NCBI GenBank assembly: GCA_947073045.1
Contig: CAMTJU010000013.1
Coordinates: 1 to 38,984 of the forward strand
Length of the DNA stretch: 38,984 nt
DNA from: an uncultured Clostridia bacterium
Lineage (GTDB): Bacteria > Bacillota > Clostridia > Lachnospirales > CAMVHY01
Direction of reading: 5' to 3'
The notes beneath the pieces are model-generated. The model did not search any database and had not been told where the DNA came from. It saw only the letters and a list, made by a program, of their open reading frames with translations. The translations under genes were made by a program, and so were the position numbers. Numbering within the stretch: the first letter of the stretch is position 1; every line of letters starts with the position of its first letter. Shown one piece after another: positions 1-38,984 of this stretch.

Positions 1-270
1 ATTAACCTTATATTTCATTCTGACCAAAGCTGGCAGTACCAGCACAAACAATAAAGTATTCGACAGAGCATGAGCCGTAGAGGTAACTGTATGAACAATG
101 CTATGGAACACTTTAAACAGGAATTAATAGAATATCTTGACTGCTACAATAACCGACGTATTAAAACAAAACTTAAGGGCTTGCCTCCTGCTACTCACAG
201 TCTGCAAGCCTTTTTGGTTGCTTAATAAATTTTTTTATATAATTTTATCTAACTTTTTGTGGTCAGTTCA
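1..270 (+). mobile_element. Degraded 3' end of an IS3-family (IS150-like) element, cut by the window edge
   Basis: The plus strand encodes the C-terminal part of an IS3-family OrfB transposase that closely matches the copy at 15845-16240, including HSDQ, RQSMSR and ELIEYLD-type segments and the ending KGLPPATHSLQA. It is broken in several ways. An in-frame TAA interrupts it near position 52. About 20 residues are missing where the catalytic Glu should lie, because NCMNNAM runs straight into EHFKQ. The Asp of HSDQ is still present. The terminal inverted repeat ends at about 270 (reverse strand TGAACTGACCAC). The sequence just after it is one arm of a CTTGAG terminator, so the element sits in the terminator of the hyd operon. 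This copy cannot be active. Confidence 0.85.
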
Positions 271-292
271 CAAATGCTTGAGATTTTTTTGC
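271..292 (-). terminator. Right arm of the hyd-operon terminator, separated from its partner by the IS
   Basis: TGCTTGAGATTTTTTT follows the IS end directly and is identical to the descending arm of intact terminators at 31031-31056 and 38831-38854. The matching ascending arm (AATCTCAAGCA) would lie beyond the other IS end, outside the window. On the minus strand this would have ended the hydA transcript. Whether termination still works here cannot be judged. Confidence 0.55.
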
Positions 293-318
293 TAAAATTT
301 TATACAAACTTTATTAAT

Positions 319-2064
319 TTATTTTTTATGTAACTCTTTTTTTTCATACTTTGTATGCAATAAGTGATGTGCCTTTTGTGAATTTGGTTCCCCCAAATAT
401 TCTTCATATAATTTTATTATTGAGGGATTTTTGTGACTTAGACGAATTTCTTGATTTTTGTCCTCACTATACAAAGCTGATGAACGCAAACTAAATACAT
501 CAGTTGTTGCGCGAGTATTTGAATCAATTATTGGCTGTCCTCCACCCATTATACATCCGCCTGGGCATCCCATAATCTCAATAAAATGATAATCTGTTTC
601 ACCAGAGCGAACCTTTTCCAACAATTTTCTTGCATTACCCGTACCATTTACAACTGCACCTTTTAAAGTTAAGTTTGGCAACTCAACAGTAAATTCTTTA
701 ATTCCCTCTGGACCGCGACAAGATTTAAATTCAACATTTTCAAGTGGCTTATCCGTTAATTTTTCAGCAACTGTACGAAGAGCTGCTTCCATTACGCCGC
801 CAGTTACACCAAAAATTACTCCGGCACCTGAAGCATTTCCAAATGGATCATCAAAATTTTCATCTTCCAAATTTACAAAATCAATACGCGCAGATTTTAT
901 CATACGAGCCAATTCACGAGTTGTGAGAACAGCATCAACATCGCGATTAGCTTCAACTGCCATTTCTGGACGCTGTATCTCATACTTTTTAGCTGTACAC
1001 GGCATAACCGATACAACAAAAATCTTTTCCGGCTCTATATTATTCTTTTGTGCATAATAGGATTTTAAAATTGCACCAAACATTGTGTGCGGCGACTTAC
1101 AAGATGAAAGATTCGGCAATAGTTCAGGAAAATTATGTTCGCAAAATTTTACCCATCCTGGAGAACAAGACGTCATCATTGGCAAAACTCCTCCGTTTTG
1201 CAAGCGATTTATTAATTCTGCTCCCTCTTCCATTATTGTTAAATCGGCACCTGTATCAGTATCAAAAACTTTATCAAATCCAAGATGTTTTAAAGCTGCT
1301 GTCATTTTTCCTGTAACTGCTGTTCCAATCGGTAATCCAAATTCTTCACCAAGTGCACTACGAACTGCAGGCGCAGTCTGTACAACTACATGCATGTTTG
1401 GATTTGATAACGCAGCTAAAACTTCATCAATATGACTTTTTTCAGACAGAGCACCTACTGGACAAACATTAATGCATTGTCCACACATAATACACGCCGT
1501 ATCGTCAAGTGATTTATCAAATGCACAACCAATTTCTGTTTTAAAACCACGATTTTTTGCTTCGATAACTCCTGTAGTCTGTACGTTTTTGCATACGGCA
1601 ACGCATCTTCTGCACAATATACATTTATTATTATCACGGACAATTGACGGTGATAAATCATCAATTTCATACTTAATATTTTCACCTGTGAAAGGAATAT
1701 CTTCAACATTTAATTCATTGGCAAGTCTTTGCAATTCGCAATTTGTGTTACGCACACACGTTAAACATTTTTGTACGTGATTTGACAAAATCAATTCAAG
1801 ATTAGTTTTGCGTGCTGATAAAACTTTTGGAGTATTCGTATAAATCTCCATTCCTTCACTAACTGGGTATACACAACTTGCTTGAAGATTGCGAACACCT
1901 TTTATCTCAACCAAACACATCCTGCATGCGCCAATTTGATTGATTTCTTTTAAATAGCACAATGTTGGGATATTAACATTAATTTTGCGAGCGGCATCAA
2001 GAACTGTAAAATTTTTGGGCACAGAAATTTTTTTACCGTCGATAGTTATATTTACATTCTCCAT
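319..2064 (-). CDS. hydA: [FeFe]-hydrogenase catalytic subunit HydA
   Basis: This is the catalytic subunit of a cytoplasmic multimeric [FeFe]-hydrogenase (581 aa), which interconverts protons and H2 and exchanges electrons with NAD(H) and probably ferredoxin through HydB/HydC. In order it carries an N-terminal [2Fe-2S] domain with the CRMC pattern near residues 45-50, a His-Cys cluster site (NHVQKC..C.....C) near 95-110, two [4Fe-4S] motifs (CILCRRCVAVC and CIMCGQCINVCP) and the H-cluster domain. The three H-cluster signatures are visible: TSCSPGW, MPCTAKK and the C-terminal GCPGGCIMGGGQP. An open frame continues upstream to 2133, but the start is set at MENVNI because AGGTGAAAC lies at the right distance and the ferredoxin fold begins there. 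It follows hydB by 19 nt in the same operon. Family assignment is secure; whether the complex is electron-bifurcating is not visible from sequence. Confidence 0.96.
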   Translation of the reverse strand: MENVNITIDGKKISVPKNFTVLDAARKINVNIPTLCYLKEINQIGACRMCLVEIKGVRNLQASCVYPVSEGMEIYTNTPKVLSARKTNLELILSNHVQKCLTCVRNTNCELQRLANELNVEDIPFTGENIKYEIDDLSPSIVRDNNKCILCRRCVAVCKNVQTTGVIEAKNRGFKTEIGCAFDKSLDDTACIMCGQCINVCPVGALSEKSHIDEVLAALSNPNMHVVVQTAPAVRSALGEEFGLPIGTAVTGKMTAALKHLGFDKVFDTDTGADLTIMEEGAELINRLQNGGVLPMMTSCSPGWVKFCEHNFPELLPNLSSCKSPHTMFGAILKSYYAQKNNIEPEKIFVVSVMPCTAKKYEIQRPEMAVEANRDVDAVLTTRELARMIKSARIDFVNLEDENFDDPFGNASGAGVIFGVTGGVMEAALRTVAEKLTDKPLENVEFKSCRGPEGIKEFTVELPNLTLKGAVVNGTGNARKLLEKVRSGETDYHFIEIMGCPGGCIMGGGQPIIDSNTRATTDVFSLRSSALYSEDKNQEIRLSHKNPSIIKLYEEYLGEPNSQKAHHLLHTKYEKKELHKK

Positions 2065-2083
2065 TTGTTTCACCTCTTTAAGA

Positions 2084-3928
2084 TTATTTAAAAGCAATAG
2101 CTTTAAACGGACATTTTTCAATACAAGCACCACATTTTATACATTTATCACGATCTATAACATGAGTAGATCTTTTTTCACCATCAATAGCACTAGCAGG
2201 GCAAACTGTTTTACAAAGTCCACAGCCTTTACATTTTTCATTTGATATATTTACATTAACAAGTTTTTTACACGTACCAGCCGGACATCTTTTTTCATTT
2301 ATATGGGATTCGTATTCATCTCTAAAATATTTAATAGTACTAAGGACAGGATTTGGTGCAGTCTGACCAAGACCACATAATGCAGACGCTTTTATATTTT
2401 TTGCAAGCTCTTCAAGTTTTTCAATATCTCCAGGTTTTCCGCGTCCATCGGTTATTCTATTTAAAATTTCAAGCATACGCTTTGTTCCAATTCTACACGG
2501 CGGACATTTTCCACACGATTCATCAACTGTAAACTCTAAGAAAAATTTTGCGATGTTGACCATGCAATTGTCTTCGTCCATAACAATTAAGCCGCCTGAG
2601 CCCATCATAGAACCTATTGCTCCAAGCGAATCAAAATCAATTGGAGTATCAATCAAGTGAGCAGGTATACAACCACCTGATGGTCCACCAGTTTGAGCAG
2701 CCTTAAATTTTTTGCCATTAGGGATTCCACCGCCAATTTCGTATATAACTTCGCGAAGTGTTGTGCCCATTGGAACCTCTACAAGACCAACATTATTTAT
2801 TTTTCCACCTAAGGCAAAAACTTTTGTTCCTGCTGATTTTTCAGTTCCTATACTATTAAACCAATCAGCGCCATTTAAAATTATCTGTGGAATATTTGCA
2901 TACGTTTCAACATTATTTAAAACGGTGGGCTGTCCAAAAATTCCTTTTACTGCAGGAAATGGTGGACGTGGACGCGGTTCACCTCTGTTCCCCTCAATTG
3001 AATTAATAAGGGCAGTTTCCTCGCCACATACAAAAGCACCAGCACCTAATCTTATTTCCAAATCAAAATTAAAACCAGTACCAAAAATATTTTCTCCAAG
3101 CAATCCATATTTTTTTGCCTGATCAATTGCAATTTGCAAACGTTTAACAGCAATAGGATATTCGGCGCGCACATAAACATATCCCATATCCGCACCAATA
3201 GCATAACCTGCTATAGCCATTGCTTCAATAACAGAATGAGGATCGCCTTCCAATACCGACCGATCCATAAATGCACCTGGGTCTCCTTCATCAGCATTGC
3301 AAGCTACAAATTTTTTATCGCTCTGAGATTTATATGTAAATTCCCATTTCAAACCCGTTGGAAACCCACCGCCTCCACGGCCTCTTAACCCAGATTTTTT
3401 AACAGTATCAATAACTTCCTCACACTTCATTGATGTCAAAGCCTTAGCTAAAGCTTGATATCCTTCACGTGCTATGTATTCTTCGATATTTTCGGCCGCA
3501 ATTACACCACAATTTCGAAGTGCTGTTCTATGTTGCTTTTTGTAAAAATTAACTTCTGAAAATGGCTTTACATTTCCATCTTCAAGAACTGTTTCTTTAT
3601 ATAAAAGATTTAAAACAGGTTTTCCATCAATTATATGTTCTTGAACAATCTGAGAAACATCATTAGTTTTCACCATGCTATAGAATGAACCTTCAGGATA
3701 AACAATAACGATTGGGCCAAGCGCACAAAGCCCAAAGCAACCAGTTTTTACAATTTCAACATCACTTATATTGTTTTGTTTAAACTCTTCCTCAAATTTT
3801 TCAATAATCTTTTGAGAGTTAGAGGAAGTACAACCGGTGCCTCCGCAAACTAATATATGACGTTTTCTATTTTGAAATTTAGATTTGGCTTTTTCGTACA
3901 AATCATATAAATCTTGTACTGATTTCAT
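2084..3928 (-). CDS. hydB: NuoF-like hydrogenase subunit HydB (NADH/FMN-binding)
   Basis: This is the flavin subunit of the trimeric hydrogenase (614 aa), homologous to NuoF of complex I. It binds NAD(H) and FMN and passes electrons through iron-sulfur clusters to HydA. The N-terminal about 110 residues are a thioredoxin-like [2Fe-2S] domain (CGGTGC...CFGLC). The FMN/NADH glycine-rich motif GLRGRGGGGFPTG follows near residue 180. The NuoF cluster motif CGKCPPCRIG lies near 475, and the C-terminus adds two ferredoxin-type [4Fe-4S] motifs (CKGCGLCKTVCP and CIKCGACIEKCP). This domain order is typical of HydB in trimeric enzymes. The start is supported by TGAGGTGATTA just upstream. It lies 42 nt after hydC. 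Confidence 0.96.
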   Translation of the reverse strand: MKSVQDLYDLYEKAKSKFQNRKRHILVCGGTGCTSSNSQKIIEKFEEEFKQNNISDVEIVKTGCFGLCALGPIVIVYPEGSFYSMVKTNDVSQIVQEHIIDGKPVLNLLYKETVLEDGNVKPFSEVNFYKKQHRTALRNCGVIAAENIEEYIAREGYQALAKALTSMKCEEVIDTVKKSGLRGRGGGGFPTGLKWEFTYKSQSDKKFVACNADEGDPGAFMDRSVLEGDPHSVIEAMAIAGYAIGADMGYVYVRAEYPIAVKRLQIAIDQAKKYGLLGENIFGTGFNFDLEIRLGAGAFVCGEETALINSIEGNRGEPRPRPPFPAVKGIFGQPTVLNNVETYANIPQIILNGADWFNSIGTEKSAGTKVFALGGKINNVGLVEVPMGTTLREVIYEIGGGIPNGKKFKAAQTGGPSGGCIPAHLIDTPIDFDSLGAIGSMMGSGGLIVMDEDNCMVNIAKFFLEFTVDESCGKCPPCRIGTKRMLEILNRITDGRGKPGDIEKLEELAKNIKASALCGLGQTAPNPVLSTIKYFRDEYESHINEKRCPAGTCKKLVNVNISNEKCKGCGLCKTVCPASAIDGEKRSTHVIDRDKCIKCGACIEKCPFKAIAFK

Positions 3929-3970
3929 TTAATCACCTCATAAATTTTATAAAAACAGACTAAGAAAACT

Positions 3971-4453
3971 CTAATGATATTTTGCTAAAATTTCAGAAAC
4001 CTTGTCAGGCTCCATCTTGCCATATACATCTTCATTTACAGTCATAACAGGAGCGAGTCCACATGCTCCAACACATCTTGTAGCATCAATAGAAAATTTA
4101 CCATCATCAGTAGTCTGACCAGCTTTAATCTTTAAGATTTCCTCAATTTTCTCCAAAACTTTATCAGACCCTTTTACATAACAAGCAGTTCCAAGGCACA
4201 CACCAATTTTATATTTACCGACGGGTTCTAAAGTAAAGCGTGAATAGAAAGTAACAATGCCATAAATTTGAGCCATAGGGATATTTAAATTTTCTGCAAT
4301 AATTTTCTGAGCTTCAAAAGGAATATAACCAATTAATTCTTGAACCTTATGCAAAATTATCATTGCAGAACCCTTTTTGTCCTTATCAATTTCAATTATC
4401 TCCAATAACTTTTTTTCGATGTCAGGATTAAGCCCACTACAATCTTTACACAT
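3971..4453 (-). CDS. hydC: NuoE-like hydrogenase subunit HydC ([2Fe-2S])
   Basis: This is a small thioredoxin-fold [2Fe-2S] protein (160 aa) of the NuoE/HydC family, the electron-transfer partner of HydB. Conserved cysteines appear as CLGTAC near residues 88-93 and CVGACGLAP near 128-136, the usual four-ligand pattern. The helical N-terminal part (LHKVQELIGYIP...IYGIVTFYSRF) is characteristic of the family. The length matches family norms. The start has a strong TTGGAGGTTAG site. The gene sits only 27 nt after prs and leads directly into hydB and hydA, so all four are probably cotranscribed. Confidence 0.95.
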   Translation of the reverse strand: MCKDCSGLNPDIEKKLLEIIEIDKDKKGSAMIILHKVQELIGYIPFEAQKIIAENLNIPMAQIYGIVTFYSRFTLEPVGKYKIGVCLGTACYVKGSDKVLEKIEEILKIKAGQTTDDGKFSIDATRCVGACGLAPVMTVNEDVYGKMEPDKVSEILAKYH

Positions 4454-4480
4454 TTTCTAACCTCCAATAATTAATTAAAC

Positions 4481-5434
4481 TTAATTAAATAATTGAGAAA
4501 CCGAACGTCCTTCATGCACATACTTTATAGCAGCAGCAAATATATGTGCAACAGAAAGCGACTTTAATTTGCTAATTTTTTTCTCATCAGACAAATTTAT
4601 CGTATCGAGAGCAATTAATTCAGTTATAGCGGAAGAATTTATTTTTTCAATTGCATTTCCAGATAATAAAGCATGCGTGCAGCAGGCAAAAACTTCTATT
4701 GCGCCTCGATCTTTCAAAGCATTTGCTGCATTAGTAATTGTGCCCGCCGTATCAATTATATCATCTACAAGTATAACCGACTTGTCTTTCACATCGCCAA
4801 TTATATTTAAAATTTCAGATACATTAGGTTCTGGACGTCTTTTATCAATTATAGCAAGAGGGATATTCAATTTTTCCGCAAAACTTCTAGCACGCGCCAC
4901 ACTTCCAAAATCAGGTGCGACAGTCGTAACATTTTTCATATTCGAACCAAATTTATTTTTAAAGTAGTCCACAAATAAATTAAAACCTACCAAATGGTCT
5001 ACAGGGATATCGAAGAAGCCCTGAATCTGTGCACAATGCAAATCCATAGTAAGAATTCTGTCAGCACCAGCCGAAGTAATTATATCCGCAACTAACTTAG
5101 CACTAATAGGATCGCGTGCACGGGTTTTTCGATCTTGCCTTGCATAACCAAAGTATGGAATAACAGCATTGATACTACCGGCAGAAGCCCTACGCATTGC
5201 ATCAATCATAATTAATAGTTCCATCAAATTTTCATTAACAGGTGGCGCTGTAGATTGAATAATAAAAATGTCATTATCGCGCACAGTTTCATTTATACGC
5301 ATATTTATTTCGCCATCACTAAATCGACTAACTTCCGACAAACCTAATGACAAACCAAGTTCATTGGCAATAGAGACAGCCAAATTTTTATTTGCATTAC
5401 AAGCAAAAATTTTAATACCTTTTTCTTTTGTCAT
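4481..5434 (-). CDS. prs: Ribose-phosphate pyrophosphokinase
   Basis: This enzyme makes PRPP from ribose 5-phosphate and ATP and so feeds purine, pyrimidine, NAD, His and Trp synthesis in the cytosol. It is full length (317 aa). Visible signatures are SRFSDGE near the N-terminus, YFGYARQDRK with the flexible-loop residues, TMDLHCAQIQGFF, and the PRPP-binding loop VILVDDIIDTAGT near 215-227. AAGGAGAATTGG precedes the ATG. A good sigma-A-type promoter lies upstream at 5484-5512. Coupling of prs to a hydrogenase operon is unusual; the short 27-nt gap and lack of a hairpin suggest readthrough into hydC. Confidence 0.97.
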   Translation of the reverse strand: MTKEKGIKIFACNANKNLAVSIANELGLSLGLSEVSRFSDGEINMRINETVRDNDIFIIQSTAPPVNENLMELLIMIDAMRRASAGSINAVIPYFGYARQDRKTRARDPISAKLVADIITSAGADRILTMDLHCAQIQGFFDIPVDHLVGFNLFVDYFKNKFGSNMKNVTTVAPDFGSVARARSFAEKLNIPLAIIDKRRPEPNVSEILNIIGDVKDKSVILVDDIIDTAGTITNAANALKDRGAIEVFACCTHALLSGNAIEKINSSAITELIALDTINLSDEKKISKLKSLSVAHIFAAAIKYVHEGRSVSQLFN

Positions 5435-5483
5435 GAGCCAATTCTCCTTATGTATATAAAAATATTACGAAACAACTGTTGTA

Positions 5484-5512
5484 ATTATACATTAGGTAAA
5501 AAAAAAGCACAA
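5484..5512 (-). promoter_or_regulatory. Predicted sigma-A promoter for prs-hydCBA
   Basis: On the minus strand a -35-like TTGTGC (5507-5512) is separated by 17 bp from a perfect -10 TATAAT (5484-5489). The predicted start lies near 5477, inside a short palindrome ACAACTGTTGT (5472-5482), about 43 nt before the prs ATG. The palindrome could be an operator but is short. Confidence 0.6.
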
Positions 5513-5640
5513 GCAGTTCAAACTCAAAGACAATTTTTGAAAACGAATAGGAAAATTTAAACACAATGACTTTTTTAAAAAACGTAGAGAAATTTAAAAA
5601 TACCACTGATAAAATATTTTTTAGTGTTTATGTATCATGA

Positions 5641-5669
5641 TTGAATAAAATTTATTTATATAATATAAT
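5641..5669 (+). promoter_or_regulatory. Predicted sigma-A promoter for the YgjV-like pair
   Basis: TTGAAT (5641-5646), a 17-bp spacer and TATAAT (5664-5669) form a near-consensus promoter about 50 nt before the first YgjV-like start. The rest of 5513-5640 is AT-rich with no further feature that I can see. Confidence 0.7.
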
Positions 5670-5721
5670 ACGAAAAGAAATACCTTTGCAGTAAAAAAAA
5701 ATTATGAAAGGTTGGGTACAT

Positions 5722-5970
5722 ATGTTACAAACTGTAATTAATTATTTTACGGCTAATAATTATGCCGAATTAATTGGCACTATCTCTAACATTATTCTTA
5801 TTGTTGCATATTCCATGCGCGGTGAAAAACGTATACGTATGATGAGTGTAGTTGGCTCTTCTTTTAGCGTTGCTTATAATTACATAATGCATTCGACTTG
5901 TTTTTTGATTCTTAGCTGCACAATTATTCTCATTAACTTATATCATTTGATTTTTGTTAAACCTGAATAA
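5722..5970 (+). CDS. Small 3-TM membrane protein, YgjV/SemiSWEET-like (copy 1)
   Basis: This 82-residue integral membrane protein has three hydrophobic segments, near residues 14-31, 43-60 and 63-79, with a positively charged loop (MRGEKRIR) after the first. The pattern resembles one half of the YgjV inner-membrane family and the 3-TM layout of SemiSWEET transporters. No substrate can be assigned. An ATG at 5704 is also in frame, but GAAAGGT after it acts as the ribosome-binding site for 5722, and the same ATGAAAGGT leader precedes the neighbouring copy, so 5722 is chosen. It is followed 26 nt later by a paralogue in the same transcript. Confidence 0.75.
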   Translation: MLQTVINYFTANNYAELIGTISNIILIVAYSMRGEKRIRMMSVVGSSFSVAYNYIMHSTCFLILSCTIILINLYHLIFVKPE

Positions 5971-5996
5971 ATTTATGAAAGGTAGGTAAAATTGAA

Positions 5997-6251
5997 ATGA
6001 AAGAAAAATTGATTTCTGAATTAATTTATATGACTCACGGCGTGCAAATTATTTCTCTTATCGGCTCAATTCTTGTACTAAGTTCTTATTTGTGTCGCGG
6101 CGAAAGAAATATTCGACTTGTTAACGTAATTGCCTCAGTCTTTTGTATTATATATAGTCTTATAACAATGCAATGGAGCAACTTAATTTTAAATGTAATA
6201 TTAATTGGTGTAAATGGATATCATCTTTTAAATGATAAAAAAACAAATTAA
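5997..6251 (+). CDS. Small 3-TM membrane protein, YgjV/SemiSWEET-like (copy 2)
   Basis: This 84-residue paralogue of the preceding gene has the same three hydrophobic segments and the matching loop (CRGERNIR) after the first. The third segment has the Asn-containing pattern NLILNVILIGVNGYHLL typical of YgjV-like proteins. Its leader ATGAAAGGTAGGT is nearly identical to that of copy 1, which points to tandem duplication of gene plus leader. As the two 3-TM units are co-expressed they could pair as a heterodimer; this is inference. A bidirectional terminator follows. Confidence 0.77.
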   Translation: MKEKLISELIYMTHGVQIISLIGSILVLSSYLCRGERNIRLVNVIASVFCIIYSLITMQWSNLILNVILIGVNGYHLLNDKKTN

Positions 6252-6262
6252 AAAAAGTTTAT

Positions 6263-6293
6263 AAAAAAATCAGGCATGGCCTGATTTTTTTTA
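6263..6293. terminator. Bidirectional Rho-independent terminator
   Basis: AAAAAATCAGGC, loop ATG, GCCTGATTTTTT forms a 12-bp stem with runs of A and T on either side. It lies between convergent genes (YgjV-like pair and the carboxypeptidase) and can serve both. Confidence 0.88.
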
Positions 6294-6335
6294 TTTGATT
6301 TATTTTAAACTAATTAAAACTTAATGAATTAGATT

Positions 6336-7496
6336 TTATGCAAACCACTTTTGTATTAGTTTTTTTATAATGTGTCCAAGGGTGGCTTTTTTAATATCTT
6401 GCGTTGTTATAAGTTCACTTCGACCTATCTCTTTCCCATTCATTGAGTAAATAATTTCGCCGGCTTTCGTACCTTTTTCTACAGGTGCATTGAGTGCATC
6501 TGTTAGTTCAATATTGCTCTCAATCGAATTTTTATTTCCCTTGGGTACAATCGTACTTATTTCATCTTTTATTGCCACATCAGTTTCTTCTTTGTCGCCT
6601 TTATAAATTTTTACTTTACCTTTTATAGTTCCAGCTGGTTCACCTTTTGCTATTTGATAATTTGCAAATCCGTAATCTAATAATTTTGCAGCTTCACCAA
6701 ATCTTGTAGCAGGATTTGGTGCACCCATGATTACTGATATTAAATTCATGCCGTCGCGCTGTGCAGTTGCCGATATGCAATATAAAGCTTTGCCGGTCGA
6801 GCCGGTCTTTAAACCTGTTGCACCACTATATGTTTTTATAAGCTTGTTCGTGTTCGACAATCCAAATTCAGTTTCACCGCGTCTTGTTTTGTGAACAATA
6901 GTATCCATCCAGATTTTTGTCAGGTCAAAAATTTGTGGATACTTAGTTATTAATTCGCGACTCATTAGCGCAATATCATATGCGCTAGTTTCATGGCCGT
7001 CTGTATCCAATCCGCATGCATTTACAAAATTAGTATCGTTCATACCTAAAGTCTTTGCTCTTTCATTCATCATCTTTACAAAATTTTCTTCACTTGTACC
7101 AATATGTTCGGCCATAGTAACTGCGGCATCATTTGCCGAAGCAATTACAATTGACTTTAATAAATCATAAACACTTTGCTGCTCAAATGGTTCAAGAAAA
7201 ATTTGAGAGCCACCCATATTTGCAGCATGCTCACTGACTGTAACCATATCTTCAGGTTTAATTTTGCCTTCATTTATTGCATCATAAATCAATAAAATTG
7301 TCATGACCTTAGTGACGCTGGCAGGTGGTAATTTTTCATGAGAATTTTGTTCGTATAAAATTTTGCCGCTAGAGGCCTCCATAAGTAATGCAGATTTTGC
7401 ATCAATATTCAAAGCAGGCTGCTCATTTGCAAAAATATTTGTACCAAAAAAGATATTAAAAACGAGTGCAAGCGCACATATTTTTTTTAATTTCAT
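6336..7496 (-). CDS. D-alanyl-D-alanine carboxypeptidase (DacF/PBP5 type, peptidase S11)
   Basis: This is a secreted, membrane-associated low-molecular-mass PBP (386 aa) that trims the terminal D-Ala from peptidoglycan stem peptides. The signal peptide runs to about residue 23 (MKLKKICALALVFNIFFGTN). The active-site motifs are SVTK (S60-K63), SAN (S120-N122) and KTG (230-232). The C-terminal beta-rich domain ends in a basic, amphipathic tail (KATLGHIIKKLIQKWFA) that likely anchors it to the membrane, as in PBP5. An in-frame ATG lies 15 nt upstream, but it forms part of the strong GGAGGAGAT ribosome-binding site, so 7496 is taken as the start. It is monocistronic. Confidence 0.94.
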   Translation of the reverse strand: MKLKKICALALVFNIFFGTNIFANEQPALNIDAKSALLMEASSGKILYEQNSHEKLPPASVTKVMTILLIYDAINEGKIKPEDMVTVSEHAANMGGSQIFLEPFEQQSVYDLLKSIVIASANDAAVTMAEHIGTSEENFVKMMNERAKTLGMNDTNFVNACGLDTDGHETSAYDIALMSRELITKYPQIFDLTKIWMDTIVHKTRRGETEFGLSNTNKLIKTYSGATGLKTGSTGKALYCISATAQRDGMNLISVIMGAPNPATRFGEAAKLLDYGFANYQIAKGEPAGTIKGKVKIYKGDKEETDVAIKDEISTIVPKGNKNSIESNIELTDALNAPVEKGTKAGEIIYSMNGKEIGRSELITTQDIKKATLGHIIKKLIQKWFA

Positions 7497-7700
7497 TTTT
7501 ATCTCCTCCATATTTAAATTTACGGCTGCTTGTAAATTTTTATGACGATTTAATAATTTTTCTTTGTAATTTTTGACTTCCTCAATTAGAAATTTACTAA
7601 TAGAAATTTAAAATAGCATAAGATATAATTATTAAATATCAAAGTTTTATGTTGTTTCATATTGTTTTATGTTAAAACTGTTTTAGAGGATGATGGAAAT

Positions 7701-8105
7701 TTGAAGACAATATTAAATGCGCAATTTCTTAGATTTGTTTTTGTCGGCATCGTAAATACTTTATTTGGCACATTCGTTATGTTTGGGTTATATAATTATT
7801 TTCACTGCAGCTATTTTTTTTCAACTGCTATGAATTATATATTGGGCAGTATTCTCAGTTTTTTTTTGAATAAATATTTTACATTTCAAAATAAAAATAA
7901 GTCTGTAAAGCAGATTTTGATTTTTATTTTTAATATTGTTATTTGTTACAGTTTGGCTTACTCTATTGCAAAACCGATAGCCAATTTTACCTTAGTTTCG
8001 TTTTCAAAATCAATTCAAGATAATGTTTCTATGTTGATAGGAATGATTTTGTTTACTATTTTAAATTATTTCGGACAAAAATTTTTGGTGTTTGCATGCA
8101 AATAA
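7701..8105 (+). CDS. GtrA-like membrane protein
   Basis: This 134-residue polytopic protein has about four hydrophobic segments and the GtrA-family opening RFVFVGIVNTLFGT, then LSFFLNKYFTFQ, which matches the conserved N-x-x-x-T-F region. GtrA-like proteins are thought to help move lipid-linked sugars across the membrane for cell-surface glycosylation. No ATG fits well: one at 7662 is in frame but lacks a ribosome-binding site, while TTG at 7701 has GAGGATG upstream and gives the normal family length, so TTG is preferred with moderate certainty. A TATAAT at 7624-7629 may be the -10, without a clear -35. The next gene is a glycosyltransferase, consistent with a shared role. Confidence 0.85.
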   Translation: MKTILNAQFLRFVFVGIVNTLFGTFVMFGLYNYFHCSYFFSTAMNYILGSILSFFLNKYFTFQNKNKSVKQILIFIFNIVICYSLAYSIAKPIANFTLVSFSKSIQDNVSMLIGMILFTILNYFGQKFLVFACK

Positions 8106-8144
8106 ATTTTATTTATATAAATTTAAGGATAAAAGGATGAAATC

Positions 8145-9257
8145 ATGAAAAAAGTATTGTTTGTAGCTACTACTGCAAAATCTCACATAAATACATTTCA
8201 TCTGCCACATATAAAAAATTTCAAAGATAATGGATGGATTGTAGATGTTGCAACAAATGGTGACGAAAAAGTTTTGTATGCCGACAAAGAATTTGCACTG
8301 CCCATATCGCGTAACCCTTTTAAATTTGGAAATATATCGGCAATTTTAAAACTGATTAAGATAATGAAAACGCAAAAGTATGATTTGATTTTATGTCATA
8401 CTCCAATGGGAGGAGTTGTCGCAAGAGCATCAGCTTTTTTTTCAAAATCTGCACCGATTATTTATGTTGCACATGGTTTTCATTTTTACAAAGGTGCGCC
8501 ATTTATAAATAACATTTATAAATTTATTGAGAAATTTTTGGCGCATGTGACAGACGCAATTATTACAATGAATAAAGAGGATTTCGAAGCAGCAAAAAAA
8601 TTTACTTTACGCAAAAGTGGCAAAGTTTATAAAATACCAGGAATAGGTATTGACACGAAAAAGTTTTTAAATCTAAAAATGCAGACGGATAAAAAAAAGA
8701 AGCGTAATGAATTAGGTATAAATGAAAATTCAATAGTAATTTTGAATGTGGCAGAAATGATTAAGCGAAAAAATCAAAAGACAATTTTAAAAGCATTTGC
8801 TAAAATAAAATGTGACAATGCTATACTTTTAATTTGTGGTCGCGGTAAACTTGAAAAAAACTTGAAACAACTAGCCAAAAAACTTAATGTTTCTCACAAA
8901 GTTAAATTTTTAGGCTTTAGAAATGATATTGGAGAAATTTTATTTGCTTCGGATATTTTTGTTTTCCCATCTTTTCAGGAAGGATTGCCATTAGCTGTTA
9001 TGGAAGCGATGTCTTGTAATATTCCTGTTATTTGTTCTGATATTCGTGGAAATAAAGATCTTATTATTGATGGCGAAAATGGATTTTTAATACCATTCAA
9101 TGATATAAATGGTTTTGCACAAAAAATTGAGCAACTTTGCAAAGATAAAGTTTTAAGAGATAAAATTGGAAAAAGAAGTACAAATCTTATTTTAAAATAT
9201 GATATATCAAATGTTATTGATATCATGAACAAAATTTATGCACAAGTTTTAGATTGA
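8145..9257 (+). CDS. Glycosyltransferase family 4 (GT-B fold)
   Basis: This 370-residue cytosolic or membrane-peripheral enzyme transfers a sugar from a nucleotide donor. The N-terminal domain begins KKVLFVATTAKSH and contains HTPMGGVVAR and VAHGFHFY. The C-terminal Rossmann domain carries the GT4 hallmarks: INVA-type strand with KRKNQ, LLICGRGKLE, and the donor-site motif PSFQEGLPLAVMEAM with the E-x7-E pattern, followed by DIRGNKDLI. The profile resembles CapM/EpsD-like capsule or exopolysaccharide enzymes. Donor and acceptor are unknown. AAAGGATGAAATC precedes the ATG. It follows the GtrA-like gene by 39 nt. Confidence 0.92.
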   Translation: MKKVLFVATTAKSHINTFHLPHIKNFKDNGWIVDVATNGDEKVLYADKEFALPISRNPFKFGNISAILKLIKIMKTQKYDLILCHTPMGGVVARASAFFSKSAPIIYVAHGFHFYKGAPFINNIYKFIEKFLAHVTDAIITMNKEDFEAAKKFTLRKSGKVYKIPGIGIDTKKFLNLKMQTDKKKKRNELGINENSIVILNVAEMIKRKNQKTILKAFAKIKCDNAILLICGRGKLEKNLKQLAKKLNVSHKVKFLGFRNDIGEILFASDIFVFPSFQEGLPLAVMEAMSCNIPVICSDIRGNKDLIIDGENGFLIPFNDINGFAQKIEQLCKDKVLRDKIGKRSTNLILKYDISNVIDIMNKIYAQVLD

Positions 9258-9282
9258 TTTTATTGCTTGTTTGTGTTATAAT
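9254..9282 (+). promoter_or_regulatory. Predicted sigma-A promoter of the division/replication cluster
   Basis: TTGATT (9254-9259), 17 bp, TATAAT (9277-9282), with TGTG just before the -10. It overlaps the stop codon of the glycosyltransferase. The start would be near 9289, leaving a leader of about 16 nt before the coiled-coil gene. Confidence 0.7.
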
Positions 9283-9304
9283 TTCTCATGGAGTTGATAT
9301 TATT

Positions 9305-9721
9305 ATGTCTGATGAAATTTTAAATTGTATATTATCGCAATTACAAAATGTTAATTCAAATATTAGCGAAATGCGTTCAGATATGAATGTTTTAAAGCAA
9401 GATGTTTCGCAATTAAAAACAGATGTTTCGCAATTAAAAACAGAAGTATCAGAATTAAAGACAGACGTTTCACAACTAAAGACAGAAGTATCAGAATTAA
9501 AAACAGACGTTTCTCATTTAAAAGACGAAATGGTTATAGTAAACAATAGGTTAGATAATTTAGAAAATGGACAGGAAAATATTAATGCACAGGTAAAAGA
9601 ATTAAAAATTGGTCAAAAACAAATCAGAAACGATATAAAAGAAATGAAAAATGAAATGAAATATGTTTGGGAAGATATACGTTTAAATGAAAAACGTATT
9701 GATGCTTTGGGAAATTATTAA
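9305..9721 (+). CDS. Heptad-repeat coiled-coil protein at the head of the division cluster
   Basis: This is a 138-residue, highly charged, cysteine-poor protein with no membrane segment. Residues about 33-74 are six exact heptads of the form V-S-(Q/E/H)-L-K-(T/D)-(D/E), encoded by six 21-bp DNA repeats (9401-9526). The flanking parts (NNRLDNLENGQENINAQVKEL...) also have coiled-coil periodicity, so almost the whole protein is likely one long helix that oligomerises. I do not recognise a function. An in-frame ATG at 9287 exists, but GGAGTTGAT lies between it and 9305 and serves as the ribosome-binding site. Its stop overlaps the rsmH start (TAATG), so the two are translationally coupled. It occupies the position where mraZ usually lies. 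Confidence 0.8.
   Translation: MSDEILNCILSQLQNVNSNISEMRSDMNVLKQDVSQLKTDVSQLKTEVSELKTDVSQLKTEVSELKTDVSHLKDEMVIVNNRLDNLENGQENINAQVKELKIGQKQIRNDIKEMKNEMKYVWEDIRLNEKRIDALGNY
9401..9526 (+). repeat. Six tandem 21-bp repeats inside the coiled-coil gene
   Basis: The units begin at 9401, 9422, 9443, 9464, 9485 and 9506. The first two are identical (GATGTTTCGCAATTAAAAAC plus A). Units 3 and 5 (GAAGTATCAGAATTAAA...) differ at one base, and 4 and 6 are related, so a 42-bp higher-order unit is also visible. All are in frame and each encodes one heptad. Confidence 0.92.
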
Positions 9722-10650
9722 TGATACATATTCCAGTTTTATTGAATGAAGTAATTAATTTTTTAAATATAAATCCTAATGGAGTTTATATTGATGGTAC
9801 AGTAGGCGGTGGCGGGCACTCTTACGCCATTGCAAAAAAATTATCAAAACAAGGAAAATTGATTTGTATAGATCAAGATGATTTTGCTATAAAAATGTCA
9901 CAAAAAGTACTTTATGAATTTAAAAATAAAGTTGACTTTTTTTGTGATAATTTTTATAATATGAAGCAAATTGCCTTATCTAATAAAATTACAAAAGTTG
10001 ATGGAATATTATTGGATTTGGGAGTTTCTTCTTTTCAAATTGATGATGCAAGTCGCGGTTTTTCATATATGCATGATGCACAACTTGATATGAGAATGAA
10101 TAAAACACAAAAAAAATCTGCCTATGATATAATAAATAGCTATACAAAAGAAAAATTGTGTGATATAATGAAAAATTATGGTGATGAAAGATTTTACAAG
10201 CAAATTGCAAATAAAATTGTAAAGGCACGAAAAATTTCGCCGATAAAAACTACTTTGCAACTTGTTGAAATTATAAAATCAGCCTTGCCCAATAAAATTT
10301 TGCATAATGGTGGCCATTTTGCAAAAAAAACTTTTCAGGCAATTAGAATTGAAGTCAATAATGAGCTCGATATTTTGAATCAAACAATTATTGATGCAAT
10401 AGATTTATTGAACTCAAATAGTCGATTGTGCATAATTACTTTTCATTCTTTGGAAGATAGAATTGTTAAACATACTTTTAATAAATTACAAAATCCTTGT
10501 GATTGTCCACGTGATTTTCCGATTTGTATCTGTGGGAAAAAATCTATTTGCAAAGTAATAACTAAAAAGCCTATTTATCCAACAAATAATGAAATGGAAA
10601 ATAATCCACGCTCGCATAGTGCAAAATTACGTGTAGTTGAAAAAATTTAA
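9721..10650 (+). CDS. rsmH: 16S rRNA (cytosine-1402-N4)-methyltransferase
   Basis: RsmH (MraW) is an S-adenosylmethionine-dependent methyltransferase that modifies C1402 in the ribosomal decoding centre. At 309 aa it is full length. It opens with the family signature HIPVLLNEVI, followed by the SAM-binding DGTVGGGGHS near residues 25-34, LLDLGVSSFQIDDASRGFSY, and near the C-terminus ITFHSLEDRIVK and NPRSHSAKLRVVE. The Cys-rich insert (CDCPRDFPICICG) is normal for the family. Its start codon shares one base with the preceding stop. The genes rsmH-ftsL-pbp form the conserved start of the dcw cluster. Confidence 0.97.
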   Translation: MIHIPVLLNEVINFLNINPNGVYIDGTVGGGGHSYAIAKKLSKQGKLICIDQDDFAIKMSQKVLYEFKNKVDFFCDNFYNMKQIALSNKITKVDGILLDLGVSSFQIDDASRGFSYMHDAQLDMRMNKTQKKSAYDIINSYTKEKLCDIMKNYGDERFYKQIANKIVKARKISPIKTTLQLVEIIKSALPNKILHNGGHFAKKTFQAIRIEVNNELDILNQTIIDAIDLLNSNSRLCIITFHSLEDRIVKHTFNKLQNPCDCPRDFPICICGKKSICKVITKKPIYPTNNEMENNPRSHSAKLRVVEKI

Positions 10651-10662
10651 GGAGGGCTTGAA

Positions 10663-11097
10663 TTGAGAAAAAATTTTAATAGCAGTATGTATTATTCTTA
10701 CGGTTCTCAGGCTTATAATTATGATTACGAAAATAATTATAATTATATAGGCAAAAGAAAATATTTGCGTCGTTCACGCAAAAAAGTTGCTGTTAAAAGT
10801 AAAGCCGTTCCTGCATTAATTATGTTTTTGTCATTGATTTTCGTTGGAAGTTTGTTTACACTTTGTTCATTTTGTACAGTTAAAGCTAAATCAACTGAAA
10901 TAATAAATTTGCAAGATAAACTTAAAACAATTAAAGCTGAAAATATTGTATTTGAAGAGGAAATTTCAAAAAAATTCGACTTGGAAAATACAAAAAAAAT
11001 AGCTCAAACAAAATTGGGCATGCATAAACCTTTGTCATATCAAATTGTACATATTAAAAAACCAAAGCAAAATTACGTAATAAAATATAATTGGTGA
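10663..11097 (+). CDS. ftsL: FtsL-like septum protein
   Basis: This is a 144-residue single-pass membrane protein: a basic, Tyr/Asn-rich cytoplasmic segment (about 1-47), one TM near 48-70 (PALIMFLSLIFVGSLFTLCS) and an extracytoplasmic coiled coil (INLQDKLKTIKAENIVFEEE). This, with the position between rsmH and a class B PBP, identifies FtsL, which recruits and activates the division PBP together with FtsB. Sequence similarity in this family is always weak, so the call rests on architecture and synteny. The start is TTG after GGAGGG. Its Tyr/Asn-rich leader is longer than in many homologues. Confidence 0.88.
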   Translation: MRKNFNSSMYYSYGSQAYNYDYENNYNYIGKRKYLRRSRKKVAVKSKAVPALIMFLSLIFVGSLFTLCSFCTVKAKSTEIINLQDKLKTIKAENIVFEEEISKKFDLENTKKIAQTKLGMHKPLSYQIVHIKKPKQNYVIKYNW

Positions 11098-11102
11098 AGA
11101 CT

Positions 11103-13334
11103 ATGAAAACAAAAGCAAAAAATAACAAAGTAAATAAAATTAAACGCAGGTTAAATATAAAATTATATTTGACTGCGTTTATTTTGTTGCTTTTAATAGT
11201 AATTTTGGATTGGCGTATTGCTTTTATTAAAATTAAATATGGTGATGAATATGAAAAAAAGGCAATTGAGCAGCAAGTAAAACAAGGCCTTGATATTGCA
11301 ACCAAAGCTAAAAGAGGAAGTATTTTAGACCGTAATATGCAAAACATTTCAGCAAGCAATACCGTTTATAATGTAATATTGGATGTAAGAATACTTTCAA
11401 AGCAAAATAAAAAAATTTGCGATAAAACATTAACCGAACTAAATAAATCGCTTGATATATCTATGGAAAAATTAAATGGGTATATGGCGTTCGATAAAGA
11501 CAAAAAACTTGTGAATGATACAAATTATTTGATTATAGCCAAAAATATTTCGCGCAAAAAAATGTCTGACATAGAGAAAAAAAATCTAGTTGGCGTTTAT
11601 TTTGAAGAAGATACCATGAGATTTTATACGCATAACGATTTGGCAGCACAAACAATTGGATTTATACGCGGCGATACTTTGTGCGGATTGGAAAAAACGT
11701 ACAATGAAGATCTAACAGGAACACCTGGCAGGATTTTTAGAACTTATGATATGCAAAATAACGTTGTGTCACAAAATGTACCTGCACAAGATGGATATTC
11801 AATTGTGACAACACTAGATTTAAACATTCAAAAATTTGCACAGGATGCAATAAATGAAGCTGGTGAAAAATATAGAGCTGAGCATGCAGCAGTAATTATT
11901 ATGAATCCAAACACTGGCGAGATAATTGCAATGGCACAGTATCCTTCTTTTAACCTAAATAATCCCACGGAGATTTCAGATTTAACAAGTCAAACACTGC
12001 GTACGAAATTGGAGGCACTTTCAAAAGAAGAACAACTCAACAATCTTTATAATATATGGAATAATTTCAATGTTTCTGGGACATTTGAATCAGGTTCAAT
12101 CTTTAAACCAATAGTTGTTGCGTCCGCGCTTGACCAAAATATTATTACTCCTAATTCTACATTTTATTGTGGAGGAAGCATTGATGTTTTGGATAGAAAA
12201 ATTCATTGCGGAAAAAGAAGTGGTCACGGAACTCAAGATGTTACACATGTTTTATCTAATTCATGCAATGTCGGAATGATACAAATTATACAAAAGCTTG
12301 GCAAGGAACAATTCTATCGATACCAAAAAGATTTTGGCTACGCAGATAAAACAAGTATAGATTTGCCTGCTGAGCAATCAGCTAAATCTTTAGTATATAC
12401 ATTAAATCAATTAAATCCCGTAGAACTTGCAACATCTTCGATGGGACAAGGTTTTAACAATACGCCAATTCAAGCAATAAATAGTTTTGCTGCTGTAATA
12501 AATGGCGGAAATTTAATGAAGCCATATCTTGTTTCACAAATAATAGATAACGAAGGAAAAGTCATCAAAAAAAATAATCCAACCATAATGCGAAAAGTAA
12601 TATCACAAGAAACATCAGATTTTATGCGCAATGCATTAAAGAGTGTAGTTACAGAAGGTACTGCCAAATCCGGAATTATTGAAGGATATAATATTGGAGG
12701 CAAAACTGGAACTGGGGAACAAGGCAAACGCGGTAGCGGAATGTATACTTATTCATTTATTGGATATTTAACAATTGAAGACCCACAGTACATAGCAATT
12801 GCATTAATAGATAAACCGCCGGCAAATCAAGTAGTATCTGCGGTGCCAATAGTAAAAGATATATTTGAGAAGATAATAAAATACAAACAGATAAAGTCAT
12901 CTTCAAATTCTCCTGCATTATTTAAAGAAGCATTTTTGTTGGAAGATTATAAGGGAAAAAATTTGAAGGCTACAATAAAAAAATTAAATGACCAATCTTT
13001 AGATTATGAAATAGTAGGAAGTGGCGGTACAATTGTTGACAGCCAAAATCCTATAGCAGGTACACCCGTTGAAGCAAATTCAAAAATTTATTTGTATGCA
13101 TCTAATCAAAAAGATAATGATAAATTGGTGCAAGTTCTACAATTGATAGATTTATCTTTAAATCAGGCAGTCGAAATTTTAAACAAAAATGGATTTGAAC
13201 CTGTTATAATTAAAAATGAAAATGATGATCAAGTTTCAGAAAGTGATTTAACAATTACAGAACAAATACCTACTTCGGGAATTAAATTGGAAGAAGGTAC
13301 ACAAATAAAATTATATGTACAACAAAAAAATTAG
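11103..13334 (+). CDS. Class B penicillin-binding protein with two PASTA domains (FtsI/SpoVD type)
   Basis: This is a membrane-anchored D,D-transpeptidase (743 aa) that crosslinks septal peptidoglycan. One TM lies near residues 20-37. The dimerisation domain starts at AKRGSILDRN. The transpeptidase motifs are S332-I-F-K335, S387-C-N389 and K534-T-G536. Two C-terminal PASTA repeats follow at about 610-670 and 675-740, each with a conserved Pro-x-x-G core (NPIAGT and IPTSGI). An in-frame TTG at 11091 exists, but ATG at 11103 has GGTGA at proper spacing. The PASTA repeats fit either FtsI or SpoVD. The position after ftsL favours the vegetative division role. There is no mur gene behind it. Confidence 0.94.
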   Translation: MKTKAKNNKVNKIKRRLNIKLYLTAFILLLLIVILDWRIAFIKIKYGDEYEKKAIEQQVKQGLDIATKAKRGSILDRNMQNISASNTVYNVILDVRILSKQNKKICDKTLTELNKSLDISMEKLNGYMAFDKDKKLVNDTNYLIIAKNISRKKMSDIEKKNLVGVYFEEDTMRFYTHNDLAAQTIGFIRGDTLCGLEKTYNEDLTGTPGRIFRTYDMQNNVVSQNVPAQDGYSIVTTLDLNIQKFAQDAINEAGEKYRAEHAAVIIMNPNTGEIIAMAQYPSFNLNNPTEISDLTSQTLRTKLEALSKEEQLNNLYNIWNNFNVSGTFESGSIFKPIVVASALDQNIITPNSTFYCGGSIDVLDRKIHCGKRSGHGTQDVTHVLSNSCNVGMIQIIQKLGKEQFYRYQKDFGYADKTSIDLPAEQSAKSLVYTLNQLNPVELATSSMGQGFNNTPIQAINSFAAVINGGNLMKPYLVSQIIDNEGKVIKKNNPTIMRKVISQETSDFMRNALKSVVTEGTAKSGIIEGYNIGGKTGTGEQGKRGSGMYTYSFIGYLTIEDPQYIAIALIDKPPANQVVSAVPIVKDIFEKIIKYKQIKSSSNSPALFKEAFLLEDYKGKNLKATIKKLNDQSLDYEIVGSGGTIVDSQNPIAGTPVEANSKIYLYASNQKDNDKLVQVLQLIDLSLNQAVEILNKNGFEPVIIKNENDDQVSESDLTITEQIPTSGIKLEEGTQIKLYVQQKN

Positions 13335-13401
13335 CAATCATAATTAATTTTTTTATGCCTGTGATTTATAACTCAAGATAAAAATAAAGGAAGAATTGAA
13401 A

Positions 13402-14367
13402 ATGCAAATGAGTATGAAAATTAACCAACAATTAATGAGTACGCCATTACCAAATTTTTTTATCGATAATTATATGGCAAATGCAAATCCAATTTTTTCA
13501 CTGATCTATATCTATATTTATAAAAAATGTATGTTTGGAGAAAAAAAATTGAGTTTGCACGATTTGACTATGCATTTTAATATCCTTGAAATTGATGTTA
13601 TTAATTCATTGCTCTACTGGCAATCTAAAAATTTGATTTCATACAACAAAAATAAAGATAATATTTGTGTTGAATTTCTTGCACCGAAATTTACTCATAC
13701 TTCTAGCAAGAAAAAATTTGATAATTTTCCTTCTTACACAATGCAGGAATTAAATGTATACAAAGATGATCCGAAAATACAAGAATTATTTGATTTCGCT
13801 CAAGAGTCTTTTGGCAGATATTTAACATATTCAGATCTAAATACTATTTTTGGATTTTATGATTATTTGAGATTGCCGCTTAATGTTATCCAAATTTTAA
13901 TTGCTTATTGTAGTGAGAATGGCCATAGAAATTTGCCATATATCGAAAAAGTTGCTATAGATTGGGCAATGGATGAAATTGATTCTGTACAAAAAGCTGA
14001 AGAAAAAATTATTGGTATGAATGAACTTTTCTATAACATAAAAAAAGCTCTCGCTGTTAATAATTTAAATGAAAAGCAAAGAGAATTTTTTACAAACTGG
14101 AAAAAAAATTTTTCAATGCCTGATGATTTACTTGTTGAATCTTGCAATGTTACAATGATGAGTATTGGGCGGGCAAATTATAACTATATAAATTCCGTGC
14201 TTAAAACTTGGCACAAAAATGATATAAAAACTTTGGAAGAAGCCAAAAATTTCAAACTTGATTTTAATGACAAATCAAAAACAAGTGTTAGAAAAAATAG
14301 ATTTGCAAATTTTGAACAACGTAATTGGGATTTTGAAAAAATTGAACGCCTCGCCCAGGAGGATTAA
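13402..14367 (+). CDS. DnaD-domain replication initiation protein
   Basis: This is a 321-residue cytosolic protein resembling DnaD/DnaB-type primosome proteins of Firmicutes. The N-terminal about 100 residues look like a winged-helix region (SLHDLTMHFNILEIDVINSL). A DnaB_2/DnaD-like helical domain follows at about 115-200, with YLTYSDLNTIFGFYDYLRLP and NLPYIEKVAIDWAMDEI. The tail (RKNRFANFEQRNWDFEKIE) is typical of the C-terminal end of these proteins. It likely remodels DNA and helps load the replicative helicase with the product of the next gene, 2 nt downstream. A TTG at 13396 is in frame; ATG at 13402 after AAAGGAAG is preferred. Confidence 0.88.
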   Translation: MQMSMKINQQLMSTPLPNFFIDNYMANANPIFSLIYIYIYKKCMFGEKKLSLHDLTMHFNILEIDVINSLLYWQSKNLISYNKNKDNICVEFLAPKFTHTSSKKKFDNFPSYTMQELNVYKDDPKIQELFDFAQESFGRYLTYSDLNTIFGFYDYLRLPLNVIQILIAYCSENGHRNLPYIEKVAIDWAMDEIDSVQKAEEKIIGMNELFYNIKKALAVNNLNEKQREFFTNWKKNFSMPDDLLVESCNVTMMSIGRANYNYINSVLKTWHKNDIKTLEEAKNFKLDFNDKSKTSVRKNRFANFEQRNWDFEKIERLAQED

Positions 14368-14369
14368 TT

Positions 14370-15344
14370 ATGCATAAAAAAGTTTTTCTCGAAATTATTA
14401 ATGAGTATGAGAAAATACGTCAGAAAAATCAATTCATATTAAATAAACGAAAAAAAAAATTATACCGCATTTGCCCAAGATTTTTGGAAATTGAAAATGA
14501 ATTGACAAACATCGGTATTAATATATCTAAATTAATTTTGAGTAATAACGACAATATTAAACTCAATCTTTTGCGCGATAAAAATCAAAGTTTGATTGCG
14601 GAAAAAGAAAAAATTTTATCCGATTTGCATTTGCCTAAAAATTATTTGAATATATACGATTGCAGTTTGTGCAAAGATACAGGTTATGTTGGTAATGAAA
14701 AATGTAATTGCTTTAAACAGAAATTGATTGATAGATATTACGATATGTCAAATATAAAAAATATTGTTGAGAAAGAAAATTTCGATACGTTTGATATTCG
14801 CTATTATAAAGACGAAAAGCTTGAAGATTCAAAATCATCTTTAGATTTAATTAAACGTGCCATGGAAAAAAGTATGGATTTCATTAATAAATTCGATATT
14901 GAATATAAAAATCTTTTGTTTTACGGAAATACGGGGCTTGGTAAAACTTTTTTATGTAATTGTATTGCCAAAGAAATTTTGGATAAAGGCAAAACTGTTT
15001 TGTATGCAACTGCCCCTCAGTTATTTAAAATATTTGAAGACATTCGTTTTGGAAAATTTGAAGAAAATAATCTAAAAAATGAGTATACCGAAATGGTGTT
15101 TGATGCGGATTTATTGATTATAGACGATTTGGGTTCGGAATTTTCAACGCTGCCACTGCAATCAGAATTATTCAATATAATAAATACGCGTCTGGTTTTG
15201 CGAAAACCAATTATAATATCTACAAATCTTTCTCCGTCCAACATTGAAAAAGAATATTCATCACGTATTTTTTCTAGATTGGTAGGCAATTATATTTTTT
15301 TAAAATTTGTTGGCGACGACATTCGCTTGCAAAAAAAATTTTAA
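14370..15344 (+). CDS. DnaI/DnaC-like helicase loader (AAA+ ATPase)
   Basis: This 324-residue AAA+ ATPase delivers the replicative helicase onto DNA. The N-terminal part contains a zinc-type Cys cluster (CSLCKDTGYVGNEKCNC, near 94-110) typical of DnaI-type loaders. The Walker A motif is GNTGLGKTF near 187-195 and Walker B is LLIIDDLGSE near 249-258. A sensor-1-like STNLSP and an Arg-finger region (SSRIFSRL) follow. CAGGAGGATTAATT gives a strong ribosome-binding site that overlaps the end of the DnaD-like gene. The pair behaves as a primosome operon and ends at the terminator at 15381. Confidence 0.93.
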   Translation: MHKKVFLEIINEYEKIRQKNQFILNKRKKKLYRICPRFLEIENELTNIGINISKLILSNNDNIKLNLLRDKNQSLIAEKEKILSDLHLPKNYLNIYDCSLCKDTGYVGNEKCNCFKQKLIDRYYDMSNIKNIVEKENFDTFDIRYYKDEKLEDSKSSLDLIKRAMEKSMDFINKFDIEYKNLLFYGNTGLGKTFLCNCIAKEILDKGKTVLYATAPQLFKIFEDIRFGKFEENNLKNEYTEMVFDADLLIIDDLGSEFSTLPLQSELFNIINTRLVLRKPIIISTNLSPSNIEKEYSSRIFSRLVGNYIFLKFVGDDIRLQKKF

Positions 15345-15380
15345 TTTTTTATGGAGCATTTGATTAAATAAATTTGATAT

Positions 15381-15412
15381 AAAAAAACTCAAGTTAAGCT
15401 TGAGTTTTTTGT
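15381..15412. terminator. Rho-independent terminator (CTCAAG type)
   Basis: AAAAAACTCAAG, loop TTAAG, CTTGAGTTTTTT ends the primosome operon. It belongs to the same CTCAAG/CTTGAG stem family as several others in the window. Confidence 0.9.
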
Positions 15413-15439
15413 TTTGCAATTTTTACAAAATAAGCATTG

Positions 15440-15468
15440 TTGACTTTAGTTTTATAAAGTGTTATACT
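15440..15468 (+). promoter_or_regulatory. Strong sigma-A promoter of the SRP RNA gene
   Basis: TTGACT (15440-15445), exactly 17 bp, TATACT (15463-15468). The predicted transcript start near 15475 coincides with the 5' end of the SRP RNA closing helix. Confidence 0.85.
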
Positions 15469-15474
15469 ACATAT

Positions 15475-15745
15475 GGTTCCGTGCAGCCGGGAAGTTAGCG
15501 GCTTCCTTTTCTTGCAGGCTATAGCAAGGGTGATATTTGTTCTCGGATTATTCAAATTGAAGTTAGCAACTTTTGTAAGTAATGTTGAAAATTGAGTCTT
15601 GCGCAACAAATGATTATGAACCGTGTCAGGTCTGGAAGGAAGCAGCACTAAATAATATGTTTTGTGTGCCGCAAGGTAGCTTGATTTGAGTTGGCTGCAA
15701 AATTTGCATTCATTTTGGTATTTCAAAAACAAATGCACGGGGCTC
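15475..15745 (+). ncRNA. ffs: Signal recognition particle RNA, long bacterial type
   Basis: This RNA pairs with Ffh to direct nascent membrane and secreted proteins to the translocon. The universally conserved domain IV is plain at 15624-15648: GTGTCAGGTCTGG followed by AAGGAAGCAGCAC, with the GGAA tetraloop and the asymmetric A-rich internal loop. The 5' end (CCGTGCA near 15479) pairs with TGCACGG near 15734-15740, closing a molecule of about 270 nt. The length and the CCGGGAAGTTAGCGG region near the 5' end indicate an Alu domain, as in Bacillus/Clostridium scRNA. The exact 3' end is uncertain by a few bases. An open frame on the opposite strand here is not a gene. Confidence 0.95.
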
Positions 15746-15783
15746 ATGAATATTACCTTCTTTAAATTTTGCTATAAAAACAA

Positions 15784-15799
15784 AAAATCTCAAGTTCAA
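15784..15799. terminator. Left arm of a terminator split by the IS (partner arm at 17033-17053)
   Basis: AAAAAATCTCAAG before the IS and GCTTGAGATTTTTTTT after it together make a 9-10-bp stem with T-runs on both strands, the same type as at 31031. Before insertion it would have been a bidirectional terminator between the SRP RNA and rbfA. Confidence 0.7.
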
Positions 15800-17031
15800 T
15801 GAACTGACACCAAAAAGTTAGACAAGGTTATATAAAAAAATCTATTAAGCAACCGAAAGGGCTTGCAGACTGTGAATAGCAGGAGGCAAGCCCTTAAGTT
15901 TTGCCTTAATACATCGATTATTGTAGTAGTCAAGATATTCTATTAATTCCTGCTTAAAATGTTCAATGGATTCAAACTTTTGTAAGTGGAATATTTCACT
16001 TTTCAGCAAACCAAAAAAGTTTTCTATCACTGCATTGTCCAGACAGTTGCCTTTGCGGCTCATACTCTGTCGAATACCTTTTTTATGGAGTATCTGTCGG
16101 TATTGTTCATGCTGATATTGGCAGCCTTGGTCGGAATGAAGAATGAGGTTAGTATCATTTGGAACTGTTGCAAATGTTTTATTTAGCCTAGATATTACCA
16201 TGCTCAATACAGGATGTTCTAAAATAGTATAGCTTACCAAGTTACTGCTATGTAGATCAAAGATAGACGACAGATATAACTTTTCTCCAAATGGGCTGAA
16301 CTCTGTTACATCGGTAACCCACTTTTAGTTTGGCTTTTCTGTTTTGAAATCTCGGTTTAGAAGATTTGGAGCAATTTTCCCCACATCACCTTTGTAAGAA
16401 TGGTATTTTTTCATCCTGATATGACACACAAGACCTAATTGATTCATGAGCTTTTAGACAATCTTATGATTCAAGTAAATATTTTGGTTGTGCAGCTCAA
16501 CTGTGATTCTACGGTAGCCATACCGTCCTTTGTTTTTGTAATAGATTGTCGTAATCTGTACCTTGACTAATTTATACTTGTCTGATTTATTCATTTGTTT
16601 TAAGTGATAGTAAAAGGTTGCACAGGCTAATTGAGCAATTGAAAAAAGTATTTTCAGTAATCAAGTCTTGCAAGTTTTTTAGGTATTCATTTTCTGCTCT
16701 TAATCTCTGCACTTATGCCAAGAGATCTTCATCTACTTCTTTTGGAAATTCTCGTGACGATCTGCGCTGGCTCTGGCTCGTCCACGCGCTCTATTGCCAA
16801 ACATTCTATTCCTTGTGTCAGATATGTCCTCTTCTACTTCTGTATACTTTCATGTATTATGCCATACTTTTGTTCTGCTTCATGGTATGTCATGCTTTCT
16901 TCCAATATCTGTTCTACCACCATTTCTTTATATTCTGCCGTGTATACCTTGTTTCGTTTTCTTTTTGACATAATTTAACACCCCATTTGTTTTTAGTATC
17001 CCATACTGTCTAACAAATGGGGTGCTGTTCA
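15800..17031 (-). mobile_element. Full-length but inactivated IS3-family (IS150-like) insertion sequence
   Basis: The element is 1,232 bp between imperfect terminal inverted repeats of about 25 bp: TGAACTGACACC...GTTAGACA at 15800 and, reversed, TGAACAGCACCCC...GTTAGACA ending at 17031. The minus strand encodes OrfA from 16978 (MSKRKRNKVYTAEYKEMV, an HTH-type start) and OrfB. Both carry several in-frame stops and shifts, for example TAG in OrfA near 16845 and TAA just before KWVTDVTEF. The last open part (15845-16240) retains HSDQG and VIENFFG; the three DDE acidic residues are all still encoded, in TDV, SDQ and IEN. No clear target duplication flanks it; CAA on both sides is possible. It sits in a terminator loop. 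Confidence 0.92.
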
Positions 17032-17032
17032 A

Positions 17033-17053
17033 TTTGCTTGAGATTTTTTTTGT
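17033..17053. terminator. Right arm of the terminator split by the IS
   Basis: TTTGCTTGAGATTTTTTTT is the partner of the arm at 15784-15794. The rbfA operon reads toward it. Between it and rbfA (17054-17123) I see only AT-rich sequence. Confidence 0.65.
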
Positions 17054-17123
17054 TTAAGTTTTTATAAAGTGACTACAAAGTAGACGTTTATTGCAATTTT
17101 TTTACAAAAAGTTTATCTTTTAA

Positions 17124-17459
17124 TTACTTTATTTTATTTAGCAAATCATTTATTTTGATACTATATTCTATTGAATCATCCAATATAAATTTAAATTCAG
17201 GGGTCAATCTTAGATTTAGTTTTTGTGCAATTAATTTTCTTATAAACCCTGAGGCATTGTTTAATGTTTTAATTGTCTCATCTTTTTTTTCATCTAGAAC
17301 GCTTACATAAACTAAGCAATGTTCCAAATCAGAACTTGTTTTAACACGCAATACACTTGTTATTGAACTTATTCTTGGGTCATGAAGTTCCAATTGTAAT
17401 ATTTCGCAAAGACAATGACGAATTTCATCATTAATTTTTACCATTCTTCTGGTACTCAT
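17124..17459 (-). CDS. rbfA: Ribosome-binding factor A
   Basis: This small KH-fold protein (111 aa) binds the 30S subunit during late 16S rRNA processing and cold adaptation. It has the family opening RMVKINDEIRHCLCEIL, followed by DPRISSITSVLRVKTSSDL with the conserved V-x-x-D-L-x-H/A pattern, the interior VYVSVLDEKK, and the ending NLRLTPEFKFILDDSIEYS. The length is normal. GGTGAAATAAA precedes the ATG. It is the last gene of the rimP-to-rbfA operon; truB and ribF, which often follow, are absent. Confidence 0.96.
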   Translation of the reverse strand: MSTRRMVKINDEIRHCLCEILQLELHDPRISSITSVLRVKTSSDLEHCLVYVSVLDEKKDETIKTLNNASGFIRKLIAQKLNLRLTPEFKFILDDSIEYSIKINDLLNKIK

Positions 17460-17469
17460 TTTATTTCAC

Positions 17470-19542
17470 CTACCGCGGTATTTCTTCCATAACATATGCT
17501 TCCATTACATCATTTTCTTTTATGTCATTGAATTTATTGAGCATAATTCCACATTCATATCCTTCAAGAACTTCTTTTACATCATCTTTAAAGCGCCTTA
17601 AAGTATTTAGTTCACCTTCATAAATTGTTTTACCATCACGAATGAGACGGATTTTAGAATTTCGTAGAATTTTACCGTCTGTAACATATGAACCAGCTAT
17701 TGTTCCTAAACTCGAGATTTTAAATAATTGACGAACTTGTGCATGACCCAAAATTTTTTCTTCAAATATTGGATCAAGCAATCCTTTCATAGCTAATTTA
17801 ATATCTTCGATTGCATCATAAATTATTCTATAGAGACGTACATCAACTTTTTCTGATTCGGCTATAGATTTTGCTGAAAGTTCCGGACGTACATTAAAAC
17901 CAATTATAATTGCATTCGAAGCAGACGCAAGCATTATATCCGATTCAGTTATTGCTCCAACTCCGCCGTGTATCGTTTTTATTTTAACTTCTTCATTTGA
18001 TAAGCGTTCCAAACTATTTTTTATAGCTTCAACTGATCCTTGTACATCAGCTTTGACTATTATATTTAATTCTTTTACACCGCCTGTTTGTATTTGGCTA
18101 AACAAATCATCCAAAGAAATTTTAGCGGTGCTTTCTTTTATCATTGCCATTTTATTTTTGTTTATTATTGATTCAGCTAACTGGCGTGCTTGTTTTTCAC
18201 TTTCTGTTGTATAAAACATTTCGCCTGCATTTGGAACTGATGAAAGTCCTAAAATTTCAACAGGAGTCGAAGGCAACGCTTTTTTTACACGATTACCTTT
18301 GTCATTAATCATTGCGCGAATTTTTCCAAATGAACTTGCAGCAACTATAGGATTACCTATTTCCAATGTACCATTTTGTACGAGAACAGTAGCAATTGGA
18401 CCGCGGCCACGGTCAAGTTTTGATTCTATAATTATACCACATGCAGCTTTTTTAGGATTAGCTTTTAATTCTTTCATTTGTGCCACCAATATTATCATTT
18501 CAAGTAAATCGTCTATACCAATATTATTTTTTGCAGATACAGGAACGCAGATTGTTTGGCCACCCCAATCTTCTGCTACTAATCCATACTCAACCAATTC
18601 TTGTTTTACACGGTCAATATTTGCGCCTGGCTTATCAATTTTATTTATAGCTACAATTATTTCAACTCCAGCAGCTTTGGCATGATTTATAGCCTCGATA
18701 GTTTGTGGCATTATACCATCATCAGCTGCTACTACCAATACAGCTATATCAGTGGCTTGTGCTCCGCGCATTCTCATTGCCGTAAATGCTTCATGCCCTG
18801 GAGTATCTAAAAATGTAATAGTTTTACCAGAAATTGAAACCGTGTATGCACCAATATGTTGAGTAATACCGCCGGCTTCCGTATTTATAACATTTGTATG
18901 ACGTATTGCATCTAAAAGTGATGTTTTACCATGGTCAACATGCCCCATAACTACAACAACAGGTGGACGCTCAACTAAATCCTGTGAATCGTCAGCAGTA
19001 TTGAGTTCCTGGGCAAATAATTCCATTTCCTCTGCTTCTTCCAATATAATATTAAACTTTTCAGCAATTTTTGAAGCTTGCTCAAATTCAATTATTTGAT
19101 TTTGATTAAACATCAATCCTTGACTCATCAGCATTTTTATTAATTGAGAAACAGATTGTTTTAACTTATTTGCCAGTTCTTTTAAAGTTATATTTTTGGG
19201 GACTTTAATTATAATTATATCTGATAATTGTTGAATTGTCTCTGGAGATTTTTCACTTTTTTTATCTTTCTTACTAGATTTTTTATGATTGTTTTTGGGA
19301 GTATCGACATTTTCAGGTTGCGCAGCTTTATTTTCATTTTTATTTTCAGTTGATTTTTTATTTTTTTTAGGACTAGCAGCTGGTTTTTGTTGAAATAAAG
19401 CAATAACCTTTTTTGCATCATTTTCATCTACGGAACTCATGTGATTTTTAACGTCTATGCCGTTTTCGTTCAATTTATTTATTAATTCTTTACTCGTAAC
19501 ACCAATTTGTTTGGCTAATTCATGAACACGAATTTTACTCAA
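17470..19542 (-). CDS. infB: Translation initiation factor IF-2
   Basis: IF-2 is the GTPase that brings initiator fMet-tRNA to the 30S subunit and promotes subunit joining (690 aa, a compact form). The N-terminus carries an IF-2N domain ([20 protein letters not shown]), a Lys-rich low-complexity linker at about 55-100 and a second IF-2N domain ([21 protein letters not shown]). The G domain holds [15 protein letters not shown] (G1), GITQHIGAY (G2), DTPGHEAF (G3), NKID (G4) and SAK (G5), then domains II-IV. The start is TTG after GGAGGTG. It lies 2 nt from ylxQ. Confidence 0.98.
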
Positions 19543-19544
19543 AC

Positions 19545-19850
19545 TTACACCTCCACAATTTTTTTGAGTTTGTCAGCTAATTTTATATCATTAACAACAA
19601 TTATGCTGACAATGTGTTTGCCTATTGCTTTACCTAACTCAAGTTTTGTCCCGACAACAATTAATGGTATTTTATAAATTTTAGAAGTAGCGATAATTTT
19701 TTTTTGTAAGCTGTAGCCAATATCATTACTTATAACTATCAATTTAGCAGTATTGCTTTTGATATTTTCGATACAGGCTTTTTCTCCCCAAGATAATTTT
19801 CTTGCTAGATAGCAAATACCGATAAGTTCATAAAATCTTTTTGAATTCAT
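19545..19850 (-). CDS. YlxQ-like L7Ae-family RNA-binding protein
   Basis: This 101-residue protein of the L7Ae/L30e/S12e fold fits the YlxQ place in the nusA-infB operon. Supporting segments are [18 protein letters not shown] (the usual GLAxRAGKLxxGxxxxxxxI pattern, weakened), [40 protein letters not shown] and the ending [17 protein letters not shown]. The typical Gly-rich start is diverged ([13 protein letters not shown]), so RNA binding may be altered. It overlaps ylxR by 23 nt, indicating coupled translation. The call relies partly on position. Confidence 0.85.
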
Positions 19851-20076
19851 CTTCCAATTCCTTATATATTACACAAATAGATTTAGATTTAAAAGAGCGT
19901 TCAAAACCTTTCTTTTTTTTAGATTTTCTAAGGCACTCCATTGATTTACATAGATAAGAGCCACGCGAGTTAATTTTGCCGGTGTGGTCTATACAAAATT
20001 TATTGGGAGAAATTTTAGCAATACGGATTAAATTTTTCTTATCAAACATTTTACCACAACCGACGCATTTTCTCAA
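19828..20076 (-). CDS. ylxR: YlxR (DUF448) nucleoid/RNA-binding protein
   Basis: This 82-residue basic protein has the YlxR signature CVGCGKMFDKKNLIRI near residues 4-19 and the conserved GRGSYLC-type segment as SRGSYLCKSMECL near 37-49, followed by a Lys-rich stretch. YlxR family members bind nucleic acid; roles as an RNase P modulator and a transcription regulator have been proposed for the family. The TTG start overlaps the nusA stop as TTGA, so its translation is coupled to nusA. Its 3' end overlaps ylxQ. Confidence 0.93.
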   Translation of the reverse strand: MRKCVGCGKMFDKKNLIRIAKISPNKFCIDHTGKINSRGSYLCKSMECLRKSKKKKGFERSFKSKSICVIYKELEDEFKKIL

Positions 20077-21131
20077 ACATTCTCTGATAAGACTTCACCT
20101 TCTAACTGTTCAGGTGTTTTAACGTCCAGACGCATGCCAACCAATTTAGCAGCCAAACGAATATTCTGACCGTTTTTGCCAATTGCAAGAGAAACCTGAT
20201 TGCTATCAACCACAACCAAAGCACTATTTTTATCATTGTCTATTTGGATATATTTAATTTTAGCGGGACTAAGGGCAGCTTTTATATATTCTTCAATATT
20301 TTCATGCCAGTTAACCAAATCAATTTTCTCATGATGAATTTCAGATAATATAGTATTTATGCGATTGCCATTTTCGCCAATACAAGCGCCTATAGCTTCA
20401 ACTTCGCTATTTTCAGAAACAATAGCAACTTTGCTTCGTTTACCAGGTTCGCGTGCTATATTAACAATTTTTACAATGCCATCTGAAATTTCAGGAATTT
20501 CTTGTTCAAACAAGCATTTTATAAAATTAGGATTAGCACGTGAGACAAAAACCATAACACCTTTTGAAAGGCGCCGAACATCCATAACATACAATTTTAT
20601 TCTGTCATTAATGTTAAAAACTTCGCCAGGTATTTGTTCTTTTTCAACAAGCACGGTTTCAATATCGCCCAGATTTACAATAATATTTTTATATTCAAAA
20701 CTTTGGACTATGCCTGTAATAATTTTTTCTTTTTTAACTGCAAACTTGTTATAAAGTGAGTCACGTTCAATTTCCAAAAATTTTTGTGATACAACTTGTT
20801 TTGCGGTTTGTGCAGCGATTCTTCCAAAATCTTTAGGCGTAACAATAATTTGCACATTATCATCAAGTTTATAAGCAGGGTCAATATTTTTAGCTTCTTC
20901 CAATGATATTTCCAAACGTTCGTCCTCAACTTTTTCAACAACTTTTTTAAGTGCAATAACTTGTACATTGCCAGTTTGATTGTCTATATCAACTTGAATA
21001 TTTTGTGCAAGTCCAAAATGTTTTCTGCATGCGGCAATCAAAGAAGTTTTTAATGTGTCCAAGATGACATCTTCGTCAATATTTTTTTCAATAGCAATTA
21101 ATTTTGCGGCATTTATTAAATCATTACTCAA
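20073..21131 (-). CDS. nusA: Transcription termination/antitermination factor NusA
   Basis: NusA binds RNA polymerase and the nascent transcript and controls pausing, termination and antitermination (352 aa, the short Gram-positive form without acidic repeats). The N-terminal polymerase-binding domain includes LINAAKLIAIEKNI and QVVSQKFLEIERD. The S1 domain is at about 130-195 (GIVQSFEYKNIIVNLG). KH1 has EPGKRSKVAI and IGACIGENGNRINTI, and KH2 has VSLAIGKNGQNIRLAAKL. The frame continues upstream to 21152, but TTG at 21131 follows AAAGGAGAG at correct spacing and is chosen. It overlaps the rimP stop by 8 nt. Confidence 0.97.
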   Translation of the reverse strand: MSNDLINAAKLIAIEKNIDEDVILDTLKTSLIAACRKHFGLAQNIQVDIDNQTGNVQVIALKKVVEKVEDERLEISLEEAKNIDPAYKLDDNVQIIVTPKDFGRIAAQTAKQVVSQKFLEIERDSLYNKFAVKKEKIITGIVQSFEYKNIIVNLGDIETVLVEKEQIPGEVFNINDRIKLYVMDVRRLSKGVMVFVSRANPNFIKCLFEQEIPEISDGIVKIVNIAREPGKRSKVAIVSENSEVEAIGACIGENGNRINTILSEIHHEKIDLVNWHENIEEYIKAALSPAKIKYIQIDNDKNSALVVVDSNQVSLAIGKNGQNIRLAAKLVGMRLDVKTPEQLEGEVLSENV

Positions 21132-21600
21132 TTTTATTCTCTCCTTTATCAAAAATTAATCTGCAGCTTGAAATTATTTTTCTAGGTATAGACAATGAAT
21201 GTTGCTCAAATTCAATTTCTATATTGTCCAGGTCCGCTTTAAGTAATTTGCCTTCATAAATTTTATGATTTTCAAATGGTTTATACAAATTTATTTTTAT
21301 GTTGTGGCCTATATATTTTTTATAATGTGCATCTGTTTTCAAAATGCGCTCTATGCCTGGTGAACTTACTTCCAAAATATATTCGTGCTCAATAGGGTCT
21401 TTTTCATCCAAAATTTTACTCAGTGTGCGACTTACCTTTTCGCAATCATTTATATTAATTCCGTTATCAGAGTCGATATAAACACGTAAAAAATATTGAT
21501 TAGATTCTTTAACAAATTCTATGTCGTATAGCTCAAAATTGTTTTCAATTAAGATTGGCAAAACGTAATTGCTTACTAAGCTCACAATTTTTCCTGCCAT
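21124..21600 (-). CDS. rimP: Ribosome maturation factor RimP
   Basis: RimP is a cytosolic assembly factor for the 30S subunit (158 aa). Family segments are visible: FELYDIEFVKESNQYFLRVYIDSDNGI (with IDSDNGIN as the hallmark), DCEKVSRTLSKILDEKDPI, and YILEVSSPGIERILK. The C-terminal SH3-like domain contains GKLLKADLDNIEIEF. The frame runs 12 nt further up, but ATG at 21600 follows AAGAGGTG and fits the family start (MAGKIVSLV). It is the first gene of the rimP-nusA-ylxR-ylxQ-infB-rbfA operon, driven by the promoter at 21670-21698. Confidence 0.96.
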   Translation of the reverse strand: MAGKIVSLVSNYVLPILIENNFELYDIEFVKESNQYFLRVYIDSDNGININDCEKVSRTLSKILDEKDPIEHEYILEVSSPGIERILKTDAHYKKYIGHNIKINLYKPFENHKIYEGKLLKADLDNIEIEFEQHSLSIPRKIISSCRLIFDKGENKIE

Positions 21601-21628
21601 TAAATAAATCACCTCTTAACAAAATTAA

Positions 21629-21650
21629 GGAGTGGGCTAAAACCCACTCC
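21629..21650 (-). promoter_or_regulatory. Leader hairpin upstream of rimP
   Basis: GGAGTGGG, loop CTAAAA, CCCACTCC is a perfect 8-bp GC-rich stem in an otherwise AT-rich stretch. It lies in the 5' leader between the promoter and the rimP ribosome-binding site. On the minus strand it is followed by TTAATTTTG, too weak a T-run for a standard terminator. It could be an attenuator, an autoregulatory site or an RNA-stability element. Confidence 0.55.
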
Positions 21651-21669
21651 GTTTATTTTACATAATTAC

Positions 21670-21698
21670 ATTCTAGAACAAATATTTAAATATGTCAA
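21670..21698 (-). promoter_or_regulatory. Predicted sigma-A promoter of the rimP-rbfA operon
   Basis: On the minus strand a consensus TTGACA (21693-21698), 17 bp, then TAGAAT (21670-21675). The predicted start near 21663 places the GC-rich hairpin early in the leader. Confidence 0.8.
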
Positions 21699-21717
21699 TA
21701 AAAAGTTGTTTGATATA

Positions 21718-21749
21718 TTTTGGTTGCTTTCTTGAAAAAAGTAACCAAA
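21718..21749. repeat. Imperfect palindrome of the TTACTTTT...AAAAGTAA type
   Basis: TTTGGTTGCTTT, then CTTGA, then AAAAAGTAACCAAA forms a hairpin with two G-T type mismatches. Related palindromes occur at 36424-36450 and 38873-38902, each next to a CTCAAG-type terminator. Confidence 0.5.
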
Positions 21750-21777
21750 TAACTTTTAAATAAAAAATCCCAAGCTG

Positions 21778-22590
21778 TGAACAACACTCAATTTGTTAGA
21801 CAGTATGATATACTAAAAAATAAAAAAACAAATGGGGTGTTAAATTATGTCAAAAAGAAAACAAAACAATAGGTACACAGCAGAATATAAATAAATGGTG
21901 GTAAAACAGACAGGTATTGGAAAAAAGCATGTCATGCCATAAAGCAGAACAAAAGTATGGCATAACACATGGAAATATCCAGAAATGGAAAAGGATATAT
22001 CTGACACAAGGAATAGAAGGTTTGGCAATAGATCAACATGTATGTGATGCACAGATCGTCTACGAGAATTTCCGAAAGCAGAAAATGACTACCTAAAAAA
22101 CTTACAAGACTTGATTACTGAAAATACTTTTTTCAATCGCTCAATTATCTTGTGCAACCTTTTACTATCACTTAAAACAAATGAATAAACCAGACAAGTA
22201 TAAATTAGTCAAGGTATAGATTACAACAATCTATCACGAAAACAAAGGACGATATTGCTACCGTCAAATCACATCTGAGCTGCACAACCGAAATATTTAT
22301 CTAAACCATAAAACTTTCCAAAAACTCATGAAGAAATTAGGATTAGCATGTCGCATCAGGATGAAAAAATATCATTTTTACAAAGGTGAGCAGGTAAAAT
22401 TGATCCAAATCTTTTAAACCGAGATTTCAAAACAGAAAAGTCAAACCAAAACTGGGTCACTGATGTAATAGAATTCAATTTGTTTAAAGAAAAGCTATAT
22501 TTGTCGCCTATCATTGTTCTACATATCAGCAACTTGGTAAGCTACACCATTTCAGAGCTTCCTGTATTGAGCATGGTAATATCTATGCCA
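21778..22590 (+). mobile_element. 5' half of an IS3-family element (partner half at 36512-36893)
   Basis: It begins with the same inverted repeat as the copy at 15800-17031 (TGAACAACACTC...GTTAGACAGTATG) and runs through OrfA (ATGTCAAAAAGAAAAC at 21847) into OrfB up to the codons for LPVLSMVIS. All frames carry stops. Homology ends abruptly near 22586-22590, where a kinase-like reading frame takes over. The missing 3' part is the fragment at 36512-36893, which begins at the equivalent base. On its left is AAAAAATCCCAAGC, a terminator arm. The element and the gene fused to it come from a reciprocal exchange. Confidence 0.88.
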
Positions 22591-23731
22591 AATTAGGGTT
22601 TGGAGAATATTTTATTCATACAGAATTTGCAATTGACAATTCAGGTAAATCTGTTTTTATGAATAAAGCAAAAGGTCAACAAGGCTCGGAAGTTTTGTTA
22701 TATAAACCAACACAAAAAGCAGAATTAAGTCAATTTTTAGATTCAAATGCAAACATTGCATTTGAATTTAATGAAAAAGATGAAAATGGTAATCCAAAAT
22801 TTGAAATTAAAAATGGTAAAGTCAGTGATTTAGTTAAAAATCCTATATGTATAACACAAGAAACTCAATTAAGCGCATTAGCAATTGGAATTGTTGATTT
22901 TATTTGTATTCAACCAGATAGACATTGGAAAAATTTTTTTATTGATAAGAATGGAAAAATGACTGGTATAGATAATGATGCAGTCGGTATTGTTGATTAT
23001 GGTGAAGAAGTAACAAAAGAAATTATGAAAGTTAAAGTGCCTTTTGTAACATCTCAAATTAAAGAAAAAATTATAAATTTATATGACAATAAAGATATGC
23101 TTTTAAATTTTTTAAGAGGTAAAATGAATATAGGTATGCAGGGAAATAAAGTTATTTCAGAAATGGAAAAATGTTTAGATATGTTATATAATTACATTAA
23201 AAGTAATAATTGTCCAATTTGTGACTTCAAATATAAAGATGATTTTATAAATCATTTCTTACTAGCTCACAACAATTTTTCACAATATTGTACTAAAGTA
23301 GGTCGTTCTAATGGTTTTATTCTTTCTGAATCAAATCCAATAGCTCTTATAATTCACAATTCTATAGGAGAAACTTTTAATAGATTTGCTGGCTGTCATT
23401 ATTAAAAATATCAGACTCAATAATTGACGAATTATCAAAAAAAAGTATAGAGATAAATGAATTAGTCAAAAGTGTAGTACAAAAGGTTTCATGCAAGGAA
23501 ATTGATCGTTTAATGCTTATATTTCAAATAAATTGTGAAGATGCAATTCAAATAGTAATAAATCCAATAATCGAAAGCATTCCATATTTTAATAAATATA
23601 GTCAAAGTAAAGCAGAACGTACATATGAGAAAGTTTGTAGAAAAATTGACGCTTTATTCCCAGAATCACATCTTTTTGATTTCTCTCACACAGCAAATCA
23701 ACTACAACACCAAAATTATCAAGAACGTTAA
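22587..23731 (+). pseudogene. C-terminal half of a kinase-like gene, fused to an IS fragment and frameshifted
   Basis: From 22587 the frame reads AKLGFGEYFIHTEFAID and runs without a break to 23405; a start at 22659 within it is unlikely to be genuine. It includes CIQPDRHWKNFFID followed by GIDNDAVG, which look like the catalytic loop (D-R-H-x-x-N) and metal-binding Asp of HipA/PI3K-PI4K-like kinase folds. Near 23395-23402 the frame shifts: a second frame, open from 23384 to 23731, continues with LKISDSIIDELSKKSIEINELV and ends FPESHLFDFSHTANQLQHQ. One missing or extra base would rejoin them. The N-terminal half lies at 36893-37894 on the other strand. The normal role is unknown; it is not functional in this form. 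Confidence 0.72.
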
Positions 23732-23759
23732 ATTAAATTATAATATTTAAAAATAAACT

Positions 23760-23789
23760 GATCACATATATTACTGTGATCTTTTTTTG
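23760..23789 (+). terminator. Rho-independent terminator after the kinase-like gene
   Basis: GATCACA, loop of about 7 nt, CTGTGATC followed by TTTTTTT. It follows the kinase-like frame by about 30 nt. Confidence 0.82.
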
Positions 23790-23941
23790 TGCAATAAGAA
23801 ATTTATATTATAAAAAAATTTTTTAAATAAAATTGTTGAATTTAAGTAAGACAAAATATATACAAAAGCAAATTTATCAGTGCAAATTTTTTTTAAAAAT
23901 TTATATGTAACTCTCTGTTTTTTAATTGTAATATAAAAGTG

Positions 23942-23953
23942 TAATCCGGATTA
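23942..23953. promoter_or_regulatory. Perfect 12-bp palindrome (TAATCCGGATTA), possible operator
   Basis: The exact palindrome TAATCCGGATTA lies 24 nt before the first DUF1659-like start, just upstream of AAAGGAGG. A TATAAA overlaps its right edge. I cannot place a convincing -35. A regulator binding here could control the four-gene operon. The stretch 23790-23941 is AT-rich without other visible features. Confidence 0.45.
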
Positions 23954-23977
23954 TAAAAAACTAAAGGAGGAATACCA

Positions 23978-24187
23978 ATGGCAGTAACAAATACAATAAA
24001 AGCAACAAAATTTCAATTAAAATATGCAAACAATAAAGGTTCTTATACTTTTTCTGACTTAAAAAATTCAGGCACTACAGATGATAAAATATTAGCTACT
24101 GCACAAGCTTTTGCCTCAGTGCAAGAATCAAGTACAGAAAAAATTTATAAGCTTATTGACAACAAATTAGAAAAAACTCAAGCATAA
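23978..24187 (+). CDS. DUF1659-like small protein (copy 1)
   Basis: This 69-residue soluble protein has no signal peptide, TM or cysteine. Its general pattern (MAVTNTIKATKFQLKY..., a short Gly-rich turn, then a helix FASVQESSTEKIYKLID) matches small DUF1659-type proteins that sit next to DUF2922 genes in Firmicutes. Function is unknown for the family. A consensus AAAGGAGG ribosome-binding site suggests strong translation. It heads a four-gene tandem with strong ribosome-binding sites before each start. Confidence 0.75.
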   Translation: MAVTNTIKATKFQLKYANNKGSYTFSDLKNSGTTDDKILATAQAFASVQESSTEKIYKLIDNKLEKTQA

Positions 24188-24201
24188 GGAGGATAATAAA
24201 A

Positions 24202-24429
24202 ATGAATAAAAATTATTATGAATTTGTTTTTGTAAGTGATCAGGGTAAAAATATAAATTTAAAGATACCAAATGCTATTGAAACTTTCGATACTGACCAA
24301 TTTGCAGAAGATATGGATTTAATAATTGCATCAAATGTAATTTTAACTTCTGCTGGAAAACCTGTAGCAAAAAGATTCGTTAAATATATTGAACCTAAAA
24401 TTATTGAAGTTACAATCCAAAATAATTAA
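24202..24429 (+). CDS. DUF2922-like small protein (copy 1)
   Basis: This 75-residue protein has the DUF2922 shape: YEFVFVSDQGKNINLKIPNA (two strands around a G-K turn, then the IPNA motif), a helical DTDQFAEDMDLIIASNVI, and a final strand KYIEPKIIEVTI. No signal peptide or cysteine is present. The function of the family is unknown. It follows the DUF1659-like gene by 14 nt with AAGGAGG upstream. DUF1659 and DUF2922 genes commonly travel as a pair, so a joint role is likely. Confidence 0.78.
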   Translation: MNKNYYEFVFVSDQGKNINLKIPNAIETFDTDQFAEDMDLIIASNVILTSAGKPVAKRFVKYIEPKIIEVTIQNN

Positions 24430-24452
24430 TACAATAAAAGGAGGAAATAAAA

Positions 24453-24644
24453 ATGGCAACATTAAATTTGATAGATACAAAATTGACTTTAAAATTTTCC
24501 GAACAAAGCTATTCAAACAGTAACATAAATAATGCTGCTAGCGACCAAACCATTTACGATTTAGCAGAATTAATGGAAAAATATCAGTTATCAGCACCGA
24601 CTGAAATCGGTAAAACTTTGAAATACGAATTTATAATTAGTTAA
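24453..24644 (+). CDS. DUF1659-like small protein (copy 2)
   Basis: This 63-residue protein (MATLNLIDTKLTLKFSEQSY...) has the same layout as the first gene: an N-terminal strand pair, a helix (DQTIYDLAELMEKYQLSA) and a final strand (KTLKYEFIIS). Sequence similarity to copy 1 is low. The assignment rests mainly on size, pattern and its position before a second DUF2922-like gene. AAAGGAGG lies at ideal spacing. Confidence 0.65.
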   Translation: MATLNLIDTKLTLKFSEQSYSNSNINNAASDQTIYDLAELMEKYQLSAPTEIGKTLKYEFIIS

Positions 24645-24656
24645 GGAGGTTAAAAA

Positions 24657-24896
24657 ATGAATCCTAATTTTAAAATTACTTATAAAACAAGTGATAATGA
24701 AATATTTGAACTTACAATACCTAATGCATTTAATTTTGATCCAGACGTTGCAGAAAATGTTACAAGAGTCAATACAGCTGCTAAAAACATTATGAATGCA
24801 AATGCAATAGAGACAGGCTGCGGAGATTTAAGCAGCATTGAATCAATAGTTTATTGCAAAAATGATGTTACAGTGCACGATTTGGCAAATCTATAA
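24657..24896 (+). CDS. DUF2922-like small protein (copy 2, diverged)
   Basis: This 79-residue protein keeps the opening of copy 1 (FKITYKTSDNEIFELTIPNA, with TIPNA matching KIPNA) and a following helix region (DPDVAENVTRVNTAAKNIM), but the second half differs and contains two cysteines (ETGCGDLSS and VYCKND). It follows copy 2 of the DUF1659-like gene by 12 nt with AAGGAGG upstream. Divergence between the two pairs suggests an old duplication with specialisation. A terminator follows. Confidence 0.65.
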   Translation: MNPNFKITYKTSDNEIFELTIPNAFNFDPDVAENVTRVNTAAKNIMNANAIETGCGDLSSIESIVYCKNDVTVHDLANL

Positions 24897-24928
24897 TTTA
24901 AATCATCTAAAATTTATCACATAAGGAA

Positions 24929-24957
24929 AATCTCGGCAAATGCCGGGATTTTTTTTA
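24929..24957 (+). terminator. Rho-independent terminator of the DUF1659/DUF2922 operon
   Basis: AAATCTCGGCA, loop AA, TGCCGGGATTTTTTTT, a stable stem of about 10 bp with a G-T pair and a T-run. Confidence 0.88.
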
Positions 24958-25027
24958 CAATAATTATCTTTTACATGAAAGAAAATTTTTTTGCAATAAC
25001 ATGTTTTTTCAAATAAAACTTTTATAT

Positions 25028-25067
25028 AAAAAAAGGATACCGTTTTATAAGCGATATCCTTTTTTTC
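25028..25067. terminator. Rho-independent terminator of the Xaa-Pro peptidase transcript
   Basis: AAAAAAAGGATACCG, a loop of about 9 nt, CGATATCCTTTTTTT, with one mismatch in the stem. On the minus strand it lies 31 nt after the peptidase stop. Confidence 0.82.
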
Positions 25068-25097
25068 TGCAATCCAAATAAAAATTAAAATAATAAT

Positions 25098-26162
25098 TTA
25101 ATTAATTACTTGCAAATCTTTTGGATATTTATTTAAAATCTCGTATCCATTCTCGGTTACCAAAACTAAATCCTCTATCCTGACTCCCAATTTATCTATT
25201 AAATATATACCTGGCTCAATTGAAAAAATCATTCCAGGCTTTAACAAATCATAATTGTCTTGTGATACAGCCCCGAATTCATGACACTCGATTCCGATTG
25301 AATGACCAGTTCGATGAATAAAGTTTTTGGCATATCCATTATCTTCAATGAAATTTCGCGCCGCTAAATCTATTTGGCTAAATTTTGCGTCCGGCTTGAC
25401 CTCATTTATTGCCTTTTGGTTTGCATGCAAAACTATATCATAAATTTTTTTGTCAAAGTCTGACGCATATTTATAAAAAAATGTGCGAGTCATATCTGAG
25501 CAATAATTATCTTTTATAAATCCCATGTCAATTACAATACAATCGCCTTCTTTTAATTTTGTATCATTAGGTACGTGATGCGGCTCGGCAGCATTTTTAC
25601 CAAATGCTATTATCGGGTCAAATGAAAATGCATCAAGCTCCAATTCTTTTTTTATCGATTTGAGTATTTCTAATAATTCTAATTCAGTTTGATTGGCCTT
25701 AATATTTTTTACAAGAAGAGACATTGCTTCATCATTAAGGCGCGAAGATTCACGCATTAAATTAATTTCGTCTTCTGTTTTTACCAGGCGCACATATTCC
25801 AAAATATCGCTTACTAAATAATTAGCGTTAGTTGATTTAATAAGCGGTAGTAAAAATTTTGCAGGAAAGTTTTTATCAATTAAGACTGTTTCATTTTTTA
25901 TTGTACCTGATAAAATGCTAACGGGGTCATCATCATCTGAGTAATAAACAACTTCAACATTAGGAATATTTTTCATATCAAATAATTTGTTTACAAAAAG
26001 TTTTTGCGTATTATCTGTGCTGTTTATATACATTACGTAAAGTCTTTCGCCGGGTTCAATTAAATTTCCTGTCAAATAGAAAATGGCGAAAGGGTCGCAA
26101 ATCAAAAGCTGCGAACAATTTTTTTGATTCATTACATTATTTACACGTTCAATTTTATTCAT
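25098..26162 (-). CDS. Xaa-Pro peptidase (M24B, PepP/PepQ-like)
   Basis: This is a cytosolic metallopeptidase (354 aa) that cleaves peptides before Pro. An N-terminal creatinase-like domain (about 1-125) precedes the pita-bread catalytic domain. The metal ligands are visible: Asp in VIDMGFI, Asp in YCSDMTRTF, His in HRTGHSIG, Glu in FSIEPGIYL and Glu in VRIEDLVLV. The frame continues upstream to 26216, but AAAGGAGTGG directly before ATG 26162 fixes the start. It overlaps the 3' end of the upstream permease gene by 8 nt, so the two form a likely peptide/amino-acid utilisation operon. Confidence 0.94.
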   Translation of the reverse strand: MNKIERVNNVMNQKNCSQLLICDPFAIFYLTGNLIEPGERLYVMYINSTDNTQKLFVNKLFDMKNIPNVEVVYYSDDDDPVSILSGTIKNETVLIDKNFPAKFLLPLIKSTNANYLVSDILEYVRLVKTEDEINLMRESSRLNDEAMSLLVKNIKANQTELELLEILKSIKKELELDAFSFDPIIAFGKNAAEPHHVPNDTKLKEGDCIVIDMGFIKDNYCSDMTRTFFYKYASDFDKKIYDIVLHANQKAINEVKPDAKFSQIDLAARNFIEDNGYAKNFIHRTGHSIGIECHEFGAVSQDNYDLLKPGMIFSIEPGIYLIDKLGVRIEDLVLVTENGYEILNKYPKDLQVIN

Positions 26163-27555
26163 TATTGCCACTCCTTTTTTCATAGTTATTCCATAGCCAA
26201 AATCCCATAGATACAAACAAAATTGAACCGCCGATTAATTCTATTTCATACCATATATTTGCCATTAATGTGTCCATTATAGGAACAAGAGATAAAACTA
26301 CACCAGCTATAGTAACTATTAGTGTCATGTATGAAATCCAAATGCAGGTTGAATTTTTTTTAGCCATTGAAAATTGTTTGTCTACATTTGGGTGCGTCTT
26401 CTTTAATTTTATATATGCAAAAATCAGCATAACGTACGGAAATAATGAAACTAAAGACGTCATAGTGACTAATATATTGTAAATTATATCGACACCTGGA
26501 AGAAATTCGGTTAATATCATTATAATTGTCACCAATATAGTTTGAAATAAGACTGCTCTTTCAGGTATGCCATGACTGTTAAGTTTAGTCAATTTCTCAG
26601 GGAATACACCTTCTTTAACTGAGCCAAAAAGCATTTTTATTGCTGAAGCTGTGTATACAATAACGGCGCCAAAAGATGCAAGAGATATTCCAAATGCTAC
26701 AAGCATTACAAGCCATTGGCCAATTCCCCATGAAGATGATATTGTAGCAATTGCATCAAGTAAACCACGTGAAGCTGTAATATCTTTTGGATCGAGAACA
26801 ATAGTCATAGCCAATGAACCAAGTACGTATAAAAGTGAAGTAATTGCAGCGGAAATAATTATTGCTCTGGGAAAATTTTTTCTCGCATCTTCAATTTCTG
26901 TAACAAAATTAGCAGTAATTTCAGCTCCCGAAAGCCCAAACATAATAGTCGATATAGCAATGAGCGAATCAGCATTTATTTTTGGAATAAAATTATGTAA
27001 TGAATAATCAGAAGCAATATTATGTTTACCCAATATAACACCAAAAAATGCAAGCAACATTAAAATTATTGTTGGAATGGTTGAACCAAATGCACCGATA
27101 TTGGTAAAAAATTTCCCAAATGTCATACCTTTTGTAGATATGTAGGATACTATCCAAAAAACTACTAGCGAAAATATGAATATAAATGATTTATTTTGAG
27201 CAAGCTCGGGTTTTCCTATAACAAAAGTGATATTGACGGAAAAGAAAGTAAGAAAAGCAGTATACCAAAAAACTCTGGCAATCCAATTTAGCCATGAAAC
27301 AATAAATCCATATTTTTCACCGTAAGCCTGTTTAACCCATTCATACATACCGCCATCTTTGGGATAAGTAGAGGTTAATTCCGCACACATAAGGGAGATT
27401 GGTACAAAAAATATAAAAGTTATTATAATCCAGGTAGGGATTGCGCCAAGGCCAAGACCAAAACTTGAAGCAGTTGATTTTGCAATCCAGCGTATGCCGT
27501 ACAAAGCAGAAACATTCATAAAAACTAATTCCCATAAACTTATTTTTTTATTCAC
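26155..27555 (-). CDS. APC-superfamily amino acid permease/antiporter
   Basis: This is an integral membrane transporter (466 aa) with about 12 hydrophobic segments. The start LWELVFMNVSALYGIRWIAKS and the loop AELTSTYPKDGGMYEWVKQAYG are typical of the glutamate:GABA antiporter-like branch of the APC family. The conserved TM8-type GAEITANFVTEIEDARKNFPRA and the helix LPYV-type ending are also present. The substrate cannot be read from sequence. GTG at 27555 is chosen because GGAG lies 10 nt before it. Other in-frame codons upstream to 27606 lack a ribosome-binding site. Its 3' end overlaps the peptidase start by 8 nt. Confidence 0.9.
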   Translation of the reverse strand: MNKKISLWELVFMNVSALYGIRWIAKSTASSFGLGLGAIPTWIIITFIFFVPISLMCAELTSTYPKDGGMYEWVKQAYGEKYGFIVSWLNWIARVFWYTAFLTFFSVNITFVIGKPELAQNKSFIFIFSLVVFWIVSYISTKGMTFGKFFTNIGAFGSTIPTIILMLLAFFGVILGKHNIASDYSLHNFIPKINADSLIAISTIMFGLSGAEITANFVTEIEDARKNFPRAIIISAAITSLLYVLGSLAMTIVLDPKDITASRGLLDAIATISSSWGIGQWLVMLVAFGISLASFGAVIVYTASAIKMLFGSVKEGVFPEKLTKLNSHGIPERAVLFQTILVTIIMILTEFLPGVDIIYNILVTMTSLVSLFPYVMLIFAYIKLKKTHPNVDKQFSMAKKNSTCIWISYMTLIVTIAGVVLSLVPIMDTLMANIWYEIELIGGSILFVSMGFWLWNNYEKRSGNNE

Positions 27556-27660
27556 GCAAACAAAACTCCTTTTATATAATATTCTATCAAAGTTAAATTG
27601 TATCACATAAGGCTATTTAAACTCAAAATTTTTTGAAACATTACACAAAGCATAATATAT

Positions 27661-27691
27661 AAAAAAAAATCAAGCTTAGCTTGATTTTTTG
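27661..27691. terminator. Rho-independent terminator of the recD2-comF transcript
   Basis: AAAAAATCAAGC, loop TTA, GCTTGATTTTTT, a perfect stem of about 12 bp counting A-T pairs. It lies 12 nt past the comF stop. Confidence 0.88.
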
Positions 27692-27702
27692 TATTGTTTA
27701 CT

Positions 27703-28425
27703 TTAATTATTCTTTGGCTCATTTTTTTTAACAGTAATGGAAAGTGTAAAACTAATGACGGATTTAGCACCAGCATCTTTTAAAAACTGTGCACACTTAT
27801 TTATTGTGCTGCCGGTTGTAAATATATCATCTATCAGCATTAAATTTAATCCTTTAACATTTTTTGCACTGAAAGCATTTTCCAAATTATTTTCTCGTTC
27901 ATGAGAATTTAAATGCCACTGTGGTTTTGTATTTTTTATTCTTTTCAAAATATCTGCGCGCATTGGCAAATTCATTTTGCGTGCAATTTCTTTTGCCAAT
28001 ATTTCGGATTGATTAAATCCTCTGTTTCTTCTGCGAATTTTATGTATGGGTACTGCTAAAATATAATCCACATTTTTTATCACATCAAAATTTATTTCAT
28101 GCGCCATAATTTTTCCTAAACCTTTACCAATTGCCGGATGATTTTTGAATTTGAACCTGTGTATCAAATCTTGCATAAGCTCGTCATATACAAACAATGA
28201 ATAATTTTTGTCAAAATAAAAATTTTTCTTCGTGCATATTGAACACAATTTGCCATGCTTAATTGGGCGAGAACATTTTTCACATCTTCTGCCAGTTATG
28301 GTTTTAAATAAATCTTTGCATTCATCGCATAAAAATTTTTTAGAGCCAAACTCAATTATATTGTCACACACAATACATTTTGGCGGATAAATTAAATCTA
28401 AAATAAAATTTATAATAATAATCAT
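27703..28425 (-). CDS. ComF-family phosphoribosyltransferase-like protein
   Basis: ComF-type proteins (240 aa) combine a zinc-binding N-terminus with a phosphoribosyltransferase fold and aid DNA uptake or repair in competent bacteria. Two Cys pairs, CIVCDNI and CDECKDL, are followed by CEKC and CSICTKK. Further on are AVPIHKIRRRNRGFNQSEILAKEIA and the PRPP-loop motif LMLIDDIFTTGST near 195-207. The start is uncertain: ATG at 28425 directly abuts AAAAAAGG, too close to serve as its own site, so a slightly later non-ATG start is possible. It lies 244 nt downstream of recD2 on the same strand. Confidence 0.92.
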   Translation of the reverse strand: MIIIINFILDLIYPPKCIVCDNIIEFGSKKFLCDECKDLFKTITGRRCEKCSRPIKHGKLCSICTKKNFYFDKNYSLFVYDELMQDLIHRFKFKNHPAIGKGLGKIMAHEINFDVIKNVDYILAVPIHKIRRRNRGFNQSEILAKEIARKMNLPMRADILKRIKNTKPQWHLNSHERENNLENAFSAKNVKGLNLMLIDDIFTTGSTINKCAQFLKDAGAKSVISFTLSITVKKNEPKNN

Positions 28426-28436
28426 CCTTTTTTGTA

Positions 28437-28464
28437 TTGAATAATTTTTATATTATGCTAAAAT
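28437..28464 (+). promoter_or_regulatory. Predicted extended -10 promoter of a small gene
   Basis: TTGAAT (28437-28442), 16 bp, TAAAAT (28459-28464) preceded by TATGC as an extended -10. The start falls near 28471, about 16 nt before the ATG at 28487. Confidence 0.6.
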
Positions 28465-28486
28465 TTTTGTAGAAGGAGGGAAAATA

Positions 28487-28681
28487 ATGCAAAATCCAAG
28501 CGATTCAAGTACAGATACAATAATAACAAAAAGTATGTCTGAAAAAATGGGAAAAGCTAAAATTGAAGCTAAAAAGTTAGAAATCATGGAAGAAAATAAA
28601 AAAAAATTAAAAGAAGAAACTGGACACGATTATAATACAGGCGCTACAAAATATTTAACATTTAGAAAATCATTTCGTTAA
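28487..28681 (+). CDS. Small charged hypothetical protein
   Basis: This is a 64-residue soluble protein without a signal peptide, cysteine or TM. Residues about 16-46 form a Lys/Glu-rich amphipathic helix (KSMSEKMGKAKIEAKKLEIM and onward). The tail GHDYNTGATKYLTFRKSFR is basic. It has its own promoter and an excellent AGAAGGAGGG ribosome-binding site, so it is very probably expressed. Its last 12 nt overlap the recD2 stop in a convergent tail-to-tail arrangement. It lies on the opposite strand between recD2 and comF. I do not recognise a family. Confidence 0.75.
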   Translation: MQNPSDSSTDTIITKSMSEKMGKAKIEAKKLEIMEENKKKLKEETGHDYNTGATKYLTFRKSFR

Positions 28682-30904
28682 ATCATCTAAAGCTTGAATG
28701 CGGTAATCCAATGCGGAATATCTCTCAAGCTTTTTTTTATTGCCTATCATTGCAAAAATTGTCTGCGGCAATCCTATTATTACTGCCAAATCTTTTGCAC
28801 GCGTCAATGCTGTGTATAATAAATTTCTATTCATCAGCATTGGAGGTCCATTAAATATTGGCAATAAAATTGCTTTGTACTCACTTCCTTGTGATTTATG
28901 AATTGTAATTGCGTATGCAAGATCTAATTCGTCTGCCTGATTGAAATCGTACTCAACATACTTATTTTCATCGAACTTGACTATCATTTTTGAAATTAAT
29001 TTGTCTATGTTTACAATAAATCCCATGTCTCCATTGAAAACGCCAAAGCCATTTGCAATGCAAATACTATTTTCGATGCACTTCCACTCTAATCCATAAT
29101 TATTTTTTATTTGCATAACCTTGTCGCCCTCACGAAATGTATATAATCCAAATGCTCTCTCATTTTTAAACATACTCGGTGGATTGATTTTCTCTTGCAA
29201 TATTTTATTTAAATTAATTGTTCCAAGCTCAGTTTTTTTCATCGGTGTTAATACTTGTATTTCTGTTAAATCATTTGTTTGTAATCTCTTTGGGATTCTG
29301 TCAACAGCCATATCAACTATCGTTTTTATTATTGAATTTGAATCAGCCTTATGGATGAAAAAAAAGTCATTACTTTGTTCTGTTAGATCCAATTTTTCAC
29401 CCTTATTTATTTTGTGCGCATTGACAACGATGGAACTTTTGCCAGCTTGCCTGAAAATTTTATCTAATCTCACCACTTTTATTTTTTCACTCGTTATTAG
29501 ATCTTTTAAAATATTTCCTGCACCTACCGATGGCAATTGATCTACGTCGCCCACCAATATTAATTTTGTATCGAGTGCCGTTGCTTTTAATAAATTATAC
29601 ATAAGTGAAATATCAATCATAGAAGCTTCGTCAACTACAATATAATCAGCTTTAACCGGATCTTCTTCATCGTGTTCAAATTTTTGCATATCATCGTCGC
29701 CTGTAAAATTTATTCCAAGCATTCGGTGAATTGTTTTAGCTTCCATATTTGTTGATTCAGACATTTTTTTTGCAGCACGGCCTGTCGGTGCACAAAGTTC
29801 TATATAAAATCCAAATGCCTTCAAAATTCCAATGACAACTTTCAAAGTTGTAGTTTTACCAGTTCCTGGCCCACCAGTTATAATTGTAATGCCATTTTGA
29901 ATTGATTCGACAACAGCTTTAAATTGATTGTCTGCCAATTCAATTTTATTGTGTATCAAAAATTTATTTATCACAGCGTCAGGAGAAAAATTTAATTTCT
30001 CACTATTTTGATTGAGCATCAATATTTTTTTTGCAATATATTGTTCCATGTAATAATAAATATTTATGTACACAACTGTTTCGTTTTTTATATTTTCGCG
30101 TTTTATGAGATTATTGACTTGCATTTGCAAAATATTTTCTTTTATAGCATCAACGCTTACATTAATTAATTCAGCTGTATTTTCAATCAAAATATTTTCT
30201 GGTAAATACGTATGGCCGTTTGTATCGGCTGCCTGCTTCAAACAAAACTTTATTGCCGATTTAATTCGAAATGGCGAATCTTTCTCAATTCCAACTTTTT
30301 CAGCTATCATATCAGCTTTTTTAAATCCAATTCCCCAGATTTCATCCGTCAATCTATACGGATTTATTTTAATCATGTTAATAGTGTCGTCACCATAACG
30401 TTTTTGAATTTTAGCAATATATACCGGTGTAATATCTAAACTTTGCAGATAAATCATAATATTTCTTGATCGATTCATATCCAAAAATATTTTATTAATA
30501 ACGGCAGCAAATTTTTTATTTATCCCACGAACTTTTGTCAAGCTTTCATAATCATTTTCAATAACATCAAACGTTTTGTCACCAAATATTTTGACAATAC
30601 GTTGTGCAATCTTGGGACCAATTCCTTTTATAATGCCAGACGATAGATATTTTTCAATATTATTTTCAGTTACTGGAATTTTTTTTTCTATGCTGGTTAC
30701 TTTAAATTGTTCACCGTAAGTCGGGTGCACAACAAAATTTCCACTAACACTTATATTTTCATTTTCGTTAATTTGTGCAAAATAACCGGTGCAAATAATT
30801 TCGTGCTTGCCAGTTTGTATCTTAAAGACTGTATAGCCATTTTGCTCACTGCGAAAAACAATGTTTTTAACACTGCCACTGATTTCAATTTTTTCTTTCA
30901 TCAT
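28670..30904 (-). CDS. recD2: RecD2-like ATP-dependent DNA helicase
   Basis: This superfamily 1B 5'-3' DNA helicase (744 aa) of the RecBC-independent RecD2 type acts in DNA repair and replication-fork maintenance. The N-terminal OB-like region (IEISGSVKNIVFRSEQNGYT) and helix-hairpin-helix segments (IKGIGPKIAQRIVKIFG, LTKVRGINKKF) are diagnostic. The helicase core has Walker A GGPGTGKTTT near residue 350, DEASMID (motif II), GDVDQLPSVGAG (motif III), and YAITIHKSQGSEYKA with LLYTALTRAK (motifs V/VI). GGAG lies 10 nt before the ATG. It is followed by comF on the same strand. Confidence 0.96.
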   Translation of the reverse strand: MMKEKIEISGSVKNIVFRSEQNGYTVFKIQTGKHEIICTGYFAQINENENISVSGNFVVHPTYGEQFKVTSIEKKIPVTENNIEKYLSSGIIKGIGPKIAQRIVKIFGDKTFDVIENDYESLTKVRGINKKFAAVINKIFLDMNRSRNIMIYLQSLDITPVYIAKIQKRYGDDTINMIKINPYRLTDEIWGIGFKKADMIAEKVGIEKDSPFRIKSAIKFCLKQAADTNGHTYLPENILIENTAELINVSVDAIKENILQMQVNNLIKRENIKNETVVYINIYYYMEQYIAKKILMLNQNSEKLNFSPDAVINKFLIHNKIELADNQFKAVVESIQNGITIITGGPGTGKTTTLKVVIGILKAFGFYIELCAPTGRAAKKMSESTNMEAKTIHRMLGINFTGDDDMQKFEHDEEDPVKADYIVVDEASMIDISLMYNLLKATALDTKLILVGDVDQLPSVGAGNILKDLITSEKIKVVRLDKIFRQAGKSSIVVNAHKINKGEKLDLTEQSNDFFFIHKADSNSIIKTIVDMAVDRIPKRLQTNDLTEIQVLTPMKKTELGTINLNKILQEKINPPSMFKNERAFGLYTFREGDKVMQIKNNYGLEWKCIENSICIANGFGVFNGDMGFIVNIDKLISKMIVKFDENKYVEYDFNQADELDLAYAITIHKSQGSEYKAILLPIFNGPPMLMNRNLLYTALTRAKDLAVIIGLPQTIFAMIGNKKKLERYSALDYRIQALDDLTK

Positions 30905-31028
30905 AAATCTTTAACTCCAATTTTAATTATAAGCTCCAAACTTTTTGAAAAAATTCAAAGCTTTAATTTAAAAGTTAACTCTTATAGATTATAACATTCC
31001 TGATAAAATTTATTAAATCTTTTACAAA

Positions 31029-31061
31029 AAAAATCTCAAGCAAATACTTGAGATTTTTTTG
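31029..31061. terminator. Intact CTCAAG-type terminator
   Basis: AAATCTCAAG, loop CAAATA, CTTGAGATTT, a perfect 10-bp stem with T-runs on both strands. It ends the DUF512-der-plsY transcript. Its sequence is nearly the same as the terminators disrupted by IS copies. Confidence 0.9.
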
Positions 31062-31113
31062 TAAAGTTTCTAGTTAAACTTTTTTCAAAAAACTTATTTT
31101 TGATTTTTAAAAT

Positions 31114-31686
31114 TCAAAAGAAATTGGGTTCATTTCCATTAATAATCCGTTTAATATTTAAATAATGCTGCCAAAAAGCTAAGGTGCTAATAAAAATAAA
31201 TAATAAGAATATTTCCATTGTACAATTAAAAAAAATAAGAGGTAATGAAAATGAAAAAACAAGCGAGCCAACAGAAATTTTTCGCGAGATTAAAACAGCA
31301 GCAATTCCAAAAACATAGGCAATAAACGCAAGATGCCAGTTAAATACAAGAACTAGGCCAATTGTAGAAGCAATACCTTTGCCGCCTTTGAAATTCAAAA
31401 AAAATGGGAAGTCGTGACCCAAAATAACACCGACTCCAGCCCATATTCCTGCCAAATCACTTTTGAATAAAGTTTTGCACAAAAGATAGGCAAGTACAGA
31501 TTTTATTATATCGATAATAAAGACGATAATTCCTGCTTTTTTGCCCAGTACACGGTTAACATTAGTTGTTCCAGCATTACCGCTTCCATAATTTCTAATA
31601 TCTATCTTGTAAAATTTGCCTAAAAAAAAGGATGTTTGAAAACATCCGAAAATATAGCCAATTAAGATTGAATACAACCTGAACAT
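31114..31686 (-). CDS. plsY: Acyl-phosphate:glycerol-3-phosphate acyltransferase
   Basis: PlsY is a polytopic membrane enzyme (190 aa) that transfers a fatty acyl group from acyl-phosphate to sn-glycerol 3-phosphate, the first step of phospholipid synthesis. Active-site motifs are visible: GSGNAGTTNVNR near 36-47, GHDFPFFLNFKGGKGIAS near 97-114 and the third region with conserved polar residues toward the C-terminus. About five hydrophobic segments are present. The frame begins further up at a TTG (31698), but GAGGTG lies between, so ATG at 31686 is chosen. It overlaps der by 1 codon region (start beyond der's stop at 31695) with a spacing of 8 nt. Confidence 0.95.
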   Translation of the reverse strand: MFRLYSILIGYIFGCFQTSFFLGKFYKIDIRNYGSGNAGTTNVNRVLGKKAGIIVFIIDIIKSVLAYLLCKTLFKSDLAGIWAGVGVILGHDFPFFLNFKGGKGIASTIGLVLVFNWHLAFIAYVFGIAAVLISRKISVGSLVFSFSLPLIFFNCTMEIFLLFIFISTLAFWQHYLNIKRIINGNEPNFF

Positions 31687-31694
31687 AACGCACC

Positions 31695-33014
31695 TCAATC
31701 TTTATACTTATTTTTAGCAATAAAATGGATAGGTACTCCATCAAATCCAAATGAATTTCTAATTTGATTTTCCAAATATCTGCGATATGAAAAATGCAAA
31801 AGCTGACCATTGTTTACAAATAATACAAATGTCGGCGGACAAACTGCTGCTTGTGTTGCATAATATATTTTTAATTGCTTACCTTTGTCAATTGCAGGCG
31901 GATTCATTACCATTGCTTCAAGTATCAATTCATTTAAAATTCCTGTTTTAACACGCATATTAGCATTTGCCCAAACAGTTTTTATTAAATCAAAAATTTT
32001 AATAAGTCTTTGACCCGTCAATGCAGACACAAAAATATGAGGTGCATAATGCATGTACCCCATTTTTTTATAAATATTATCCGAAAATTTGCGCACTGTA
32101 TTGTTATCTTTTTCTACCTTATCCCATTTATTAATTGCAATAATGGTTGGCTTTCCTTTTTCATGCGCTATACCTGCTATTTTTGTATCTTGCTCTGTTA
32201 TTCCATCTTCCGCATTTATAACCAATATACATACATTTGCTCTTTCAATTGCATTAATCGCGCGCACGATACTGTAATATTCAAGTGATTCTTTTATCTT
32301 ACTTTTTTTTCGTATTCCAGCGGTATCTATAAATATATATTTTTGACCGTCTTTTTCATAAAATGCATCAACTGCATCACGAGTTGTACCTGGTATATCA
32401 CTTACAATTGAACGTTTTTGACCAAGTATTTTATTTATCATAGAAGATTTTCCCACATTTGGCTTACCAACAATAGCAACCTTAATAATATTATCATCTT
32501 CATCAGTGCAAGATATACTGAAATTTTTAACTATTTCATCTAACAAGTCACCTATACCCAAACTTTGTTCTGCCGACACAGGGATAGGTGTGCCAAATCC
32601 CAGCGAGTAAAACTCGTAAATCATATCCAAATCACGGCGAAAATTATCAATTTTATTTGCTACAAGCAAAACTTTTTTATCGAATCGACGTAAAAGTTGT
32701 GCAACTTCCATATCTAATGCAGTAATTCCATCACGGGCGTCCACTACAAATAAAACCAAATCTGCAGTTTCAATAGCAATTTGTGCCTGTTCAAATACAA
32801 ATTTAGGGATTAAATCGTTTGAAATCGGTTCAAGACCGCCAGTATCTATTAAAATGAAATTGTAATTAAGCCAATCAGCATCAGCATAAATTCTGTCGCG
32901 TGTAACTCCTGGCGTATCTTTAGTAATAGAAATTTTGCGACTTGCTAATTTATTAAATAAAGTAGATTTACCGACATTAGGACGACCTATAACTGCAACA
33001 ATAGGCTTAGACAT
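31695..33014 (-). CDS. der: Ribosome-assembly GTPase Der (EngA)
   Basis: Der is a tandem GTPase (439 aa) needed for 50S subunit assembly. Domain 1 has GRPNVGKSTLFNKL, DTPGVTRDR, DTGG and NKID. Domain 2 has GKPNVGKSSMINKI, DIPGTTRDAVD, DTAGIRKK and NKWDKVE. The C-terminal KH-like domain ends KLKIYYATQ-type (KQLKIYYATQAAVCPPTFVLF). Length and domain order are normal. GAGGAGATTGT precedes the ATG. It lies between a DUF512 gene (9 nt upstream) and plsY, an arrangement conserved in many Firmicutes. Confidence 0.97.
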   Translation of the reverse strand: MSKPIVAVIGRPNVGKSTLFNKLASRKISITKDTPGVTRDRIYADADWLNYNFILIDTGGLEPISNDLIPKFVFEQAQIAIETADLVLFVVDARDGITALDMEVAQLLRRFDKKVLLVANKIDNFRRDLDMIYEFYSLGFGTPIPVSAEQSLGIGDLLDEIVKNFSISCTDEDDNIIKVAIVGKPNVGKSSMINKILGQKRSIVSDIPGTTRDAVDAFYEKDGQKYIFIDTAGIRKKSKIKESLEYYSIVRAINAIERANVCILVINAEDGITEQDTKIAGIAHEKGKPTIIAINKWDKVEKDNNTVRKFSDNIYKKMGYMHYAPHIFVSALTGQRLIKIFDLIKTVWANANMRVKTGILNELILEAMVMNPPAIDKGKQLKIYYATQAAVCPPTFVLFVNNGQLLHFSYRRYLENQIRNSFGFDGVPIHFIAKNKYKD

Positions 33015-33023
33015 ACAATCTCC

Positions 33024-34328
33024 TCAAAACAAAATTTTATTCAAGAAATCACGGCCGTTATTTTTTACTATCATAATTTTTGTTTTCAGCTGTTCCTCAA
33101 GATTTTGCACAGATAAATCATCGAGCATAATTTGCGAATTAGCTTTAAACATGTTTTCTGATAAAAGTAAATAATCGCCGATATCTTTCATCTTCATTAT
33201 ATCAATAATGTTGCGACCTGTCAATAAACCCGATACAGTTATGTTTTCACCGAAAAATTCATTTTTAATACGATAAACATTTACATCAATCTTATTGGAA
33301 AGCTTATTAATTTTTTTAACTTTGTCAAGGATAAAATCATATGCAGCAAAGCCTGTTGCTATTGAAACTTTCTTAAAAATCACGCGCGATTTATCAATAT
33401 TTTTAATTGCCAAATCAAATTCATTTTGAAACAAAGAAAGCATTCCCACTCCATTTTCAAGCTGTGGAAAATCTTCATAATCTTCATAATCAGGGATAGG
33501 CAAATTAGCTTTAATATAGAACTCATCAGCTGCAAACACAAATTTGGTATTAAATTTTGCAGATAATTTTTGTTGCCAATTTTTGATTTGTTTAATAATT
33601 AATTTTGCATCGTCCGAATTAAAATTCTCTAATGCAAATAAATTTTCACGAAACTTTGAAAGCCCGGCTGGCACTATTGATAAACTTTGGGCATTTGGAA
33701 TAAATGCAGTCAAGTCGCTAATAGTTTTGTCCAGGCTTTCTCCATCATTTATATTCTTGCACAGCACAATTTGAAAATTCAACTTTATATTTGCATTATT
33801 TAATTTTTGTATTTGCAAAAGGATATTGCGCGCGGCAGGATTCTTCAACATAAATTGACGAAGGTCAGGGTCTGTTGTATGTACAGAAATATTTATAGGA
33901 GAAAGGTGATAAAAAATAATGCGATCAAGGTCTGCATCACTCATATTTGTCAATGTAACATAATTGCCAGACAAAAATGATAATCTCGAATCATCGTCTT
34001 TAAAATAAAGAGTAGAGCGCATATTTTTAGGAAGTTGGTCTATGAAACAGAATATACATTTGTTTTTGCAGCTCATTTGTCCATCCATCAATCCATCTTC
34101 AAAAATCAATCCCAAGTCCTCATACTCATCTTTTTCAATTTCGTACACACATTCTTCACCATTATTATTGCGCACACAAATATTAATAAATTCATCTTGA
34201 ATAAAATATCTGTAATCGAAAATATCTTTGATAATATTGTCGTTAACGGATAAAAGTACATTGCCCGGTTCAATACCAATTTCCTGAGCAATGCTATCTT
34301 TTTCAACATCAATTATTTTATGCTCCAA
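33024..34328 (-). CDS. DUF512-family radical-SAM-like iron-sulfur protein
   Basis: This 434-residue protein carries a PDZ-like N-terminus (KIIDVEKDSIAQEIGIEPGNVLLSVNDN) and then a Cys motif CKNKCIFCFIDQLPKNMR, typical of the radical-SAM-like core of this family, followed by LYFKDDDSRLSFLSGNYVTLTN, another conserved segment. The C-terminal about 200 residues are the DUF512 region. The substrate is unknown; synteny with der and plsY is conserved. Translation likely starts at TTG (34328), because ATGGAGCT upstream serves as the ribosome-binding site; ATG at 34343 is the alternative. Confidence 0.9.
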   Translation of the reverse strand: MEHKIIDVEKDSIAQEIGIEPGNVLLSVNDNIIKDIFDYRYFIQDEFINICVRNNNGEECVYEIEKDEYEDLGLIFEDGLMDGQMSCKNKCIFCFIDQLPKNMRSTLYFKDDDSRLSFLSGNYVTLTNMSDADLDRIIFYHLSPINISVHTTDPDLRQFMLKNPAARNILLQIQKLNNANIKLNFQIVLCKNINDGESLDKTISDLTAFIPNAQSLSIVPAGLSKFRENLFALENFNSDDAKLIIKQIKNWQQKLSAKFNTKFVFAADEFYIKANLPIPDYEDYEDFPQLENGVGMLSLFQNEFDLAIKNIDKSRVIFKKVSIATGFAAYDFILDKVKKINKLSNKIDVNVYRIKNEFFGENITVSGLLTGRNIIDIMKMKDIGDYLLLSENMFKANSQIMLDDLSVQNLEEQLKTKIMIVKNNGRDFLNKILF

Positions 34329-34354
34329 GTTTAACAGCTCCATTTTTTATATTT

Positions 34355-34384
34355 ATTATAAACCAAACGAACTAAAATCGACAA
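34355..34384 (-). promoter_or_regulatory. Predicted promoter of the DUF512-der-plsY operon
   Basis: On the minus strand TTGTCG (34379-34384), 18 bp, TATAAT (34355-34360). The start would fall near 34348. It is divergent from the promoter at 34430-34458. Confidence 0.5.
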
Positions 34385-34429
34385 ACATTGGTTTTCTATA
34401 TGCATTTGGTATTTTCAGATTTTGTTTCT

Positions 34430-34458
34430 TTGATTATTTTTTGTGTATGTTCTATAAT
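34430..34458 (+). promoter_or_regulatory. Predicted sigma-A promoter of the membrane protein/AI-2E operon
   Basis: TTGATT (34430-34435), 17 bp, TATAAT (34453-34458). A second TATAAT at 34465-34470 lies just after it. Confidence 0.68.
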
Positions 34459-34489
34459 TTATTTTATAATTTTGTATTGAGGAGCCATT

Positions 34490-35224
34490 ATGAAAAAAAA
34501 TAATGATATAAATTTAATTGGGATAATAAAAAATTCTGTTCGAATTTATTTTAAAAACATTTTTGCGTGGATAATGGTTTGTTTTTTGGTATATACTCCA
34601 ATGTTTGTTTGCGATTACCTTATGCCGGAACAATTTCAAACGCCTGCTAATGTATTCAATGCGGTTTATTCATTTAATATTTTCAAAATGATGATTTATT
34701 TTTTACCGCCAATTTTATTTAATCCGCTTGCAATTGCTGTAATTGCTTGTGTTGTTGAGCAAAGTTTGTATAATAAAACAATTGACGTAAGCTATGTTTT
34801 AGATAATTCATTATTAAAGTGGAAGGATCTTGTATATTCTGCAGTTATATATTATTCAATAGTTTTGTTTACAAGTCTTTTGATTATACCGTCAATATAT
34901 TTTTCAGTTTCATTTTATTTTTATATACCTATTATTGCACTTAGTAAATATAAAGGAATGAAAGCAATGTTAATTAGCAAATTAGCAATTATGGGAAGAT
35001 GGTTCAAGGCAGCAGGTTTAATTTTTCTTTCGATGATTTTATCGACAATGATAAGTTTGTTTATAGAAAGATTTTTGCCGATGAAATCAGAAAATTTATT
35101 TATTACTAAGATAATTTTTAGTTTGGTATGTAAATTTATAGACATATTTTTTGAAATTGTGTTGATAGTATGGTTTTTGAGTACGTCAGTAATTAAAGTA
35201 GATGAAAAAGAGGTTGGGATATGA
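34490..35224 (+). CDS. Hypothetical polytopic membrane protein
   Basis: This 244-residue protein has about six hydrophobic segments (near 22-44, 67-90, 115-145, 150-160, 172-192 and 208-232). It starts with a cytoplasmic stretch (INLIGIIKNSVRIYFKN) reminiscent of glycerophosphoryl-diester-phosphodiesterase-associated or DUF975-type membrane proteins, but the similarity is not enough to name a family. No catalytic residues are evident. TGAGGAGCC precedes the ATG. Its stop overlaps the next gene by 4 nt (ATGA), indicating coupled translation. Confidence 0.85.
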   Translation: MKKNNDINLIGIIKNSVRIYFKNIFAWIMVCFLVYTPMFVCDYLMPEQFQTPANVFNAVYSFNIFKMMIYFLPPILFNPLAIAVIACVVEQSLYNKTIDVSYVLDNSLLKWKDLVYSAVIYYSIVLFTSLLIIPSIYFSVSFYFYIPIIALSKYKGMKAMLISKLAIMGRWFKAAGLIFLSMILSTMISLFIERFLPMKSENLFITKIIFSLVCKFIDIFFEIVLIVWFLSTSVIKVDEKEVGI

Positions 35225-36393
35225 AATTACCTTGGGATGAGAAATATTTAAAAATATCTTTTCATGTTATTTTTACTGCTGTAGTTGTATATTTACTTGT
35301 GCACGTGATTAATTTGGGTGCATATATTTTTTCGCATTTAGACAAAATTATCAATAACTTTTCGCAATTTTTATCATCTATATTTTCTGTATTTTCTATT
35401 TTATTTTGTGCACTTATTATTTCATATTTACTTGACCCATTAGTCAATCGTTTGCAAAATTTTTATAATGAATACACAAAAAAGCATGATTTGAAGAAAC
35501 GAACTGCCGGTACAATTTTAGCTTATCTTATAGTTTTTTTTATCATTTTCGCATTTATTTTTGTTTTGGTTAAAAAGATGGATGTAAATCATAATGTAAA
35601 CTTTGTAGAAAATTTTTCGGCGGCTGCAATATCTACAATTAACGATTTAAATGAAAGTTATTTGCTAGCGCAGGAAAAATTAAAACAATGGGGAATGCTC
35701 GAATATGTCTCAGATTTTGTGAATACGGCGCTTAATTCATTGATAAAATTTTTCCGTAGTCTCTCAAACAATATAATATCAACTTTAACTTCGGCCGGTA
35801 GCAAAGTTTTAGATTTGTTTTTGTCATTAGTAGTAGCTTTTTATTTATTACGTGACAAAGTTGAATTTCAAAACAAAGTTTCTGATGTATCAAAAGTTTT
35901 TTTGCCGAAAAAAATTTATTTTTTTCTTACGAATATTTTTGAAGATATCCATATAATATTTTCAGGATATGTAAGTGGTCAGTTGCTTGACGCTTTCATT
36001 ATGTCAGTACTGTTAAGTTTATGGCTTAGCATTGTACATATAAAATTTGCTGTTATGATTGGAATGTTTTCAGGATTTGCAAATGTCATTCCGTATTTTG
36101 GTGCATTCACTGGTTTCATTTTATCAATATTTAGCGCACTTATTGAAGGCGAGCCAATTAAAGCATTATATGCTGCATTAGGTGTAATGGTTTTACAGCA
36201 GTTTGACGGAATGTTTATTGTTCCCAAAGTCGTTGGAGAACGTGTTGAATTAAGTCCCTTTCTTGTAATATTATCACTTTCTGTTGCAGGCAAGCTCTTT
36301 GGTATTTTGGGAATGCTTTTAGCCGTTCCGGTATGTGCCGTGATTAAAATTTTTCTTTCAAGATTTATTGCGCGCCTCAAAAATAAGATTTAA
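35221..36393 (+). CDS. AI-2E (YdiK/PerM) family transporter
   Basis: This 390-residue membrane protein has seven or eight hydrophobic segments. The family features are the early DPLVNRLQNF segment, a long extracytoplasmic or periplasmic middle (about 125-185), and the C-terminal signature with NVIPYFGAFTGF, QQFDGMFIVPKVVGERVELSPF and GKLFGILGMLLAVPV. Members have been linked to efflux of AI-2, sodium/proton exchange or other solutes, so the substrate here is open. GAGGTTGGG precedes the ATG that overlaps the previous stop. Confidence 0.94.
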   Translation: MKLPWDEKYLKISFHVIFTAVVVYLLVHVINLGAYIFSHLDKIINNFSQFLSSIFSVFSILFCALIISYLLDPLVNRLQNFYNEYTKKHDLKKRTAGTILAYLIVFFIIFAFIFVLVKKMDVNHNVNFVENFSAAAISTINDLNESYLLAQEKLKQWGMLEYVSDFVNTALNSLIKFFRSLSNNIISTLTSAGSKVLDLFLSLVVAFYLLRDKVEFQNKVSDVSKVFLPKKIYFFLTNIFEDIHIIFSGYVSGQLLDAFIMSVLLSLWLSIVHIKFAVMIGMFSGFANVIPYFGAFTGFILSIFSALIEGEPIKALYAALGVMVLQQFDGMFIVPKVVGERVELSPFLVILSLSVAGKLFGILGMLLAVPVCAVIKIFLSRFIARLKNKI

Positions 36394-36423
36394 ATCTTTT
36401 ATGATAAAAATTAATTTGTTTTT

Positions 36424-36450
36424 GCTTTTCTTTAGAAAAAGAAAAGTAAA
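36424..36450. repeat. Imperfect palindrome (GCTTTTCTTT...AAAGAAAAGTAA)
   Basis: It lies just after the AI-2E gene and is related to the palindrome at 38873-38902. Another short one (GTTTCATGAAAGAAACC) is at 36473-36489, followed by the terminator arm AAAAAAATCTCAAC. The three together fill 36394-36511. Confidence 0.5.
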
Positions 36451-36492
36451 CATAAACATCTATTTTATAGCAGTTTCATGAAAGAAACCAAA

Positions 36493-36511
36493 TAAAAAAA
36501 TCTCAACTAAA
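36493..36511. terminator. Terminator arm next to the IS half (partner arm at 21764-21776)
   Basis: AAAAAAATCTCAAC borders the IS end here; on the other side of the original insertion lies AAAAAATCCCAAGC at 21764-21775. Brought together they pair as an AATCTCAA-type stem with a few changes, like the intact CTCAAG terminators. Confidence 0.55.
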
Positions 36512-36893
36512 TAAACTGACTCCCAAAAGCTAAACAAAGTTATATTAAAAAATCTATTAAACCAACGAAAGGGTTCGCAGTCTGTGAATAACAGAAGGCA
36601 AGCCCTTAAGTTTTGTCTTAATACGCCGGTTATTGTAGTAGTCAAGATATTCCCATTAAGTCCCGCTTAAAATGTTCCATGGATTCAAACTTTTGAAAGT
36701 AGAATAGCTCACTTTTCAGCAAACCAAAAAAGTTTTCTATCACTACATTGTCCAGTCAGTTACCTCTGCGGCTCATGCTCTGTCTAATACCTTTCTTATT
36801 GAGCATCCGTCGGTATTGTTTATGCTGGTATTGCCAGCCCTTGATCGGAATGAAGAATGAGGCTAGTATCATTTGGAACTGTTGTAAATGCCT
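36512..36893 (-). mobile_element. 3' half of an IS3-family element (partner half at 21778-22590)
   Basis: The minus strand encodes the transposase C-terminus from TTVPNDTSLILHSDQG to the inverted repeat TAAACTGACTCCC at 36512, in degraded form. Matching copies elsewhere have one or two more codons before this point (NKTFATVPND at 15845-16240). Homology stops near 36893, where the kinase-like reading frame begins. The break corresponds to the break in the 5' half at 22586-22590. Confidence 0.87.
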
Positions 36894-37894
36894 TACATGT
36901 CTGCTACAAAATTTTCAATAAATTGTCTGCATGCTGAATCTACGTAATACATTTCACCTGAGATTACACTTGAATTTAAATATCCCATTGCTTCTATCTG
37001 ATTAAAAGAAATATTATCTTTAATAATATTATCTGGTATAGTATAAAATATTTGACCTAGTTTAACAAATTTTTCATTACCATTTTCGTCTTTAGTAGAA
37101 TAAACTGTGCTAACCTTACCACTATGTGTTTCAGAATTAGGATTTTTTTCAATGTATTGTATGGTATTTTCTTTAGAAGATAAAATTTCATGGATTGAAA
37201 TTTTTGTATTAAGATCATTATTTTGAATATTTAATAATATATTGTCTACAAATATTTTGTTTTCATGAAATTGTACTAATTTGTGACTAAGTTTAGTTAC
37301 TCTTGCTAAATCTACTTGAAGTATTGTGAGTTGAGCATTAGTTTTTATCAAATTTTTTTCTATACGATTTAAACGAAATTGCTTAAAAAACCAAACATTT
37401 TCTAAGTTTTTTTTCTTTTCTTCGAGATATTCAATTTCTTCTTTTAAATTTTTAATTTCAGAAGATATTTTTTCATAAATTTCTTTTTCCCAAATAGTTC
37501 GCCAAATGCACGAATTTAGAGCATCTATTACTCTTTGATAATTATCAGAAATTTCTCCTATCTTTTCAAAATCTTTTTTTACATTTTCTAAATCTTTATT
37601 TTCCAAATTTTTTTCCATATCTTCATTATTTTTACGTGGATTTATTAAAAGACTTAAAGAATTAATATTTTTATTTGTAGAAAGTGTTTGTTTCATTAAT
37701 AGATGTAAAGACTTAGTTGTTTTATCTAATGTCTGTCAAACTTCTTCTTCTTCTTGTTCATCTGATGTTAAATTTAAATTTAATTCTACATTTTCTACAT
37801 CATTTTCATTGAATTTATCAAAAAAATCACTGGAAAATAGGTCATTGTATATATATTTTGTTTTTCTAATTTTAGTAGTATTTTCTTCTGCCAT
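36893..37894 (-). pseudogene. N-terminal half of the kinase-like gene, with an in-frame TGA and fused to an IS
   Basis: Reading from ATG at 37894 (AAGGTATGTG upstream) the frame is MAEENTTKIRKTKYIYNDLF, an acidic stretch ending in EEEEEV-type residues, then TGA at codon 53 (37736-37738), then on in the same frame through LDKTTKSLHLLMKQTLSTN to 36893. A second ATG at 37696 could restart translation. Residues 90-200 are predicted coiled coil (IKNLKEEIEYLEEKKKNLE). The end has VSTVYSTKDENGNEKFVKLG (kinase N-lobe-like strands) and SACRQFIENFVADM, after which an accidental TAA from the IS side closes it. The rest of the gene is at 22587-23731. Confidence 0.72.
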
Positions 37895-38073
37895 TTCAAT
37901 CACATACCTTAATCAAAATAATATCTACAAAATAACTTACATATATTATAACATATTTTTTGATAATAAAAAATTCTTTAGAGTGAATATTTGTTGTAAA
38001 ATGTGTTGTGTTACTTTTATTAGAAAAACTTTATACCAATAAATTTCAACAAATTTATAAGGAGCTGTTTAAA

Positions 38074-38760
38074 ATGAAAGCATGTGCAATTATAGTAGCA
38101 GGCGGAAGCGGAAAACGAATGAAGACAGATGTTCCAAAACAATTTTTATTAATTAATAAGAAACCTATTTTAATTCATACTCTTGAAGTATTTGAAAAAT
38201 GCGACATCATAAATAACATAATTGTTGTTTGCAATACACAATATATTTCATATTGCCATGCGCTTGTGAAAAAATATGGGCTGTGCAAAATAAAAAACAT
38301 AATAGAGGGAGGAGAACAAAGACAAAATTCTGTTTATAACGCAATAAAAATTACTGATTGTGATATTGTTTGTATTCATGATGCAGTTAGAATGTTTGTA
38401 AAAAATAATTTGATCGTACAAACTATAAATCAGTGTGAAAATAATGACGGATGTATCTGTGCAGTCAAAGTAAAAGACACAATAAAAAGATGCAATGATT
38501 ATGTGCAAGAAACATTAGATCGCGAAAATCTATATCAAATACAAACTCCTCAGTCTTTTAAAACTCAAATATTAAAAAAAGTATACGACAAAGCTATAAA
38601 AGAAAATTTTATTGCTACAGATGATTCAGGGTTAATGGAGCATTATGGTTATAAAATAAAATTAATTAACGGAGACTATTTTAATATAAAAATAACAACA
38701 CCAGAGGATTTATTGTTTGCCAAAATATATTCAAATAAAAATAAGATTCTTATTGAATGA
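38074..38760 (+). CDS. ispD: 2-C-methyl-D-erythritol 4-phosphate cytidylyltransferase
   Basis: IspD joins CTP and MEP to make CDP-ME in the MEP isoprenoid pathway (cytosol, 228 aa). The nucleotide-binding start AIIVAGGSGKRMKTDVPKQF has the Gly-rich loop with the conserved Arg and Lys. VCIHDAVRMFV, CAVKVKDTIKR and LYQIQTPQSFKTQIL follow, matching DAARP- and QTPQ-type family motifs (here DAVRM). ATDDSGLMEH and the C-terminal ITTPEDLLFA are also characteristic. The frame extends upstream to 38008, but AAGGAGCTG places the start at 38074. The upstream region 37895-38073 is AT-rich and holds no clear promoter that I can identify. Confidence 0.95.
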   Translation: MKACAIIVAGGSGKRMKTDVPKQFLLINKKPILIHTLEVFEKCDIINNIIVVCNTQYISYCHALVKKYGLCKIKNIIEGGEQRQNSVYNAIKITDCDIVCIHDAVRMFVKNNLIVQTINQCENNDGCICAVKVKDTIKRCNDYVQETLDRENLYQIQTPQSFKTQILKKVYDKAIKENFIATDDSGLMEHYGYKIKLINGDYFNIKITTPEDLLFAKIYSNKNKILIE

Positions 38761-38786
38761 AATTTAATAGCTTTAAAATCAAGACC

Positions 38787-38809
38787 AAACTTTTTTGAAA
38801 AAAGTTTGC
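38787..38809. terminator. Palindrome after ispD, possible terminator
   Basis: CAAACTTTTTT G AAAAAAGTTTG is a perfect 11-bp inverted repeat 27 nt after the stop. It has no long T-run after it. Similar AAACTTTTT...AAAAA elements lie at 30936-30955 and 31075-31094. Confidence 0.5.
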
Positions 38810-38827
38810 ATATAAAAAACTTCACAA

Positions 38828-38858
38828 AAAAATCTCAAGCACCTGCTTGAGATTTTTG
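38828..38858. terminator. Bidirectional CTCAAG-type terminator
   Basis: AATCTCAAGCA, loop CC, TGCTTGAGATT with A/T runs on both sides. It lies between convergent ispD and the SLH-protein gene. Confidence 0.9.
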
Positions 38859-38872
38859 TTTGATTTCTTTTG

Positions 38873-38902
38873 TTTACTTTTCTTTTTCTAAAGAAAAGTA
38901 AA
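38873..38902. repeat. Palindrome TTTACTTTTCTTT...AAAGAAAAGTAAA
   Basis: A 13-bp inverted repeat with a short centre (TTC/T), next to the terminator and 8 nt before the SLH-gene stop. Related to the palindrome at 36424-36450. Confidence 0.6.
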
Positions 38903-38909
38903 AAAAGTT

Positions 38910-38984
38910 TTAGTTCTCGCCATTTACAGCATTCATGATATATTTGTATGCCCAATGATTTTGCAAAACATCTTTAAAATTTAC
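38910..38984 (-). CDS. C-terminus of an SLH-domain protein (partial)
   Basis: The last 24 codons of a minus-strand gene running off the window read VNFKDVLQNHWAYKYIMNAV then NGEN and stop. F-x-D-V-x-x-x-HWAY-x-x-I is the opening of an S-layer homology domain, which binds cell-wall polymers. The segment is short, and the domain ends unusually early after this motif (about 24 residues), so it could be the last, truncated SLH repeat of a longer surface protein. Confidence 0.6.
   Translation of the reverse strand, partial: VNFKDVLQNHWAYKYIMNAVNGEN

Follow-up and report, generated by a model that had tools for sequence, protein, structure and literature searches.

Two ends of a 14.3-kb block, each joining half an IS3-like element to half a kinase-like gene, point to one old reciprocal inversion

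Introduction

How did one insertion sequence (IS) and one kinase-like gene each come to be cut in two, so that half of the one is joined directly to half of the other at both ends of a 14.3-kb block? The window, that is, the whole stretch of DNA analysed here, is the whole of contig C13 (38,984 bases), from a draft assembly that totals 1,166,444 bases over 36 contigs and is rated 100% complete. Among the matches listed for its Der protein, the 13 best, all at E ≤1e-150 and 53-66% identity, come from metagenome-assembled genomes titled Clostridia, Eubacteriaceae, Defluviitaleaceae or Eubacteriales; the family of this genome is represented in our comparison set by one other genome, G001 (76% complete). 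An affiliation with a clade of endosymbionts of termite protists (PMC10579323) was weighed and is not adopted, because that clade, unlike the present genome, is assigned to a family in which cultured members are numerous. The features on which the argument turns are the following.

15800..17031, minus strand: unsplit reference copy of the same IS (DNA matches at 80% and 88% identity)
21763..21775, plus strand: left palindrome arm outside the IS, AAAAATCCCAAGC
21778..22593, plus strand: decayed IS3-like element, 5' part, its first two thirds (DNA matches, alignment to seven copies)
22590..22593, plus strand: left junction word AAAT, where the IS passes into the C-terminal half of the gene
22590..23405, plus strand: kinase-like gene, C-terminal half (hhalign to seven homologues, E 4e-18)
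22594..36894: inverted block of 14,301 bp, bounded by the two junctions
36496..36508, plus strand: other palindrome arm outside the IS, AAAAATCTCAACT
36512..36894, minus strand: same IS3-like element, 3' part, its last third (DNA matches, alignment to seven copies)
36895..36898, minus strand: right junction word ATGT, opposite AAAT, where the N-terminal half of the gene passes into the IS
36899..37894, minus strand: kinase-like gene, N-terminal half (open reading frames; R-to-G spacing)

There are four pieces; they complement each other, their strands agree and their lengths balance. An earlier note on this DNA had proposed that the arrangement arose by a single crossover of an IS with an oppositely oriented gene, and this proposal explains the four pieces, the strands on which they lie and the way they complement each other. 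Very probably, in our judgement, one old, conservative, reciprocal illegitimate exchange inverted 14.3 kb and left two pseudogene pairs behind.

Results

The split element

The decayed element carries terminal inverted repeats of the kind expected in the IS3 family (TGAACAGCACCCC... and TGAACTGACCCC... ends), the left one, TGAAC..., lying on the 5' part, where the transposase frame is broken, and the right one near 36512 on the 3' part. In the unsplit copy, rve, rve_2 and rve_3 score above their Pfam cut-offs, as is expected of a DDE integrase core, and NF033516 (transpos_IS3) is the best of all models (136.6 bits, E 1.2e-39, on a 131-aa frame); its curated cut-off of 160 is reached by no frame of either the unsplit or the split copy. 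Two of the three left pieces of the split copy match this model at E 4e-12, the third being without an IS3 match, and one piece of the right part matches at E 9e-7, below the cut-off, the scores being 46, 46 and 28.4 bits. Because the frames are broken and the scores fall below the curated cut-off, we call the element IS3-like. The flanks are decayed, and a short target duplication is not called.

DNA searches found further full or partial copies in this genome, the unsplit one in the window among them, and seven other copies serve as a ruler for the join. When the two halves were cut at 22588 and 36893 for alignment, six empty columns opened at the join, and the six bases just outside the cuts (22589-22593 and 36894) fill this gap exactly. 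At the protein level, MVISMPN meets KAFTTVPND with no base and no codon lost. The left half ends in ATGCCAAAT and the right half starts with AAGGCAT; the split site reads ATGCTAAATAAAGCAT in one other copy, and the remaining six copies differ at one or two positions. The earlier note held that both halves break at one place, and the join is indeed complementary to the base against the seven copies; the breakpoints that it gave, 22586-22590 and 36893, lie within a few bases of 22593 and 36894. Undoing the inversion in silico, as it had suggested, brings back one element that is decayed and of full extent, spanning the whole length of the other seven copies with internal gaps only away from the join.

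By identity, both halves are closest to the unsplit copy in the window (0.864 and 0.886). In trees, the left half groups with that copy (support 0.80) and the right half with two C4 copies (support 0.23); the trees disagree and seem to carry little weight. The correlation between the identity profiles of the two halves is 0.40 for the split IS, within a range of -0.48 to 0.89 for other copies.

Inversion between two IS copies is a usual route in IS-rich genomes, and this favors homologous recombination of two inverted copies, of which one would have lain within the kinase-like gene. Such recombination is expected to produce a complete hybrid IS at both ends, whereas here half an IS is joined directly to half a gene, so that we consider this route scarcely credible.

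The earlier note also drew on the pairing of terminator-like arms that lie outside the two IS halves (AAAAATCTCAAGC / GCTTGAGATTTTT). The arms are real; they are weak evidence of common origin, since other copies of the IS have them too. Allowing up to two mismatches, we count 19 occurrences of the arm word in the window, where 4.25 are expected, and empty palindromes stand near 31034 and 38833. A scan of 158,984 bases (the window and six 20-kb stretches) found three empty palindromes, compared with none in 20 shuffles of the window. It also met eight IS ends, and an arm stands just outside seven of them, to which the split IS contributes two; the eighth end, a poor match, is without an arm. 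The arms thus appear to be a general property of the insertion sites of this IS rather than special evidence for the inversion.

The split kinase-like gene

The C-terminal half contains DRH...N and a GIDND stretch that, by analogy, may be catalytic-loop-like. Against PF00454 (PI3/PI4 kinase) it reaches E 0.005 and 17.2 bits, short of the cut-off of 27.1, and the best score among the three homologues from G001, the three of the seven that were scanned, is 21.7 bits, likewise below 27.1; because the cut-off is missed, the gene is called only kinase-like. Matches to the C-terminal half occur in 6 of 392 sampled genomes of the order, this one included, and neither half occurs a second time in its own genome at E ≤1. 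Five other genomes supply seven homologous proteins, every one of them a single open frame of 563-835 aa without stops. Two independent genes in relatives, which the earlier note had named as evidence against its own proposal, are therefore not what is seen in any of the seven.

Across the split, the homologues share a conserved stretch in which R, K or H is followed, 12 residues on, by G, gapless in 7/7. The two halves reproduce this 12-residue spacing if the N-terminal half is taken to the D whose codon ends at 36899 and the C-terminal half from the K at 22590. This fixed-spacing pattern was written after the sequences had been seen, the gapless MAFFT alignment of the homologues being a separate view of it, and the R of the N-terminal half was assigned to the conserved column by eye and from an insignificant hhalign alignment. 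The earlier note judged that the protein halves join sensibly, which is plausible, although its joint of FVADM to AKLGF is two residues too long and VAD / KLG is what fits the homologues; that the halves would form one helix, as first read, is plausible as well.

The N-terminal half itself shows no significant similarity to the seven homologues (E 0.15). Its score is reached by 9 of 200 shuffles when the whole half is used, by 15 of 200 when its last 100 residues are compared with the seven, and by 144 of 200 in the comparison with the three from G001. Against three homologues, its best hhalign alignment, insignificant, ended at the matching RQ column, and 10 of 200 shuffles fall within 10 columns of the expected spot. 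A MAFFT alignment in which each half formed a row of its own, next to three homologues, misplaced parts of both halves and was dropped. The case for two halves of one gene is made by the spacing of the conserved stretch, the significant C-terminal half, the orientation and the single-frame homologues together.

An in-frame TGA at 37736-37738 interrupts the N-terminal half. The frame at 23384-23728, after the C-terminal half, has no similarity to the homologues; to see in it a frameshifted tail of that half is only a guess.

It might be thought that separate events broke the IS and the gene and that the reciprocity is only apparent, the more so as fragmentary IS matches are common in this genome. 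Independent truncations would need to coincide with single-base precision in an IS of 1.2 kb and to within one residue in a gene of 1.8 kb, and their strands would need to match as well; none of the seven other aligned copies breaks at this place (partial copies fall outside this comparison). We regard this coincidence as very improbable and infer a single event.

The inverted block and gene order in relatives

Pfam matches identify, within the block, DUF1659/DUF2922 small genes (two of four above the Pfam cut-off), an M24 peptidase, an amino-acid permease, a comF-like gene, RecD2, PlsY, Der (EngA), DUF512 and a member of the AI-2E family; this bears out the contents read by the earlier note from the sequence (DUF1659/DUF2922, pepP, permease, comF, recD2, plsY, der and AI-2E). 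The GC skew shows no strand switch at the block (-0.057, compared with -0.049 in the left flank and -0.025 in the short right flank).

For gene order, 20 loci were fetched with Der and probed with 31 proteins of the window. PlsY adjoins der in 12 of the 20, with DUF512 before der-plsY in 10 of those 12, and DUF512-der-plsY, which lies inside the block, is the only order common to the named relatives; rimP, nusA, AI-2E and ispD have no match in any of the 20 loci. In G001, der-plsY stands beside a frame with a weak IspD match (E 3.3e-4), the AI-2E match is on a 3.6-kb contig with other frames, and NusA has no match in this genome, which is 76% complete. Relatives do not share the gene order that surrounds the block, so that the ancestral order is seen nowhere, and gene order in relatives, G001 included, is uninformative about the inversion. 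Two side observations from these loci may be recorded: pepP-like matches occur at two unrelated ones (L073 and L076), and the frame beside der-plsY in G001 looked, when inspected by eye, like a nucleotidyltransferase of another kind.

The junctions and the exchanged word

The left junction runs from the IS, ...TATGCC-AAAT-TAGGG..., into the gene, and the right one, on the minus strand, from the gene, ...GCAGAC-ATGT-AAGGCAT..., into the IS. If AAAT is taken as the swapped word, both junctions balance with zero bases gained or lost, and we infer that AAAT was the shared word. On the IS side this word is uncertain, since AGAT stands in its place in four of the seven copies aligned. At random IS and gene positions, the probability that four or more bases in a row are shared is about 0.030, and at this chance rate of 3.0% AAAT points to microhomology without proving it; a 4-bp microhomology at the exchange is thus suggestive only. 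The earlier note had read a longer shared stretch, ATG-CCAAAT, of which AAAT is indeed common; ATG-CC is IS sequence, and two of the four bases differ at the right junction. As read from the junctions, the crossover on the IS side falls within a loop, that of the small inverted repeat ATGCC-AAATAA-GGCAT.

Could the junctions be artefacts of whole-genome amplification or assembly? The genome is a draft in 36 contigs, and in one study more than 85% of the chimeras formed in multiple displacement amplification were inverted, often with short complementarity, although these inverted chimeras come with an intervening deletion (PMC1855051). For two joins to be loss-free, reciprocal and placed at one and the same pair of points, two accidents would have had to match each other. 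In the 1-kb neighbourhoods of the junctions, the longest exact repeat in either orientation is 12 bp and lies off the joins, which makes a repeat-driven assembly error unlikely; the exact words that the split IS shares with 11 other copies or fragments are at most 45 bp long, and the joins are IS-to-gene, not IS-to-IS. An artefact therefore seems improbable to us.

That two inverted 4-bp words bound the block also brings to mind a reversible site-specific inversion that would switch the kinase-like gene. The words are too short for this, the gene has an in-frame stop in its N-terminal half, the IS is decayed, and no site-specific recombinase was found among the window proteins scanned (part of the open reading frames), so that we give such a switch practically no credence.

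Discussion

A proposed route to the inversion

The single reciprocal exchange that we prefer would have started from a full-length IS3-like element, by then probably inactive, beside the rimP-nusA-infB cluster, and from a kinase-like gene about 14.3 kb away, beside ispD, whose AAAT word faced the other way. The DNA may then have been cut at both words, by two double-strand breaks or by a single paired cleavage, and the broken ends rejoined crosswise with no net loss or gain of bases; the block would thereby have been flipped, with one half of the IS and one half of the gene remaining on either side of it. The route may have been short staggered-end joining or topoisomerase subunit exchange, rather than RecA homology. 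The search for end-joining proteins covered Ku alone, for which there is no match in this genome; the same search was positive in one of 14 control genomes, that of Bacillus subtilis. All the split pieces now look like pseudogenes, and no present function is proposed for them.

Type II topoisomerases cut with a 4-bp stagger, which is the length of the shared word here. It is conceivable, if unlikely, that the join preserves the trace of a topoisomerase (gyrase) that exchanged subunits, a conservative reciprocal swap at a 4-bp word, with the cut on the IS side in the loop of the small inverted repeat, in a genome without a Ku match; if so, inversions in such reduced genomes could record where topoisomerases cut.

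Nothing functional or categorically new follows from the inversion, and its value lies in the exactness with which the event can be read: with the other IS copies and the single-frame homologues as references, the two junctions can be reckoned up base by base. One event, it appears, can produce two pseudogene pairs in a small genome, and annotators should be aware that a pair of "genes" separated by 14 kb may represent a single gene in two halves.

Comparison with known systems

Illegitimate chromosomal inversions are, as a class, marked by reciprocal joins, few shared bases and disruption of both parental loci. The present case shares the reciprocal joins, the few shared bases and the two broken loci; it differs in that both joins are kept without net loss and that IS copies and homologues are available as rulers, and its cause is hypothetical. 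Among the papers listed in literature searches on non-homologous inversions at IS or in endosymbionts, we recognised no like case, though one may exist.

The swapping of gyrase interfaces is a published proposal for illegitimate recombination (PMC11164529) and could likewise yield a conservative reciprocal exchange without homology. For the present locus this route is hypothetical, and the same paper gives it as not known whether the recombination runs via subunit exchange (PMC11164529).

The insertion sites, too, have known counterparts. IS1397, ISKpn1 and ISPsy8 are described as IS3-family elements that insert into repeated palindromes (PMC1525189), and here as well IS3-like ends adjoin the arms of one repeated palindrome. 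Compared with the elements so described, the palindrome here is terminator-like, with A/T tails, and not a REP, the element is decayed, and the host is, by Der, a relative of uncultured Clostridia. Set against all these systems, the event is ordinary in kind and not a new system, and it is unusually legible.

The repeated palindrome and the IS3-like element

A terminator-like palindrome, AAAAATCTCAAGC – 4-nt loop – GCTTGAGATTTTT, is repeated in the window, both as complete copies and as separate arms:

~31028-31059, terminator-like palindrome
~38828-38858, terminator-like palindrome
276-288, 15783-15795, 17036-17048, 21763-21775 and 36496-36508, palindrome arms

The IS3-like element seems to insert into this palindrome: an arm lies immediately external to seven of the eight ends of the element detected in the scanned DNA (the window and six 20-kb stretches).

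In the split IS, the crossover point sits within the loop of a short inverted repeat (22585-22593 and 36885-36894). The arms of this repeat are ATGCC...GGCAT in the split copy; in the alignment with seven other IS copies, the left arm is ATGCT in three and the right arm is AGCAT in six. The changes are mutually complementary and lie on two halves that are now apart.

The kinase-like family and adjacent frames

Long kinase-like proteins (563-835 aa) form a sparse family, present in 6 of the 392 sampled genomes of the order, including the genome that the window comes from. Homologues were located as follows:

L055, 4164-6041, kinase-like homologue
L056, 5599-7683, kinase-like homologue
L057, 1706-3394, kinase-like homologue
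L085-L088, kinase-like homologues

G001, another genome of the window's taxonomic family, carries three copies, which match PI3/PI4-kinase below the Pfam cut-off or not at all.

In the window, the N half contains an in-frame TGA (37736-37738), and the C half is directly followed by an open frame (23384-23728) that might be its frameshifted tail; similarity of this frame to the kinase-like homologues was not detected. At 23978-24893, DUF1659 and DUF2922 alternate across four consecutive small genes, two of which exceed the Pfam cut-off.

What the first reader, a model, noticed from the sequence alone, without database searches (positions are those of the whole stretch)
23942..24957. Tandem DUF1659/DUF2922-like quartet behind a perfect palindrome
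Four tiny genes (63-79 aa), each with a near-consensus ribosome-binding site and only 12-23 nt apart, form two pairs of the same kind: DUF1659-like followed by DUF2922-like. The pairs are clearly related in layout but diverged (both DUF2922-like members keep IPNA; the second gains two cysteines). A 12-bp perfect palindrome lies just before the first gene and a strong terminator ends the last. Strong translation signals, no transport or membrane feature, and duplication suggest abundant small proteins that work as heteromers. The families have no known function, so this is the best candidate here for an undescribed intact system.
Basis: partly seen in the sequence, partly recalled or inferred. 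Interest (0 to 1): 0.6.

Follow-up and report, generated by a model that had tools for sequence, protein, structure and literature searches.

The report
Duplicated DUF1659–DUF2922 small-protein operon
Four tiny bacterial genes form a real operon made of two diverged copies of an ancient two-gene module of unknown function; in related bacteria that module travels with a ComK-type regulator, a dedicated sigma factor and a holin-like membrane protein, which gives a first concrete lead to what it does.

Summary
Four intact genes (69, 75, 63 and 79 aa) lie 14, 23 and 12 nt apart, each with an AAGGAGG site, and end in a strong terminator. The order is DUF1659, DUF2922, DUF1659, DUF2922; the second pair scores below Pfam cut-offs but clearly matches profiles built here. 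The 12-bp palindrome is unremarkable: 26 occur in the window, a third of shuffled intergenic sequences have one, and relatives lack it.

The quartet recurs, in the same order, in 23 genomes of one family and one of another. In 291 genomes of the class, 71 of 73 that have either family have both, in a fixed order. The module's usual partners are YvrJ (holin-like) downstream in 40 of 72 loci, a sigma factor near 26 loci, and a ComK-family regulator; 39 of 40 genomes with this regulator have the module. Some copies sit beside holins and cell-wall hydrolases. This genome keeps YvrJ elsewhere but lacks a detectable ComK-like gene.

Both proteins are predicted as ββαβ folds without a confident structural match. 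The likeliest role is a heteromeric soluble partner of a small membrane protein in a regulated envelope programme. Partner binding, abundance and function are inferred, not shown.

The parts
23942..23953 (.). 12-bp perfect palindrome TAATCCGGATTA, 24 nt before the first start codon; function not supported
23964..23970 (+). Shine-Dalgarno AAGGAGG of gene 1 (same motif at 24186-24192, 24438-24444, 24643-24649 for genes 2-4)
   Evidence: read from the sequence
23978..24187 (+). gene 1, DUF1659, 69 aa; AF2 ββαβ model, pLDDT 78.7
24202..24429 (+). gene 2, DUF2922, 75 aa; AF2 ββαβ model, pLDDT 90.6; closest to position 2 of the quartets of family f5
24453..24644 (+). gene 3, DUF1659 (diverged), 63 aa
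24657..24896 (+). gene 4, DUF2922 (diverged, two Cys), 79 aa
24922..24957 (+). intrinsic terminator of the operon
27703..28425 (-). ComFC-type phosphoribosyltransferase; part of the metK/recD2/comFC neighbourhood often seen around the module in relatives
   Evidence: relatives
28670..30904 (-). RecD2 helicase; same conserved neighbourhood
   Evidence: relatives

Best explanation
The locus is a four-gene operon holding two diverged copies of an ancient DUF1659-DUF2922 module. SHOWN: operon anatomy, family membership, strict co-inheritance and gene order of the two families, recurrence of the duplicated quartet in other families of the order, and linkage of the module in relatives to YvrJ, a sigma-70-type factor and a ComK-family regulator. 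PREDICTED: both proteins are small ββαβ proteins of the same topology. INFERRED: a DUF1659 and a DUF2922 subunit bind each other, the duplication gives two specialised pairs, and the complex is a cytoplasmic partner that times or gates a small holin-like membrane protein (YvrJ) during a programme switched on by the sigma factor and the ComK-like regulator, for regulated opening of the envelope (release or uptake). In this reduced genome the operon stands apart from the linked regulators, while a YvrJ gene remains elsewhere (contig 11, 463-609).
For: Of 291 class genomes 72 have DUF2922, 72 have DUF1659, 71 have both. DUF1659 lies upstream of DUF2922 in 71 of 71 loci, with YvrJ downstream on the same strand in 40 of 72. 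YvrJ: 51 of 55 genomes co-occur. The YvrJ of this genome matches PHROG 4898 'holin', E 3.9e-7. ComK-like: Pfam ComK matches 12 of 21 members, best 1.1e-6; 39 of 40 genomes also have the module; inside family f44 both are present in the same 4 of 14 genomes, Fisher p 0.001. Sigma factor near 26 loci and ComK-like near 20, against 1 and 0 at >3.5 kb. Holins or peptidoglycan hydrolases lie near 8 loci, none at >3.5 kb (10 vs 0 genes, p 0.003). Plasmid and other extra copies carry BhlA holin plus Amidase_2, Amidase_3, M15, or Phage_holin_4_1 plus M15. SigO-RsoA drives yvrJ in B. subtilis (PMC8103513). ββαβ models; DUF1659 and DUF2922 profiles align over ββα, pairwise P 4e-4, probability 34%.
Against: Family f5 (the main holder of quartets) has no YvrJ in the 23 quartet-bearing genomes scanned, so the pair does not strictly need it. 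This genome has no detectable ComK-like gene. In f5/f11 several copies sit by flagellar genes instead. No interface was computed; the hhalign probability is low; YvrJ's holin-likeness is by profile only. Co-occurrence p-values ignore shared descent except for the f44 comparison.
Confidence: 0.35

Rival explanations
1. The pair is an effector of a ComK-controlled, competence-like programme that acts on DNA, recombination or transcription and not on the membrane; YvrJ is only a co-regulated neighbour.
For: 39 of 40 co-occurrence with the ComK-like regulator; recurring recD2-comFC neighbourhood, also in this window; weak top fold matches are nucleic-acid proteins or inhibitors of DNA/RNA enzymes.
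Against: ComEC is near universal in the class, so it does not separate carriers from non-carriers. Median net charge of both families is slightly negative. Fold matches are all below Z 5. recD2-comFC may be chromosomal synteny only.
Confidence: 0.25
2. The pair regulates the neighbouring sigma factor (co-sigma or anti-sigma).
For: A sigma-70-type gene lies near 26 loci, mostly upstream on the same strand; T7 gp2, an RNA-polymerase inhibitor, is among the weak fold matches.
Against: Most loci, and the quartets examined, lack an adjacent sigma factor; Z 3.7 is no evidence of kinship.
Confidence: 0.12
3. The proteins are abundant histone-like DNA binders similar in fold to phi29 protein p6.
For: p6 structures rank second for the gene 1 model (Z 4.4, rmsd 3.5, 59 aligned) and first for the gene 2 model (Z 3.9, rmsd 3.0, 51 aligned); strong ribosome-binding sites.
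Against: Z is inside the tied background; no sequence match; mostly slightly acidic proteins.
Confidence: 0.08
4. In the quartet lineages the module has been re-used for a motility-linked role, and this operon is a leftover of it.
For: Copies next to flagellin, fliS, fliD-like or motAB-like genes in f5 and f11.
Against: This genome has no flagellin, yet all four genes are intact. The ancestral place near comFC may explain flagellar neighbours by synteny (own knowledge of the B. subtilis comF-flg-hag order).
Confidence: 0.1

Closest known systems
Pfam DUF1659 (PF07872) and DUF2922 (PF11148)
   Same: All four proteins belong to these two families, and the pair order is the usual one.
   Different: Here the pair is tandemly duplicated and the second pair is diverged below Pfam cut-offs.
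sigma factor - DUF1659 - DUF2922 - YvrJ cassette (with ComK-like regulator) of Clostridia and Bacilli
   Same: Same two-gene core in the same order; YvrJ is present in this genome.
   Different: Here the core is doubled, YvrJ is on another contig, no ComK-like gene was found, and there is no adjacent sigma factor.
DUF1659-DUF2922 quartets of family f5 and of G011 (f11)
   Same: Same four-gene layout; window gene 2 matches their position 2 best, 42.7 vs 26.6 bits.
   Different: Window genes 1 and 3 both resemble f5 position 3 and not the diverged position 1; f5 lacks YvrJ.
B. subtilis SigO-RsoA regulon with yvrJ
   Same: A sigma-factor-driven yvrJ (PMC8103513).
   Different: B. subtilis has neither DUF1659 nor DUF2922 (control genomes).
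Holin-endolysin lysis cassettes (BhlA/UviB, Phage_holin_4_1 with amidase or M15)
   Same: Some copies of the module sit inside such cassettes.
   Different: The window has no holin or hydrolase beside the quartet; no relative was found in INPHARED phages or IMG/VR contigs.

Membership tests
DUF1659 (PF07872) | match over the curated gathering score | tested here: met
   gene 1 met, 30.1 vs 24.1 bits; gene 3 below the cut-off at 19.2 bits but E 2e-14 to the session's profile
DUF2922 (PF11148) | match over the curated gathering score | tested here: met
   gene 2 met, 42.1 vs 25.5 bits; gene 4 below the cut-off at 22.2 bits but E 5e-14 to the session's profile
sigma-DUF1659-DUF2922-YvrJ cassette | DUF1659 directly upstream of DUF2922, same strand | tested here: met
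sigma-DUF1659-DUF2922-YvrJ cassette | YvrJ directly downstream | tested here: not met
   YvrJ exists in the genome but on contig 11
sigma-DUF1659-DUF2922-YvrJ cassette | ComK-family regulator in the genome | tested here: not met
   no match to profile A5; 33 of 72 module carriers in the class sample also lack it
conserved duplicated quartet of the order | two DUF1659-DUF2922 pairs in tandem in one operon | tested here: met
holin-endolysin lysis cassette | holin and peptidoglycan hydrolase genes in the operon | tested here: not met
   neighbours at 22659-23405 and 25098-27606 are a kinase-like fragment, an M24 peptidase and an amino-acid permease
phi29 p6-like DNA-binding proteins | same fold with a clear structural match | tested here: inconclusive
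   Z 3.9-4.4 within tied background
heteromeric DUF1659-DUF2922 complex | physical interface between the two proteins | not testable with these tools

The most novel reading that the evidence does not exclude
DUF1659 and DUF2922 are the two soluble subunits of a widespread, host-encoded envelope-opening device of Bacillota, built around the holin-like YvrJ and switched on by a ComK-family activator and its own sigma factor outside Bacillales. The quartet here is a duplicated, regulator-free version in which two specialised pairs coexist.
Probability: 0.2. Interest if true: 0.75.

Novelty: new variant of a known kind. Interest (0 to 1): 0.45.

Why it matters
Two Pfam families of unknown function, each in about a quarter of the class genomes sampled, turn out to be inherited together with a ComK-family regulator, a sigma factor and a holin-like protein. 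In the literature held here, ComK was called exclusive to Bacillales (PMC1524751, 2006). If the link is functional, it makes testable whether many Clostridia run a ComK-controlled programme and what its output is. The duplicated quartet is a natural experiment in how the pair specialises.

Tried and rejected
Palindrome as a shared operator: not conserved in f5/f11 quartets; near-copies elsewhere in the genome uninformative. Phage origin: tblastn of DUF2922 and YvrJ against INPHARED and two viral-contig scans found no relative, although PHROGs has small families matching both. Solved structures: none by sequence for gene 2; fold searches gave nothing above Z 5 or with E under 0.001; that absence does not show a new fold. 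ComEC as a competence marker: near universal, so uninformative. NCBIfam: no model for the four proteins or the ComK-like family. Literature: DUF1659 is named in one held paper and DUF2922 in none; among five held papers that mention YvrJ none appears by title to be a study of it. The first genome contigs alignment was too diverse to search.

Full report
WHAT IS THERE. Each has AAGGAGG 7-9 nt before its ATG. A stem-loop followed by a T run (24922-24957, -19.5 kcal/mol, z -8.95) ends the operon. The simple scanner missed it, probably because the A/T tracts extend the stem. Pfam puts gene 1 in DUF1659 and gene 2 in DUF2922 over threshold, and genes 3 and 4 in the same two families just below threshold. 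The palindrome TAATCCGGATTA is real and its exact form is unique in the assembly, but perfect 12-bp palindromes are common in this 30% GC window (26 of them; 32% of shuffled intergenics have one, 2.5% with a G+C centre) and related quartets do not share it.

WHO ELSE HAS IT. In 291 genomes drawn evenly from the class, 72 have DUF2922, 72 have DUF1659 and 71 have both. Record titles of contigs with identical lengths indicate Clostridia-like Bacillota, which is an inference. In 71 of 71 loci DUF1659 is upstream of DUF2922 on the same strand; the median gap over 125 distinct pairs is 41 nt. Thermotoga maritima is the only control genome with both families. The quartet is not private to this genome: two DUF2922 genes a few hundred bases apart, with a DUF1659 between them in the loci that were read, occur in 23 genomes of family f5, and a quartet lies next to fliS in G011 of family f11. 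Window gene 2 is closest to position 2 of the f5 quartets (42.7 against 26.6 bits). Gene 4 cannot be assigned, and genes 1 and 3 both match f5 position 3, position 1 being diverged in f5. A single ancestral duplication is therefore plausible for the DUF2922 half but not proven for the rest. Some f5 genomes carry many dispersed two-gene copies, up to 12 DUF2922 hits.

WHAT IT TRAVELS WITH. (i) YvrJ, a ~48-residue protein, lies downstream on the same strand in 40 of 72 loci, and 51 of 55 YvrJ genomes have the module. (ii) A sigma-70-type factor (Pfam HTH_16 / Sigma70_r4_2) lies within 2.5 kb at 26 loci against 1 at more than 3.5 kb. (iii) A ~190-residue protein lies within 2.5 kb at 20 loci against 0 farther away. 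It is a ComK-family member: 12 of 21 sequences match Pfam ComK, best E 1.1e-6, including, weakly (E 0.023 on its own), the gene annotated 'hypothetical protein' just upstream of the module on a Parageobacillus plasmid. Genome-wide, 39 of the 40 genomes with this regulator have the module, across 15 families. In family f44 the same 4 of 14 genomes have both, which between-family descent alone cannot explain (Fisher p 0.001). (iv) Peptidoglycan hydrolases and holins lie near 8 loci against none far away. Examples: BhlA holin with an Amidase_2-LysM protein on a Clostridiaceae plasmid, Amidase_3 or M15 peptidase after YvrJ on Bacilli plasmids, and M15 with Phage_holin_4_1 in G308. (v) metK, recD2 and comFC are frequent chromosomal neighbours. 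The window shares the last two at 28670-30904 and 27703-28425, and one f5 quartet does too (L134), so the operon probably sits near its ancestral place.

IN THIS GENOME. YvrJ is present, but alone on contig 11 (463-609; Pfam E 2.3e-16; PHROG 4898 'holin' E 3.9e-7). No ComK-like gene was found and no flagellin; ComEC is present, as in nearly all genomes of the class. Upstream of the quartet is a degraded IS3-type remnant that runs into a truncated ORF; downstream on the other strand are an M24 peptidase and an amino-acid permease. The operon is therefore self-contained and intact in a 1.17 Mb genome in which the usual partners are missing or apart, which argues that the module itself is useful.

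STRUCTURE. AlphaFold2 with 15-16 row alignments gives ββαβ for gene 2 (pLDDT 90.6) and ββαβ for gene 1 (pLDDT 78.7). Profile-profile comparison aligns the ββα part of the two families (pairwise P 4e-4 but probability only 34%), and MAFFT lays the first half of DUF2922 on the N-terminal half of DUF1659. The two families may be ancient paralogues; this is suggestive only. Searches against PDB and viral models gave nothing above background. phi29 p6, the Y-family polymerase little finger, T7 gp2 and p56 recur at Z 3-5, which may reflect only a common arrangement.

HOW IT MOST LIKELY WORKS. The steps shown are anatomy, families, co-inheritance, order, linkage and recurrence of the quartet. The steps inferred are that DUF1659 and DUF2922 bind each other, that the two pairs have specialised, and that the complex is the soluble partner of a small holin-like membrane protein in an envelope programme commanded by a sigma factor and a ComK-like activator in relatives. 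The main weakness is that f5, which has most quartets, has no detectable YvrJ. A purely cytoplasmic role in a ComK-type programme is the strongest rival.

LIMITS. Genomes are a sample and unnamed; the hypergeometric values ignore shared descent; gene calls in the neighbourhood survey were mechanical. Plasmids of one pathogenic species with module copies were deliberately not opened.

Noticed in passing
window 21840-22660 (+) and 22659-23405 (+): Degraded IS3-type transposase with several frame breaks running into the 5' side of an ORF with a weak PI3/4-kinase-like Pfam match (E 0.005); that ORF looks 5'-truncated.
   Followed up: partly
window 15845-16240 (-): Fragment of an IS3-type integrase (rve_2, E 1e-14).
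   Followed up: partly
A5 family, e.g. L196:7512-8072, L193:4553-5209, L092:5081-5608: ComK-family regulators in 40 of 291 class genomes (15 families) and on Bacilli plasmids, not covered by an NCBIfam model; worth a study of its own.
   Followed up: partly
L118, L122, L124, L127, L130, L134 (upstream of f5 quartets): Several f5 quartets seem to share a promoter region with a TCTnAGAC..GTCTnAGA-like repeat upstream of a TATAAT box; judged by eye only.
   Followed up: no
G372 copies, L254-L262: Up to 12 dispersed, very similar two-gene copies of a derived DUF1659-like gene plus DUF2922 in one genome.
   Followed up: partly
L117, L125, L135, L138, L139, L142: Pairs or quartets next to flagellar genes (flagellin, fliS, fliD-like, motAB-like) in families f5 and f11.
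   Followed up: partly
L157 (G000 contig 11) 463-609 (+): Orphan YvrJ gene of the window's own genome with its own ribosome-binding site, near the contig end.
   Followed up: yes
L182:12884-14044: GH25-lysozyme-like gene between recD2 and comFC, downstream of a DUF1659 module.
   Followed up: no
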